64,000 nt of DNA from Nereocystis luetkeana (taxonomy: Eukaryota > Sar > Phaeophyceae > Laminariales > Laminariaceae), in assembly GCA_031213475.1 (NCBI GenBank), contig JARUPZ010000026.1:3490823-3554822 (forward strand), in the 5' to 3' direction. Under the pieces are notes generated by a model. That model was not told the origin of the DNA. It worked only from the letters and a program-made list of their open reading frames with translations, and did not search any database. The translations under genes were made by a program, and so were the position numbers. This document shows positions 1 to 64,000 of the stretch, piece after piece; position 1 is the stretch's first letter; every line of letters starts with the position of its first letter.

Positions 1-135
1 TTTCTAAGCGGCTTTACGTCGCACCCTTGACCCGTTGTAGGACAAAGTGCAGATGGTCGTGTTTTGGGGAGAAACCAGGCGATTTTTCGAAGCGATATTT
101 TCCCCCACAACAGGAACGAAGCAGTTTGCACTAGT

Positions 136-248
136 ACGCGGGACCGTATTATAGTAAATGGGACTAAATATTTGTTGGTAAAAATAAGTCAATGTATAGC
201 TTTTGGTGTGTGCCTTGGGTCCTATTTACTATGCCCCCCCCCCCGCAA
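136..248. mobile_element. MITE-A copy (TA-targeted hairpin MITE)
   Basis: Diverged copy. The left arm is disrupted (CGGGACC, then ATAGTAAAT). The right arm, GGGTCCTATTTACTATG, is followed by 13 C residues and GCAATA. Confidence 0.75.
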
Positions 249-299
249 TAGAAGGGCTACTTCGTCATTGAGGGGGACACCCCCCGGGCGAAGCCGAAC

Positions 300-1295
300 G
301 CTTTTGTCTTACATCAAGACCATGGCACTCGGGGGGTACCTCTGGGGAGGGGGGGTGTTTGACGGGCGCCTTTCTCTCCACGTGACGGACTTTTCAAGAT
401 AAAAGTCACCGGCGTATTCGATGGGTACCTCTGAGGTGTGTCCTTGGCGGGCGCCTCTCTCTCCACGCGGCGGACTCTAGAAGTAAAAGACGCCGATGTG
501 TTGGATGGGCGCCTCTTTCCAAGAGGTATAGTTGGTACCTGGTATGTCTACCTATTTTTTCATGAGATGAGCTTGAAGCCCTTGACGTTTGTGATACCAG
601 GTACCTAGTAGGTACCTATTTCGTTGTGATGAACTTCACGTGAGAGTCACTGATGTAGTTGATTAGGCACCTCTTTGGCGAGGTGACGTGCCAGGTAGCT
701 GATACCTGGCAGCTGGTAGGGACATCTTTCATCGTGACGTGTTTTAATAGGTAGCTATTTCTGTGTGACGTGTTCTGATAGGTGCCTCTCTCTATGTGGC
801 GTATCCAATACCAGGTAGGTATTCCTTTCAATGTGACGTATCATGATAGGTGGCTCTTTCGCTGTGGCGTACCAGTATCTGATAGGCACCTGTTTCAATG
901 TGCCGTAATCTGATAGGTACCTATTTCAATGTGACGTATTCTAATGGGTACCTCTTTCCGTGAGACGTAATATGATAGGCATCTCTTTCTGTGTGACGTA
1001 ATATGATAGGTGCCTCTTGCCATGCGACGTAATATGATAGGTACATCTTGCCATGCGACGTAATATAATAGGTACCTCTTTCCGTGTGACGTACTATAAT
1101 AGGTACGTCTTCTCGTGTGACGTAGTCTGAAAGGTGCCTCTTTCCATATGGCGTACCAGGTACTATGATAGTTCCCTCTTTCTGATGGGTATCTATTTTC
1201 ATGTAACGTATCATGATAGTTACCTCGTTCGCTGTGACGTATTCTGGCAGCTATTTCTTTTGAACGTGACGCATTTACTGCAGCACTGTCAGTAC
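300..1295. repeat. 31-bp minisatellite derived from the end of P4-ATPase exon D and its donor
   Basis: On the minus strand this intron starts with GTACTG. It then holds many degenerate units of about 31 bp centred on GGAAAGAGGTACC, spaced for example 1026 to 1057. The exon ends in GGAAAGAG|GTAC, so each unit repeats the exon end plus splice donor. Further out (616-660, 566-600, 470-500, 340-420) are longer degenerate copies whose reverse strand still reads like the exon, for example SDSHVKFITTK against INDFKFITWKE. Many units also carry TGACGT. Confidence 0.8.
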
Positions 1296-1403
1296 CTCTT
1301 TCCAGGTGATGAACTTGAAGTCGTTGATGTGCCGATCCCAGACCAGAGTGGGCGAAGAGTTGGCGTAGTTGTCGGCCCTGTGGCGGGCGACATCTTCGAC
1401 TAT
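1296..1403 (-). CDS. P4-ATPase exon D (ED..RH..D..N block)
   Basis: 108 nt, 36 codons, acceptor GGTGCGCAG, donor GGAAAGAG|GTACTG. It reads IVEDVARHRADNYAN and ends with INDFKFITWKE. The tandem array in the next intron repeats the last bases of this exon together with its donor. Confidence 0.88.
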
Positions 1404-4400
1404 CTGCGCACCAAAAGGAAAATCGACAACAGAGATGGGGCGGTACCGATTGATACGCATCCTTCGAAATATACAGCTGAGGGAGGGGGGGGGGGGGGGG
1501 GGCTTTCAATCCTGTTAGTGTTTACCGCGATCCCATTTTGGCGACAGACTAGCTCTAATTTGAGTGGTTTGCCCCCCTCAACGAGACTGAAGCTTGCTCT
1601 AAAAGGGTTGAAAGCATCCATATATATTCAATAGGACCTACGTTACACACAAAAACCTACAAAGTTCGATGTTTTTACCTACAATATTTGGTCCTATTCA
1701 CTATGGCCCCCCGTAGCATAAGACGACTCGGGAATCGAGAGCGGCCGTAAGTCGCAAGTCGCGGATGCCACTGCAGGGTTGCGAAGAAAAATAACGGAGA
1801 CCGCCAATCCGATTGGACAGCCCCTATCTATGGTCTAGGCACATGCATATATATACCAGGGTATATATACATATATGCAAGACGAAACTTTTTCTTAAGG
1901 CTCTCTCTCCATCCCATTTACTATCTTCTTGCTCTTTATTTGTCTCCCCATCCCACGTACTATTACGGGAGACCATAGTTAATAGGACCAAATATTGTCG
2001 GTAAAAAGAGTTAAATATATAGGTGTTTGTGTGTATCATAGGTCCTATTTACTATGGCCCACCGTACTAGGTAACTCAAATCTGGGGTCACATAGTGGTA
2101 GCCTCTCTCCCCCCCCACCCCCCACCCCCACCGCTAGCAGCTCGCCCTTCACGAGACTCGCTGTCACGGTGCTTCGCGCTTGGTGCAAGCAATGTCTGCC
2201 TGGTCGGTGGAAACCCGACGCGCACCGTCCCGGCGTTGTATGGGTGCGAGGGTCTTTTGTCATACGACTATGGCCATGCATGACATCGAGTATACCCCCC
2301 CCCCTCCTAGGAGATGGATGGTGGCCACAGCCGGGCACACAGGAAGGGGATACGACTAGCAGAAAGTGTCTATGTACTATACGGAAACAGCGTAATGAGC
2401 GCCCAACCGTTGGAAGTGTCTCTATTAGGAGTAGGAACGGTGCTCCGACTCGAAAGGGATGCGTGGTCAATGGTCAAATGACTAAGACAAGCAACAAATG
2501 AGTACGCCCCCCCTCCCCCCCTTCCCTCCCTCCCTCCCTCCCCCCCCCCCCTACAGCTTCCCCACGACGGTTCGTGCCTTGCATTTGTTGTCGCGAGAAC
2601 ACTGCAGCCCTTTTTCCCCCTCTTCGACTTGCGTCTAATAGCCTAGTCCGTTTTTAACCAACACAACGACTCTGGCAGTCAATTGTTTACGTTCGTCACC
2701 GCAAGAGCCTCCACCCCCCCCCCCCCCTCCCTCCCCGCCGCTCGTCCGACAGAAAGCGTTTTTGAACCAAAAAACAAACAAACAATTTTTTGTCGTATAG
2801 TATGCCTGGTACACCTCCATCGCAGCCTGTGCCCCTTTGATCGCGATCATAAGAATCGTTCACACACTAATACGAGGACGGAGCGGTTCTTACATTCCCG
2901 TCCGGAGTAGCACTCCATAAAATCTGTACACTTCGGGAGTGTTACCCACACACTGCAGACAAGAGAAAATGTGTAGCTACCTACTGCAAGAGCGCCGTTT
3001 TCGGTTTAAGGTTGTCACGGGAGAGCTCGTACCTCGGGGGGGGGGGGGGGGGGGGGACCCAGTTGTATATACCACTCTGACAGGAAGATGTGTTCCCCAT
3101 TTTTGTTCTGGTATTTTGCCTCAGAGTCCAAATCGGGGTCATTCCCGGCCGGAGCGGTAAAAGCTCAAGAAGCGCACCAACCTCCACACGAAAAAAAAAC
3201 AGGGCTCTCTGCGGGTCATGACGCGGCCCACGGGTCGGGTGAGGGGCAGTTTAAACGCTAACGAGTTGAGTCGGGTCGGGTCGGGTCGGTTCGGGTGGGT
3301 CCAGGGAGTATATCAACTCTCACAGGTCCGGTTGGGTCACCCTTACCCGACCTGACTCGACCCGGCCCGACCCGCGAGGCGTGGCCTGACACGACCCCCG
3401 AGGTTTGACCCGACCTGACCCGACCCGTGAACAGGCTATCGGCCGGAGTAGTACGACTTTGGGCGCTAATATAAGGACCTTTTCGTAATCAAGGTGAATA
3501 CCAAGCGGTTCTTATATTTACGCCCAGAGTTGGTACATGGTTTCATCCTCCGTCGTAAATATCAGGATGTTTTAGACACTCCTATGAAGACGAAGCGGTC
3601 CTTATGTTTACTGGCACCCAGGGTTGTAAAGCGCAAGAAGCTTCGTACAATAGCTCACGACACTTCCACGTGAAAAAAAAGAAAGAAATAGGAGTCCGTG
3701 TTTTAATTATGCTGCCCTTTGAAGGCTGCAGTCCCGATTTGGGGACAACCCGCGCAAATTAATTAGCGGGCTGCCCCCCGAGACGGAATTGCAGTCCCTA
3801 TAAGGATCAATCAACCCTGTTCGTTGCATGCAGTGCTCAACCATTGTACACATCAAGCGTGCAGTATGCACGCACCCAACCATCGTGCCGTTGCGGCCGC
3901 AGCAAGAATATTTACGCTCAACCATCGTGCCATTGTGGCCGTATGTAAGGCCTAGGCCAATGAAAACGCCAAGTCCGATAGTTTTTCTTTCAGATATATT
4001 GCTTTAAAAAAGCGGCCAAAACATTTCCTCGTACCGCCGCTGAGGGAAAAAAGAGAGAAAAGAGTTTGATTTTTCACTTTTTTTTCCCCCCCAACGGCTG
4101 CAGGCGGCGAAATTTGTTTTTTCTGGTTGAAAATTGTCAACTAGCCGATAGAAACCAGCTCTCGCGACGATTGACGCTCGATCTCAACATGGACTCAGCC
4201 CACGGCCAAGCCGCTCGGTGTCCGGCGAGGCTAACGAAGATAGTAGAAGGCATCGAAGATATCAGGTGGATCCATGGTCTAGGGGGCGAGAGCTTGCCGG
4301 CGGCGTCCTACGGTATATCCTCCCAAACCTGAAAAAAATACTATTTTTTGCCATTCGAGACGGATGGAGAAGTTTTGCACACCAGCGGCCAATTGTTTTT

Positions 4401-7400
4401 TTTTATCATACGCCTGGTCAGCTCCTGCCACATGACACCGGCCATGGTGTGAAGACGGTGACCTTAGGGTGGGTGGGAGCCCTTAACGAGCGCACTCGGT
4501 TCAGAATTCATGACGCAGTCGTTGGTTTTGTCGATCTATGCTTGTCAAGGACTCGGAATCTCGCCGCTTCGAACCAAACATCGGCCTGAGTTTTTCTCAA
4601 GCCGATGTTGGCCCGACATCGGCCCCGGATTTGCCTTTTCCGGGCTTTTGAAAAAGTTTGGAACTTTCTTTTTTCTAGACTTGCTCATAGGAAGCGTGCT
4701 CCAAAATAAATCTGGAAGGTATCTTTAAAATTCAAACTTTTCATTGATACTTCGCTTTCCCATAGGCATAGGTCTAAACACGCGAAGTTTCTGAGCTGTT
4801 TTTGGGGCCGGCTGCACAAAAAAAGCGTCCATAGCACCCAAAACTGCTGTGCCAATACCAGTACCAATACTTACACATTCGGTACACGTTCGGTATGCGT
4901 TCGGTATACATTCAGTAGTACGAGGTACACGTTCGGTATGCGTTCGGTATGTGTTCGATATGCGTTCCGTTTTCGTTCGGTATGCGTTCGGTATCATTCC
5001 GATATGCGTTCGGAATACGCTCGGTATCATTCCGATATGCATTCGGTATGCGTTCGGTACACGTTCGGATTACGTACGGTTTACGTACTGTAGTACTCAC
5101 CATGAAGACAGCGTCGACGCAGACGACGAAAAAGAGGGGCAGCAGCATCATCGGTATGCCGAAGGTGTTGGTGATCGACGGAACCACCTGAACGAACAAG
5201 ACGACGCCGCCCGATCGTGTGCCCGTCCGTACCCATGCAACCAGGAGAAAAAAAAAACAGGAAACATGTTTCCCGAACGGCGGTCCGTCCGTTCCGCCCG
5301 ATCGGAACGGTTACATAAACGAAGCACAGCAAAACCAGCGCACAGCACAGACGGAGAAAGCGGGGGGGAGTAAGGGTCACAAGAAATCTGGGGGGGGGCG
5401 GGGGTGCATTCATTATCATGCATGGCCGTAGTCGGGGAGGGGGGAGCACAGGATTGAGAACTCACGATTGAACCCAAAACCCAGGTACCCCCCCCCCCCC
5501 ATGCTTACTACGCAGCCAAATGTGGTCATGATTACCGTGATGTCTTCCTCCGGACTACGACTGCAGTCCGAACCATGTACCTCAACCTGAACCGAACACC
5601 TTGCACAGCGGGAAGGTCATCGATTTATGTCTTTCCACGTCATTATCTAGCTCTTTCAGACGGAAGCACCTGCACCTTGAAATCTTGCAAACGTCCGGAA
5701 ACGTTGGACAGATAATTCAATTTTGAAAAAAACTGTTCGCGGGTCACGACCCAACCTCCGGGTCGGGTCAAGAGGTGCTCAAATTATCACGGGTCGGGTC
5801 GGGTAGGGTCGGGTCGGGTAGGGTCGGGCCGGGCCGGGAAGTGTATAAACTCTCGCGGTTCGGGTTGAGCCGGGTCGAGAGGTTTTCAAATCTTGCGGGT
5901 CGGGTCAGGTCGGGTGAAGATTTTTTCAGATCTCACGGGCCGGATCGGGCCGGGTCGGGTCGGGTCGGATCGGGTCGAGTCTGGTCAGGTCGTGCATTTT
6001 TTAATCTCACTGGTCGGGTCAGGCCGGTTCAAGAGGTGACAAAAAAACTCACGGGTCGGGTCAGGTCATACCCGCGAGAACATATCACTCCCGGGTCGGA
6101 CCAGGATGACCCGCGAACTGTTTTGTACTGAATCACGGTTCGGACCCGCTCATTCGGCCCGCGGATCCGGCGCTTGAAAAAATCTTGCTTTTCTTGCCTC
6201 AAAGGCGTCTCTCGTACCACTTTGCAATAACACTCATTTGGTGCCATACTCAAACATTGATACACCGCCAATTCTATGTGCGCGTGTCCGAATCACGCCG
6301 CACCCACTACAGCCATGGAGGTTGAAAAAAATGTTTTAGGGTGTTGCCCGAGGAGCCGGATCCGGGGGTCCAGCCTGCGGGTCGACAGAAATGGTCTCGC
6401 GGGTTGAGGTGGCCCGATCCGTGACGCGGGCCAATCGGAATCTGGCGGGTCCGGTCCCGTCCGGACAAGAGGTGTTCAAACTCTCACGGGCCAGGTCGAG
6501 TCGGGTTAAGAGGTTTTCAAATCTCACGGGTCGGGTTGAGTCGGGTCAGGAGGTTTCAAAGTCTCACGGGTCGGGTCGGATCGGGTTAGGAGGTTTTCAA
6601 AATCTCGCGGCCCAGGTCGGGTCAGGTCAGGTCAGGTTAGATCAGGTCAAGATGTCTCAGAATTTTGGCGGGTGGTCGGGTCGGATCAGGACCTGACCCA
6701 CGCACAGCCCTGGGTATTCCACTTCAAACTCTACATATATATATATTTCAGGGAATATGTATTGCCGCTCCGTGTGATCTGTGTCATCTGTATGATCAGT
6801 ATGATCTGTGTGATTTGTAGCTCCTGTTACCGGGTGGGAGCCGTGAAACCTGCATGATTTACTTGAGGGCAAATTTTCCTGAGTTGGATATGTACTAGAT
6901 AGATACAGATCCTGCACAGCATCTCATAGCGGCAAGGTGGGATCCGGATGCGCGAAACGATTTGCATAGAGCATGCCCTGCCCGACGTATGCATACAAGC
7001 AAGGGTTTGACCCATCTGTACGGCCAAAGTACCCGAACCAAGCCTCTCCTCTCCTTTTTTTTCGCAGTCTCTTCTTAGCATACGAGTATGTTACGTACAT
7101 CGTTCACTGCGTCGCACGCTTCAATATTCAGCAAGGTACGGGGGGGGGGGGGGCACAGAAGTAGTACAGGCCCACCAATAAAAAAAAAGACAAGAAGATA
7201 CCAAACTGGCCGGGAATATAGGGACCGTTTTCTCATTAATAGGAAGAACCAACGAAACTTACAATTCCGCCCGGAGTGGTAAGGTTCATTTCTTGGGGGG
7301 GGGAACGGCAAGAAAGTATTAAAAATAAGAGAAATCGTGCTCAGCGGTGGACCCTGTACTGAATCCTACCACCCATGTACGCAAATGTGTGGACCGTTTT

Positions 7401-10400
7401 GTACATTTCAAATTCAGTGCAAACGTTACTTAGATTTTTTGGCCATTAAGGTAGCTGAAGCATGGTGTCAAAGTAGGTGTTAAGTCTTTTTCGCTCATAT
7501 GTACCTGGGCGTTTGTTGTCGGCGGGGCCCATACTGTACCCGTATAGATGACCCCTCAAGAAGACGAGAGGAATTACCCGTTTACGTCAACCATAGCAGG
7601 TGTGTGGGGAGATACGTCAACCATAGCAGGCGTGTAGAGCATGCAGAGGTGACGGCGCTGCGGCAGAAGAGCATGAAGTAGCTATAGCGTATAGTGAAGT
7701 TCCGGGTAGAGTTAGACCAGGAGTGAACTGTTATCTCACAGCACAGGCGCGTCGAAGTTGCCTGTGCTGATGGTTTCATGCCCAAGCAAGCGGCCATGCC
7801 GTACAGTACAAAACCCAGTATCCCATTGAGTCGTTTTGCGGTGCGGAATATCCTGGCAAAATACACTCGAACATATTGTAGAGTTAGGAGCGGGGTGTAT
7901 GGCCAGTGAATAAGAACAAGAAAAAGACAAGCTAAATCAACCGACGGGTACAAGGCACTCGGCTGTGAATAATACAGGGATACATTCCCGATGTGCACGC
8001 TAGTACGCAGGTCTGTGAGTTGGCCACAGAGACTTCACGTTTACTTATTCGTTGGGTGTTGGGTGCGGCCGAATATGCCAAATAACTGTTTTTGTTTTGT
8101 CGTGTTTATGTGGTCACAGACTACGAGCAACAACAGCAACGTGAAATAATCGGCACCACAATCGCGCCAGTCACCGGACACGAACACGTAGAACTCTGCG
8201 ATTTGCGGTACCTACGACGCCAACTATTAGATTTCTCATAACTACAGTTTCGATGACTCGTACTCAGTAAAACTCACAGACCTACTACGGGGGACCACAG
8301 TAAATAGGACCAAATAGGGTTATTAAAAATAGGTAAATATGTAAGTTTTTGTGTGTACCGTAGGTCCTATTTACCATGGCCCCCCGCAATAGATACCTGA
8401 ATATCAAAAACGGTGATTTCTCTCCCGTCTAGACGGGTAAAATCCAACGTATCACTGTAGGTAGGAACCGTAATACCGCAGGCTGTGGGGGGAGAGTCGG
8501 GTACCAGGCCTTTGGTTGGATACATCGATTCGAGGAAGGCACACATTCAGCCGAGCACCGGCGAAGACTGCGGGAGCTTCTCTATTGCCACTTCATCTCT
8601 CGAAGGGAAGGTGGCGGCGCGCCTCGAAACAAGCCATGTTGAAGGCACGGATAGCTTCGTCTCTGGTGGTGCGTTCGAGTCCCGTGATGGTTCGCCGCAC
8701 GTTCCCGACCGTCCCGTGCCGGCCCTCGAACTATCCATCGGCTACGCCGTTCAGCCACGGCGTCAAGCCCCTCTATAGGGCGGGCGGCACTCTGTTAACC
8801 CCTTTAACACTGCAGTCTCGTTGTGTGGACAAACTACTTAGAGTTTGAGTGGTTTGTCACCAACGCGGGACTGCAGTCCTCAAGGGGTTAAGACACCGCT
8901 CTGGGCGAACATGTAGGGTAGTTTTTGAATCTGAGAGGAGGTTAAAAAATACATGGTAGATTATTCTTACGGTCAGAGTGGTACGAAGCACGTATATATG
9001 CACTGTACGAGTAACCCTTCGGGACGTTGGGAGGGGGAAAACGGACGGGTAAGAATAAAAATGACGACGACCAGCCGCGGCCACCGCTCGATCAGGGGGG
9101 CTGATGATACAAAATACATACCAGGGTACTAGGTAGTGTGTCCGAGGCACAAGGCAAGCTGCCGAAAGGCACGGAGCACTTCGATAGTATCCTTGCCTGC
9201 ACTGCCGGACATTCAATCACGCTGCTCGTGGACGGTTTTCTTTTAATATGGTGTGCCCGAGTCACAAGGCAAGCAGCCGAGAGGCGCGGGTATTTCGACA
9301 CTATCTTTGCCTGCACTGCCGGGCATTCATTCACGCTGCTCGTGGACGGTTGCCTTAGAACACCAAAGCTACCAACCATTGTTTCGGTCGCTCTCTCGGG
9401 AAGCGGCGACCACGGCATCTCGGAGGCAAACGAAGCAGTCAGCCCGGGTTGCTGGCTGGGGTAGCGGGGTATACCAGTATAAGGGATCTGTTCCAAGTGC
9501 AACGGAAGCAAGACGTACGGCACGGCACGCGATCGCACGGGCGCAAGAACAAGCGCAGCAGGACGATGCTACTGTGCGTCGTAGTTGTCTCACGCGTTTC
9601 CTACTTACTATGGTCCCCTATCGTCCCCTATGGTCGTCCGTAATAGTAACCAGAACCAAATCTCTCTTTTTCTCTTTTTTTTTTCCTTGAACGTGGGTGT
9701 GGACATGTTGTTTTTTCCACCAGCGGAGATATTGCAGGTACATGCAAGGCTGTTATTAGATCCACACGTATCTGTTTTACCACCTGGCACCCTGCTCCCG
9801 TCTGGTACTTGGGCCCCGCAGTGGACCCATCCCAATTGGCACCCTGCTTGCACTTAGTGGCGCAGAACTAAAACCACCCCTCTGAAGGAGCCGCCTGAGG
9901 CCCACCTGGCACCCTGGTTCCGTTTGGTACCATGTCGGCCGTATGATACATATCTACGACAACTACTGCTGTTACACATACACCCGCATTGAATCCACTT
10001 GCAAATCTGGATGCTCATAGCCTTGCACGCACGTGCAAGTTCGCGGCCTTTCTGATGGTTGGGGGTCCGACGTGCATTTTGGTTGCTGTGCTCCTTCGTA
10101 ATAGAAGGCAGATAACCCCCCCCCCCCCCCCCCCCTCCCTCCTCTCAATCTGGATGGGTTGGCGTCGAGTGGCGACGACGCTGTAATACAAGCCACCAGA
10201 CACTAGACATGAAATGTACAGACGGCTCCTTCCGACATAAATGCCATATAGACCAGACCAGACATATACACCATGCAAACAACAGAAAAAAAAAAAAAAA
10301 AAAAAACAGACCCGCCGGTAAAACAAACACAATATAATATACACGGTTCACAATTATTTTCCGGCACCAAAACAAAAAACCAGAAATAGACATGAAATTA

Positions 10401-13400
10401 CTCAACTAACATTTTTTTTCCCCATACCGAAACGCAAAAACCAAATTTGGAAATGAAACAATTGAACTAACCAGTTTTTTTTTTCCATATGAATACACAG
10501 ACCGGATTTAGACACGAAATTACTCAACTAACTATTTTTTTTGTTCACACCAAAAACGCAGAAACCAGATTTAGACGTGAAATAATTGACAGTTTGTTTT
10601 CACCATAAAATAACACAAACCAGATTAGACATGAAATTGCTCAGCTAACATATTTAGACGTGAAATAATTGAACTAACCAGTTTTTTTTCTTCATAACAT
10701 AACGCAAACCAGATTAGACATGAAATTACTCAGCTAACTTATTTTTTTTCATCATACCGAAAACGCAAAAAACAGATTTAGACATGAGACAGTTGAACTA
10801 ACCAGTTTTTTTTTCACCATAAAACAACACAAACCGGATTCAGGCATGAAACTACTCAACTAACCATGTTGTTTCCCGATACCGAAACCCAAATCAGAAG
10901 TATATATGAAACTACTCACTGAACCGCTTGTTTGTTTGATTATTTGTTTGTTTGTTTGTTTGTTTTTTTCCCCATACCAAACCACAAACCAGATCTAGAA
11001 ATGAAACAACTCAACTAACCATTTTTTTTTCTCCCCATATCCGAACCCAAATCAGACATAGACATCAAAAAAAAGTATAAAGTTTCTCCCGTATCATAGT
11101 ACTGGTAGTAAATGCATAAAAATGATAGACCAAAAACCTAGCATGAAGGTGGACCGCCTCACATGCACAAACATAGATACAGCATGGTCACCCCAACATG
11201 TTCAATTCACATGAAGGTTGGGTCTCGTGGTAAGATACCCGTAAAACTTTACCGATTTCCATCGGGCGGTGGAAGTCTGGTCTGACATTATTCCTGAAAT
11301 CCCCGACATGTGGTGCACATACCAAGCGCCAAATGAAGGGGAGGTGTGGATGATGCATGACATTAAGTCAACACCTATTATACTCATGAAACAAACACCT
11401 TGCATTTGACCGACCACATGACCAAAGAGAAGGAGCACCAAGCGGTACGTAGATATCTTGATATCTTGAAGGATAGAAGCCGGTACAAAGTGTGGGGGAA
11501 TTGTTGGCCAAGCTTTCGGCAGTGAAGGTCTACTCGGGAGCATTAGTGGGGTAGTTACCCATGGTGAAACGTACATATGACGGAGAAGGAGACGTACGGG
11601 ACATCCCGATGTGTGAGTAAGATTTTGTGTTATTATGCAAGCCGTCCTTGAACCTTGCATGGTAAAAATCAGGGCTTTTCGCGGGTCAGGTCAAACCTCA
11701 CGGGTCGGGTCGGGTCGGGTCGGGTCGGGTCAGCTGACCCGACCCGACCCGCGAAATTTGAGGTGTGTTGACCTGACCCGACCCGACCCGCGAGATTTTG
11801 AAATCCTCTTGACCCGACCCGACCCGACCCGCGAGATTTAAATGCCTCGTGATCCGACCCGACCCGACCCGTGAGATTTCAAAACCCTTTGACCCGACCC
11901 GACCCGCCACCTTCCGATTGACCCGTGAGACACGGGTTTCATGCGGGTCGGGTCAACTGGACCCATGACATATCTCACGGGTCAACGACGAAAGCTCACG
12001 GGTCCAAATACATAAACGTTGGTACGTTGGTCGGTTGGATGGTCCTTGGTCCCTTGACTTTTCCGAAAATGTCGTATGCTTGTGTTCGGTTTTTTCGTTT
12101 TTTGTATTTTTTTGGAGCATTGCGTGGTGTGCGCTTCAAAAAAGACCATGACGATCAGAATATGATGACGTACATGGAGAAAGGCACACACCCGCACTCT
12201 GCCGGGCGGATTCCTCCCGGCCCCTGAGTCGACCCTATAGCTCTGACCCGATGGCTTCTGCTGGCGCCCCGGCGAGCGACCTATAGCTGTGCAGGCTCCG
12301 GCAGCAAGCACTGAAGCGGAGGTTCTGACAGCGGGGGCCACGATCCGCGAGGACCCGGGGCCTGCTGCTGCTACTGGCAGCTGGAGGATCCGGGGCCTGC
12401 TGCTGCTGCTGCTGCTGCCGCGACGAGCGCGGGCTTCCTACACTGCTGTCATGTCTTGTCTTCATTGTTGCACCCTGCATGAGAGGGTGGCCGTTTTTTT
12501 AGTGGACATCACAAAAATATACTACTGTACGGCTTCATCCGACCCGGGATTCGCGTGTGATTATTCTACACACGCTGTGATACGCTCTCGGAGGTCTACG
12601 TATCGGTACGAGAGAAGCCTTTGGGCGGGAAACGGCGAGTATTTTTCGTTGTACAATGCCGGACCCGCGGGCCAGACCCGCGGGTCACAAAGGCGGCCTT
12701 CCGGCAGGTAGCTGCACACGTTAGCAAACATACTGATCCGTGGGCCAGACCCGCGGATCGAACGTGGGGGTCAGCCGGAAAAAAATCGCGGGTCATGATG
12801 ACCTGACCCGCGAATGACCCGTATCTCACGGGTCATGACCCGACCCGACCCGTGACATTTTGAACACCTCCTGACCCGACCCGACCCGACCCGCGAGATT
12901 TCAAAACCTCTTGACCCGACCCGACCCGACCCGTGAGATTTCAAAACCCTTTGACCCGACCCGACCCGACCCGACCCGTGAGATTTTTTTAAATTTTGAC
13001 CCGACCCGACCCGACCCGCGAGATTTTAAAAACAATTGACCCGACCCGACCCGACCCGCGACATTTTGTAACCCCCTGACCCGACCCGCGGGTCGGGTCA
13101 TGACCCGCGAAAAGCCCTGCTAAAAATGACCTCCCTGGAGGGAAGTAACCAGTACAGCAGCGGGGCAAGAAGATAGAAGATACGATCGTGGAACGCCAGG
13201 ATGGTGACCATGCAGATCGCCTGACACAAACGTGGGCTACTTGTGTTAAGGGTGTTGAACTTGGCTCCAGGCTACGAGCCCGTGTTGGAGACACTATTTA
13301 GTGTGGTACGCCGGCAAAAGAACTGAAAGACACCAGACCCCCAACGAGTACCAGGATTGGGAAGTCCCAGTAACTTGAACGTTTCCCACTATTATGAACA

Positions 13401-16400
13401 CAAACAAGCTGGGGATATTCTCGAAAAGAGATTAGGAGAAAGACGGTGAGGCAGAGTGGGTGGAGCAAGAAAGACTGGCAGGGTAAAGTACTAATAGTGC
13501 TGATATTTGGAGTTCCTAGCGACATGACGAGGATTGAGTTCAAGAGGAAATGCGAAGAAGTAGGACTGCACTGCTTTGCAATAGGAAACGTAGAACGAGA
13601 GGGAGAACACTTTCGAGTCTCGCTAAAGCCGAAAGCGAGCATGGAGTGGCAGAGGATAGAGACAGAAAAAGTGTCGGCATGGGTTAGAAGACTGGGATGG
13701 AGAGATGTATAGCTAATTGAATACCGAAACTCAGACGTAGTTCTAGGGTGAACGAAGGTAAGGGGAGGCAGGAAACAGCAAGTGGTCCGAAGGGAATGAG
13801 GGAGAAACATAGGGGCGTAGAACAAGAAGACAGAAACAGAAACGGAAATGGAAATGGAAATGGAAAGAATGCTCATAGAAGAGACGGCAGAAATACTCGT
13901 AGCGACAACGGAGAAGGAACAAAAGGTAAGACTAGAGCGGATAGTGAAACGAAAAAGAGGCTGAGAATAGGATCATGGAACGTATGTGGGTTCGCCACGG
14001 ATGAACGAAAAATGATCGAAATTGTCGAACAAGTAAGTAAGCGCGACCTAGACATAGTTGGGATTCAAGAGTCATGGGAGAAAGAGGGGGGGGAGATAGG
14101 ATGCAAAGTTGGAGAGTACGCATGGATAGGGAAGAAGAGGAAGGGACAGAGTAGCAAGAATAGGGGGGCGGGGGGCGTGGGGCTCCTAGTCAAGGAATAC
14201 CTGTGTGGCATAATAGAGGTGATCAAAGACACTAAATTCGACGAAATCATATCGATTAAGATACCAGGGGAGCGGGGAGCGAAAGATAACTTCTTAGGAA
14301 ACATATATATGCCCCCAGAGTCGAAGAACACGATAAAATATATACAGAGGAAGTTCGGAGCAGTAGCAGTAGATGTACAGAAGTATAAGAGGCAAGGAGA
14401 AGTAGTGCTAGTGGGAGATTTTAATTCAAGAATTGGGAAGGCAAGCAAACTGAATGAGAGCATTGGACAGTATGGGGAAGTAACAAAAAATAATAATGGG
14501 GGAAGAGATGTTGAAGTTCCTCAAACACAACGAGATGAAGACGTTGAACGACAGAGTAAAAAAGGCAGAACCGGAATGGACTAGACAGTGCATACAAAAA
14601 GGAGAAAGCTCTATCCTTGACTTTATAGTAGTAGAAAACGGAAGTGGGAAGGAAACAGAACTACATGTATGCGCAGCGGATGTAGGAACTACGGATCACT
14701 GTCTAATATGGACAGGCAGTCGACAGACAAGAGTTATCAAACAAAGACGAGATAGGAAATTACACAGATGGAGAATAGATAAACTAGAAGTAGAAGAGAA
14801 ACGTGAAGAGTTCCAAGAAGAGATGGCCAAAAATGCAGAGTAATTTTCCGAGCTATTGGAAAGAATAGGTACAGCAAGGAACGATGTAGAGAGGGATGAT
14901 GCAGGAGCTAGGATAATAGAAGGATGGGAGAAGTTGGTCAAGACCACAGCAAGTGAAGTAATAGGGAAATGTTGATAGTATGCAACAGAGCAGTAAAATG
15001 GTGGGATGAAGAAGTGAAAGAGGCTATAACAGTAAGGAGAAAGGCACAGGCAAGGTATACATGGTGCAAAACTACGACAGGATGGGAGGAATATGATGTA
15101 GCTAGAAAGAAAGTAAAATATATGGTAGAGAAGAAGAAGAAAGGAATATGGAAAGACGTAGTAAATAAAACGAATGAAGACTTTGAGGGAGGGACGAAGC
15201 AGATGTGGGTAGGGATAAAAGGGATACTGGGCAAACAAGCAGGAGAGGCTGACACGGGAATAGCTACCTTAAGAGGACAGAACGGTAAAATGGTTAGTAG
15301 TTCGAAGGGAAAAAGGGAAGTACTTGTCGAGCATTACCGTAAGCTAGGAACACCTACAGCCAACGAAACGTTCGACGCAGAATTCGATAAGGAAATCAAC
15401 GCGTGGGCAGAGGCGAACGTAGATGCATCAGAAAGGGAAGAGAGTGGTTCGGAAGGGTTACAGAGAGAGTTCACAAGGGAAGAGGTAAAAAAATATGTAG
15501 CTTAACTTACGAATAGAAAAGCAGCAGGGGCAGACCAAATAGTGAATTAATTTATGAATTACGGGGGAGAAGGAATTCTTACCCTGCTGGTTCTGTTGTA
15601 TAACTGGATATGGAAAAACGAGTACGCACCCAGGAGGTGGAGAGAAGGAGTAGTAGTAAACTTATTCAAGAAAGGAGATAAGGCTGACCCGGGGAACTAT
15701 AGAGGGATATCGCTACTAAGCACAGTAGGCAAAACATTTTGTAAGATTTTGAACGATAGAATGGGAACGACGATGGAGAAGGAAGACAAAATAAGCGAAG
15801 GGCAAGCAGGGTTTAGGCCAAACCGTAGCTGCGTAGACCATAAGTACACTCTAGGTAATATAATCTAAGGTAGGAAAGACGCGGGACTACCAACGTACTG
15901 TTTCTTTCTAGATGTACAGAAGGCCTACGACACATTATGGAGAAATGGATTGTGGAAAAAACTATGGGAAATAGGAATCAGAGGAAAGATGTGGAGAATG
16001 ATGAAAAAGATGACGGAATGTGCTAGAAGTGCTGTGATGCTGGACGGGGAAATATCGAAGTATGTTGATATTTTACAAGGAGTTGCACAGGGATGTACGC
16101 TGTCACCCAACCTATTCAAGATATATATTAACGACCTGATAGTAGCAGTTGAAGCAGCAAGGCAGGGAGTCACGGTAGGGGAAGATACAGTGTCGGGATT
16201 GATGTTTGCTGATGACTTCGTGGGATATCAGAAACACCTGAAGGATTGCAGAAACAAATAGAGAACGCGCTAGAATACACTAGGAAATGGAGGGTGACGG
16301 CGAACGTCAAGAAATGCGCGGTAGTTGTTTGTAACGAAGATAAGGTGAACCCGATACATTTCAGTTGGAAGTGGGGAGAAGATGAATTGCCGATCATAGA

Positions 16401-19400
16401 CCAGTATACGTACCTTGGCGTAGAGATCTAAAAAAACTGCTCTTGGGATACACATATTATATAGCAAAATTAATAGGAAAGGGTAAAGCACACATAGGCA
16501 AGATGGATGCGATCCTAACAGACTTGCACCTTGACACCAGGATTAGGAGATGTGTATATCCAGATGAATGTGATGGTACCAAAGCTAGAATATGCAGGAG
16601 AAGTATTGGAAGGGAATGCGAAACTCGTAAAACAGTTGGAAACAGTACAGATGACAGCAGCTGAAAAAATCCTAAGATGCTCAAGTACGACTAGTAATAC
16701 AGTATTAAGAGCAGAACTGGGAATGCACCCATTCAAGACATATAGGGATACGAGAAAGTTGAAATGGCAATATAAAGTAAGGAACATTAAAAAAAAGAGG
16801 TTGCCGCCCATAGTTGATAGAGCTGTATGGGAGAAAGTAACAAAAGGGCGAACTGGAATAAGGTGGGATAGCGTAGTTGAGAAAGTATGGAAGGATATAG
16901 GGGGAAACCAAGAAGAGGTGATATTCGCCGGGAAGTTTGGGAAGTACAAGGCAGAAGTAGAAGAAAGGATAGAAAGAAGGGAAAGGCTAGCGCTACGAAA
17001 CAAGATGGAATCGGAAAAAACACCTAGAGATATACGGGAGATTGAGGGAAGAAATAGGAATGAAAACGTATCTGCACGGCCCAATGGACTTCGCGAAAAC
17101 GCTGAAGCTGCGGTTTCGTGTAGGCGACCACTTGCCAGAAAGAAGAAAGAGGTATACCAGTAGCCGGGAGGAGGAGGAAATAGATGCACAGATGTGCCCG
17201 TGTGGCGAAGCGATAGAGAGTAGAACTCACATAGTAGGAGAATGTGAAATATGCAAGGAGGAACGGGATGTGTTAGAAGAGGAGATGAGGGAAATAGAAG
17301 AATGTGACATGGAGGAGTTTGACACACTAGATAGCAGCGAGAAAACGATCGCTATCCTAGGAGATAGATGGTGGCCACAGGCGGCCAAACAGGAAGGGGA
17401 TAAGATTAGCTAAACGTTTCTATGTAATATATGGAAACAACGTAGTGAGCGCCCAGTTGTTGGAGGTGTCTCTATTAGGAGTAGGAACGGTGCTCCGTCT
17501 CGAAAGGGGTGCGTGGTCAATGGTCAAATGACTAAGGCAAGCAACAAATGAGTACGTCCCCCCCCCCCCCCCCCTCCAATTGTCGTTGTATTGGTCGCTA
17601 TACTAGAACTATGTTAAAAGGGCTAGCAGGCGTATAGCACGCATGTGGCAGCAGTTCAATTTCTCCTTTTTATATACTGCGAAGACTCGCGGCTTGAATA
17701 TACTGCTGTGATGTCGACGTTGAGCATAGGCTTTCGAAGACTATTTTATACCAGGTAGTATTCAGAGTGGCGTTCCTCGCCGAGCACAACTGCTTAGCTG
17801 TCACTTCCACTTGAGAAAAAAAAACGTCAGCCTGAAACCAATAACTCACAAATTATTACGGGGGACCATAGTTAACAGGACCAAATATTGTTGGTAAAAA
17901 TGGTTAAATATATACGTTTTTATGTATACCATAGGTCCTGTTAACTATGGTCCCCCGTAATGGTAACACATGTCGCGTACGAGCACGGTGGTTGCCGTGT
18001 CTTGGAGCCTTCGCAGATCTTGAACGACGTCCTTGCGATCTATTTCCCTTTCGTAAATCGACAGATTTCATGGCTCTACGACGAGTTGTGCTAAGAAGGT
18101 AACATCTCCAAGAGAAAATCACCAGCGCACCCCATTAGCACAAAATTCACGGGAGCCAGCATGCAACCAACGTTTCACCAGAATGAACGGGCACGCGCAC
18201 ATACAAACGAGTATTAACAATGCGTCACGTTTGCAGCACTTATACCGAGTAGGTTTAGCAGTCTGGGAGAAGGGATCTTTAGGGATGTTTTTTACTTGAA
18301 AAATGTGTAGCGTGGTCTGCACTTCGGAATCGTCGTCCGCATCTGAGAAATTTCCTGGTTCGATGCAAACTCGTCGTAGCCGCGTTTATGGCGAGTTTTG
18401 GCCCGTTTCGGCTGCGGTTTGGGGTCAGGGTTAGAGTTAGGGTTAGGATTAGGGTTAGAGTCAGAGGTTGGGTTGGGTCTTCGCCCGTACCTTGATCCCA
18501 ACAGGAACCAAAGCATCCGAACAGCCTACCAACCTAAAGATCCCTTCTCCCAGATTGTTAAAGGTCCTCCTTATACCAGGTACCAGACACGTATCATACG
18601 CAACTTGCAGCTGACAGCGACTGGAAATTTTGGAGCGATACAAGTATATACAAGCAGCGAAACGAGCGCAGACCACGCGGTCGGCGGATGCTTGAGTGTC
18701 GTGGTACGAAGCATGCCACACACGCCTTGAAGCACTGCAGATCCTGAAGTGGGCATGGATGATCTGTCCGAGGTGTGCATAATTTTGGAATTTCTTCAAG
18801 TGTGGGGTGGGCCCCCAGGTTCACCTGGAATCCACGCAAGTACGTCTTAAGAATAATTTTCTAAACTACGCCGGGGGAACGAGAGCAAGTCGCGCGGCAT
18901 ACATGTACCGGTACGAAGTATACGCCAACCGCAGGGCCTGCTTGCCTGTAGTGCTGCAATGAACAGGAAGTACACGTTGGCGATCTTCGTCGCCGGGTTG
19001 AACTCTTCCCAGAGAAATTTAGGCAGGAAGTTGTAGAACTCGTACTTCGCCGTACGGACCATGTTCGGAACGAATTCGGTCTCCTGCGTTACGGGGGAAG
19101 AGGCTTGGAAACGTTACGAGGCTGAGAGTCGTCGAGAGTGCTCTCACAGCAGTCTACATTGACTTACCTGGATCAGTGCAAGTATGTGTCATACTTCAAA
19201 GTATCTCCTACCGTACAATCTATCCCTATGATCCCGTAACTCTCAGCTGCGATCTCGACCACTTGAATAACGAGTCGATGCTAATTATTGCATTGTAGAT
19301 GACTCTCCTTGATGATGCCATCAGCCGAGCTTTTCAAAATCGGACGGCTGTGCCAGCAACAAATCGGGCGGTTATAAGTTCTACTTGAAAAAAAGGGTAC

Positions 19401-20045
19401 CGGTATATTGAGAACACCAAACGTATTTCTGGCTTCGCCGGTGTTGACGACGAGCCGGATGAGGACGGAACCACGCTGCGACAACGAGTCACGACGACAC
19501 TACCGCACTGTGCTAGCGGTCTCTACACAGCCCCCCTCCAATCAACTGCTCCCAGAAAACCAGGCGGGGATCGGAGGCCAAAAACAAAGGAATGGGTACG
19601 AGTGTTGTCGTTCATGAAGCCCGCGAACCGTCACCTGAAACACTCGACTCCCACGTCTAACCCGTACGGCTGTACCTGGTACGTACGTACTCGTACGACA
19701 TATTCATACCGCAGCAGGTATTTACGCACAAGGTATGCTATACCTGGTATACGAGTATCTCACACCTCATGCCGGTATGTACTATTGATACTCGCACGTA
19801 CAGGACGTGAGGAAACCCACCTGTTCCCCGTTAATAACCACGATTCGGTTTGGCCGCTTGGCCAAGTCATAGACCGTGCTCTTCCCTGCCGCCCAGCCGG
19901 GAGGGTTTGACGGCGGCTTACGCAGCTTTCCCGGCGTCCTCCCGCAGAGGAAGTTCCATTGGGGCTTTGGATGTGCCCCCGGCGTGTCTGCGGCCTCTAA
20001 TTTTCCGTCCGAACCCTCCTCCTCGGCATCTGATCCCGACGCCAT
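1296..20045 (-). CDS. P4-type ATPase (phospholipid flippase), N-terminal four exons, gene continues past position 1
   Basis: Four minus-strand exons (20045-19821, 19083-18946, 5187-5101, 1403-1296) join in phase 0 throughout to give 186 residues. P4-ATPases move aminophospholipids across membranes using ATP. Seen: a likely start (MASGSDAEEE) and an acidic, proline-rich leader. Next comes the family block RTAKYEFYNFLPKFLWEEF before the first membrane segment (VYFLFIAALQ). Then VVPSITNTFGIP leads into the second membrane segment (MMLLPLFFVVCVDAVFM), followed by VEDVARHRADNYAN and a W-K-E end, matching the family pattern ED..RH..D..N....W. These blocks occur in this order only in P4-ATPases. The phosphorylation DKTGT motif and the rest lie outside the window. 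Introns are 737, 13758 and 3697 bp; the second has a GC donor. The start is chosen at the first Met before the acidic leader; another in-frame Met lies at 20108. Confidence 0.9.
1520..1610. mobile_element. MITE-B copy, diverged
   Basis: The right half is recognisable (GAGTGGTTTGCCCCC, then AACGAGACTGAAG, then TCTAAAAGGGTT). The left arm is eroded (CCCATTTTGGCGACA). It sits just after a run of G residues at 1484-1502. Confidence 0.5.
1630..1715. mobile_element. MITE-A copy, left arm missing
   Basis: Begins at AATAGGACCTACG and keeps the interior and the right arm TTGGTCCTATTCACTATGG plus CCCCCGTA. The left terminal 15 bp are absent. Confidence 0.75.
1963..2067. mobile_element. MITE-A copy with TA on both sides
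   Basis: TA|TTACGGGAGACCATAG ... CTATGGCCCACCGTAC|TA. The two arms differ at the subterminal position (TTAAT left, TTTAC right), unlike most copies. Confidence 0.85.
2125..2312 (+). mobile_element. C-tailed SINE, 5'-truncated, with C tail
   Basis: Contains the family core: CTTCGCGCTTGGTGCAAGCA, then GCCTGGTCGGTGGAAACCCG, then CATACGACTATGGCCATGCA. It ends ATCGAGTATA plus a C tract. It lies directly upstream of a LINE 3' end in the same orientation. Confidence 0.75.
2313..2550 (+). mobile_element. LINE 3' end fragment with C-rich tail
   Basis: Matches the 3' end of the LINE at 17360-17570 (GGAGATGGATGGTGGCCACA ... GAACGGTGCTCCG ... GGTCAATGGTCAAATGACTA). It ends ATGAGTACG followed by a long C-rich tract. 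It is a 5'-truncated copy, as target-primed reverse transcription would leave. Confidence 0.8.
2701..2740 (+). repeat. C-rich tract
   Basis: CACCCCCCCC-type tract with (CCCT) units. Nothing else is recognisable between 2551 and 3199 apart from a G tract at 3037-3056. Confidence 0.7.
3200..3445. mobile_element. GGGTC-array element, hAT-like termini, partly eroded
   Basis: The left end CAGGGCTCTCTGCGGGTCA resembles the 5' end of the 11670-13119 element. It is followed by GGGTCGGGTC units, then the reverse orientation (GACCCGACCC). The right end is eroded (GACCCGTGAACAGG). No clear target duplication. Confidence 0.55.
3446..3701. other. No gene seen
   Basis: Contains three similar phrases of the type CCTTATATTTACGCCCAGAGT, also seen elsewhere in the window (2895, 7260, 50540, 51700), so probably an old dispersed repeat. 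No open frame of note. Confidence 0.4.
3702..3812. mobile_element. MITE-B copy, diverged
   Basis: TTAATTATGCTGCCCTTTG, then CTGCAGTCCCGATTTGGGGA, then the inverted arm GAATTGCAGTCCCTATAAGG. The palindromic plan is retained but the ends are mutated. Confidence 0.6.
3955..4400 (+). repeat. Dispersed ~450-bp repeat, copy 1
   Basis: Shares a long alignment with 48955-49430 in the opposite orientation. Shared blocks include AGTCCGATAG/TTTCAGA near one end, GATAGAAACCAGCTCTCGCG, GATATCAGGTGGATCCATGG, and GCCATTCGAGACGGAT near the other. No terminal inverted repeat or coding capacity is clear. Confidence 0.7.
4401..4864. other. No gene seen (flippase intron 3)
   Basis: Intron sequence. Four phrases close to CCGATGTTGGCC lie around 4580-4625. 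No exon with splice signals was recognised. Confidence 0.4.
4865..5095. repeat. 11-bp minisatellite adjoining the exon C donor
   Basis: About 20 imperfect units of TTCGGTATGCG and variants (GGTACACGTTC, GGTATCATTCC). On the coding strand it starts immediately after the GTGAGT donor of exon C. Confidence 0.85.
5101..5187 (-). CDS. P4-ATPase exon C (second membrane segment)
   Basis: 87 nt, 29 codons, acceptor TTCGTTCAG, donor ATG|GTGAGT. It reads VVPSITNTFGIP then MMLLPLFFVVCVDAVFM, the second transmembrane helix of the flippase. An 11-bp minisatellite starts within about 20 nt of the donor. Confidence 0.9.
5390..5440 (-). mobile_element. C-tailed SINE, 3' end remnant
   Basis: The reverse strand reads CATGCATGATAATGAATGCA followed by C-rich sequence. 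This is the terminal part of the SINE with its C tail. Confidence 0.55.
5733..6120. mobile_element. GGGTC-array element with inverted ends
   Basis: The ends are inverted repeats: CTGTTCGCGGGTCAC at left, and ATGACCCGCGAACTG at right, which read inward as CAGTTCGCGGGTCAT. The interior is an array of GGTCG units separated by phrases like AGAGGTTTTCAAATCTCACG. No coding capacity. No convincing target duplication. Confidence 0.65.
6333..6712. mobile_element. GGGTC-array element, right end intact
   Basis: Ends at the right with GACCTGACCCACGCACAGCCCTG. Its reverse complement begins CAGGGCTGTGCGTGGGTCAG, matching the hAT-like terminus. The left end is not clear. The interior repeats TCACGGGTCGGGT with GAGGTTTTCAAA spacers. 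Confidence 0.6.
6757..6940 (+). repeat. TGATCTGTG-array repeat family, copy 1
   Basis: An array of TGATCTGTG/TGTATGATC units, followed by a shared body (TTACCGGGTGGGAGCCGTGA, TGCATGATTTACTTGAG, GATATGTACTAGATA, CAGATCCTGCACAGC). Related copies lie at 24522 and 32790. Confidence 0.65.
6941..8284. other. No gene seen (flippase intron 2)
   Basis: Holds a 15-base G tract at 7140-7154 and a direct duplication at 7584-7640 (ACGTCAACCATAGCAGG occurs twice). No exon or mobile element recognised. Confidence 0.4.
8285..8389. mobile_element. MITE-A copy with TA on both sides
   Basis: TA|CTACGGGGGACCACAG ... CCATGGCCCCCCGCAA|TA. Both arms carry the AAATAGGACC / GGTCCTATTT form. Confidence 0.85.
8485..8778 (+). 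other. Uncharacterised 97-codon open frame
   Basis: An open frame starting MGGESGTRPLVGYIDSR, with no recognised domain. The opposite strand has short stretches loosely like a decayed integrase (TPWLNGVADG then a stop). Either reading may be chance or a relic. Confidence 0.2.
8795..8891. mobile_element. MITE-B copy (TTAA both ends)
   Basis: TTAACCCCTTTAACACTGC ... GGACTGCAGTCCTCAAGGGG then TTAA. The palindromic arms and the TTAA flanks suggest a piggyBac-type, TTAA-specific non-autonomous element. Confidence 0.8.
9137..9360. repeat. Two-copy tandem duplication (~113 bp)
   Basis: Two copies of a unit containing CCTTGCCTGCACTGCCGG and CACGCTGCTCGTGGACGGTT. The reading frame stays open across both, giving a repeated ACTAGHSxTLLVDG motif, but no protein family was recognised. 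Confidence 0.65.
9606..9643. mobile_element. MITE-A right-arm remnant
   Basis: TTACTATGGTCCCC, then CTATGGTCGTCCGTAA. Only one arm is present. Confidence 0.55.
9644..10107. other. No gene seen
   Basis: Three copies of CACCTGGCACCCTG-like phrases lie at 9781-9915. Otherwise nothing recognised. Confidence 0.4.
10108..10200 (+). mobile_element. C tract followed by the 5' part of a C-tailed SINE
   Basis: About 24 C residues, then GGATGGGTTGGCGTCGAGTG and ACGACGCTGTAATACAAGCC. These match the start of the full-length SINE at 27291 (GGTTGGGTTGGTGTCGATTG). Confidence 0.55.
10260..11065. repeat. AT-rich tandem repeat, ~60-bp unit
   Basis: About a dozen imperfect units of the form CCATACCGAAACGCAAA, CCAGATTTAGACATGAAA, then TACTCAACTAACCA and a T tract. 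A 22-base A tract lies at 10286. No coding capacity. Confidence 0.85.
11202..11660 (-). other. Open frame cut by the hAT-like insertion
   Basis: A 152-codon minus-strand frame. Its upstream side, after removing the 11670-13119 element and one target copy, stays in frame with about 49 more codons (13274-13128) that include a hydrophobic stretch IFYLLAPLLYWLLP. No family recognised. It may be a relic gene or a transposon ORF. Confidence 0.3.
11670..13119. mobile_element. Non-autonomous hAT-like DNA element with GGGTC/GACCC subterminal arrays
   Basis: 1450 bp. Perfect 16-bp terminal inverted repeats: CAGGGCTTTTCGCGGG at left and CCCGCGAAAAGCCCTG at right. The flanks are GTAAAAAT and CTAAAAAT, an 8-bp target duplication with one mismatch, as in hAT elements. 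Both ends hold long arrays of GGGTC or GACCC units with spacers such as GCGAGATTTCAAAACC. The array unit repeats the inner part of the terminal repeat. The centre (11940-12600) has a CTG run and no transposase, so the element needs a partner for movement. Confidence 0.85.
13446..13712 (+). pseudogene. LINE ORF1-like fragment
   Basis: 88 codons starting MRQSGWSKKDWQGKVLIVLI, upstream of the endonuclease ORF. It may encode the end of an RNA-binding ORF1 product; no motif proves this. The frame upstream (13400-13440) is open but ends in a stop, suggesting decay. Confidence 0.45.
13748..14843 (+). pseudogene. LINE APE endonuclease domain, frameshifted
   Basis: The first frame (13748-14584) begins with a charged region rich in NGNGNG, then LRIGSWNVCGF and IVGIQESW (catalytic N and E). 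It continues with GAGGVGLLVK, NIYMPPE and VVLVGDFNSRIG. Around 14500 the frame shifts. The second frame (14496-14843) then continues KFLKHNEMKTLNDRVKKAEP and VGTTDHCLIW, the terminal D-H pair of the fold. This endonuclease nicks target DNA for target-primed reverse transcription. Confidence 0.85.
14969..15505 (+). pseudogene. LINE linker between endonuclease and reverse transcriptase
   Basis: 178 lysine-rich codons (WWDEEVKEAITVRRKAQAR). This is typical of the region between the endonuclease and the fingers of LINE reverse transcriptases. It is interrupted by a stop before the RT proper. Confidence 0.6.
15554..16261 (+). pseudogene. LINE reverse transcriptase domain
   Basis: Frame one (15554-15868) carries LFKKGDKADPGNYRGISLL and GQAGFRPNRSCVDHKYTL, then a stop. 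After the stop the same domain continues CFFLDVQKAYDTLWRN, GVAQGCTLSPNLFKIYINDL and FADDFVG. FADD is the catalytic box. Copies DNA from element RNA; not functional here. Confidence 0.88.
16531..17413 (+). pseudogene. LINE C-terminal region with cysteine-histidine motif
   Basis: Two overlapping frames (16531-17163, then 17042-17413) imply a frameshift near 17100. The end reads QMCPCGEAIESRTHIVGEC and ends near ILGDRWWPQAAKQEGDKIS. The C-x-C-x(9)-H-x(4)-C spacing resembles the terminal zinc knuckle of many LINE ORF2 proteins. Confidence 0.7.
17414..17575 (+). mobile_element. LINE 3' untranslated end and C tail
   Basis: GGTGTCTCTATTAGGAGTAG ... GGTCAATGGTCAAATGACTA ... CAACAAATGAGTACG then a C-rich tail. 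Three other 3' ends (2313, 35720, 54470) have the same terminus. Confidence 0.85.
17856..17960. mobile_element. MITE-A copy, intact hairpin (TTAAC form)
   Basis: TA|TTACGGGGGACCATAGTTAAC ... GTTAACTATGGTCCCCCGTAA. Both arms carry the TTAAC variant, so the hairpin is preserved. Confidence 0.92.
18251..18562. repeat. Fold-back repeat enclosing interstitial telomeric repeats
   Basis: Arms of about 40 bp in inverted orientation: GTCTGGGAGAAGGGATCTTT near 18262, and AAAGATCCCTTCTCCCAGAT near 18535. The loop of about 240 bp contains the TTAGGG-like tract. Confidence 0.7.
18424..18462 (+). repeat. Short interstitial telomeric tract (TTAGGG-like)
   Basis: GGGTCAGGGTTAGAGTTAGG, then GTTAGGATTAGGGTTAGAGT. 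Degenerate GGGTTA units, flanked by ordinary sequence, so not a chromosome end. Confidence 0.7.
18946..19083 (-). CDS. P4-ATPase exon B (TAKY / FLPKFL block, first membrane segment)
   Basis: 138 nt, 46 codons, acceptor CGCAG, phase 0 at both ends. It contains PNMVRTAKYEFYNFLPKFL and the hydrophobic NVYFLFIAALQ. The donor is CAG|GCAAGC, a GC donor. It is supported because joining here continues directly into the VVPSITNTFG block of exon C, exactly as the family requires. Confidence 0.9.
19821..20045 (-). CDS. P4-ATPase exon A (first coding exon)
   Basis: 225 nt, 75 codons from MASGSDAEEE to RIVVINGEQ. It ends at donor GTGGGT with phase 0. The middle is rich in P, G and K (PKPQWNFLCGRTPGKLRKPP). 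The end, R-I-V-V-I-N-G, matches the conserved start of flippase cores just before the TAKY block. The exact start codon is inferred. Confidence 0.8.
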
Positions 20046-20155
20046 CCTGCTGTTGAAGTCGGTACAAGGTGTCGGTCTGAGTTTTGTATCCTTAACGAGG
20101 GCAACCAAGGGCCTCTAGAGCGGGCAGGCTTCTTCACTCAGCAGGGAACGGCGGC
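20046..20155. promoter_or_regulatory. Possible divergent promoter region
   Basis: About 110 bp between the flippase start on the minus strand and a plus-strand ATG at 20156. No clear TATA box or other core element is visible. The proposal rests on position only. Confidence 0.25.
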
Positions 20156-20578
20156 ATGGCAGCCGGCCTGGTGCAGCTTCTGCGTGCGTCTGCTGCTTCT
20201 TTCTCGTGTTGTGGTTTTTGTCGCATTCGTTTATGTCGTCAGCCAATGCACGGGGCGGCGGACCATGACGGTTTCATACACGCCTTCCAGCTTTTAAAAA
20301 CACCACAAATTTGCGGCCCAATCGATCCCACGCGGGCCGGATGCCTTACACAGGACAGTCGGAAACACGTGGGTGGTGTGAATATCAGGTGTGTGGGCAT
20401 GAAGGCATTTTCCGATCCTCCGCCGATCTACCAAGAGGGTGGCGCTTGGCGCGCTGTGCATTCACACGAGGGGATGTTGTCTCTACAATATTCCCTTTCA
20501 CTGAACGCAAACATATCTAATGGAAACCCATATTCAGCACGATTGGAGTTTGCACGAGCTCCTGTTGGAGGAACATGA
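20156..20578 (+). other. Open frame; possible 5' exon of the HDAC gene or chance ORF
   Basis: 140 codons starting MAAGLVQLLRASAASFSCCG. The N-terminus is basic, serine/alanine-rich and poor in acids, as in organelle-targeting leaders. No domain is recognised and no donor was found that joins to 22934 with confidence. Confidence 0.25.
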
Positions 20579-21350
20579 TGCTCTTGCATGTGCGATGGCT
20601 CGCGGTCGTCTGCTCTGTAAGAGCTTGGCGCGTGAGGGTCTACCCGCACTCTCCCTCCCGGATCTGGAGTAGCAACTATAAATACAGGGACCGCAAAAGC
20701 TCCAGCGCAATCTACCACGACCGCAGAACGCGATGGGCCGGGCTGGGCAGCACCACGACCAACTCAGGGTCCGTTCAAGGTATTGCTCACTTCGCCGTCA
20801 AGCACTACTCGTGTCTTATCTGGAGTGTGAATCTTGTCATTAATATTTGCGTTTGCCTGCTCGACTGTTTCCCTCGCTCTTGGCGATGCCCGCGGTGTTA
20901 TGCCCTTCGACCCCCGAGCAGGCCGGTCCTGCCCTCTGGGCCGTTGCCAAGTTGAACCATTAATACTGCTGCACTATTATTAATAACTGCTTTGTGCGCA
21001 AGCTACGTATGCGTACAGGTATTCACAAGCCAGACTCTCGTGTGATCGTGACCCGACTACGTAATCATGCCAAATGTTGACACATGCGTGACAGACATGT
21101 ACGTACGGTATACCGTAGAGATGTTGATATGTTGACGTGCATGTTGGCACCGTACACCCGCGGTCGTGTGTGACGCCCAGGGAGTAAGTAGTTAAGAGTG
21201 TGTTCGTTCTTTCTACCCGTCGGCATCCAGCACAACCAGAGTGTCCGTGCCGAATCGTCAATCCTAAGACATGATCTGTGGTCACAAAACTACTTGGTAT
21301 TAATACTTGTTTGACACAGAATCTACTGCTGCTGTACTACTGTTGTACTG
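20579..21350. other. No gene seen
   Basis: Upstream region of the HDAC gene or intron. No motif, repeat family or convincing exon was recognised. Confidence 0.35.
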
Positions 21351-21461
21351 TTACGGGGGGTCATATTAAAGAGCACCAAATATGGTTATTAATAGTAAAA
21401 ACAGCGAAATATATAGGTTTTTGTGTGCACCGTAGGTCCTATTCACTATGGTCCCCCGTAG
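21351..21461. mobile_element. MITE-A copy
   Basis: TTACGGGGGGTCATATTAAAG ... GTCCTATTCACTATGGTCC plus CCCGTAG. The left arm is mutated. Confidence 0.8.
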
Positions 21462-22049
21462 TACTGACAGTTGTACCCTCTGGTACATCGTTACCAGGTA
21501 CCAGGTATGCAGTAAAAGCAGAGGAGACAATAGTGCAATGCCGTGTCATCGTACTGGATACGACAGACACGGCATACACATTCTATAAAAGAGAGAAACA
21601 TCGAAAGAAGAAGGAAAAAAAAAACTAATCGGAACAACTAAAAAAAGTGGTGCCGATCGAAGTGACTCCAACAGCACAGCAGGTAACGCTGCAGCAGATC
21701 ACTCCTCCTGTCAACACTCAAAAATGTGATGCGTCTGCCTTATTAATGCTTGCGTACAGCCTACCAGGTACCAGGGTATAGGATACCAGCTACTGCACGT
21801 TAGTCTCGATCTGCATGCAGTACAACTAGAATATAACTGACAAAACGCTCCAAGGACAGGCGCTGCGTACGTACTACTGTACTCGCACACACTGTACGAG
21901 GACTCGTAGTTTTGACGACTTTTGCGCCCCCCACGACGTTCCAGCACTACAGTAGTTACATACCAGGTACCGGGTATGATACCAGGGTAGAGCGCCCATT
22001 TGTAACCAACAGGTTCCAAAACAAAACGTAGGCTTAGGGAAATGATTCA

Positions 22050-22095
22050 AGTGCCCCGGGGGGCGCTTTAGTTGAACGACGCCCCCGGGGGCACT
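22050..22095. repeat. GC-rich inverted repeat
   Basis: Arms GTGCCCCGGGGGGCG and CGCCCCCGGGGGCAC around a 14-base loop, one mismatch. A related copy of the arm follows at 22109. Function unknown; it can form a strong hairpin. Confidence 0.6.
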
Positions 22096-22930
22096 CTAGC
22101 GTAATGCGCCCCCGGAATCAAGCGCATCAGGCTATATATAAAGGCCCCCTGAACATAAGGCGACCGTAGTCCCACTGTTTCTGCTCCTGGGTCCCTGCTT
22201 TCCGTCCGAAGGTCTGCTGTTACTCGTACTGCAGCGCAGCATTAAATAGTACTCGTACGAGTAAAAACACAACTGCGGAGCTTGATTTGGAAATCGGCAA
22301 AAATCATGCTTCAGGTTGGACGCTACAGCAGCAGTAGTAGGCATTCGAACAAGAGCTCCTCGCATCTCGTAGGCGAGGAAAAACAGAGGCCATCCGCCAA
22401 CCACTACGGCTGTGACTTGGCTGGACTATGAAATTCTACTGTAGTTATTACCACTCTGGGTGTCTTTCAATAAAAGCAACGATTGGTATTGATATTAGTG
22501 TCCACGCGATCCTTATATTTTCTTCCAAGTGGTATGTAGTTGGTTCCCTGCTTGGCGAAGTACTACTATTAGTTATGTAGGTAAGACAACTCAAATTACT
22601 AATGCTTACTGTATTTCATCCTTCAAAAATCGCACTGTGGAGCCGCAATTGCGCCAGGTTCCGATACGAGGACGCAGAACTCCGCGAAGCATTACCGCAC
22701 GCAACTGCTGTACGTGTCTAGCCGACCAAATAAACGAGTGGGTGACTGTTCGTCAGCCACAACCCAGCGCTAACCGCTGTCTTTCAGATTGGAAGCGCTA
22801 GTGCACAAGGGCGCCTCGCATCCTGTCAGCAATCTATCCGCTGTCAATCAACAATCAACGATCGCAATCACATCCCATTTTGCCATCCACCAACCAACAT
22901 GACATGTACTTGACGGGGGGGGGGGGAACC
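22096..22930. other. No gene seen
   Basis: Contains the palindrome TACTCGTACGAGTA at 22250-22263 and a 12-base G tract at 22915. An earlier HDAC exon must lie upstream of 22934, but I could not identify it. Confidence 0.35.
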
Positions 22931-22933
22931 CAG

Positions 22934-23058
22934 GAGCCGGCGGCATCAAAGTGATCTACGACGAAGTTTTTCTGAAGCACCGGCCCCCGCCGGGCCACCC
23001 TCACCCGGAATGCCCCGCAAGGGTCTCGACGGCCAAGACGGAGCTTGACGGCCTTGAG
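22934..23058 (+). CDS. HDAC exon (HPECPAR block)
   Basis: 125 nt, entered two bases before a codon, ending in phase 0 at LDGLE|GTATGG. Contains KVIYDEVFLKHRPPPGHPH and ECPARVSTAKTELDG. The acceptor AACCCAG follows a G tract and has no pyrimidine tract. Confidence 0.85.
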
Positions 23059-26000
23059 GTATGGCGAATCTCTCGCATGCTGCGTCCCCCGACTCGGTGT
23101 TTTTTCGTGTTTCGTTCGGTTTGTTGGCACCATTCTACTAGAAACATTTCGGCAATTTGTTGCCGTATTAAAGGGTCTTCCGTTTTTTCGATCAGACTGG
23201 TACATATATTCCTATATACCTACATACCTGGTTTATCGTATATTCGTACCAGGTATCTTATATCTACGATCAGACTGGTACATATATAGCTATCTATACC
23301 GTGTGCCTCGGGGGGGGGGGGGGTGATTGACGACTTAACACTACTGTACCTGGTAGTACCTCAAGTAATTAATTATTATACGTCACCCACCCCTACCCTC
23401 TACAATTTGTATAACAGATATACCAGGTATACATTACAGAGCTATCGTAATGGTGGCCCGTTTATAGTGCCGGTATCATTAGCGCCAGGCCAACAATACC
23501 GGCACTATTGGTAGCGGCAACCGGCACTATTTGTATCGGCAACCGGCACTATTGGTAGCGGCAACCGGCACTATTTGCAGCGGCAACCGGCACTATTTGT
23601 AGCGGCAACCGGCACTATTTGTAGTGTCAACCGGCGCTATTTGTAGCGACAACCGGCACTATTTGTAGCGCACATTGACTGCCGCACTGGTTAATCCCAC
23701 CCGCGACAAGCGATTTCACAGGCACTCTAGCGGGTAGCCGGACACTGCTCAACCGGCAATATATAGAAGGACCCGTACTTAGGGCAGCATACTTACGTGA
23801 GCGGAATATATAAATATATATATATATATATTATATATATTGTATATACCAGGTATACTACTGTACCTGTGGGGCCGATGGCTCTTTTTTTATGGATTTT
23901 CAACCAATCATGAATGAGATGTCGCTTTCGGTTTCGTTTGCGCTTTTTGTTTTCGCTGCCTACCCTGTACTGACACCTCTGTTCCGGAACATAATCAACC
24001 TTTTTATTTGAATATTCAATCAAAATGGCCCTTACAGTTGGGGACAGGGTGGTATATCATACTCGTAGACTCCTTGTGTCCTTTCGTGTGGGTTGGTTTG
24101 TTTCAATGTCCTTGTCGACCAAGGCAGCACGTTCGATATTCCATTGAGACACACACTTGTTGTTGCTGTTGGTGGTGTTGTTGTTGGCGTTGGTGTTGTT
24201 GTTGTTTTTGTTGTTGTTGTTGTTGTTGTTGGTGTTGGTGGTGTTGGTGTTGGTGGTGTTGGTGTTGGTGTTGTTTTTGTTGGTGGTGTTGGTATTGTTG
24301 CGATATTGGCCCGCGACCGACGAGTGCGCGAGAGGTCGACCCCCTATCTACTGGTACCGCACGCCCTGCGATAAGAGCCAGGGAATATCCTATTCTACTT
24401 TGTCAGACCCACCGTCACCGGAACAAACTCGTTGAATAAACTTCAGCTCCCCGGCCGCCCCGCATTTATTTGTACGGTCTGCTCTGTAGGCGGGGCGAGA
24501 GTTTGTGATCTACTCCCGATCTAGTATGATATGTATGATCTAGATCATGTTGCCCGGTGGAACCCGTACGTTATGCATGATCTGTATAGGACATGTTTTC
24601 TGGGTTGGATCTGTACTTTGCAACATATCCTGCACAACCTGTCGCAACGGCAGCAGAGGAACCACATAGATGATCTAGATCATGATCTATCTGATCTGTC
24701 TCGTCCGTCCGAGGCGTGGTGCATCTACGTTTGACATTATTGCTTTCGCGAGTGGGGTGCCTCCTCCTCCTCCTCCTCCTCCTCCTCCTCCTCCTCCTCC
24801 TCCTCCTCCTCCTCCTCCTCCTCCTCCTCCTCCTCCTCCTCCTGCCGCGAAACCGTTCGAACCGATGAAGAACCGACCTCTCTCGCCTGGCCGTACTCGC
24901 CCACGCCCAACATTGGGGTGATCGCTACTGCTTCGAAAACAACAGGGGGTGGAATGGGCGACCCCTTCCTCCCTTTCCTCCGAGGAGGACAAGGCTACCA
25001 CGACGGCCGCCATCGAAAGGGTGCACAAGCGGGAATATCTGGACGAGGTGAAGCGAATCTGCGCGAAGGGGGGTGGCGCCGCCGATTTTGACACGTGAGT
25101 AAGCCCCCTGCTTCATGGTGCGTGTCACGCTTTTATTTTCTTTTTTTCCTCCATCCTGTTTGTTGTTCTCGAGCTTCTTTTCGCTCTTTCCCTCCTATTA
25201 CGGGGTGCCATACCAGGTAGGTATGAAATAGGACCTACGATACGCACAAAGACCTATATATTTAGATGTTTTTACTAACAATATTTGGTCCTATTTAATA
25301 TTGCCCCCCGTAATAGTCGTACTGGAACTCAGATCCGGGATCGCATAAAAGGCTCTTCTACTCCCGTCCCCGCTACGGTACACGCCTTCCATATTTTTTT
25401 TGTTTCGTCGCGCGACGTGCTCTTTCGGCACTGTTCTTCCCTCGTCCACTCGAGTCCACCAAGTGTGCCCAATCCAAAGTACGGTTCAATATGAGCTCTC
25501 GACAGCTGGTGCCATTTGAAAACCGAAAGGCTCGATGCGGAGAATCGGACCCGTGGCTACCAACGCTATTGCGGGGTGCCCTGACAAAATAGGACCTACG
25601 GTACACACAAAAAGCCTATTTATTTATAAATATTTTTTCCAACATATATTTGATTCTGTTGGTCTTACTCTGTCTCAGTCTGTGACCACAGAATCAGTAT
25701 CTCTCTAGGATAGGGAATCAGGACGGGCACTGGGTGTGCTGATAAAGCTGGGTAGAAAGGACGATTTAGTGTAAAGGAGAAAACATTTACTATGGTCCCC
25801 CGAAGTAGTAGAATTGGACGTTATCCACTCGACCACAGCTGGATGAGCCGGTACAGCAAGGCCTGAGGCCCTCGGTTTATCCAGAAGCGCCCCCCATGCT
25901 ACGCTTGGCGGGGGGAAGGGTTCATTCCGTGAAATGCACGACGCCATCCTAGGCTGCCGGGTAGTATTTTGTTTTTGTCCTCGGAGGAAAAAATTATGAT

Positions 26001-29000
26001 TCAGCCATCGCCTGGGCTAGGAAAGGCGCATGAAAAACGAAGGGAGGTGTTTCCAAGGCTGTAGTGGTTGTTTTTATTTTTACTTTGGACAGAGTGAGTT
26101 GGAGTTGGAGTTGTCGTGATGAGTGTACTGCAGGGCGGTCCTGCCGGGCACTGGGCTGTGCTGCGTTTCAACGTTTTTTTGGTCGTTTTTGTTCTGGAGG
26201 CCGCCGGGTGCCCGGTGTTAGGGGTGTCTTAAGTAGGCTAGTGTTGCGCTGTAGGGCAGCTGTATGATGCTGCCGCGTTTATCTTTGCTGGCATTCCCCG
26301 CGGAACGAAAACGGGGGCTTACACAATGTGATCTCGAACATCAAGCGCATGTCGGCGCGAACTGATGCCGCGGACTGGGAACGGAGAACTTCTTCCGCAC
26401 ACCGCTTGCTTAAACATTTACCCATACCATGCATTAGCGAGTGCTTATCTAGACTGCTCGAGGTCACGAGGACGCTCTATTCTCGGTCTGTCTCAGCGAG
26501 TAGTCACCTAGGTCGACTGGTGGTGGTGTGTTGGTTGATTGGTCGATCGGTCTGTTGACGGGGGGAGGGTTCCTGCTGCACGATTCGTTTTTTTATGCTA
26601 CCGACTAGAGCTGATTTCCCAACACGTGGCATGGAACCGAGAGGTCCGGCGTCGAGTTTGGATAAGAACAACGCAACAAGGCGCGAGACCCTCTCGTACG
26701 AGAGCCCCTCCTCCTTCACCGCGGACGTTTTGTTGCAAGAGAAACAAGTGAGAGATGGTGTCTGGGTGTTGTAATATATTGGAAAGGGCGGTGTACTTTT
26801 TCAATATTGAACCGCTGTTAATAGCGCAGAGAGGGAGGCCTCGATGTCTTTGTTTCTCGAGAAACGAAAATCCACTTTTTTTTTTTCTTCCCCTTCCTAC
26901 CCGAACCTCTAGTCGACAACGGCGACCTCAAGGGGCGCGTGCTACGGTAGGGTTTGCCTTATAGGGGCAGCGTCTAATTTTTCTGAGGCTTCTTGCTTGA
27001 GCAGCTCTCTATACTATTAGCAAGTAAAAATGAAGGATTAACTCTTGAGAACTGCGCTGCACTCTCGCCTTGGATAGGACAAACTTACGGAAAAATTGCT
27101 TGGAGTTAGAGTGAGATTCACCTGTTTCCGCGCAGTGAAGTACTGGAATTGTTGACCTCGGCCTATCTATCGTAGGAATGTTTTTTTTTTTTTTGTGAAA
27201 CAAAACGGGGATCGACGATGTCGGAGGATGCTTCGCATGATTTCGTACCGCGCTTGCGGCGCCGTCACCCCCCCCACCCCCCCCCCCCCCATTTTATATA
27301 GGTTGGGTTGGTGTCGATTGGCAACGACACTGTAAAACATGCCGCTCGCTACGTGAGCTAGACAACCAGCGTGCCGTTTTTTTATGTTTTTTTTTGGCGG
27401 CCGGCCACAGCTGGTTGTCGAGTTAGATCATTTGTGCGAGGTAAAGAACCTTTACTCCGCACAAGGGAATTGATCATATCACGTAGTTTTCAAGGTAAGG
27501 CACTCAAGAGGCGGTTACATAGTACTCCCATTGCTGTCTCTGGAAATGCCTACTCCGGAAATTAAATCAACTCATTGAAGCTGTCATCCATATGCAAGTC
27601 CGCCTCGCAAGCGGTTCTTAGTAGGATGCAGCTCACCCTTCATGCGACTTGCCAGACACCTCACGTTTCGCTTCGCGCTTGTGGTGCAAGCAATGCTTGC
27701 CTGGTCGGTGAAAACCCGACATGCTCCGTCCCGGCATTGTAGGGATGCGAGGGTCTATGGTCATACGACTACGGCCATGCATGAGATCGAGTACATCTCT
27801 CCTATCGAGTACACCCCCCCGCCCCCCCCCCCCTCCCCCCCCCCCGAGTGCAGTAACGCGTACACGTCACCATCCGACCCAAGAAAAAGAGGGGTCTGGT
27901 CTAGGAAGACCCCGACCCCGCCCCTGCCAAGGTCGCGTACGCACGTGGTCCCTTTTTGGTTTAACGCAGTTCGCGTGTGCTCGTGCTTTGGGTTTATCGT
28001 GGCGGGAGCGCGAGCCGGACCGTTACACGCTTGTTTCCACTGTGCCGGGCAACACCTGTATTTCGTCGTGCTCGTACATATCGAGGGAGTTCCAAGCAGG
28101 CATTGAGCAGTCGAGGTGCGGTAGAGCACTGCATCGTCAGCAGTGTGTGTTGTGTGTGTATGTGTGTGTTTTTCCAAATATTACGGGGGGCCATAGTTAA
28201 TAGGACCTATGTAATACATGAAAACCTATATATTTAAACATTTTACTGACAACATTTGGTCCTATTAACTATGGTCCCCCGTAATAGTAATTTTGGTGCG
28301 ACGCGTGGGCATGACAAACAAAGTAAAACAGCTGGACGTTTTCCCCGCGCAATGGCTGTGGCTCCGTTCGCGCGAGTCGGGATTGTTTTTTTTTCCGAGC
28401 AGTTTTTTTTCTTTCTAGCCGCAAGCTCACGGCGACCGCATTCATTCCGCCGCGACCATCCCCAACACGCCCGCTGATCGATACCTGGTAGGCATTAGTG
28501 AGAGGGCTTTGCAGGATTATGTTTGGCAGCTCAGCCGCGTCGTTTTTTTTTTTTTTGCGTGTTAATAGACGAACCTTGCTGTTTTACGTCGAAACGAGGC
28601 TGACTTCCGAGGGAGCCAAAAAGTCAACCCACCCACGCGTGTGCCTCCCTTTTTTTGCCCCCGCCGATCTCGTTTGTTCCCGCTGCGCTCTGTTTGAACT
28701 GCCCGCACTCGCTCCTTTCTGCGAATTGCTTTATAACCGGCCGGCTGGTCCCCCTGCGCGTGGCTGCCCGGGCTGGTGTCTCTTTTGGCTGTATACAATT
28801 AACGGTGCGCGGGAATGCGCGGAGAAGATACATATGTCCGGACACTTTCGAGGTGGGCCCGCGTCGAGAAAAGCGTGTGTGTGTTTTCAAATCGTGTATG
28901 TGGAAAGTGTAGTGAGCTTGTTTTATTTAACTTTTCAAGAACCAATCCGCCGGAGAATACGTGCAAAAAAAAACAAAACATAAATGGTCACTGGTGTACT

Positions 29001-32000
29001 CGACAGGAGAGATGTACTCGATCTCATGCATGGCCGTAGTCGTATGACCGTAGACCCTCGCATCCCTGCAATGCCGGGACGGGGGGGGGGGGTGGTAATA
29101 CTGGGAGTTCCAAGGCTGTTTTCTGCAGGGTACGTATGTAACCGTAGGCGGGGTATTTTCCCGCGCGTTTCCCTACAGATAAACTTATGTGATATCTGTG
29201 CGACATACACATACCGCACACGGAACTTCGGTAAGTGCCCTTACGACATTCATACGCATACCCGAAGCTTCCTGCAAGTTCTGTGCGCTCGAGCCACGAC
29301 ACCCGGAGGGTACGGTTACAACGTTTTCGTACGCTCAGTGTTTTTTTTTTTTTTTTCGGGCGAGGTTTGTATGTCCATGCCACAAACAGTCGGGAACATC
29401 TGCGAGTTCTTGCATGTTGGAAATGTAAAAGAGAAGCAAACATATGATTAGCGGGGGCCACCCCGCTTTGGGTGGGCGTGGGTGGCTATTGCGTTTGATG
29501 TCCGCTATTTTTGGGCCGCGAATGGGCTGCACTCGTTCGCGGCTATCAGCCACTCGGTACGGACCTGTGACGAACGTTTGGTCTTGTACCCCTTAATTTT
29601 CCCATATTTTTTCGCGCAATTTGTATTTATCTTCCGATTTTCCTATTTTTTTCCCCCCCCCCAAATAGGTAAAAATTTAAGCTTCCCTGATTTTTTTGCT
29701 TGTGGAGACTTGCTCAAATGATGACAGAACGCCTCCGTCCGTGTCTTTGACACATATTGTCCAAACGTTTTCCAAAGTTTTTGGATTTTTTTTTTTTTTT
29801 TTAAATCTCTCCGATCAGAATGAGCCTTAGTCCAAACGTTGATGAGTCCAGAGGTTGCTCGTTTCTCGGGACAGAGTGGTACGGAGCTACCAGTAAGTTC
29901 CCGACAAAGTGTTTTTTTTTTTTTTTCTTCTTGTGTTTATTATCAACCGCGCCAGCCATGCGCAAAAAATGCAGAAGCCCGCGCGCAAATTTCCGCACGC
30001 AGCTGCAACTGCAATCCCTAATACCAGGGTAGCCAACTACTTCCGAGTAGTAACTTGTGGTCGATGGAGAGGCAGGCGAAGGAGAGGCAAGCGAACGCTA
30101 CCGGCAAGAACTTATCTGAAGCACGCGTTTCCAGGCGCAGCGCCTTTCCGCGTTTCTCAACCCTCCCTCTACCCGTTGCTGTTTGTTGCTCCGCCTTTCC
30201 TTTGCCCCTACGGCAAGTTTTTTTTTTTTTTTTTTTGTGTTGCCGCCTTGGTTCGCTTGAAAACTCCCTACGCGTTGTCCTTTGCGCTACAAACTTTTCC
30301 TGCCGCCCCTGGCAGGTTTGCGTGGCGGCGTCTTCGGCTTGGATGGACGCGGCTGAGTCGGCTCTCAATGGCTCGCCTGCCTTCGCGCTCGCACGCCCTC
30401 CCGGGCACCACGCGACCGCCGGGGTCGGCATGGGTAAGAAAAAGAGACGAAATACGCCTGCTACGATAGAGGTAGCATATTCTCCCCGCTAGACTATTTT
30501 TTGAATGACAGGGTTCCTTAACCCCTTTTTAAGAACCGCAGTCCCGTTTTGGGGACAAATCACTCAAGTTTCAAGTAGTTTGTCCCCAAAACGGGACTGC
30601 GGTTCTAAAAGGGTTAACCCACACTATTACGGGGGACCATAGTAAACACCTGGTAGGACCAGACATGGTTAGCAAAAACAGGTAAATACGTAGGCTTTTG
30701 TGTGTACCGTAGGTCCTATTAACCATGGTCCCCCGTATTAATGGACAGGCCAATCTTGTTTCGAAAAATGAGGTATCTCTTTACTTGGGGCCAGTTCAAT
30801 TTACTTTTCGCTGAATGAGTCGTGGGGTGAGGTATGGAGCTCCCGAAGGTCGAGTGAGGAGCCTCAGAAACATTAGGGCGAATCTCTATCGTAGAACGCT
30901 TCGAAACGGCTGTGTCGCTCTCGTGCTATTACGGAGGAACACAGTGAATCAATCGGGCCTACGGTACACACACACAAAAGACCTACTTCGAAGTATATAT
31001 TTACCTATTTTTACGATTCATAACAATATTCGGTCCTACGGCGCGCGAGGGCGCAGCAAGACTACCTATTTTTACTAACAATATTTTGTCCTGCGGCATG
31101 GGGGCGCAGCAAAGACTTCGTCTGTGCCGACTACCTGGGCGCCCACGCATATCGTTTCTCGTTGCGCTCGCTATCTCCGGTGGGCCTCTTCGGGCTAATG
31201 GTTGGGGCGGCAAAGCAAGCATGACACTCTTCCTCTTGAAAAACAGCCTCAAGCCGAGGGATCATCCCTTCTTTCTATCCTTTCTCCTACTTCTATTTTG
31301 TGCCTATTACGGGGGGCCATAGTTAACAGGACCAAATATTGTTAGTAAAAATGGTTAAACATATAGGTTTTTGTGTATACCATAGGTCCTGTTAACTATG
31401 GTCCCCCGTAAGACCAACTCTTCTTCTCTGCGGACATCGTCTCTTCTTGGTTTGGTCCTAAAAAATCCTTCCATATTTTTCTCGATTACGACGTGCCACC
31501 GCAGCGCCCCGTCCGATGCAACAACGCTTTTGCTCCGCAATTTTTCCGCACGCATCTATATAGCAGCAATGCCCACTGATAGCCAACTAGTCAGTACAGG
31601 AGCCGGCGACTGATAGCCAGGCAACTCACTACCCTGCTGGAAGGAGCCCGACTTTATTCCCGGCGTCCACTTGTCGCCGAGGAGAAGCGTGGTGCAAGGT
31701 GCAACAGCTTGGGCCGTCGTTGGTTTAAGCCTGCCTGCTCCCCCCCCCCCCCCCCCTCCCCTGTCCTCAAGGTTGTTAGGAGGATGCAGCCCACCCTTCA
31801 TGCGACTCGCTCAACAACTCACGGCGCTTGGCGCTTGGTTCAAGCAATATCTGCCTGGTCGGTGAAAACCCGACGTGCCCCATCCCGGCATTGTAGGGAT
31901 GCAAGGGTCTATGGTCATACGACCACGGCCACGTATGATAATGAGTACCCGCCCCCCCCCCGTTTTCCCTGTCCTCACGCTCATACGACTACGGCAATGC

Positions 32001-35000
32001 ATAACATGAGTGCCCCCCCCCCCCCGCCCCCCCCGCCGGGACCTCATCGAGCACCCCCCCGACCCGTCCTCACGTACGCCCGCGGATGTGGAAGGCTTTT
32101 GCCTGGTGTGCTTTGCAGCTGTGGCGGCCTCCCACGCCTTGGAAACCCTAGGCTGTCGCCGTGTCGCGATGCTGGATTTCGACGTCCATCACGGGAATGG
32201 GGTGGCGGCGCTCGTGAAGGGAGACGGACGGGTGCGTCAAAAGTTTGAATCGACGCTCTTGCACTCGCGACAGCAGTTTCAGAATCTTCCTGTTGTCGCC
32301 ACGTACGTGAGGTCCGCGGCTCGCTGTGTGCTGTCAGAGTCGAGCGTACGCTCTTTCTTAACCCTTTTAGAACCGCAGTCCTGTTTTGGGGACAAACCAC
32401 TCAATTTTCCAGCAGTTTGCCCCCAAAACGGGACTGCGGTTCTGTATGTAAGGATTAGGAGTGGCGTTCCTCGCTGGCCTTGCAAAATGCTTGTAGTACG
32501 TGCTGTAGCTCTAAATTTGTTTTTGAAAAAATAAACAATCTCAAGCCCGAAGTTCTTAACTCCTGGTTCCCGATTATTTATCTTTTCCCCATCCCGACAT
32601 TTGTCGCCTACTATTAAAAGTGTAGCGCTGTCTTCTTGCACCCAGCACTCGTAGCGCCAAGGGGACGCAACCTACCCGTGGCCAAGACGGGAGAGGGCCT
32701 TCTGTGTTTTGTTTCGATCCGTGCATTTATATATATCTGGTCCGGGGGAGAAAAGCATTCCCCACACCTCGGATAACTCGTCAATTCCTTCCTCCATGAT
32801 CTGTGTGATCTGTGTGATCTTTTTGATCTTCATGATCTGTATGATCTGCCTTTCTCCATGATCTGTGTGATCTGTTTGATCTGTTTGATCTTCATGATCT
32901 CTGTGATCTGTATGATCTAGCTCGTTTTGCCCGGTGGGAGCCGTACAGTCTGCGCGATCTGAATCAAGCTTTCCCAGCTTGGGTGTGTACTGCTACAAGG
33001 GACCATAGTAAATAGGACCTATGGTACACACTAAAACCTATATATTCACAATTTTTTACGAACAATATTTGGTCCTATTAATTATGGCCCCCCGTAATAC
33101 ACAGACCCTCGCACAGTCTGTGACAACGGCGGGTTAGGGACTACAGTAGATGCACTGCTGTGCGTGATTTTTGACGTTTCAAAAGACGTTTATGGTGTGC
33201 CCACATCTCCGAATAGGAACTCCGAAATGTGGGAGGCCCCAGTTCAATTATTACGGGGGACCATATTAAATAGGACCTACGGTAAACACAAAAACCAATA
33301 TATATAATGCTATTTTTACTATTACGGGGGGGCCATAGTTAGCAGGACCAAATATTGTTAGCAAAAATGGTTAAACATTTAGTTTTTTATGTGTACCATA
33401 GGTCCTGTTAACTATGGTCCCCCGTGATGGTGATTTTTTTTTTCTTCTTGTTTGTTTTCATCCTCCGGTGGAGTGGTAAAACACGAAGCTTTAAGCTCAC
33501 CACGCTTACACGTTAAGATTTCGTGTCGGTGGTGTGTCAATTCAACCCGCAGCTGTCACTTACCACTGGCGCGTGGGCACATTGACCCTTCGTCCGCTGG
33601 GGAGACGACGACCATCACACCACACGTGGGTGTAACCTGTAACCGGCAGTTTTGGCGGGGTCGCCGGGCTCTGGGCTTGGCGTACACACACGGGGGGAAG
33701 GTCTACTCGATATCATCCATGGCCGCAGTCGTATGACCAAACACTGGGGGGGGGGAAGGGTGTAAAGTAGTGTTGGTTTGCATAACGCCACACCGCAATC
33801 CGTCTCTAAGGAGGGGGTTGCCACTCTGTACGTTAATATAGCACACGCTTGGTTTAATATTAAGACCAGGTAGGATAGTAACAGACGGTATTTGTATTTT
33901 GGAACCTACTGGCACTCCCGTAGCTGCGTAGACCATGTGTACACATTGGGCGAGATGATCCAAGGAGCGAAAGACGCGGGACTACCGACGTACTGTTTAT
34001 TTCTAGATTTGCAGAAGGCCTACGATTTTAAGTATGGAGAAATGGATTGTGGAAGAAACTGTGAGAAGTAAGGAGCGGAGGAAAGATGTGGAGACTAATG
34101 AAAAAATATACCTGGTATGACGGGACGTGCGAGAAGCGCTGTGATGTTGGACGGGGAAGTATCGAAGTGTGTTGATAAGTTACAAGGAGTTGCACAGATA
34201 TGTACGTTATCACGTAATCTATTCAAGATGTACATGTACGAAGTATATATTGACGACCTAATACTAGCGGCAAAGTAGGGAGTCACGGTGTCGGGATGGA
34301 TGTTTGGGGATGATTTCGTGGGGATATCAGAAACACCCGAAGGGTTACAGAAACAAAATAGAGAAGGCGCTAGAACACACTAGGACATGGGGAGTGCGGG
34401 CGACCGCCAAGAAGTGCGCAGTAGTTGTATGTTACGACGATAAGCTGAGCCCGTTATATTGCAGTTGACAGTGGGGGAGGCGTTCTGGCACGATAGAGAT
34501 TCACCCCAAAAAATTCTGAGGCTCCTCACTTATGGAGCTCCATGCCTCACCCGAAAACTGACGTCAGCAAGAATCAAAATTGCATCGCGGCGAATAATTC
34601 CATGGCCCGAGTATACAAAACATTTTTTTTCCCGAAGATCAAGATTGACATTCCGACGATTTTGGGGTTCAAGGAACCCCCGTCTTTCAGAAACAAAATA
34701 GCGGAAATGTGCTGCCTCTATCGTAGAACGGGTCGGGGGAGAAGGTGGATTACCGTTCGTAGACCTGTATACTTGAAGTATGTGCCTCGGCGCGAACATG
34801 CCACCATACTGTTCTTGGTTTACACGCATAGCGAGAGTAATGGGGAAGGGTAAATCACGCGTAGGCAAGATGGATGCCATCCTGTTAGTAGGAGACTCGC
34901 TCCTTGACACAAGGATTGAGATATGTATCCTGGTGAGCGTGACTGCACCAAAGCTAGAATATGCGGGAGAAGCACGGGGAGGGAACGCGAATTTTGTCAA

Positions 35001-38000
35001 ACAGTTGGAAGCGGTACGGATGACAGCAGTTAAACATATGCTAGGATTCTCACGCACGGCTAGCAATACAGTACTAAGAGCAGAACTGGGAATGCTTCCC
35101 GCTCAAGGGACGTATAGACGCGACAAAGTTGAATGGCAATATAAAGCAAGGAACATGCCAGAAAAGAAGCAACCAACCATCGTTGATATTGCTACATGGG
35201 AGAAAGTAACAAAAGGGCTAGCTAGAACAGGGTGGGATAGCGTAGTTGAGAAAATATGGAAGTATACAGGGGAACACCAAGAGGAGACGATGTCCGCCGG
35301 GAAGTATGGGAAGTGCAAGGTAGACGTAGAAGAAATGATAAAAATAAGGGAAATGCCAGCGCTAAGGATCAAGGTGAGACCGGAGAAACACTTAGAGATA
35401 TACGGGGTATTGAGCGAAGGGATAGGAATGCAAACGTGCTTGCACGGCCCAATGGGCGTCTCGCGAAAACGCTGAAACCGCGATTTCGTGTAGGTGACCT
35501 GGACCTGCCAGGAAGAGGAAAGAGGTATACCAGTAGCCGGGGGGGAGGAGGAAGTAGATGCACAGATGTGCCCGTGTGGCAAAGCAATCGAGGGCAGAAC
35601 TCACATAGTAGGAGGATGTGAAATGTACAAGGAAGAACGGGATTTACTAGAAGAGGAGATGAGGGAAATAGAGGAATGTGACACGGAGGAGTTTGATACA
35701 CTAGATAGCAGTGAATAAAACGATCGCTATCCTAGGAGATAGATGGTGGCCACAGGCGGCCAAACCGGGAGCTGATAAGATTCGCTAAAAAAGATTCCAT
35801 ATGACATGGAAAAAACGTAACGAGAGCCCAAATGTTGGAGGTGAGGTGTCTCTACTATTAATAGGAGTACGGACGGTGCTCCGTCTCGAAAGGGAAGGAC
35901 AAGTAACTAAGGCAAGCGAAACATGAGTACACCCCCCTCCCCACCGTGTCCCCGTGTCTAGGTCTCCACTCCAAAATTGGTATTACGGGGGACCATAGTA
36001 AACAGGACCAATTTTTGTCTGTAAAAATAGCGAAATATATAGGTTTTTGTGTGTGCAGTAGGTACTATTCGATCTGGCCCCCCGTAAGAGTGGGCATGTG
36101 TCGACTTCCCCCCCCCCCCCCCCCCTCCCCCCCCCCCAACGTCCATCCGTTTTGTGGTACTGCTGGAGTAGCCATGCGTTCGTTGCAGAAATGCGCTTGT
36201 TTGCCCTACCCGCGGATAGGTGAGGAAACGTTTTTTTTTTTTTTTTTGTTTCCTGTTAGTATATAATAGGAGGAATACGGCACACACCATTCCTCATGCC
36301 TTTTCTCTCTTGCACCCCAAGTCAGCGACGGGTTGATGGGAATCGCTTGACTTGGACATCTCCGGTGTTTTTTGGCTTCTCCGCGGTCGAAGATTGAAAC
36401 ATAGTTTGGTGGCTCACGTGCGACTGAAACACGGGGATGATCACATCTCGTGCCCGGTTTCCGACGAATCGGGGTGACGCCGCTCCTCGCGACCATTATT
36501 ACGGGGGGCCGTAATAAATAGGACCAAATATTGTTAGTAAAAATAGGTAAATATATAGATTTTTATCTTTATCGTGGGTCCTATTTACTATGCCCCCCCC
36601 CCGTAGGACCTCCCTTTGGTCGCAGCCATCTGTCAATACTTGTCGTACCTATTTGTCCTGCAATCAGGTAGGTTCCATGTACTTTTTTTTTTGTTTTTTT
36701 TTGTCAGTTTCACGCCTCGTCGCCTGGCTGATGCTCTACCGCTTTGCTTGCTTCGGGCTGGGTTGGGGCTCCGCGTCGAGATTCTTCTGCGTTTGAGCAC
36801 GCCCTTCATCGAGCTTTTTTCTTTCTTCCCCTTTTCGTTTTCTTTTCGCGCGGTTCTTTGATCGATATGCGGGGAGGTTTTGGGCCCGCGGAAAGGCTCC
36901 GTCCATTTTTTTGTTTTACACCCACGGTCATTTCTTCATGAAGCCCCCCCCCCCCCCCCCGCCTCCCCCCCCCCACTCCCCCCCCCCCCCCACTCCCCCC
37001 CCACTTCCCCCCCCCCCCCCACACCCCCCCCCGCACCTCTCTCGTTTGATGCCGATACCATTTGCCATTTTGTCCCGATATAAATACAGTACGCGTCGTT
37101 TGTACAGTAACAATGAACCCAAACGATATTTGCACGCACGACAAAAAAAAAGCGGGACAGCGGGACAGAGTGGCTCGCGTTTTCGGCCCTTCGTCCGATT
37201 CAGTCACATCTTCTCACTCGCCCCGTCTTTTTTCCGATTCGATTCGGTTCGAATTCCGACGCGCGGCGCGCGCGGTTCGGTTCGTTCCGTCAGATTCGGT
37301 ACTGCTCTATTCACCAGGGGGGCATATTCCCCGGCTCCGGAGACGCGCAGGACACGGGCCCGTTAGGTGAGGCGTATTGTATTGATGGTGTCACGGCATA
37401 CTCTATCAGAGCGGTGGCTGACGCGCGCTGACTTCCTATTGCGGGGGACCACAGTTAACAGGGCCTAATGTTGTTGGCAAACATAGCGGAATATTTTAGG
37501 TTGTACCAGTAGTGAATAGCACGCGCGATCGAAGAACCAATCACACCACACACAGCTTGCAAAGACGCGTTCTCCGATAGCGGTAGGACACTTCCGCTAG
37601 AAACAAATCTGAGCGACGAAGCTCCTTAACCCAAAATCGTCGGGAGGCCAATCTTATTTAAAACAGTGACGTTTTTGTACGATTGGGCCATGAGATATTT
37701 ATTCATCGGGATTAACTTTTAGTTCTGCTGAAGTCAGCTTTGGCGTGAGGGGTGGGCCTCGAGGAGCCTCAGAAACGTTAGGGTGAACCTCTCTCGGAGA
37801 ACGCCTCGCAACAAACATGAGCCTTCAGACGAAAAAAAAACAACCCCTCACGATCCCATCACAGCTATATATTTTTATCCCCTTTGAGTCTCTTATTACC
37901 TGGTAAACGTTTTTTTTTTCTACATCTAAGGCGATAATGTGATTGATTGGTTTCGATTTCACCGAATGAAGAGCGTACGCGAATATCTTGAAAAATTCTG

Positions 38001-41000
38001 TCGGGTTTTTCTTTCGGGCGACTTACGTATGGACTTCCCCCAAGCTGCTACCTCTCCAGCAGCAGCCCCAGAGAAACAATACCACGCGCCCGTGTGGTCC
38101 CCGTTTTGGTTCCGTCTATCGGGCTCGTCGCCCTTGATGGTGACCTTGCCTCGGTTTTGCTGCGGCACAATGGGGTACCGCCCACTTCAAGGCCGTCCGT
38201 TTTTTTTTTTTCAAGACCGTTCGGGAGATTCGTAAGACCCAGGTACATCTGCGTTTTCACCAGAATATGTCAACTCGGAATTATTAATATTAATATTGAT
38301 AGTATAGTCGGTAGTAGAAGATAAAACCATGTCTGTTTTTTTTTTTCTTTTTTGTCATGGGGTGGTGTTAAAGTGGAACTCCCCACGGTACCCTCCCTCG
38401 CTTACAGCACTTTATTACGGGGGGCCATAGTAAATAGGACCTACGGTAGACACTAAAATCTATACAGTTAGCTAATTTTACTAGAAACAGTTGGTCCTAT
38501 TTACTATGGTCCCCCGTAATAGTAAGAAATGTGCAATTCTACGTATGTCGACAACACTTTTTTTTTTGCTGAACCTTCCTCGCTATAATTTTGCAAGGCG
38601 CGTAGGATAGTGGCTGGGGAGAGGAGGCGGGGGGGGGGGGTGTGTACTCGATAGGAGAGATGTACTCGATCTCATGCATGGCCGTAGTCGTATGACCATA
38701 GACCCTCGCATCCCTACAATGCCGGGACGGAGCGTGTCGGGTTTTCACCGACCAGGCAGACATTGCTTGCACCAAGCGCGAAGCGCCGTGAGGTGTCCGG
38801 CAAGTCGCATGAAGGGTGAGCTGCATCCTACTAAGAACCGCTTTTGAGGCGGACTTGCATATGGACGACACCTTCAATGAGTTGATTTAATTTCCGGTGT
38901 AGGCATTTCCAGAGACAGCAATGGGAGTACTATGTAACCGCCTCTTGGGTGCCTTACCTTGAACACTACGTGATACGATCAATTCCCTTGCGCGGGAGTA
39001 AAGGTTCTTTACCTCGCACAAATGATCTAAACTCGACAACCAGCTGTGGGCGACCGCCAAAAACAAAAAAAACAAAAAAAAACGGTACCCTGGTTGTCTA
39101 GCTCACGTAGTGAGCGGCATGTTTTACAGTGTCGTTGCCAATCGACACCAACCCAACCTATATAAAATGGGGGGATGGAGGGGTACTTATTATCATGCAT
39201 GGCCGTCCACGTAAGGGAATGGGGCGGGGGTGGGGGGGGGGGGGGGGGGTGTACTCATATCATGCATGGCCGCAGTCTAAAACAACCCTCTCACATCCCT
39301 ACATTGCCGGGACGGAGCACGTCGGGTTTTTCACCGAGCAGGCGGACATTGGGGGGGGGGGGGGGGGGCAAGAATAGCCTACTACTACTGCTGTACCAGA
39401 TATGCCACTTCGGGTCGGAGTTACGACTAGTATTAGGGAGGGAGCAGGAGAAAGGAGGACGAACAGAATATACTTCGTAAGGGATGGAAAATAATAATAA
39501 AGGAAAAAAAATAAGGTGCGTGGTGAACACGAGTCCCCAGGCTGCCCTTTACGTTGACGTCCGAAAGTGCACAGCTGTAGGACAAACCGATCGATATTCG
39601 GATATCGAGAAATGTGCTCGAGGTCGCGTGAAGCTGGCCAAGGGCGCGTGGGCGTAGTATGTCCGATAAGTGCAGCTCCTCGGGCGTGTGTGTGGTGGCG
39701 TGGACTTAATCCTTCTATTAGATATAATAGTGCTAGGTTGTGTTTTGTGTGTGTGCTTGTGTTTGTGTGTTTTTTGTTTTTCTTTCCATTCCACCTTTTT
39801 TCGGGCTTGGCTCTTCTATCTCTTTCCCTCCTAACGCAGGGGTAACTCAGATCCGGGATCACAGAGCAGGCTCTTCTTCCCTCCTCCTCCCTCCACGCGG
39901 TTGTACGGTTCTTGCCTTGCACGTCTTTTTAATCTCGAGCGAAAGGCTTCAGCCCTTTCTTCACTCGTCGGCTCGTATCGAATGCTCCGGTGCCCGAAAA
40001 GTTTAGCGCCATGTGTGGGGGTGGGTGGCGTCAACCTCATCAACCGTTTTAGGTACTACCAGGCACAGCGTACGTACAGAAACCTAGATCAGAGTCTAAT
40101 TTCAACGTTTTAAGTACTACCAGTACCGTGTATGATACAGCGCGCGTACGGAAACCTAGGTCAGAGTCTATTTCCCACGTTTTGAGTACTACCAGATACA
40201 GCGCACGTGCAGAAATCTACCGGTAGTTCAGAGTCTAATTCCAAGTGCTTTCGTCCGCACAGCCGTTGTTAGCTCCGAAAAGGGTTGCGCTCACCCCTCC
40301 ACTCCGGGACTGCAATAACTCCCAACAGCTAACCCCACACTGCGTAATTCCTGGGCAGATTCAGAACAACGTGCGTACGGGGGCAGCTCTGGAGGGGTGG
40401 ATCCGCCACGATATAACTGTGCCACGGGTTGATTGACCGATAGCTTAAGCCCTCTGAGAAAACTGCAGTCCTGTTTAGGGGACAAACCAGTCAAATTCCA
40501 AGTCATTTGTCCCCAATTGTTCCCAGAACGAGACTGCAGTCCTAAAAGGGTCAAGTGCGCCTTTCCGCAGGGGTTCTAATACAATGTGTATACCCCCTCT
40601 AGGGGCATCAGAGGCGAGACTCGGCCATGGAATCAAGCGACCATTTCAAGGACGGTAAACCGTGGGGTTGGGGGTGTACTCGATGGAAGAGATGTACTCG
40701 ATCTCACGCATGGCCGTAGTCGTATGACCATAGACCCTCGCATCCCTGCAATGCCGGAACGGAGCATGTCGGGTTTTCACCGACCAGGCAGACATTGCTT
40801 GCACCACAAGCGCGAAGCGAAACGTGAGGTGTCTGGCGAGTCGCATGAAGGGTGAGCGGCACCCTCTACTAAAATCCGCTTGTGAGGCGGACTTGCATGT
40901 GGACGACAGCTTCGATGAGTTGATTTAATTTCCGGTGTAGGCACTTCTAGAGACAGCGAGTTGGGGGGGGGGTAACACAGTCGCCTACCCTGCTTACTAC

Positions 41001-44000
41001 GTAACAAGGCAGTATCTCTGTGCCGCAGTTTTGTGACGACGGGCATAACTTTTATCTCCCTCTCACGGGGGGGGGGGGGCATAGGAAATAGGACCAAATT
41101 TCGTTCGTCTACCATAGGTCCTATTTACTGTGGGCCCTCGTAGTAGCAGTGGAGAGCCTGCACGGACACTGGTTGTGCTGGATGTCGACGGGTGGGAAGA
41201 ACGGTTTCATGTGAACAACACACACACAGAGACAACATGCAACATGAGCTGGTTTTCCGAGTTACCAGGTACGATGGTTGGAGCGCAACATGATCCCATG
41301 CGTACTGCTGTTGCTGGGCACTCACGCCGGCGGCTGGTAAAAAGAAGGTTGGTTCATAGCATCAAAGTTCTCTCGACCACTGCCTGTGCTGGTTGCGAGG
41401 GGGCTCACCTGTGCTACAAAGTTATCTCAACCATTGTACTGGTCCCGAGGGGGGGTCAGCTGCGCTACAATTTTATCTCAACCATGGTGTTTGGTCCCGA
41501 AGAAGTTCGACTGCTACAAGGTCATCTCGACCATTGTGCTTAGCCCCGAAGGGGCTCAGCTGTGCTTCGAAATGATCTCAACCATTGTGCTGGTCCGAAA
41601 AGAAGTTCAGCCGCTACAAGGTCATCTCAACCATTGTGAAATGATCTCAACCATTTTGCTGGTACTGAAAGTAGTACGTGCATCATCTACTCGGTTTCGC
41701 GGGATTACTGGCTTGTAGATACCGTGCGGAAGGGATCGTATGCTGATGTGGGGATGAAGGGGGGCATAGATTGTGACTAGTACCCTAAGATGGACGCAGT
41801 AACCTTGCACCCCTTCGTGTTTTTACGCTTGGGCTGGGCACTGGCACAGTAGCTACCATCAGTAGCATATATCGGTGTACAAAACGGAAATAAGTACAGG
41901 TATAATACCTGGTACTGGTAGGTATTTAGGTTCATTCTTAGCGGAGAGCGTTTTTTCCATAATTTCCAAAGTTTGGAAATAATTGGAGATATGTATCAAT
42001 ATACGGAGGCGTTCTGTCACTATTCGTGAAATTCTCCAGAACCAAAAATATCAAGTTCGTTAACATTCCAATATTTGGAAAAAAAAACAGGAAAATATGG
42101 CAGATTGAAAAATTGCTCGAAAAAAATGCCAAAAATTTGGAAAAAAAACTCTCCGATAAGAATGACCCTTAGGGTGGGATCGTATATTATACATTTTGTT
42201 TTTTAAATGGTATTAGCAAATGCAGACACACGCACTCCTTGAATTCTGCAGCTTCATATTTTGTCTTCCTCGTACACCGACTGGATACCCTGCATGCATG
42301 AGGCCATATAAAACCCGTAGCACGTGCGATCGAAGTATCACACACACAGCTTGCAAACATGAGTTTCGACGAAATCTTCGAACCCACAGCTGTTGTTTTC
42401 CTGTTTTACAGTTATATACGTATGTACGGTGGGGTAAGGGGAGAAACTGCTGCTGTAGTAAATACCAGTAGTCGTCTTGATTTTTGTACCAGTTTTTTTT
42501 TTTTTTCGAGCCACCGCTTTTACTTTCCAGCCTAACTCGCGGAGGTTTTACCCTCAGCGGTCTTCTGGACAAGCCGTGGTCGCAGGTGTCGTCCCTTCTC
42601 CCCCCCGGTACGTGCCTCTAGTTTTTTGTCGCGCATGCAGTAGGGTTCAGCATTCCCACTGATCGTCGATTTTCATCGAATGTAGCTAACTCACGCTCTC
42701 GCGCTTTCCGCCAATCGTTTTTTTTTTATGCAAGAAAAAGTTCCTGTATACGAGCGCGCACTCGGTGAGACTCGAACCCACGAAATTGATCTTGATAGGC
42801 ACGCGGGCCACCTACCAAGCCATCGGGGACGCCGGCTTATGAGTGAATGAAATTGCTCGCTGTGAGGAGACGGATACTAAGGCGCATTAGGCTTCGTATG
42901 ACTCGGCTGCTGCGAAGCGTTCAGCAATCTACTACTGACAGTAGTGATCTACTGAGTTGACCTGTCCGGTACATTCGCCCAGTAGTTTTTATCCTGCGTA
43001 CGCCCAAAGAAACACGCCATATTATCGTACGGAAACCCACTCGAGGGGGGGTACGAGAGAAGATAGACAGCATACTGCTGCAATCTAATATAGTGATTGG
43101 TTTTGATGGCAGTACAATCACCACTGACTGAGCCAGCCAGTGCCCAGGCCTATTGCAGGGGACCATAGTAAATAGGATCTATGGTACACACGAAAAATTA
43201 TATTCGCCTATTTTTACTAACGACATTTGGACCGATTTACTATGGTCCCCCGTAATAGTTTACACACCATCATTACTTGTGACAGCTACAGGGCCAATAT
43301 TTTGGATTCACGTTTTATACTATAACGAGATAATAAAGTATTATAAGACATTGCAAAGTGTATACGAGGTATTCGTCATCGGGAAAAAACGACCAATCGA
43401 TGCTGAGATTTTGAACGAAAAAAAACAAAATACACACTAATAACAAGTGTTCATGCAACGAACGCATCAAGAAAAAAAATCTCCAGGAATGGCCGAAATC
43501 GGCCAAAATCAGTCATTTTGGACAATACGATAAAAATCTCACGAAATTTTCGCTTGCTCGAAAGAAAGAAAGGATGTCGCAATCATTTATGGATGGGTGA
43601 GAGGTGAGATCAAGCGTTTCGCGTATTAATTTCCCATTTTGTACCTATGGTTTGTCACAGTTGTGATCAACCCATACGGCCTTCAAGGAGCACCTTTCCC
43701 TCCCATGTGTCCGTCTGTTGCTGAAAAAACAACAATCCGTTTTTTTTTTCGCAAACCCCACGTACCAAGGGTTGTCCAAAACCGTAGTCCGAATAGTCTG
43801 GTGGGAAGCACAACCACCCCGGCATTTCTGGGACGGGAAAGTTACAGGTTCTCGGTAAACCAGAGGCGAGAAAAGAAGGAAGAAATCACACCAAAAAAGA
43901 AAAGGCGCGCGTGGCTTGCGGCCGCAGATGGGTGTTACATACACCGATGCCGACGATATTTCCAACAGGCCGCTCCCACTTTCAGCAGCGTGTTGTGCCT

Positions 44001-47000
44001 TGGCGCTGGGGGATTTGTTTGTGGAAGTTTTGCCTTTGCATCGACCGCAGGTCGCTCTCGTGACAAGTGGTGATGGTCACAGCCTGATTGCCCGATTGAA
44101 AGGGATTGCACCCCGCCAAGCCAAGCAGCAAGAAACGGAGCGCGACCTGTACGGCCGTGCAGCCGGCAGGAGCTTCCTCGCCTATTAGTTGCTGCTGCCG
44201 TGCCGCCTGTTTTCTTTTCTCACTCCGAACTGACGTTAACCCTTTTAGAACTCCTCCAGTCCCGTTTTGGGGACGAAACACTCAATTTCCAAGCAATTTG
44301 TCCCCAATTGTCCCGGAGACGAGACAGCAGTACTAAAAGGGTTAAGGCGCAAAGCTTCGAACTGTCGTACAGGACGTAGCGTACCACATGCCGTGCGCAC
44401 ACGACCGAGCGCCGGAATAGTTATTTCGTCGAAAAGATTGGGCAGACTCCACGCCAGATACGTACGAAGCGAGGACACGATGGAGCTCTCTGCGAGGGAT
44501 GCGGTACTATTACGGGGGGCCACAGTAAACAGGACCAAACGTTGTTGGTAAAAATAGGTAAATATATAGTTTTTTGTATGTACCGTAGGTCCTGTTTACT
44601 ACGGTCCGTCCCCCACAGTACTAAAAAAGGGGCCGTTTTAACGAAGCAAAGTTTCAAATTGAAATCGATACCAAATCGTTTTTTTTTTTTTTTTATATGA
44701 ATCGACTTGAATTTGTGACTGTTTGGTTAAAAAAAAAATGCCAAGAAACCAAGAGGGCGAGGGCGAGTCGATCCGACCGTTGCTGAAAAAGAAGCCCCCG
44801 AAAAATATTAATATTTTCTGCTGCAATCGAAATCGAATCGATTGGTATCAATGACCCCACTCGCAGTTCAGAAGCTCATGCGACTTGCATGGCATCTTCC
44901 CACTGGGCCAACGCCCACGAGGCAATTCATCGACGTTTGGGCATTTCCGACGACCACCGCCCGAGCGATGAATCGTGGACCTACCTCCACGAGCGGCGAC
45001 CGGGGCTAAAGCGGCACCCGCGGCTACAGAGCATAAGACAGCAGCACAGCGTGCCCCGGGCATGGCTTCTTAAAATGATTCATGGCGGGGGTAAGCCTAT
45101 TTTTTTCCACCAATTTCGATCGGACAGGCGCCACCAAAAACACGGAGAAAAAACTCGAGAAATGCTTCGATGGCTGCATCGCCGTTGCTGTCCCAGACGT
45201 GGCGTTTTAAGGGCTTCCTCCGCCCACACAAGAGAAGCCGAGGGTGATAGTCTTTTCGTAGCCTGCGCCCCCAAAACAAGACAGAGGCTGGCGGCGGCGG
45301 TGGCGGCGGCGGCGCGCACACGACAATTCACGCCGTCGCTCTCTTATCTGCTCTGGTCTATACTTGGCAGCCGTGTGTTGGCGTGAGATGCCGTGTGTTG
45401 GCGTTGTTTCGATCCCTTAAACAATTTCGAGGAGGATACGCCGGGATATCTGTTTTTTTGTTTGCCGATATATAGCAACCAAATTTCACAATTTTTCCAC
45501 CGGGTTTCGATTTCGAAATCGATTTCGATTCAAAAAGGGGTCTGTCTTTTGTTGGACATGCCTCAAGGCGACTCCAGAGAGGTGACCATTGGGTCACCCT
45601 TACGGTAGGGGTTTGCACTGTTTGGGCCGAAGGTTTCTGACCAATAGAGGGGGTCCTCGAGTGAGGAACTACCAGCTACATACGATGGAAAATTTCACTG
45701 GTACATACGTTCGTTTTTGGACCAGCGCATACGAGGGCCCGTCGGGTGGCACGAACGAATTTTGTTCTAAGTATTGCGTCGGGTGAGATATTGAGCTCCG
45801 ATCGTGAGGGGCTTAGGAACGTCTGGTGCACCCCTGCTACTGTGGGAGGGCTCCAGCGGACGACACGAGTGACGATTTTAGCGCATGCCCCTGCTTTGGT
45901 TGGGTTTTTTTAAGGGGATTGTTGGATACCTGGTATACGATTTGCGGTGTCCGTGTTTTGGCCATGCAAGGCAAGGAGTCGCACGGTACGGGAGCAAGAT
46001 GACCACGACCCTCCCCCGTACCTCCTGCTGTAATAGGCGTTTGATTCCACCAAAGTATTTTTTTCTTTCCCCGTACTTTTTTTCAAGTCATCACGTTTAC
46101 TTTCCATCCTAACCCGTAAGAGGTTTTACCCTCAGCGGGCTTCTTCTGGACAACAAGCGGTGGTCACGGGTGTCGTCCCTTCTCCTACGTGTCTTTTTTT
46201 TTTTTTTGTCGCGCATAGGGTTCAGCATTCCCACTGCTCGTCGATTTTCATCGAATGTTACACCACTCTGTCAACTGAATATAAGGTGTAAGGACAATTT
46301 TTGTTGAATGTTAGTATATAAATGGGTCTCTATCTTCTGGGACAGACATGCCGGCGTCCAAGGTGGCTCAGTAGGTGGTCGGCGTGCCTACTAATATCAA
46401 TTTCGTGGGTTCAAGCCTCACCGAGTGCATACTCGCGAGGACTTTCTTCAGCATAATATTTGATGAACGGAAAGCGCGAAGAGCGTGAGTTAGCTACATT
46501 AGATGAAAATCGACGAGCAGTGGGAATACTGAACCCTGTGCGCGACAAAAAAGGAAGGCACGTACCGGGGGGGGGGGAAAGGGAGGACACCTGTGACCGC
46601 GGCCGAGTAACGATAAAAAAAGGAAAAATAGTGGTATTATTTGAGGTCGGGTCTCGGTGGGGTTGAGTGGCGTTAGCCCGGGCGTTCGATGAGCTCCAGG
46701 CCGTTGTTTTGAGTTAGTTCGATGCGCGTCCGCCGACGAGAGAAGAAAGGCCCTGCGGTGAGGCTTCTCGCGATAAATGTGCAAGGCAGCAACCGTGGTT
46801 GGGGCGGGGGGGCGGGGGAGGAGGAGGAGGGGGAAGAGAGGCTTATTTGTGACCCTGGGCGTGGTTTGCCACTGTTAATAGAAAGGAGAGAGAAAACGAG
46901 GGCGAATCTGATAGAATGGATGGAAATAATATACCTGGTATATGTATATACTAAATATATACGTGAGGAGTATTCGACGGTTTCGTTTGTCAAAGACGGC

Positions 47001-50000
47001 CCCGAGTTCCCTCCACCCAACGTTCTAGAGTGTCGAGTGGGAAGGAGGTGACCCGGACCCGGAGTTCCTCGTGGCGGCGGCGGCGGCGGCTTGAGGGTGT
47101 GCAATCAACTTGAGGGCGTTGCAAATGAAGTACCGCCTGTCCTGAGCTCTTGCTAAGCAGAATCGTTGGGGAATTGTTGGGCTTTCATCTCGAAAGCGGC
47201 TTCGAAGTCTTGTTACGAGCTGGTACAGCGGTAGAAGTATTGTATCCCTACACGAGCCGCGGTTCGTATTCCAACGCAACCGCATGCGAGGATGACAAAG
47301 TCTTGTGCCGCCGACCCATTAGAGTCAGAGCGTTACTTGCTGCAGTTGTGTAGGACATTTCTGTTGCCACACAATTTGTTTTTTTGTCGTTGAGTGGATG
47401 TTTCCGTTGACTGAATGTTTCCGTTGAGTGAACTTTTTCGTTGACTGAATGTTTCCGTTGATTGGATGTTTTTTTTGCTTATTTTCGTTGGTTGAATGTT
47501 TTCGTTGATTGAATGTTCCTGTTCATTGAATACATCCGTTGATCGAATGAGTGTTTCCGTTGTTCGCCATCGCCTCGATAGGGAACCTGAAGCACCTTCC
47601 GTTTTTCGGCTCGGGGGAGACGTGGGAGACGTACGAGGCGCAGCTCGAGGAGGCGCTGGCATGGTTGGAGGTGAGACCGCGCCAGGCAAGTGATCTGGGC
47701 AAGCCTGGTGCCATGCCAGCCCCGAAAAAATTCGTCGTCGGTGTCGCGTTAGTACACGTTCCCTAACAGGCACGTAGTTCTGCAGCTTCAGGGTTTGTTT
47801 CCCTCAATAAGGGGGTACCTGGTATGCTCTCGAGGCTATGTACTGCCAGGCGTTTAAACCAAAAATACTGCATGACGGGGCACCATAGTAAATAGGACCT
47901 ACGGTACACACAAAAACATCTATATTTCCCTGTTTCTGCTAACAATATTTTGGTCCTATTTAGTACGGCCCGCCGTGATATTAATAGTGGTGGTCGGCCA
48001 CGTTTCTAGGCATTGTGAAAGAGAGCCCGCGGTGGGTCTCGTTGTCCCGCGCGCAGTGATTTGATCCGACATGCTCCCTCGCGGGGCTTCGCGGCTGAAA
48101 CAGCTCAAGAGGCGCTGTAGTTCCCTCCGACAAACAACGTACCTGGTTCGCATATGTTTGCGCGCGAGTTTGAATCTCGTCCGCGACGCATTCTCGTTTT
48201 TTTATTATCATTCCAGGCGTGTCAAGCCTAACCAGATTTACTGAAGCGGTCGTCGGCCAACTTCTACGCGTTGTTAAGGTGCGCGTGCCTCCTGTAGGTA
48301 TACCCCCGTTGTCCGCGCACGATGATCCGATGCGCTCACTCGAACCCTCCCCCCCCCCCACTCCCCCTCGCAACGCAGGCGTTTGAACCAGATTTAGTGA
48401 TCGTGAGTGCTGGGTACGATGCGTTGGAGGCGGACGAGCTTGCCACGGCATCCCTTCAGCCGGAGGACTTTGGGCGGTGAGAGCGGCTCGAGCAATATTC
48501 TCATGTCGAGGATGTACTTTCATATTTTCTTGTCGATCACTATTTTATTATCGAGCAGTACATGTTTATAGATCTGGGCAAAGGAAGACGAAACATTTCC
48601 TTGAAAAAAATAAATAATCGAACTTCAAAGATAATCGCCAGGAGGTTTCAAGCTCTTTGCTATGAGCACGATTCTTCTAGCGAAAAGTTGCAAACGTAAA
48701 ACCTCGAAAAATCAAAACAAAATCTGGGGCAGATGCTGGGCCATCGTCGGCTTCAGAAAAACTCAGGCGGATGTTTATGTACTGTAGTTCAAGCGGCGAG
48801 ATTCCGAGTCCTCGACAGACATCGATAGACGAAACCAACCACTGCGTCATGAACTGTGAACGGGGTGCGCTCGTGAGGGGTTCCGGGCCATCCTCAGGTC
48901 CCCCGTGTTCAAGCGATGGCCGGTGGTATGTGGCGGACGCCGGTCAGGTGTATGAAATAAAATAGCGATTGGCCGCTGGTGTACAGAAAACATAGGACAA
49001 GATTTCTCGATCCGTCTCGAATGGCAAAACGTAGAGTTTTTTTTTTTTTTTTTCAGGTTTGGGACAAGAGCGTATTGATGCCACTGGCAAGCTCTTGCCC
49101 CCTAGACCCCTATAGACCATGGGATCCACCTGATATCTTCGAGGCTGTCACGAAGGCTTGTTGGCTTTGCCCGACACCGAGTGGGTTGGCCGCGGGCTGA
49201 GTCTATGTCGAGATCGAGCGTCAATCGTCGCACGAACTGGTTTCTATCACCGTGCGGACAATTTACAACGAGAAAAAAACAAATCGCGCCGCCGCCAGCG
49301 GTTTGGAAAAAATGAAGGAAAAACAACGTATTTTTTTCCTCTGCGACGAAACAAGGGATATCTTCTGCTGTTTCTTGGAAGCAATGTTTTGGAAATAAAA
49401 CTTTCAGACTTCGCGTTCCGATTGTCATAGTAGGTCTTATCCTGTAATGTTTTCTTGTTGGTCGATACTTTCCTCATCGAGCAATCTTTTATCGTGGAGC
49501 GAAATGTTCCTATCGAGCGATAGTTTCTCTTTGAGCACGACGGTATGTTCTTTTCGAGCACTATTTTCTTACGTATCGCATTTTTTTTGTTTTTTTTGGA
49601 GAAAATATTCTTCCAACCGCAGTGGGAGCGCACAAAAGCACACGACTACAGTAGGGCCATGCTCGTCCAACTCGTCTCGCCCGTTGATCTCGGCTGCCGC
49701 ACCCGCAAAAACGAATGGTCTATAATAGCGAGTGAGCTACCTGTCGATCAGCTGGCGAGGCAGCGCCCCCCCGCACCTGCCGAAAACGCTTAGTCCAGTG
49801 AGCTACCTGTTGACTCGTCCCCTGGTCTGTTGGTGCCGTGCGGGTTGTAGCGCGCTCTCCTTGGGACGCATGCTACCGGAGGGAGTGCGCACCGAACGTT
49901 TCCGAGTCCGCCTCACGTGAGGGCCTTCATGCCGCCAGGTATAGATATTACAAGTCGTAAAAGTTGCCCCAAGCCACCTGCCTTCTATTAATAGGAAAAA

Positions 50001-53000
50001 AATCTGTCCCATGGGGCAATAGAGGTAGCACTTTTTTGCCTCGCAAGGCGAAATCTGTGTGACCGGTGGCGCTTCTTAACATCCTTTAGGACTGCAGCCC
50101 CGTTCTGGGCACAAAATACTTGGAGAATTGGAACGGTCTATCCCCGACACGGGACTGCAGCCCTACAAGGGGTACCATAGTAAATAGGACCTATGGTGCA
50201 CACCAAAACCTATATATCCACGTATTTTTACTGACAATATTAGGTCCTATTTACTATGGTCTCCCGTAAAATAGTGTTCTACATTATTGTGCATGGTATA
50301 CCTACTGTATACCTGGTATAGGCTATGGGATTATTCATCGGCGCAAAAATAAAGCCTACATATATTTCCTATACCAGCGTTTCGACGAGGTACGGCGTTT
50401 CTCACGGGAAAGAGCCTGATAAAAACAAACGGAAGGTGGATAAAACGGAATAGTTACCGTAACACAGGCACCACTTCGGGATCAAATATAAGGATCGCTT
50501 GGACTTCATATTAATATATAAATCATCCTTATATTTCCGCCCAGCGGATTGAGTATATCATATATATAGGTTGTGTATACCTCATTTATACCTATATATC
50601 TGTACCGTTTGTCACTTGGGTTTATCCGGTACCTGGCAAGATATAACAACGGTATCGAGGCAAGTCTATCTACTACTGTGTGGATTATGTCAGGAACGAC
50701 ACATACTATTACGGGGGACCATAGTTAATACCTGGTAGGACCAAATAATGTTAGTAGAAATCGATAAATATTACCGTTAATATTTATCCATTTTTACTAA
50801 CATTATTTGGTCCTATTAACTATGGTCCCCCGTAGTACCATAGGGTTGTACCCGTTTCCGTCTGGAGCTCATTCTTCGATCTACCAGGTATATCCTATCA
50901 GTGAGCAGGTAACCCGAAACCGACCTCGAGAAAACGGACTAACACCCAGGAATACGAGGATGAAAAAAAACGTGTGAAACGAAAACGATGTGACGACAAT
51001 GCTGGGTCAACCCTTCAAACTGAACGACACTCCCGTTTTGAGGACGATTGGGTCGGATAAATAGTTGGAATTGGCGTTAGATATAGGAGAAGATGGTTAG
51101 AGATCGGGAGCCGATATTACAATAATCGGCAGTTTGTTGTTGTAGAGAGCTGTAGGCGTTAACCCTTTTAGGACCGCAGCCCCGTTTTGGGGGCAAACTA
51201 CTTGTAGTTAGTGTGCTTTGTCCCCAAAACGGGACTGCGGTCCTGAATGGGTTAAGGTTCACATTCTTTGGCTGAGTGCGTATCAGTAGTACGCAGCTCA
51301 TTTCGACAGCAGCAGCGGGCACTGTTTGGTTGATGTTTTCTGTGCAGTGTGCTATCTATACCTGGTATTACGGGGGACCATAGTTAACAAGACCTATGGT
51401 ATACATAAAAACCTATATGTTTAACCATTTTTACTAACAATGTTTGGTCCTGTTAACTATGGCCCCCCGTAATATATACTACTGAAAGGGTTCAAGAGAA
51501 GAGGCAGTGAGAAATGTTCTATTACGGGGGACCATAGTTAATAGGACCTGTCGTATGCATAAAAACCCTTTACCTTGGTATATTTAACAATATCTACTGA
51601 CAATATTTGGTCCTATTTATTAACTGTGGTCCCCCGTATTAGCCAAGAAAAAACTACCCTTACAGCAAAATGCGTACCACTCCGGACGTAAATATAAGAA
51701 CATACTGATACTCATATTAATGCATAAACGGTCCTTATATTTACAACCAAGGTAGTACCAACTATACGTGTATTTATATATAAAAATACTTCTATATACT
51801 GGTATAGCCATACCACGCTTGGAAGTGTCCGAGTATGATAATCTAAGGGTACTTGGGGGGCAATTTTATCTGCTGTAGTAATTATACCAGAAACAAGGTT
51901 CTTAAGAGGTACACCCCCCCTGCGCATCACAGCCCCGTCGGTCGTGACGCTTTTGCCCAACATACGGTGCCCCTATCTTGCATTGGTAGCAGTAGTGGCC
52001 CCTAGATGGTGCCGGTTGCCTGCTCATAGTGCTTGTGGAACCGCGTGGCACAGGTGGGATTTACTAGGCGGTGCAGCACGTAGTGTGCGGAGTATATGGT
52101 GCCGGTTGGCGCTTTATATTGCCGGCATTGTTGGCTGGCGCATACGGTAACGGCACTATAGAGGGACCGGCACTACTGCTGTACCGGCCAAACAGGGGAA
52201 TCACCGACCTACTGAAGTTGTGTCTTTCATAAGGCAATACAAGGCGCTTCGCTCCGCGGGCGGCCTACGCCGCCCGCTACGCTCGCTCAGGAAGGAAAAA
52301 ATTACATCAAATTGTGCGAAGCGAACAGAGGTCCACGATTGAGTTTATTTTTTTCAAGGATCGTAATTGCAAACCGGCGACTTGATAATGCCTAGAGTCC
52401 CGCCGCCTTGCTTCAGGAAAAAACAGCTCCGACGTCAGCTTGGATGCCACATATACGCTTCGCGTCGCGGATGCCGTACGTACGTACATACACCCCAGGT
52501 AGGGTACTACTGTCTGTACTTATTTTCTTCGCACGATATGCTCTATGTCTGTACTGTATGTACGAAGAAAGCGAAAGCACAGCACGGCACAGCAGCAAAA
52601 ACAATGAAAATGAAACCGAAAACTCGGAAAGGAAAAAAAAAGTCCCCGTCCCCTCTCGTGTAACATTTTTCTGCCTGATTGGAACACCTTACACCCGGTC
52701 GAAAAGAAGAAAATAAACAAATCGCACAGAAGAGCTTCTCTCTCAGCCTCGTACGCCGCCCGTTCCTCTCGCGACCACCTCGCTACCGATTCGGTCCGGG
52801 TAAAGCTTTTATCACTCTTTGCCACAATCAGCCCCGTCGCCCGCCCCGCGTGAAGCCCGGTGCTCACCGTGGCCGTCGTTCGCCAGCTCGATAACGTTAA
52901 AAAAGGACCTACGGTACACACAAAAACCTATATATTTACCTATTTTTACCGTCAATATTTGGTCCTATTTACTATGGTCCCCCGTAATAGTAATAGCTGC

Positions 53001-55192
53001 TGTATACTTGTATAGTCGTGTCACACGCATTTTTGGGAGTTCCAAGTTTTGACGAGATCCTCTATTTTTGCAGAGGTGTGTGTGTGTGTTTTTTTCTTTT
53101 TTTTCATAAACCGGTGTCTCTTTCGTTTCATCGCATGTGTTATACGTATATCATATGCATGCGCAGGATCGGGAGGCGCTTGAAGGAAGTGTTCGGCCGT
53201 AAAGTGGCGTTCGGCTTGGAGGGAGGCTACAACCTGCAGGCAAGAAATCGGATACATACCGGTTGACGGCATTCCTTCCCCTCGACGGACATCCGTCAAG
53301 ACCTACGTCAAGACCTACGTCAAGGCAGCCATCAACGCACACGCCAAAACAACCGTCGAGGAAATCTCACACTAAAATACGTACCTGGTAGTGCACTATT
53401 CGTGCCCGGGGAGGGAGAGCCGCCTTGAAATTCCCACACTAAAGTTACAGGTAGTAAGTGGTATACAAGCTTTTTTTTGTATGGTTTTTGGCTTCGCGGT
53501 ATTTTACCGCCATGGGATACGCTTGTGCCCCTACACCACCAACACGTTTCAACACACGCGCTACGATACGAGTAGCGTTTTTTTTTCTATTTTTATTATT
53601 ACGGGGGACCGTAGTTAACAGGGGCCAAATATTATTAGTAAAAATAGTTAAATATATAGGTTTTGATGTACAACAAAGGTCCTACTAGTCAACAGGGGCC
53701 AAATATTGTTAGTAAAAATAGTTAAAAATATACCAGGTAGGTTTTTATGTACAACATAGTTCCTATTAACTATGGTCCTCCGTAATAGTAGTTTTTTTTT
53801 GCCTTTTGAGGCAATATTTCTGAATAACGGGAACCCTCAACCCGTTTAGGACTGCAGACTCGCTTAGGGGACAAACCAGTAAATGCTTTTTAATTACGGG
53901 GGATCTATAGAGTAAACAGGACCTACCGTACACACAAGAATCTAGATGTTTTCCTGTTTTACTAACGGCATTTGGTGCCTATTTAGTATCCCCCCCGCAA
54001 TAATAGTTTTTGTCCCCAAAACCGGGCTGCAGCCCTATAAAAGGCTTGCCACTTTTCTGAGTAATTCGCCCCCCGAAAAATGGAAGTTTCCTCCTTCAAG
54101 GGTTAACCGTCCCTTTTCGGACTGGTTTCCCGTTCAGAGTATATCCTTCTTGGGGGTTACTTGGGTTTGCGCCGAAAAGGGGTCTGCAGTCCGTAAAAGG
54201 TTGACCCGAAGTCGTCGGAATTTCGTGTTCTTATGTTGCAACATTTTCTTGCGTTGTATAGATCATCGGGTAGCCTGTATATTTTCCTCTGAAAAAGCAG
54301 TTTTTGGGGTGTCACCGGGAGAAGAACCTCAGGAATAAAAAAACGGTGGCATCTCTCCCGTACGTAAAAAATAGCATATGCGTATCGAGTCCAATTTGGA
54401 GCGAGGTGCAGCAGAGCCGCTCGCCCTGATGGCTTGAACGCCGCAGTGGCGACGAGAACCTATCGTCTCGTTGCTCCGTCCGTATCTCGAAAGGGATGCG
54501 TGGTCAATGGTCAAACAATAAGGCAAGCAAAAAATGAATACGCCCCCCCCCCCCCCCTCCCTGCCACTCTAGTTCACTACCGCAGCAAAGTCCGAGGAGC
54601 CCTTGACGGGCCGAAGCTACGCCAAACGCGAGCAGGTATACATACATGCCTGCTGACTGCTGGCGGCAATCTTGTCCCGAGGCGGACAGCCGTCAAGGAA
54701 TCCCCCCCGCACTGGAACTGCCTTATTAAGTCTAAAGGGGCCTCGGTGGGCCAAAAGTATTGATAGATAGGCCGCCAACTGGCAGCTGTTCAAGAGAAAG
54801 CGTCCCGATATGGGGGGAGACGCTCGAGAATGTGTCGCCGTAGCGGCCCGCCCTTGGTAGACACTGCTTGCTGTCGTTGAGTGATTTCTGTGCGGAAGAA
54901 GCAGGTGGGTGTGTGTGTTTTTGTTTTTGTTCGACAAAATCCGTTTTGTACTAGACCCTGAAACCTCGAGATAATTCGTCCCCGATAGTCCTCGCCGTGT
55001 TGAGAGAGTATCCGCTGAGAGTTGTTTTGGTCCGAATAGGCGACCTAGACGATGCTGACGTTAAAGGCACACCCCTTATCCGTTTGTAACCCTAGGCGCT
55101 CGTTTTGCCATTTCCCCACCGGTACGTTCTAGCAGGTGACACCCCAGGCGATACGGAAGACGATCGAGCCCTTCGCGTCCTCCGCCGCCTGA
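22934..55192 (+). CDS. Class II-type histone deacetylase (HDAC), at least ten exons, 5' end not found
   Basis: Exons: 22934-23058, 24946-25094, 28828-28852, 30316-30433, 32095-32231, 37294-37366, 47582-47670, 48379-48476, 53167-53239 and a likely last exon 55136-55192. Every join keeps phase and rebuilds family sequence. The enzyme removes acetyl groups from lysines using zinc. Motifs in order: HPECPARV; IERVHKREYLDEV; YICPDTFE; ARPPGHHA (catalytic His pair); GFCLVCFAAVAASHA; LDFDVHHGNG (zinc Asp and His); YCSIHQGGIFPGSGD; VIVSAGYDAL (zinc Asp); FGLEGGYN (catalytic Tyr). LEGGYN, rather than a class I ending, points to class II or the related bacterial/plant type. About 310 residues are visible. 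Whether it acts on histones or other proteins cannot be told. Confidence 0.93.
23498..23673 (+). repeat. 22-bp tandem repeat, 8 copies
   Basis: Eight head-to-tail units of ACCGGCACTATTTGTAGCGG plus CA, with a few substitutions. No spacers, so not CRISPR. Related phrases (ACCGGCACTACTGCTGTACC) occur near 52170. Confidence 0.9.
24150..24300 (+). repeat. TTG/GTTGGTG microsatellite
   Basis: Long run of GTTGTTGTTG and GTTGGTGGTG units in HDAC intron 1. Confidence 0.9.
24522..24725 (+). repeat. TGATCTG-array repeat family, copy 2
   Basis: TATGATCTAGATCATG, then TTGCCCGGTGGAACCCGTAC, GGGTTGGATCTGTACT, ATATCCTGCACAACCTGTCG. Same body as copies at 6757 and 32790. Confidence 0.65.
24757..24843 (+). 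repeat. (CCT)n microsatellite, ~28 units
   Basis: Uninterrupted CCT triplets in HDAC intron 1, about 100 bp upstream of the next exon. Confidence 0.95.
24946..25094 (+). CDS. HDAC exon (RVHKREYLDEV block)
   Basis: 149 nt, acceptor AACAACAG, donor GTGAGT in phase 2. Contains ATTTAAIERVHKREYLDEV and KRICAKGGGAADFD. The acceptor is chosen because it gives phase 0 and a suitable linker; the start could shift slightly. Confidence 0.82.
25198..25313. mobile_element. MITE-A copy carrying a TACCAGGTA micro-insert
   Basis: TA|TTACGGGGTGCCA, then TACCAGGTA at 25211-25219, where other copies run straight into TAGTAAATAGG. The right arm, TTTGGTCCTATTTAATATTG, is intact with CCCGTAA|TA. Confidence 0.85.
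25569..25806. mobile_element. MITE-A copy interrupted in its right half
   Basis: The left part (TTGCGGGGTGCC, AATAGGACCTACGGTACACA) runs to about 25665. After about 115 bp of other sequence the terminal arm TTTACTATGGTCCCCCGAAG appears at 25785. Insertion or rearrangement. Confidence 0.55.
25807..27290. other. No gene seen (HDAC intron 2)
   Basis: About 1.5 kb with no recognised exon or element. A C-rich tract at 27267-27290 ends it. Confidence 0.4.
27291..27846 (+). mobile_element. C-tailed SINE, longest copy, plus strand
   Basis: Starts after a C tract with TTTTATATAGGTTGGGTTGG, continues with GCTAGACAACCAGCGTGCCG, TGCGAGGTAAAGAACCTTTA and GAAATTAAATCAACTCATTG. It then has the common 3' half (CTTCATGCGACTTGCCAGAC, GCCTGGTCGGTGAAAACCCG, CATACGACTACGGCCATGCA). 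It ends twice: GAGTACATCTCTCCTATC, then GAGTACA plus a 28-base C-rich tail. About 550 bp with no ORF. The same element lies on the minus strand at 38625-39165. Confidence 0.8.
27847..28180. other. No gene seen (HDAC intron 2)
   Basis: Contains a TGTGTGT tract at 28143-28170 just before a MITE-A copy. Confidence 0.4.
28181..28284. mobile_element. MITE-A copy, intact (TTAAT form)
   Basis: TA|TTACGGGGGGCCATAGTTAAT ... ATTAACTATGGTCCCCCGTAA|TA. Both arms carry the same subterminal variant. Confidence 0.92.
28828..28852 (+). CDS. HDAC microexon of 25 nt
   Basis: Acceptor GAGAAG, donor GTGGGC. With one base completing the previous codon it encodes T-YICPDTFE. This supplies the expected link between GGGAADFD and the next exon and restores phase 0. 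Confidence 0.8.
28993..29082 (-). mobile_element. C-tailed SINE, 5'-truncated, minus strand
   Basis: The reverse strand runs from CCCGGCATTGCAGGGATGCG through CATACGACTACGGCCATGCA to GAGTACATCTCTCCTGTCGA and GTACACC. This copy has no C tail at its 3' end, but a 12-base G tract (C on the minus strand) borders its 5' side. Confidence 0.65.
29600..29840. repeat. AT-rich dispersed repeat, copy 2
   Basis: Shares AACGCCTCCGTCCGTG / GTTTTCCAAAG themes and the end CTCTCCGATCAGAATGAGCC with the 41926-42176 element. The other end is not clear here. Confidence 0.4.
29841..30315. other. No gene seen (HDAC intron 3)
   Basis: Intron sequence with two long T tracts (29909, 30220). The pyrimidine-rich end leads into the acceptor at 30315. 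Confidence 0.4.
30316..30433 (+). CDS. HDAC exon (PPGHHA catalytic block)
   Basis: 118 nt, acceptor CCCCTGGCAG, donor GTAAGA in phase 1. Contains VCVAASSAWMDAAESALNG and FALARPPGHHATAGVGM. Confidence 0.92.
30518..30617. mobile_element. MITE-B copy, near-perfect palindrome
   Basis: TTAACCCCTTTTTAAGAACCG ... GGACTGCGGTTCTAAAAGGG TTAA. The inner arms are GCAGTCCCGTTTTGGGGAC and GTCCCCAAAACGGGACTGC. Good reference copy of the family. Confidence 0.9.
30627..30738. mobile_element. MITE-A copy carrying a CACCTGGTA micro-insert
   Basis: TA|TTACGGGGGACCATAGTAAA, then CACCTGGTA (30647-30655), then GGACC. Other copies have TAGGACC here. The right arm is CATGGTCCCCCGTA. Confidence 0.88.
30740..30906. 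mobile_element. MITE-C copy, left side truncated
   Basis: Shares GGCCAATCTTGTTTCG, GAGGTATGGAGCTCCCGA, GAGGAGCCTCAGAAACATTA and the right end CTCTATCGTAGAACGCTTCG with other copies. The left terminus is missing next to the MITE-A copy. Confidence 0.65.
30929..31100. mobile_element. MITE-A copy with internal duplication and a TACTTCGAAGTA insert
   Basis: Left arm TTACGGAGGAACACAGTGAA. The palindrome TACTTCGAAGTA (30987-30998) replaces the TA seen in other copies (ACC-TA-TATATTT). The segment CTATTTTTACTAACAATATT occurs twice. The right end is lost. Confidence 0.75.
31307..31411. mobile_element. MITE-A copy, intact (TTAAC form)
   Basis: TA|TTACGGGGGGCCATAGTTAAC ... GTTAACTATGGTCCCCCGTAA. Strong hairpin. 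Confidence 0.92.
31740..31961 (+). mobile_element. C-tailed SINE, 5'-truncated, flanked by C tracts
   Basis: A C tract (31740-31757), then GGATGCAGCCCACCCTTCAT, GCCTGGTCGGTGAAAACCCG, CATACGACCACGGCCACGTA, ending ATAATGAGTACCCG plus a C tail. Confidence 0.8.
31962..32045 (+). mobile_element. Very short C-tailed SINE end, in tandem with the previous one
   Basis: Directly after the previous C tail: CCCTGTCCTCACGCTCATAC, GACTACGGCAATGCATAAC, then ATGAGTG plus a C tail. It contains only the last 45 bp or so of the SINE and lies 50 bp upstream of the HDAC exon at 32095. Confidence 0.7.
32095..32231 (+). CDS. HDAC exon (DFDVHHGNG zinc site)
   Basis: 137 nt, acceptor GTGGAAG, donor GTGCGT after GDGR in phase 0. 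Contains FCLVCFAAVAASHALETLGC and VAMLDFDVHHGNGVAALVKG. Confidence 0.92.
32358..32452. mobile_element. MITE-B copy, right terminus altered
   Basis: TTAACCCTTTTAGAACCGCAG ... CAAAACGGGACTGCGGTTCT, then TGTATGTAAGG in place of AAAAGGGTTAA. Confidence 0.8.
32453..32789. other. No gene seen (HDAC intron 5)
   Basis: No exon, repeat family or open frame recognised. Confidence 0.4.
32790..33140 (+). repeat. TGATCTGTG-array repeat family, copy 3, with a MITE-A insertion
   Basis: About 14 units of TGATCTGTG/TTTGATCTTCA, then the shared body GTTTTGCCCGGTGGGAGCCG, CAGTCTGCGCGATCTGAATC, GGGTGTGTACTGCTA. A MITE-A copy (32996-33097) splits it. The body resumes at ACACAGACCCTCGCACAGTC. Confidence 0.75.
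32996..33097. mobile_element. MITE-A copy inside the TGATCTG repeat
   Basis: TA|CAAGGGACCATAGTAAATAGG ... TTGGTCCTATTAATTATGG plus CCCCCGTAA|TA. Confidence 0.87.
33251..33319. mobile_element. MITE-A copy, right half lost
   Basis: TA|TTACGGGGGACCATATTAAAT, interior AATAGGACCTACGGTAAACA, ending at CTATTTTTAC where the next copy begins. Confidence 0.8.
33322..33427. mobile_element. MITE-A copy directly abutting the previous one
   Basis: TA|TTACGGGGGGGCCATAGTTAG ... GTTAACTATGGTCCCCCGTGA. The expected second half of the neighbouring copy is absent on its far side, so this is not a simple nested insertion. Confidence 0.85.
33690..33750 (-). mobile_element. C-tailed SINE, 3' end remnant
   Basis: The reverse strand reads TGGTCATACGACTGCGGCCA, TGGATGATATCGAGTAGACC, then a C-rich stretch. 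A G tract (C on the minus strand) also borders the other side. Confidence 0.6.
34480..34734. mobile_element. MITE-C copy inserted in LINE copy 2
   Basis: 255 bp between perfect direct repeats GGGGGAG (34473-34479 and 34735-34741). The ends are inverted: GCGTTCTGGCACGATAGAG at left, and CTCTATCGTAGAACGGG at right. The interior includes CTGAGGCTCCTCACTTATGG and GAAAACTGACGTCAGCAAGA. LINE copy 1 lacks it, which defines both boundaries. No ORF. The target duplication of at least 7 bp does not identify the superfamily. Confidence 0.85.
34780..35475 (+). pseudogene. LINE copy 2 ORF2 C-terminal fragment
   Basis: 231 open codons matching the region after the RT in copy 1 (for example PKLEYAGEARGGNANFVKQL and AELGMLPAQGTYRRDKVEWQ). 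The first 20 or so codons belong to shifted frame. Confidence 0.75.
35983..36087. mobile_element. MITE-A copy
   Basis: TA|TTACGGGGGACCATAGTAAAC ... TACTATTCGATCTGGCCC plus CCCGTAA. The right arm has several changes. Confidence 0.82.
36103..36137 (+). repeat. C-rich tract
   Basis: Run of C with a single T interruption in HDAC intron 5. Confidence 0.9.
36499..36605. mobile_element. MITE-A copy
   Basis: TA|TTACGGGGGGCCGTAATAAAT ... GTCCTATTTACTATGCCC plus CCCCCCGTA. Confidence 0.85.
36941..37034 (+). repeat. 94-bp C-rich tract
   Basis: C runs broken by single G, T or AC, about 260 bp upstream of the HDAC exon at 37294. The strand can form i-motif or, opposite, G-quadruplex structures. A slipped or expanded C tail from a lost retroelement would be one origin. 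Confidence 0.9.
37294..37366 (+). CDS. HDAC exon (YCSIHQ...FPGSGD)
   Basis: 73 nt, acceptor TTCCGTCAG, donor GTGAGG in phase 1. Encodes IRYCSIHQGGIFPGSGDAQD and TGPL. The join GDGR|IRYCSIHQ matches the family's DxRVRYxSxHQ pattern. Confidence 0.88.
37439..37512. mobile_element. MITE-A copy, left half only
   Basis: TA|TTGCGGGGGACCACAGTTAAC, then GGGCCTAATGTTGTTGGCAA and loss of the right arm after TTTTAGGTTGTACC. Confidence 0.75.
37640..37815. mobile_element. MITE-C copy
   Basis: AATCGTCGGGAGGCCAATCT, GGGCCATGAGATATTTATTC, GAGGAGCCTCAGAAACGTTA, right end CCTCTCTCGGAGAACGCCTC. The left terminus is unclear. Confidence 0.65.
38415..38519. mobile_element. MITE-A copy, intact (AAAT form)
   Basis: TA|TTACGGGGGGCCATAGTAAAT ... 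ATTTACTATGGTCCCCCGTAA|TA. Both arms match. Confidence 0.92.
38625..39168 (-). mobile_element. C-tailed SINE, full length, minus strand
   Basis: Reverse orientation of the 27291 copy: it starts (39165) with ATATAGGTTGGGTTGGTGTC and ends at GAGTACATCTCTCCTATCGA and GTACACA plus 13 C. About 540 bp. Confidence 0.8.
39169..39225 (-). mobile_element. Short C-tailed SINE end in tandem
   Basis: The reverse strand reads CCCTTACGTGGACGGCCATG, CATGATAATAAGTACCCCTC, then C-rich sequence leading straight into the 5' end of the full-length copy. Confidence 0.65.
39226..39369 (-). mobile_element. Third C-tailed SINE end of the tandem series
   Basis: The reverse strand reads TGTCCGCCTGCTCGGTGAAA, CCCGGCAATGTAGGGATGTG, GACTGCGGCCATGCATGATA, then TGAGTACA and a long C tail (39226-39249). 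A C tract also precedes it (39351-39369). Confidence 0.7.
39370..40044. other. No gene seen (HDAC intron 6)
   Basis: About 675 bp. A phrase near 39846 (CAGATCCGGGATCACAGAGC) also occurs at 25330, so a dispersed repeat may be present. Confidence 0.35.
40045..40240 (+). repeat. ~72-bp tandem repeat, 3 copies
   Basis: Three units containing GTACTACCAG, ACGTACAGAAACCTAG and CAGAGTCTAATTTC. Confidence 0.8.
40445..40554. mobile_element. MITE-B copy
   Basis: TTAAGCCCTCTGAGAAAACTGC ... GAACGAGACTGCAGTCCTAA AAGGGTCAA. One TTAA end is mutated. Confidence 0.75.
40668..40970 (-). mobile_element. C-tailed SINE, 5'-truncated, minus strand
   Basis: The reverse strand runs from CGCTGTCTCTAGAAGTGCCT through CACCCTTCATGCGACTCGCC and GCCTGGTCGGTGAAAACCCG to GAGTACATCTCTTCCATCGA, GTACA and a C-rich tail. 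Confidence 0.78.
41064..41143. mobile_element. MITE-A copy, internally deleted
   Basis: A long G tract, then CATAGGAAATAGGACCAAAT, then directly CTACCATAGGTCCTATTTAC. Only about 80 bp. Confidence 0.75.
41372..41665 (+). repeat. ~52-bp tandem repeat, 5-6 copies
   Basis: Units with ATCTCAACCATTGTGCTGGT, CCCGAAGGGGCTCAGCTGTG and CTACAAGGTC. Alternate units differ, suggesting a higher-order pair. Confidence 0.85.
41926..42176. mobile_element. Short AT-rich element with inverted ends
   Basis: Ends are inverted over about 20 bp: GGTTCATTCTTAGCGGAGAG at left; CTCTCCGATAAGAATGACCC at right. TA-like flanks on both sides. About 240 bp, no ORF. Probably another TA-targeted MITE family. Confidence 0.6.
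42500..42834 (-). mobile_element. tRNA-derived SINE, full length, minus strand
   Basis: The reverse strand begins GGCGTCCCCGATGGCTTGGT (A-box-like), then TCGTGGGTTCGAGTCTCACC (B box). A body follows: GAACGTGAGTTAG-type segment, ATTCGATGAAAATCGACGAT, CAGTGGGAATGCTGAACCCT, GCCACGTACCGGGGG, GGAGGTTTT-type end. The tRNA part cannot fold its acceptor stem, so it is not a tRNA gene. Confidence 0.8.
43153..43255. mobile_element. MITE-A copy
   Basis: TA|TTGCAGGGGACCATAGTAAAT ... GACCGATTTACTATGGTCC plus CCCGTAA|TA. Confidence 0.88.
43256..43915. other. No gene seen (HDAC intron 6)
   Basis: Nothing recognised beyond a 10-base T tract. Confidence 0.4.
43916..44188 (+). other. Uncharacterised 90-codon open frame
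   Basis: Frame beginning MRPQMGVTYTDADDISNRPL and including QVALVTSGDGHSLIARLKG. No family recognised. Possible acceptor (GGCCGCAG) just before. It lies inside HDAC intron 6. Confidence 0.2.
44236..44345. mobile_element. MITE-B copy (TTAA both ends)
   Basis: TTAACCCTTTTAGAACTCCTC ... GAGACAGCAGTACTAAAAGGG TTAA. Confidence 0.85.
44510..44618. mobile_element. MITE-A copy (AAAC form)
   Basis: TA|TTACGGGGGGCCACAGTAAAC ... GTTTACTACGGTCCGTCCCC. Both arms carry the AAAC variant. The right terminus has a small duplication. Confidence 0.85.
44850..45112 (+). other. Possible exon of an unidentified gene
   Basis: The frame from 44889 reads protein-like sequence (HWANAHEAIHRRLGISDDHR, then ESWTYLHERRPGL and VPRAWLLKMIHGG). 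It is followed by a strong donor-like GGTAAGCC at 45090. No family recognised. A nested gene, a captured fragment, or chance. Confidence 0.25.
45113..46074. other. No gene seen (HDAC intron 6)
   Basis: Contains a GGC/GGCGGCGG run at 45290-45315 and a phrase with TTTCGAAATCGATTTCG palindromic character at 45510. No exon recognised. Confidence 0.4.
46075..46262 (-). mobile_element. tRNA-derived SINE, tRNA part missing, minus strand
   Basis: The reverse strand shares TAACATTCGATGAAAATCGA, CAGTGGGAATGCTGAACCCT, GGGACGACACCCGTGACCAC and the tail TCTTACGGGTTAGGATGG with the 42500 copy. Confidence 0.75.
46353..46620 (+). mobile_element. tRNA-derived SINE, plus strand
   Basis: Starts GGCGTCCAAGGTGGCTCAGT, B box TCGTGGGTTCAAGCCTCACC, then GAACGGAAAGCGCGAAGAGC, GATGAAAATCGACGAGCAGT, and GCACGTACC plus a G tract. 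It lies 90 bp from the minus-strand copy. Confidence 0.8.
46621..47387. other. No gene seen (HDAC intron 6)
   Basis: G-rich purine tract around 46800-46840 and a GGC run at 47074-47093. No exon recognised. Confidence 0.4.
47388..47563 (+). repeat. 17-18-bp minisatellite just before an HDAC exon
   Basis: About ten units of TGAATGTTTCCGTTGA. The array ends 18 bp upstream of the exon starting at 47582 and so supplies much of the region near the acceptor. Confidence 0.85.
47582..47670 (+). CDS. HDAC exon (GSGETWETY)
   Basis: 89 nt, acceptor CTCGATAG, donor GTGAGA in phase 0. Encodes NLKHLPFFGSGETWETYEAQ and LEEALAWLE. It lies right behind a TGTTTCCGTTGA minisatellite. Confidence 0.9.
47872..47978. 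mobile_element. MITE-A copy in the 708-bp HDAC intron 7
   Basis: ATGACGGGGCACCATAGTAAA ... TCCTATTTAGTACGGCCCGC CGTGA. Confidence 0.83.
48379..48476 (+). CDS. HDAC exon (SAGYDAL zinc site)
   Basis: 98 nt, acceptor AACGCAG, donor GTGAGA in phase 2. Encodes AFEPDLVIVSAGYDALEADE then LATASLQPEDFG. Confidence 0.93.
48477..48954. other. No gene seen (HDAC intron 8 start)
   Basis: Phrases like TTCTTGTCGATCACTATTTT at 48518 recur at 49455, indicating a dispersed repeat. Confidence 0.4.
48955..49430 (-). repeat. Dispersed ~450-bp repeat, copy 2
   Basis: Reverse orientation of 3955-4400. Shared blocks include CGTCTCGAATGGCAAAA, CCATGGGATCCACCTGATAT, CGAGATCGAGCGTCAATCGT and TTTCAGACTT near the end. 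A 16-base T tract occurs in this copy. Confidence 0.7.
49435..49585 (+). repeat. Degenerate tandem repeat
   Basis: Several imperfect units of the type TTCTTATCGAGCAATATTTT. Length about 20-25 bp. Confidence 0.55.
50076..50172. mobile_element. MITE-B copy fused to a MITE-A copy
   Basis: TTAACATCCTTTAGGACTGC ... CACGGGACTGCAGCCCTACA AGGGG, where the next MITE-A begins without its own GGGGGACC end. Confidence 0.75.
50168..50269. mobile_element. MITE-A copy abutting a MITE-B copy
   Basis: Left arm starts at GGTACCATAGTAAATAGGAC. Right arm GGTCCTATTTACTATGGTCT plus CCCGTAA. Confidence 0.8.
50709..50834. mobile_element. MITE-A copy folded on itself end to end, with TACCTGGTA insert
   Basis: TA|TTACGGGGGACCATAGTTAA, then TACCTGGTA (50729-50737), GGACCAAATAATGTTAGTAG. 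The second half is the complement of the same half (CTAACATTATTTGGTCCTAT), so the whole element is one hairpin. Confidence 0.9.
51008..51045. mobile_element. MITE-B half copy
   Basis: TCAACCCTTCAAACTG and ACTCCCGTTTTGAGGACGA only. Confidence 0.45.
51159..51255. mobile_element. MITE-B copy (TTAA both ends)
   Basis: TTAACCCTTTTAGGACCGCA ... AACGGGACTGCGGTCCTGAA TGGGTTAA. Confidence 0.88.
51368..51472. mobile_element. MITE-A copy inserted next to a TACCTGGTA motif
   Basis: TACCTGGTA (51359-51367) ends in the TA that precedes TTACGGGGGACCATAGTTAA. Right arm GTTAACTATGGCCCCCCGTAA|TA. Confidence 0.9.
51522..51639. mobile_element. MITE-A copy with TACCTTGGTA insert
   Basis: TA|TTACGGGGGACCATAGTTAA; interior AAACCCTT, then TACCTTGGTA, then TATTTAAC. 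Right arm CTATTTATTAACTGTGGTCC. Confidence 0.85.
51640..52897. other. No gene seen (HDAC intron 8)
   Basis: Holds two copies of a GTGCCGGTTGCCTGCTC-like phrase (52009, 52099) and a perfect hairpin GCGGGCGGC/GCCGCCCGC at 52257-52279. No exon recognised. Confidence 0.4.
52898..52987. mobile_element. MITE-A copy, left terminus missing
   Basis: Starts AAAAAAGGACCTACGGTACA and keeps TTTGGTCCTATTTACTATGG plus TCCCCCGTAA|TA. Confidence 0.85.
53167..53239 (+). CDS. HDAC exon (LEGGYN catalytic tyrosine)
   Basis: 73 nt, acceptor ATGCGCAG. Encodes RIGRRLKEVFGRKVAFGLEG then GYNLQ. The donor is CAG|GCAAGA, a GC donor. Without splicing the frame would read eight more codons and stop. Confidence 0.9.
53599..53785. 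mobile_element. MITE-A copy with tandem internal duplication and TACCAGGTA insert
   Basis: TA|TTACGGGGGACCGTAGTTAA. The segment AACAGGGGCCAAATATTRTT AGTAAAAATAGTTAAA occurs twice. The second copy carries TACCAGGTA at 53731-53739 where the first reads TATAGG. Right arm TAACTATGGTCCTCCGTAA|TA. Confidence 0.88.
53837..54044. mobile_element. MITE-B copy split by a MITE-A insertion
   Basis: Left part TCAACCCGTTTAGGACTGCA ... AAACCAGTAAATG. A MITE-A follows at 53894-54000. Right part TTTTTGTCCCCAAAACCGGG then CTGCAGCCCTATAAAAGG. Confidence 0.8.
53894..54000. mobile_element. MITE-A copy nested in MITE-B
   Basis: TTACGGGGGATCTATAGAGTA ... GTGCCTATTTAGTATCCCCC CCGCAA|TA. Confidence 0.82.
54104..54205. 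mobile_element. MITE-B-like relic
   Basis: GGTTAACCGTCCCTTTTCGG ... GGGGTCTGCAGTCCGTAAAA GGTTGACC. The arms are only partly complementary. Confidence 0.4.
54470..54562 (+). mobile_element. LINE 3' end fragment with C tail
   Basis: TTGCTCCGTCCGTATCTCGA, AAGGGATGCGTGGTCAATGG, then AAAATGAATACG and a 16-base C tract. Only about 70 bp of element remain. Confidence 0.75.
55136..55192 (+). CDS. HDAC probable last exon
   Basis: Acceptor TTCTAGCAG, phase 0. Encodes VTPQAIRKTIEPFASSAA then TGA. Length and character (a short final helix after GGYNL) fit the family, but the sequence is too short to be certain. Confidence 0.5.
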   Translation: MTPQAIRKTIEPFASSAA

Positions 55193-55756
55193 TACCGACG
55201 TCTCCGTTGCGATGTCGCCGCGCGACTTCATGGGAGTCGACCCTTTGTACGTGCCTCTGCACGGAAGAATACCGCCAGCTCCACGTGTTGTGCGTTTTCG
55301 GCCAGGCCTCAAGCCGCGGTGGTGCCGGTTGCGTTGCTCTTGCCACTTTCATCGTAGCCTGCGGTTCTGGATATTGCTTTTCTTGAGGTTACTGAGTCGT
55401 CGCCACTACAGGACCCGTCCTCGGAGATTCGGACAGTTCGAACATTGTTGTTGCTGTTTGTGGCTGGTGGGAGGTGTAACGACACAACCCGATTGTTGGG
55501 GTTCGTACTGTATGGCATGGCGTTCTGTTGGGTAAGGGCTGGGCTGGTGTGACGGAAGCGTACCAGCCCGAGTATGGATTGTGTGGCAGATCCTCCTGGG
55601 GTCCTTACATACCAGCCCTCAAAATGTTCGCTACAAAGTTACCACGCAGCGGTTTTGGATTAAGTAAGTGCCGATCAAAAAGCTACGAGAAACCTCTCAG
55701 GAACCCTCCACTACATCTCACAACGTCAGGTTTCTGTAGGTTCTAGAAGATCTGTT
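55193..55756. other. No gene seen downstream of the HDAC stop
   Basis: Presumed 3' flank. An open frame on the plus strand (55212-55535) shows no recognised features. No clear poly(A) signal. Confidence 0.35.
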
Positions 55757-55868
55757 TCGGGGAGACATACTAGTCAGGACCAAGCTTGCTTGATAAAAAT
55801 ACTGGAATATTTAGTTTTTTTGTGTGTGTGTGTATGATAGGCCCTGATTTCTATGGCCGCCCCTGCAA
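55757..55868. mobile_element. MITE-A copy, strongly diverged
   Basis: TCGGGGAGACATACTAGTCA, GGACCAAGC, TTTTTTTGTGTGTGTG, then GCCCTGATTTCTATGGCCGC. Confidence 0.55.
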
Positions 55869-56029
55869 ATGAATGATCTACTGCAGATAGGTGATTTACC
55901 CGACCTACGTGTGATTTGTTTGTTACCATAGATGAACTGCGGCATCGTGATCTATCTGCCCCACATGTTCTCCCGCGTGTTCAACCTTCCCACCGGACTT
56001 TACCCGCCGACGGAGCATCAATGGCCTCG

Positions 56030-56250
56030 CCTGCTTTTTTTATGTGATGGGCCACGGCCCGGCCCATCACATTTTCAGAGCATGGGCCGCGGCCCGGCCC
56101 GTCAATGTTTTAGGGCATGGGCCGCGCCCCGGCTCAGTCCATAACATTTTCAAACTTCTCGGCTCGGTCCGGCCCGGCCCATGAGGTTGGGGCAGCGACC
56201 CCGGGTCGGCCCGCTACTTCCGTGGGCCGGCCCGTGGATTAGACGGGCCC
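56030..56250. mobile_element. GGCCC-array element
   Basis: Repeats of GGGCCACGGCCCGGCCCATC with ACATTTTCAAA spacers. Same plan as the GGGTC-array elements but with a different unit. The ends are unclear. Confidence 0.55.
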
Positions 56251-56794
56251 TCCGGATGTGTTGCCCCTTACTAAACGTTGCACGCAGCAGCGCGGACGTT
56301 ATTGTTTTTTTTAGAATTCATCTGCTTTTCGTTGATTTTTTCGTTGCGATTTCCTTGGGCCAGCTGCTTCTGGCCCAAGAGGTACGCGTACCCACTACCC
56401 ACGTAATACTGCCCCACCAACAGTCCGGTCTGTTGGCTTCTGTCCCGACTGGTCGACCACCACCTCTCATTTTACTGCTGCGATGCCCGCAGCAGCAGCA
56501 GCAGCACTTACCTGGTGTTGCAATACCAGCTGCAATAACATCTGCTATCCATCTCTGCAGAGCTGTCATCCGAAGAGAGCAAATATATCGCCAGAGATCT
56601 ACTTCTGCGAGCGGGGGCTCCCATCCATTCCTCAGCAGCAGCTGTGCTCACTCCCGGTTCGAAAACGACCCGCGCGAAGGTGAACGTCGCTGCAGCTTCA
56701 ACTTGCGGTCAGGAGATGCCCCCTGTCTGGGCCTACCTCACGAATTTATCACAAGCTGTTCCGGCCGGGCCGAAACACGTTAAGAAACGTACTA
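56251..56794. other. No gene seen
   Basis: A CAGCAGCAG run at 56490-56507. An open frame at 56181-56783 has no recognised domain. Confidence 0.35.
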
Positions 56795-56899
56795 TTACGG
56801 GGGACCATAGTTAATAGGACCAAATATTGTTAGTAAAAATGGTTAAATATATAGGTTTTTATGTATACCATGAGTCCTATTAACTATGGCCCCCCGTAA
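56795..56899. mobile_element. MITE-A copy, intact (TTAAT form)
   Basis: TA|TTACGGGGGACCATAGTTAAT ... ATTAACTATGGCCCCCCGTAA|TA. Confidence 0.92.
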
Positions 56900-57198
56900 T
56901 AGGGGTAGTGGCACTTTTTTTTCGAGACTATTTTCTGACTCTCTAACTGGCTTCTTAACCCAGTGCCGTTGGAATGCCATTGCTATAAGTGTTCAACGCC
57001 ATTATTCGTGTGATGTTCCTACCTGGTATGTGATATTGCGCACTTTCGGTGGTATGGCGTACTTTCCAGTTTTATCAAAATCAAGGTTCGGGCGATGTAA
57101 GATCTCACGTATGAAGTTTTTTGGCGCCTCTAGCGTAGCACGCTTCCCTCGACGCGGAAACTGCAAGGGGTGTCCTCTGTACGCCCTCAACGGTAGAG

Positions 57199-57448
57199 GC
57201 GTTCTACAATAGAGGTTCGCCCTTAATCTTCTGAGGCTCCTTCCTCACTTAGGGAGCTCCATACTAATAGTACCTCACCCGAAAACTGACTTCCGCAATA
57301 ATAACAATTGCATCCCGATGAATAATCTCATGGGGGTCAAGTATAGAAAAACGTCATTTTTCCAACAAATATTGGCCTTCCGACGATTTTGGGTAAAAAC
57401 AAAATGTCTTTTAGTAGCGGGAAAGTGCCATCTCTCTCGTAGAACACG
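57199..57448. mobile_element. MITE-C copy with both termini
   Basis: Left GCGTTCTACAATAGAGG, right CTCTCTCGTAGAACACG, inverted. Interior CTGAGGCTCCTTCCTCACTT and GGGAGCTCCATACTA as in other copies. Confidence 0.75.
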
Positions 57449-57649
57449 TCGGCACCAGTGCTTACATCATCCGATCTTTCGCAACACAAGAGCCGCGAAG
57501 CGGAGTGCAAGCTGGTTCTCGCCGTGAGGGGCAGACCAGCACAGGCGAAGAGTCAGCGCACAGAGGAGCATGTCGAGACATCAGGTAGCACACCACAACT
57601 CACCGAACCGCGGACTAAGCTGGCCCGCGAAAACCATGTGGGCCGCCTC

Positions 57650-57886
57650 ATGGCCAGGGTGGGGCGGCCCATTTAGAGCTCACAACTCATGGGCCGCGGC
57701 CCGGCCTGGCCCATCACATATTCAATTTTTCACGGCCCGGCCCGGCCCGGCCCGGCCCATCACGTTTCCAAACTCTCGGCCCGCCCCGGCTCATCACATT
57801 TTCAAAGTATTCGGCCCGTGCCGCCCGGGCTCATCACAATATCCAGATCGACCCGGCCCGGCCTTCACCAACGACCCATGACAAGC
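57650..57886. mobile_element. GGCCC-array element with hAT-like right end
   Basis: Array of CGGCCCGGCCC units with CATCACATTTTCAAA spacers. Right end GACCCATGACAAGCCCTG, whose reverse complement begins CAGGGCTTGTCATGGGTC, like the GGGTC-type terminus. A possible left end is CAGGGTGGGGCGGCCC at 57655. Confidence 0.6.
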
Positions 57887-59607
57887 CCTGGTGATACAAT
57901 TACCGGGAGCAGGAGTGCCCCCTTTGGGTTTACACCCGCGGAGGGCGAAAAAGGTAGGACAATACCCATGCGTAGAGTTGTCCCCCGTCCGCCAACTACT
58001 CCGAGTACGCGGAATTAGTATAACGGGCACCACCCACCTACGGGCTACATTCAGCAGTACCAGTCGTTTTAAACCCCCGGCGAGTAAACGGATTCACGCC
58101 GGGCGCTACAAACGCGAGATACTTCAGGGGGGTCGGTAGACACCCGCCGGGGACCGTTTCTTGGTTGCGTATTCAAGGGTTTAATACCTGTATATTCGAG
58201 GCGTGATACACGCCGTACATTACACGCGGTGCTGAACTCATCATTTTGAAGCCGCGATACATGGCGCCGACAGCCCACAAAACCCACGACAGCCCACAAA
58301 CCCTGTGGCAACATTACCGCTTACGCACAGGGTAACCATCAACCTTCACACTACACGCGGTCTTCCTCAAACTCCGTCCCGCCACCTGCCGCCAGTACAA
58401 TTCGATTCGTTGCACTCGAACGGATTATAGCACTAAAGTCACGATCGCTGTTCTGGTGCCCGGTGCCTGCTAGGCCGGCGTGAGCGACCGCCCTCCATCA
58501 ACACAGGTTGCCACCCAAAAAAAATGATCCATCAGTCGATATTGTTTTGGCGATTTCCTAACGCGGCGATCCACTATAATAGCAACCCTAAAAGTCGGGG
58601 GGGGCCCCCATGTCGGTGATCCAATACGCAGCTGAAAAAACGTGCAGGCGATCCCACTCAGTACTGTGATCCACTAAGGAACTACTACACCAGCAAGGCT
58701 ATCGACAGGGATTCATCTGCACTCTAGGCGTCGCGGCGGCACCATCGGCAGACAATACTGACCTTTGATCTATCCAAGCCAGGTAAAAACGCAACGAAAA
58801 AGACAAGAACAAAACATTTAAAACCCCCGTTCAATTTTAAATTTCATAGTAAAGGTGTCGTATGCTCGCCATCCTGGCCAGGCCCATATCTCACAGTACG
58901 GGGTGCACTTTTTGGCTCACTGTGTCCTGGCCGATTGAGCACTCAAGGTATCTACGGCCGTTCACAGTGCCCTAAAATCTTACTCTAGTTTACTTGTTGT
59001 GGGACAAGCGCATCGGAGCATTCGTTGGTTTTCGCGAAACAAACGTTCTTCGAGACGTCAGGCTTTACCGTGAGATTTTTGAGGCCGCCTTGCGAGGGGG
59101 GGCTCATAGAATATGCCACCACCCCTGTGGCACTTTGCTCGCCACCCGTCCTGCGAACGCATCAACCCCGCCATCACCGTACCCCAGCAAGCTGGCGAAC
59201 AAACCCCGCCATAGTAAAGACACCGGCCATCCCCAGCACCGACGGAGGAACGAAAGCGCAGGGCGCGGCGCCGCTAGTGCTCAACCGGTCTATGGCGAAC
59301 GGCTGGAAACTGGGAGCCGGGGTGGGTGTCCCATCGCCCGCGGAGTGTGCCCCCGATGGAACATGTGTGCTCGAGCCCCCTAGAGACGGCGTGGGCGTCC
59401 CGGAAGACGTCGTAGAGTTGCAGCCACAGTCGACTTGAAAGTTGGCCTCAGACGCAGGTATGTATGCGCCCGTTGCATTGAAGTCACCTGCAACAATAGC
59501 GGGTGGTCAAATAAATCAACGACGCGCTTTCGTTTGTAAGGGAGGAAGACGTATCTCGACATTTTTTGTTCGTTGAGTTAAGTGCCACAGGTAGGTATCG
59601 TAAGTGC
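57887..59607. other. No gene seen
   Basis: About 1.7 kb. Open frames at 57891, 58994 and 59025 are unlike known families. No repeat family of this window is present. Confidence 0.35.
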
Positions 59608-59905
59608 CTCATACCTGGTATATCACAAGTACCACAACCACGAGCATCACAAGTATCGCAAATACTACAAACTCTATCCCAAGTATCACAAGTACCACCC
59701 GTATCACACGTATCGCCAATAATATCACAAGTACCAAAGGAGTCACAACCACTAGTATCACAAGTAAGTACCAAAGTAGTCACAAGTGTCACAAATACTA
59801 CAAGTATCCTAAGTATCCCAACCACAAGTATTGAAAGTATCACAAAGCATCACAAGTATCACAAGTATGACAAGTATTGGAAGTGTCACAAGTATCACAA
59901 AATGA
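59608..59905 (+). repeat. AAGTATCAC minisatellite
   Basis: Some 25 imperfect 9-bp-based units such as CACAAGTATCACAAGTACC. Begins right after a TACCTGGTA motif at 59612. Confidence 0.85.
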
Positions 59906-60231
59906 AAAAAAACAAACGCGCGCGTTACGGTAGGGGCGTAGGACTCTTTTTTTAGTGTTCTGACGCTCCTTGACGTGAGGGGGGCTTCACGTACAACCCC
60001 ACACACCCTAACTGACGTATTGGCGAAATATTGAATCGCTAAGGAAAACCCGATGAAGCACGCAAGCAACCAACTGTGGGCTTGCAGATACCAATATGTC
60101 ATACTCGTACACAGAAACCGTACAGAGTAAAAGCGCCGAGTTCGCGCAGGGGTGTGACTGTTTTTTTTTGCTCTCGTTTTTTCCCCGACGGCATAGGCGC
60201 TAAATAGAGTCGATCGCTCTGTTTTCGGAGG

Positions 60232-60437
<206 letters not shown>

Positions 60438-62107
60438 CAGACTTTTCCGAGATTTCTTTGCTGTTCGGTATTGACAACCTTAACTTTTCCCCTTCTGGAA
60501 AAAAAAAAAAGTCGAACGCTGCAAAAAAAAACAATCGAATCCCTGTGCGAACTCTCTCATCGCTCTCTAACGCACGAAGCTCCTCACACGTTTTGGGGCC
60601 CCGCCAGCTGAAAATGTCTTGGGGTGAATGGGTATTTTATATCAGGCATACCCCTGCCGCACCACGGGGCCCACAACGTAGAGACGGCGTGCGGTGAAAG
60701 TCAGCACTGGGTCATGTCGGGAGCAAAAAACCTGAGTTGACGCATGAAGCACACGGCACGCATTCTCTCTGCGTCCGCCCAAACGAATGGATCTCTACGC
60801 GTCGCTGTATGCACGTACTGCTGTGGTCGCCGCCGCATGTCGGGGAAATGTTTACCAAACGATCGGATCAAGAACTCATTTTTTACCCGTATGCAAAAGA
60901 CACTTCTGTACCAAAACCGCCTAAAAAAGACTTACCCTGGGTAGTTTTTTTAGCGTACTTCGTTTGCCATCTGTTCTGCCGTATGATCACCCTGTCCCTG
61001 ACTTCAAGGAACGTTTTGATAGAAAATTGATATGAAAAGGGTCTTATTATTCGTGGATCAGATCCCATCCCCGGCACGCGTGGCCCACCTACGGTACGTC
61101 GCCCACAGGCCATTTCAAAGCTGGCATACATGCATTCTACCCGAAAAATTAAGACATTGAAAACGGAGATCTGGTCGGTCCGATGGCTGTCTGTCGCGGT
61201 ACGCTACCCTTCCCCCTCGCGCGGTTACCGCCTCCTTCGTTCGTAAACAGTCCCTACGGATATACAGGTTAGGGAGAAGAAAACTCCCAGCGTTACGACG
61301 CGCAAGAGGTACGGTTGAACCTGTTTGTATGAGCTACGGCTTGCAGCAGGATGCTGCAAGTGGCACTGCATTTACAGTACTTGCAAGCAGAAACCAGTTC
61401 GTGCGCACGCGCCTTGGAGTCGCGAATAGTACTGCCCAAGCCGGAGAAAGTGTACCCGCCTCGATCGTTTCTGTAGATACACGAAGCTGCTAACATTGTT
61501 ACCTGTACATCGTGCTAGTTGCGTGCAGCACATCTCTTGCAAACACGAGCACAGCACGGCTACAATCGTGACTTCTGTCGTTCCATCGATACGGGGAAAA
61601 ACCCAACACACCACGTACGACAGCGATGACGCTAACCCGGGTCTTCCCGTGCAATCACGGACGAGTACTGCATGCACTTACTTAAACTTGCATGCAACTT
61701 GCACGCAGCTTGTATGCAATCTCGCAAGCAATCTCGCATTGAAAAATGAAATGGTCCACGACGTGATCGCGCTGAATAAAAGAGGTCCGACTTCGGCACA
61801 CAGACCGATCAAGGTGGAATGCAGTAAAAACCGTTTCACCGATACGCCTACATCCTCGACTCACATAACCACGTCGACTCTGCAGGGTGAGCGGCCGACG
61901 CGCTGTTGTCCGACAGGCAGACAGGGGCAATGCCGCCTTCAGACGACGAGCCTGCGGATGCCCCCGCCACCCAACGAACCTGGCGAACCGCGCGGGGCGA
62001 GATGCGTTGATACGTGCACAGAGTGTTAAAAACACAAATTAGTGCGGTAGTCTATAATAGTGTAGGCTTATGAAGGGGATCCACTTTTTTTTGCTTCAGT
62101 TTAGCTT
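60438..62107. other. No gene seen
   Basis: About 1.7 kb. The 177-codon frame at 61496-62029 has no recognised family. Several TTGCATGCAACTTGCA-like repeats lie at 61688-61735. Confidence 0.35.
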
Positions 62108-62202
62108 TTCTAGTACAGCGGCCCCGTTTTGGGGGCAAAACCACTTAAGTTACGAGACTGGCTTCGTTTCCAAAACGGTACTGCAGTCCCGAAAGGGTAA
62201 AG
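62108..62202. mobile_element. MITE-B copy, termini eroded
   Basis: CAGCGGCCCCGTTTTGGGGG ... CCAAAACGGTACTGCAGTCC CGAAAGGG. Confidence 0.7.
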
Positions 62203-62329
62203 CCGACGGTACCCACACGAAAACAACACTGATCTGGTGTATGCGCAATAGACCGGAATATACAGAAAACACTTACCCATACTATGAAAGGGGGATAAAA
62301 AGGAAAACAATTACACTATTCCAGATGAA

Positions 62330-62438
62330 TTCCCTCATGTTTTCATTTAGCATTCTTGTCACTTTCCAGCTTAACTCGTGCCTGGTAGGAGGTTCCACCC
62401 TCAGCGGTCTTTCCGGACAAGTGCCTGGTCACAGGTGT

Positions 62439-62470
<32 letters not shown>

Positions 62471-62523
62471 CGTGCCTTCGTTTTTTATCGAACGTTGCTG
62501 ACTTTACGTTCTCGCGCTTTCCG
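62330..62523 (-). mobile_element. tRNA-derived SINE, truncated, with C tract and CCTGGTA insert
   Basis: The reverse strand shares GCGCGAGAACGTAAAGTCAG, GGCACGTACCGGGGG and the GGTGGAACCTCC segment. TGCCTGGTA (62379-62387) interrupts AACTCG|GGAGGTT, absent from the 42500 and 46075 copies. Confidence 0.75.
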
Positions 62524-62526
62524 CTA

Positions 62527-62744
62527 TTACGGGGGACCATAGTTATTAGGACCACATATTGTTATTACGGGGGGCCATAGTTAACAGGGCCTATGGTACA
62601 CATAAAAACCTATATGTTTACCCATTTTTACTAACAATATTTGGTCCGATTAACTATGCCCCCCCGTACTAGTAGAAAAGGTTAAATATATACCGGTAGG
62701 TTTTCATGCATACCACAGGTCCGATTAACTATGATCCCCCGTAA
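62527..62744. mobile_element. MITE-A outer copy, host to a nested MITE-A
   Basis: TA|TTACGGGGGACCATAGTTAT, GGACCACATATTGT, then TA and the inner copy, then TA and GTAGAAAAGGTTAAATATA. Contains TACCGGTA (62688-62695). Right arm TTAACTATGATCCCCCGTAA|TA. Confidence 0.88.
62575..62669. mobile_element. MITE-A inner copy, clean TA target duplication
   Basis: TTACGGGGGGCCATAGTTAAC ... CCGATTAACTATGCCCCCCC GTAC, with TA on each side. The outer element reads continuously if the inner copy and one TA are removed, which proves TA insertion. Confidence 0.92.
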
Positions 62745-62952
62745 TAGTCAATTTTTGTTCAAGAAGAAATCCCTCCTAAGAGTATGTGCATCTCTTATTC
62801 CAATCATACCATCCACATATATATGAAGAGGGAAAATGTTTCCCCCCCCCCCCCCCCGGAGACGGTATGTCGGGGAATATTTATGAGTGATGAAGATTGA
62901 AGCTCACGCTGCTCATTTTCGGATGACAAGCGTTATATGGTACTTTATACTA

Positions 62953-63058
62953 TTACGGGGGACCATATTAAATAGAACCTACGGCACACACACAAAACCT
63001 ATATATTTCGTTATTTTTACTAGCAATATTTGGTCCTATATATAATGCCCCCCCGTGA
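62953..63058. mobile_element. MITE-A copy
   Basis: TA|TTACGGGGGACCATATTAAAT ... GGTCCTATATATAATGCCC plus CCCCGTGA|TA. Confidence 0.87.
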
Positions 63059-63836
63059 TATCAATAACAATACTGCTCTTGGCTACAGTAGTATAGGGCG
63101 CCCCCGCGACGGAAGCAAACTCTGCGTGCCTCAAGGATCGAGAACGACACCTCAACTCGGCTCGTCGTTCTACAGGGGAGATGCAAGGCGTGCAGACAGC
63201 GAGGGAACGGTGGACCATTTCCGACGCAACTCTGATCGGGCGGGCAAACCCCATCTCGACTCTGGCATGGCAAAGGGTACACCTGGCTGATTCGGGGAGA
63301 GCCGGCATGACCTGGAAGACCCAATACGTGCGTAGCTTATTCCACATGTCTCCATTGTTTTCCAAGTATGGTCATGGCTGCTACGTACGTACTCTCGGAA
63401 AATTCTGGAGAGGTGTCGCATCCCCGCGGGATGTGTACCATTGGTCAACCATTCTCTCACCTCCCGCCGACAGCGGCGTGCAAGCATTGAACAGACCGCA
63501 ACCAACTCGTTTCGAACGTCTTCTCGGCTCTATCGGCGCATCTCGCATGCGGAGTTGTTCGATACGCACCCTACCCGCGCGAAACATTTCATTGGTATGA
63601 TACACACCCAAGCCGAAGACTCGGAGCGTTCCCAGGAATATGCCCAAAACGCGAGTATCCCCACACCGCAACGAAAACGCTGTACGCTTTATAAACAGCT
63701 CACACATACACACACAACACGACATGTTCTCTTTGAATCACACTATTTCTACCCGTGCAAAAAGCTGTGGTGCTGTCTATCAATCCTGGAGGCACATTTC
63801 CGCTACTTTTTTTTTATGAATGACGGGGCGTCTTAT
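63059..63836. other. No gene recognised; open frames present
   Basis: Frames at 63181-63600 (139 codons) and 63441-63932 show no known family. GC-rich, but without clear splice-supported structure. Confidence 0.3.
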
Positions 63837-64000
63837 TATACCCAAATTCGTCGGGATGCCAATCTTGTCTCGGAGAAAATGACGTTTTCGTGTAGTTGGG
63901 CCATGGGATTACTCATCGGAAAGGAAATTTGATTTTTGCTGAAGCAAGTTTTCGGGTGAGGCATATGGAGCTCCTCGAATGAATAGAGCCTCAGAACATT
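63837..64000. mobile_element. MITE-C copy, cut by the window edge
   Basis: ATTCGTCGGGATGCCAATCT, TTGGGCCATGGGATTACTCA, GAGGCATATGGAGCTCCTCG, AGAGCCTCAGAACATT, as in 37640-37815. Confidence 0.65.

Follow-up and report, generated by a model that had tools for sequence, protein, structure and literature searches.

Why should a 9-bp palindrome, TACCWGGTA, recur all along a 64-kb stretch of the genome of the kelp Nereocystis luetkeana (hereafter the window, 64,000 nucleotides)? The window holds 33 exact copies, 17 of them TACCTGGTA and 16 TACCAGGTA (CCTGG and CCAGG are a single sequence read on opposite strands), compared to a mean of 0.54 and a maximum of 3 in 100 dinucleotide shuffles. This agrees with the massive excess claimed in a preceding sequence-only reading and with its estimate of about half a copy per random 64 kb. 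Of the 33 coordinates it listed, 32 were exact, while the one given as 28492 had to be corrected to 28482. The excess extends to the whole 465-Mb genome, in which 182,395 copies of TACCWGGTA were counted against 1,744 of the reversed-motif control. The COX1 of this genome matches a Macrocystis-named cluster at 98%, in keeping with a kelp. The sites in the window are given below, where "footprint" stands for a putative excision footprint and strand is indicated where one was assigned.

536..544, TACCTGGTA footprint, exact match
595..603, TACCAGGTA footprint, exact match
809..817, TACCAGGTA footprint, exact match
1154..1162, TACCAGGTA footprint, TA only in 2 of 8 spanning paralogues
1854..1863, plus strand, TACCAGGGTA, variant class with footprint flanks; others in the window at 9119, 21769, 21980 and 30022
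17749..17757, TACCAGGTA footprint, exact match
18574..18582, TACCAGGTA footprint, immediately to the right of a ~330-bp MITE-like repeat
19673..19681, TACCTGGTA footprint, second copy of the surrounding DNA absent among 40 scored of 8,851 candidates
19741..19749, TACCTGGTA footprint, second copy of the surrounding DNA likewise absent among 40 scored of 8,851 candidates
21492..21507, double footprint TACCAGGTACCAGGTA, copies starting at 21492 and 21499
21762..21770, TACCAGGTA footprint, then TACCAGGGTA at 21769
21961..21969, TACCAGGTA footprint, exact match
23247..23255, TACCAGGTA footprint, exact match
23347..23355, TACCTGGTA footprint, exact match
23421..23429, TACCAGGTA footprint, exact match
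23847..23855, TACCAGGTA footprint, exact match
25211..25219, TACCAGGTA in MITE-A, 11-bp difference from its sister in two gaps, not a clean 7
28482..28490, TACCTGGTA footprint, the corrected site
30647..30655, CACCTGGTA (one letter off the motif) in MITE-A, 7-bp insertion, sister with CA at the site
34109..34117, TACCTGGTA in LINE copy 2, 10-bp difference from copy 1, which has GA at the site
37897..37905, TACCTGGTA footprint, exact match
40218..40225, TACCGGTA variant for which an uninterrupted paralogue exists; further TACCGGTA at 18906, 19398 and 62691
41263..41271, TACCAGGTA footprint, exact match
41906..41914, TACCTGGTA footprint, then TACTGGTA at 41913
45927..45935, TACCTGGTA footprint, exact match
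46932..46940, TACCTGGTA footprint, exact match
47816..47824, TACCTGGTA footprint, exact match
50310..50318, TACCTGGTA footprint, exact match
50729..50737, TACCTGGTA, 7-bp insertion in MITE-A, TA only in 20 of 40 spanning paralogues
50882..50890, TACCAGGTA footprint, exact match
51359..51367, TACCTGGTA footprint, left edge of a MITE-A copy
51797..51804, minus strand, TACTGGTA, equal to TACCAGTA; 13 such sites in the window, an implied 60% of the class being footprints, a figure for the class and not for single sites
53382..53390, TACCTGGTA footprint, exact match
53731..53739, TACCAGGTA, 7-bp insertion in MITE-A, TA only in 26 of 38 spanning paralogues
57020..57028, TACCTGGTA footprint, exact match
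59612..59620, TACCTGGTA footprint, exact match
62379..62387, minus strand, TGCCTGGTA within a SINE-like repeat, perhaps a footprint altered by mutation, sister copy shown without TA there

The window was analysed together with other pieces of the genome, mostly 3-10 kb long, to a total of ~320 kb (0.07% of the genome). Eight of these pieces (L001-L004, L007, L008, L042, L047) had been chosen for carrying the motif, and L007 and L008, which overlap by ~1.2 kb, were both left in. Four were dropped from the flank, variant, empty-site, repeat-end, TACCAG-pair and high-scoring-TACCAGG analyses: L005 and L006 overlap L004, L009 is mitochondrial and L041 is the inverted twin of L040. L043-L046 were additionally dropped from the TACCAG-site flank test, the MITE-A end survey and the count of MITE-A scars per TA. 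Because the ~320-kb set contains motif-selected and overlapping pieces, the variant and empty-site counts were redone on 264 kb not selected for the motif (the window plus L012-L031), which left all conclusions unchanged. In these 264 kb, 110 exact scars on 14,630 TAs correspond to about one per 133 TA; near-copies with one mismatch numbered 133 against ~57 expected by chance, and adding signature-weighted variants to the exact copies gives an arithmetic estimate of ~156 implied scars.

The motif arose by insertion of 7 bp at TA sites. That CCWGGTA is added after a TA, as previously proposed, was borne out by paralogues carrying plain TA: a paralogue spans the scar at 16 of 109 sites in the 264 kb and is uninterrupted at nine, eight of which keep the TA. 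In the ~320-kb test, 14 sites were uninterrupted among 24 spanned, of 135, although one of the 14 best uninterrupted paralogues has GA instead of TA and four of these sites are embedded in TATATA-type sequence. The control TAGGWCCTA, which sits largely in MITE-A and gauges only the false positives of the method, gave no uninterrupted site among 16 spanned (of 21) and among 19 spanned (of 24), respectively. Six individual insertions had been named, with mixed outcome. Those at 50729, 53731 and 30647 each show a total difference of 7 bp from sister MITE-A copies, the aligner splitting the gap within AT-rich sequence at the first two; the sister displayed for 50729 and 30647 has CA at the site, and 50729 also has a TA sister without nearby mismatch. 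The other three (25211, 34109 and 62379) are not clean, so it is the wider empty-site tests that carry the general claim. Across all DNA examined, MITE-A carries fewer scars per TA (4/815) than the whole (144/18,576).

Scars are inherited. One double scar with identical centre bases is found in all five copies of a repeat (L042-L046), and another site is polymorphic for presence or absence among repeats 95.6-98.3% identical. Doubles of the form TACCWGGTACCWGGTA occur 15,917 times genome-wide, compared to 2 for the control, in all four orientations. Among those listed, 40 of 59 are like-oriented (36 of 55, p 0.03, once the members of one repeat family are merged), which exceeds the prediction for independent hits. 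The double motif was also seen in nine stretches of viral contigs, on its own in eight and accompanied by a further copy in one, and was taken there as chance.

The flanks of the scars show a mirror-symmetric target preference, with W at -7, A at -6 and R at -1, mirrored on the other side. Shorter and longer variants were compared in the 264 kb with the expectation of a trinucleotide model and scored for these flanks; the flank z of CCWGG itself is circular, because the flank model was trained on CCWGG sites, while those of the variants are not. Four classes combine an excess with the signature: CCAG/CTGG (35 versus 8.8 expected, z 5.5), CCGG (14 versus 4.4, z 5.0), CCAGGG/CCCTGG (13 versus 0.7, z 4.6) and CCATGG (2 versus 0.3, z 3.6). 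In contrast, the mirror controls that CCTG ends would give remain near expectation, with CCTG/CAGG at 15 versus 11.3 (z 0.4), CCTGGG at 0 versus 0.7 and CCTAGG at 0 versus 0.2. CTAG, which the 4-nt register is predicted to yield, exceeds expectation (11 versus 2.5), yet lacks the signature (z 0.4). Genome-wide, TACCAGGGTA outnumbers TACCTGGGTA about sevenfold (11,422 versus 1,578), the former count being somewhat inflated by repeats (8 of its first 100 places lie in one array). The excess over the respective reversed control is 2.6-fold for TACCTGTA (20,551) and 1.6-fold for TACCAGTA (46,688); taken alone this order is opposite to the prediction from CCAG ends, but a reversed pattern is a poor control for 8-mers, and against a genome-scaled trinucleotide expectation (~20,100 and ~15,400, an arithmetic estimate) the values become 1.0-fold for TACCTGTA and 3.0-fold for TACCAGTA. 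The variant set and its asymmetry point to CCAG ends. TACAGTA/TACTGTA (103 versus 40.2 expected in the 264 kb, but z -2.0), TACGAGTA and TAGCAGTA were considered as scars of the same process and rejected, as the flank signature is absent from them.

TACCWGGTA is most probably the excision scar, of the kind left by Sleeping Beauty, of a cut-and-paste TA transposon with CCAG(G) ends that was excised in the germ line. An excision footprint of an unseen TA-specific transposon had been one of two suggested origins, and it is well supported by the insertion at TA, the mirror-symmetric flanks and the set of repair variants pointing to CCAG ends. Counting against it are the absence of an element or linked transposase from the DNA examined, a main scar longer than those of Sleeping Beauty and Passer, the surplus of like-oriented doubles, the CTAG class without the signature, the order of the TACCTGTA and TACCAGTA excesses over their reversed controls and the low density of scars in MITE-A. 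We infer that such an element existed, that a transposase mobilised it and how long the overhangs were. It would insert at TA, duplicating it, with ends reading TA followed by CCAG(G); at excision the transposase would cut 4-5 nt inside the ends, leaving identical 3' overhangs CCAG(G) on both flanks. These would anneal through their outer C-G pairs with A opposite A at the centre, and repair of the mismatch to A or T would give TA-CC(A/T)GG-TA, while other annealing registers would give CCAG/CTGG, CCGG, CCAGGG/CCCTGG and CCATGG. The earlier view that ordinary repair could hardly produce so nearly fixed a sequence finds no support: exactly CCWGG results when two copies of the same CCAG(G) overhang anneal around a central A.A mismatch. 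Among the literature matches listed, mostly judged by title and the opening of the abstract, no recognisable report of the motif as a footprint, or of such footprints in brown algae, was present.

The scars raise the direct question of where the elements are. A search for larger elements bounded by TACC...GGTA, proposed earlier as a check, returned none that was convincing in ~320 kb, or 0.07% of the genome. Inverted repeats TAC...GTA at 15/20 matches in the DNA examined yielded no convincing CCAG-ended family, elements longer than a piece being invisible to such searches. Among 543 TACCAG...CTGGTA pairs, the best two match at 9/12 of the following letters, close to chance level (about one such match expected, by arithmetic estimate). 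Two single CCAG-ended pairs, window 40118-41920 and L025:8056-8365 (16/20 matches in the inverted-repeat search, 9/12 in the pair search), overlap scars and neither shows a family. TACCAG stood at the ends of repeat matches (n=8,198) in both copies 0 times and in one copy 90 times. At the 47 TACCAG sites more than one mismatch away from a footprint, the flank signature was present in 6 +- 14%, which sets an upper bound of ~8 elements in 345 kb. The continuation of TACC k-mers and the high-scoring TACCAGG sites likewise did not reveal the source element in the DNA examined. At the protein level, DDE_3 had 0 matches and Transposase_1 also 0, with its controls silent too. DDE_1 had 28, of which 10 + 6 loci were retrieved; wherever ends could be assigned they were other than CCAG, the delimited pogo-like elements starting with CAGTACCGG or GCRCCGGGG and those of a third group probably with CAGTGGGGGG, and no transposase linked to CCAG ends was found among these loci. 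MITE-A was rejected as the source, most copies ending in TA followed by CTATTACGGGGG, as was the ~330-bp repeat ending at ~18570, because the motif adjoins the repeat without belonging to it. In bacteria, CCWGG also serves as a site of methylation and restriction; no link between the scar motif and this function appeared in the data examined. As the element was not found, it would be extinct, very rare or nearly always excised.

The same chemistry could be driven by the host, a domesticated or trans-acting transposase clearing nearly every new TA element from the germ line and thereby letting scars, but not elements, build up. The ~156 implied scars in 264 kb, where no element was found, and the bound of ~8 elements in 345 kb would fit such a purge, as would the contrast with rice mariners, for which Table 3 of PMC4423477 gives 2.6-2.8 insertions per excision. 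However, no candidate gene was found and an extinct ordinary element would look alike, and we consider a host-driven purge unlikely; a ciliate-style form, with removal anew in each soma, does not fit the inherited double scar, whose centre bases agree across all five repeat copies. More broadly, we tentatively entertain the possibility that a hyper-excising element or a host-run transposase removes essentially every TA insertion from the germ line, leaving a dense, datable record of at least 100,000 events and almost no elements.

The other origin suggested earlier, an ultra-short insertion process in which an enzyme adds the 7-bp CCWGGTA at TA and no longer element ever existed, is very unlikely. 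It agrees with the failure to find a longer CCAG-ended element in the DNA examined, but it is not needed, and it predicts neither the shared flanks of scars that differ in length nor the variant asymmetry, that is, the sevenfold surplus of CCAGGG over CCTGGG and a signature on CCAG but not on CCTG; moreover, we know of no enzyme that inserts so short a sequence. It is more improbable still that a protein-binding or regulatory palindrome is maintained by function: the motif is palindromic and abundant, yet comparison with sister copies of parasitic repeats shows it to be inserted, it occurs nested in doubles and its length varies, and the uninterrupted sister sites speak against selection. Least credible of all, practically negligible, is a counting artefact through amplification of a few motif-bearing repeat families. 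Inherited copies do exist in L042-L046, as does a 528-bp array with TACCAGGGTA, but 93 of the 109 sites in the 264 kb (0.06% of the genome) have no spanning paralogue. In window 18400-22100, other copies were listed for the first 174 bases and parts of 21205-21625 only (40 scored of 8,851 candidates, common words skipped), and the scars at 19673, 19741, 21762 and 21961 lie outside these parts.

Of the two halves of DNA transposition, excision is usually the one that is hard to see, and here it would have left a readable mark. As excision footprints, the scars would form a natural record of transposase target choice, of host break repair and of the rate at which elements depart. The letters CAGGTA in the scar resemble a 5' splice site and each scar adds 7 bp, shifting the reading frame; the process may therefore have shaped genes. 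The presence or absence of scars could also serve as a marker in kelp.

As in the IS630/Tc1/mariner/pogo elements, insertion is at TA with its duplication, TA being retained on both sides of the scar, and a few letters, which would stem from the element's ends, lie between the two TAs. For Sleeping Beauty the scar reads TACWGTA, with a mismatch at its centre. Minos, a Tc1-like element, leaves a 4-nt scar close to the kelp CCAG variant, but differs in its CGAG ends and in scale. Ciliate-type excision takes place anew in each somatic genome, whereas the kelp has a double scar shared by five repeat copies and another scar present or absent between copies. PiggyBac and PIF-Harbinger target TTAA or TWA; the kelp target is TA and a 7-bp scar remains. 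Excision is described as mostly precise for Tourist/PIF and piggyBac in the passages cited from PMC4561436 and PMC8151067, respectively. The passages cited from PMC7827188 and PMC8151067 describe staggered cuts of Tc1/mariner elements a few nt inside the ends, producing 3' overhangs and leaving terminal letters, CAG for Sleeping Beauty. The kelp scar shares with these the duplicated TA target and the terminal letters between two TAs, but has 5 nt rather than the 3 of Sleeping Beauty, in ~182,000 exact copies and with no element or transposase found in the DNA examined. For Stowaway MITEs in one intron of the Triticeae, the cited part of PMC1925063 reports TA...TA sites with 2-4 and 1-2 terminal-repeat letters and recurrent insertion and loss at one site; there the elements are visible, grasses being rich in such MITEs, whereas in the kelp scars alone are seen. 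Passer, of the pogo superfamily, leaves scars of 0-4 bp according to the cited part of PMC9976928; the DDE_1 domain of its superfamily occurs in the kelp genome and the scars are likewise short, but those of the kelp have 5 nt and its delimited pogo-like elements are not CCAG-ended. The scale, the 5-nt scar and the missing source are unusual, while the general mechanism is of a known kind.

The sequence-only reading held that the palindrome TACCWGGTA is heavily over-represented, and this was borne out: the window carries 33 exact copies, compared to a mean of 0.54 after dinucleotide shuffling. One coordinate in that reading, 28492, was ten off and has been corrected to 28482. The excess extends to the whole genome (465.1 Mb, 1,987 contigs), in which 182,395 copies, or one per 2.55 kb, were counted versus 1,744 for the backwards-read control pattern. 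TACCTGGTA has TACCAGGTA as its reverse complement, and the two are therefore a single sequence rather than two forms. The genome is a kelp's: a 37.4-kb contig, taken as the mitochondrion, encodes a COX1 that matches a Macrocystis pyrifera-named cluster at 98% identity.

To investigate insertion at TA, the left flank, TA and the right flank were joined for every exact copy, and paralogues crossing the junction were sought in the DNA read. In the 264-kb set, which was not selected for the motif and consists of the window plus twenty 10-kb stretches, a paralogue spanned 16 of 109 sites and was insert-free at nine of these, with TA kept in eight, while the control word TAGGWCCTA gave no insert-free paralogue at 16 spanned sites (of 21). 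Over all 320 kb, including motif-selected loci, 14 of 24 spanned sites (of 135) were insert-free versus 0 of 19 (of 24) for the control. Among six insertions previously named, those at 50729, 53731 and 30647 hold, with 7 bp in total each, but those at 25211, 34109 and 62379 are not clean. The unbiased density is 110 exact scars on 14,630 TAs (264-kb set); all DNA read, including some motif-selected loci, gives 144 on 18,576, and the MITE-A copies give four on 815. Other features of the window are the following.

Repeats and reading frames in the window
1955-2071, 17852-17964, 51363-51474, among many other places: MITE-A, an element of roughly 112 bp whose ends mostly read TA followed by CTATTACGGGGG; 51 copies in 345 kb
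18237-18570: MITE-like repeat of about 330 bp, 86-92% identical to three other loci; right part (18400-18570) 95-99% identical to at least 39 other places in the genome (scoring covered the best 40 of 8,851 candidates); contains a telomere-like stretch of GGGTTAGGG around 18424-18458
13721-17570 and 33918-35945: LINE-like element in two copies with 78-79% similarity; the first carries a reading frame for an endonuclease/exonuclease (PF03372)
32010-32534: part of a histone deacetylase (PF00850, E 1.8e-13) in a reading frame that is probably a single exon
680-1186: tandem array of 31-bp period, with scars 809 and 1154 within or beside it

Five copies (L042-L046) of a repeat spanning 800 bp or more are 95.6-98.3% identical to one another. 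All five share a double scar, while another scar occurs in L043, L044 and L046 and is missing from L042 (which reads TA) and L045 (TG). Scars are therefore inherited, and the 182,395 copies cannot be read as a count of separate events. Double scars number 15,917 genome-wide (control 2), or 8.7% of exact copies, so new hits fell on TAs of old scars. By hand count of the listed plus-strand doubles, centres were alike in 40 of 59 and different in 19 (p 0.009); with five copies of one repeat counted once, like-centred doubles were 36 of 55 (p 0.03). The mixed-centre doubles show independent events, and the like-centred excess suggests that some were added by repeat copies or slippage.

Oriented scar flanks prefer A/T at -7, A at -6 and A/G at -1, and avoid A at -2 and T at -1, all mirrored on the opposite side, as a symmetric transposase-target complex would give. 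This signature is a marker independent of the scar's own letters. TAxTA words (x of one to eight letters, at least four occurrences) were flank-scored, and words of interest were rescored on the 264-kb set.

Inserts between TAs in the 264-kb set (seen; expected; flank z)
CCWGG: 110; 2.5
CCAG/CTGG: 35; 8.8; 5.5
CCGG: 14; 4.4; 5.0
CCAGGG/CCCTGG: 13; 0.7; 4.6
CCATGG: 2; 0.3; 3.6

The words expected of CCTG ends bore no such mark in this set: CCTG/CAGG reached 15 versus 11.3 expected (z 0.4), and CCTGGG and CCTAGG were absent (0.7 and 0.2 expected). Other high-scoring words were AT- or CA-rich, belonged to MITE-A (GGACC), lay near or overlapped the motif (CCTGA, CCTAG, AACCAGG, CCAGGTA) or rested on small counts, such as CTTCGAAG (n=4). 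Genome-wide, TACCAGGGTA occurs 11,422 times and its mirror TACCTGGGTA 1,578 times (reversed controls 409 and 362, respectively). Slippage in the palindrome's GG or CC would be expected to yield about equal mirrors, and 11,422, about 6% of exact copies, exceeds the average single-substitution excess of about 2.7% per class (76 over 26 classes versus 110 exact). Repeat copies make up some of this count. On another contig (G000:C1:1305185-1308362), seven occurrences of TACCAGGGTA are spaced 528 bp apart, so that a tandem array carries a scar variant. The 8-mer counts of TACCAGTA and TACCTGTA gave opposite answers under two controls and were given no weight.

The best explanation, which we consider likely, is that the scars are excision footprints of a cut-and-paste TA-transposon with CCAG(G) ends. 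With such ends on both sides, overhangs annealed in different registers would yield the observed classes: in the five-letter register only the central A would oppose A, giving CCWGG; the six-letter register would give CCAGGG, CCCTGG and CCATGG, and also CCCGGG, the only one of the four not seen; and the four-letter register would give CCAG, CTGG, CCGG and CTAG. CTAG is a misfit, as it is in excess (11 versus 2.5) yet lacks the signature (z 0.4). An overhang of 5 rather than 4 nt is the better guess, because the commonest class has five letters and would sit flush with such an overhang. Insertion of the 7-mer itself at TA appears highly improbable. Among the papers listed in literature searches, which covered few subscription journals and preprints, none was found to describe the motif as a footprint.

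An unseen TA-specific transposon with CC...GG ends was one of the two sources that the sequence-only reading had offered. The search for the element (TAC...GTA pairs, 543 TACCAG...CTGGTA pairs and 8,198 repeat-match ends, each match counted from both sides) returned only two single pairs of CCAG-ended inverted repeats, at chance level, in about 320 kb (<0.1% of the genome). With near-footprints set apart, 47 TACCAG sites remain, and the signature is present in 6 ± 14% of them, corresponding to roughly 0 to 16 ends, or at most about 8 elements, in 345 kb; the scars implied for 264 kb number about 156. A host-driven purge of TA elements is an unlikely source of the scars.

Genome searches with transposase profiles gave no DDE_3 match among 30 candidates scored and no Transposase_1 match, but for the latter the controls were silent too. 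DDE_1 gave 28 matches, including a pogo-like family with six related loci (L039, L048-L052).

L048:537-2724 and L051:423-2654: a pogo-like element roughly 2.2 kb long, with 24-bp ends reading TA followed by CAGTACCGGCC

One further DDE_1 locus ends in GCRCCGGGGTGCG. A third group probably begins with CAGTGGGGGGCCC, the point where two copies start agreeing; its right end was not found, and no ends could be set for the remaining loci (16 of 28 examined). TACAGTA/TACTGTA is seen 103 times versus 40.2 expected (264 kb) with the flank signature absent, and could represent scars of CAGT-ended pogo-like elements or a microsatellite.

The proposed footprinting would work like Tc1/mariner-type excision with a longer stagger, and its source may be a member of that superfamily. 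For rice mariners, Table 3 of PMC4423477 gives 2.6-2.8 insertions per excision; compared to that table, many scars and few elements mean that the insertion/excision balance is inverted here.
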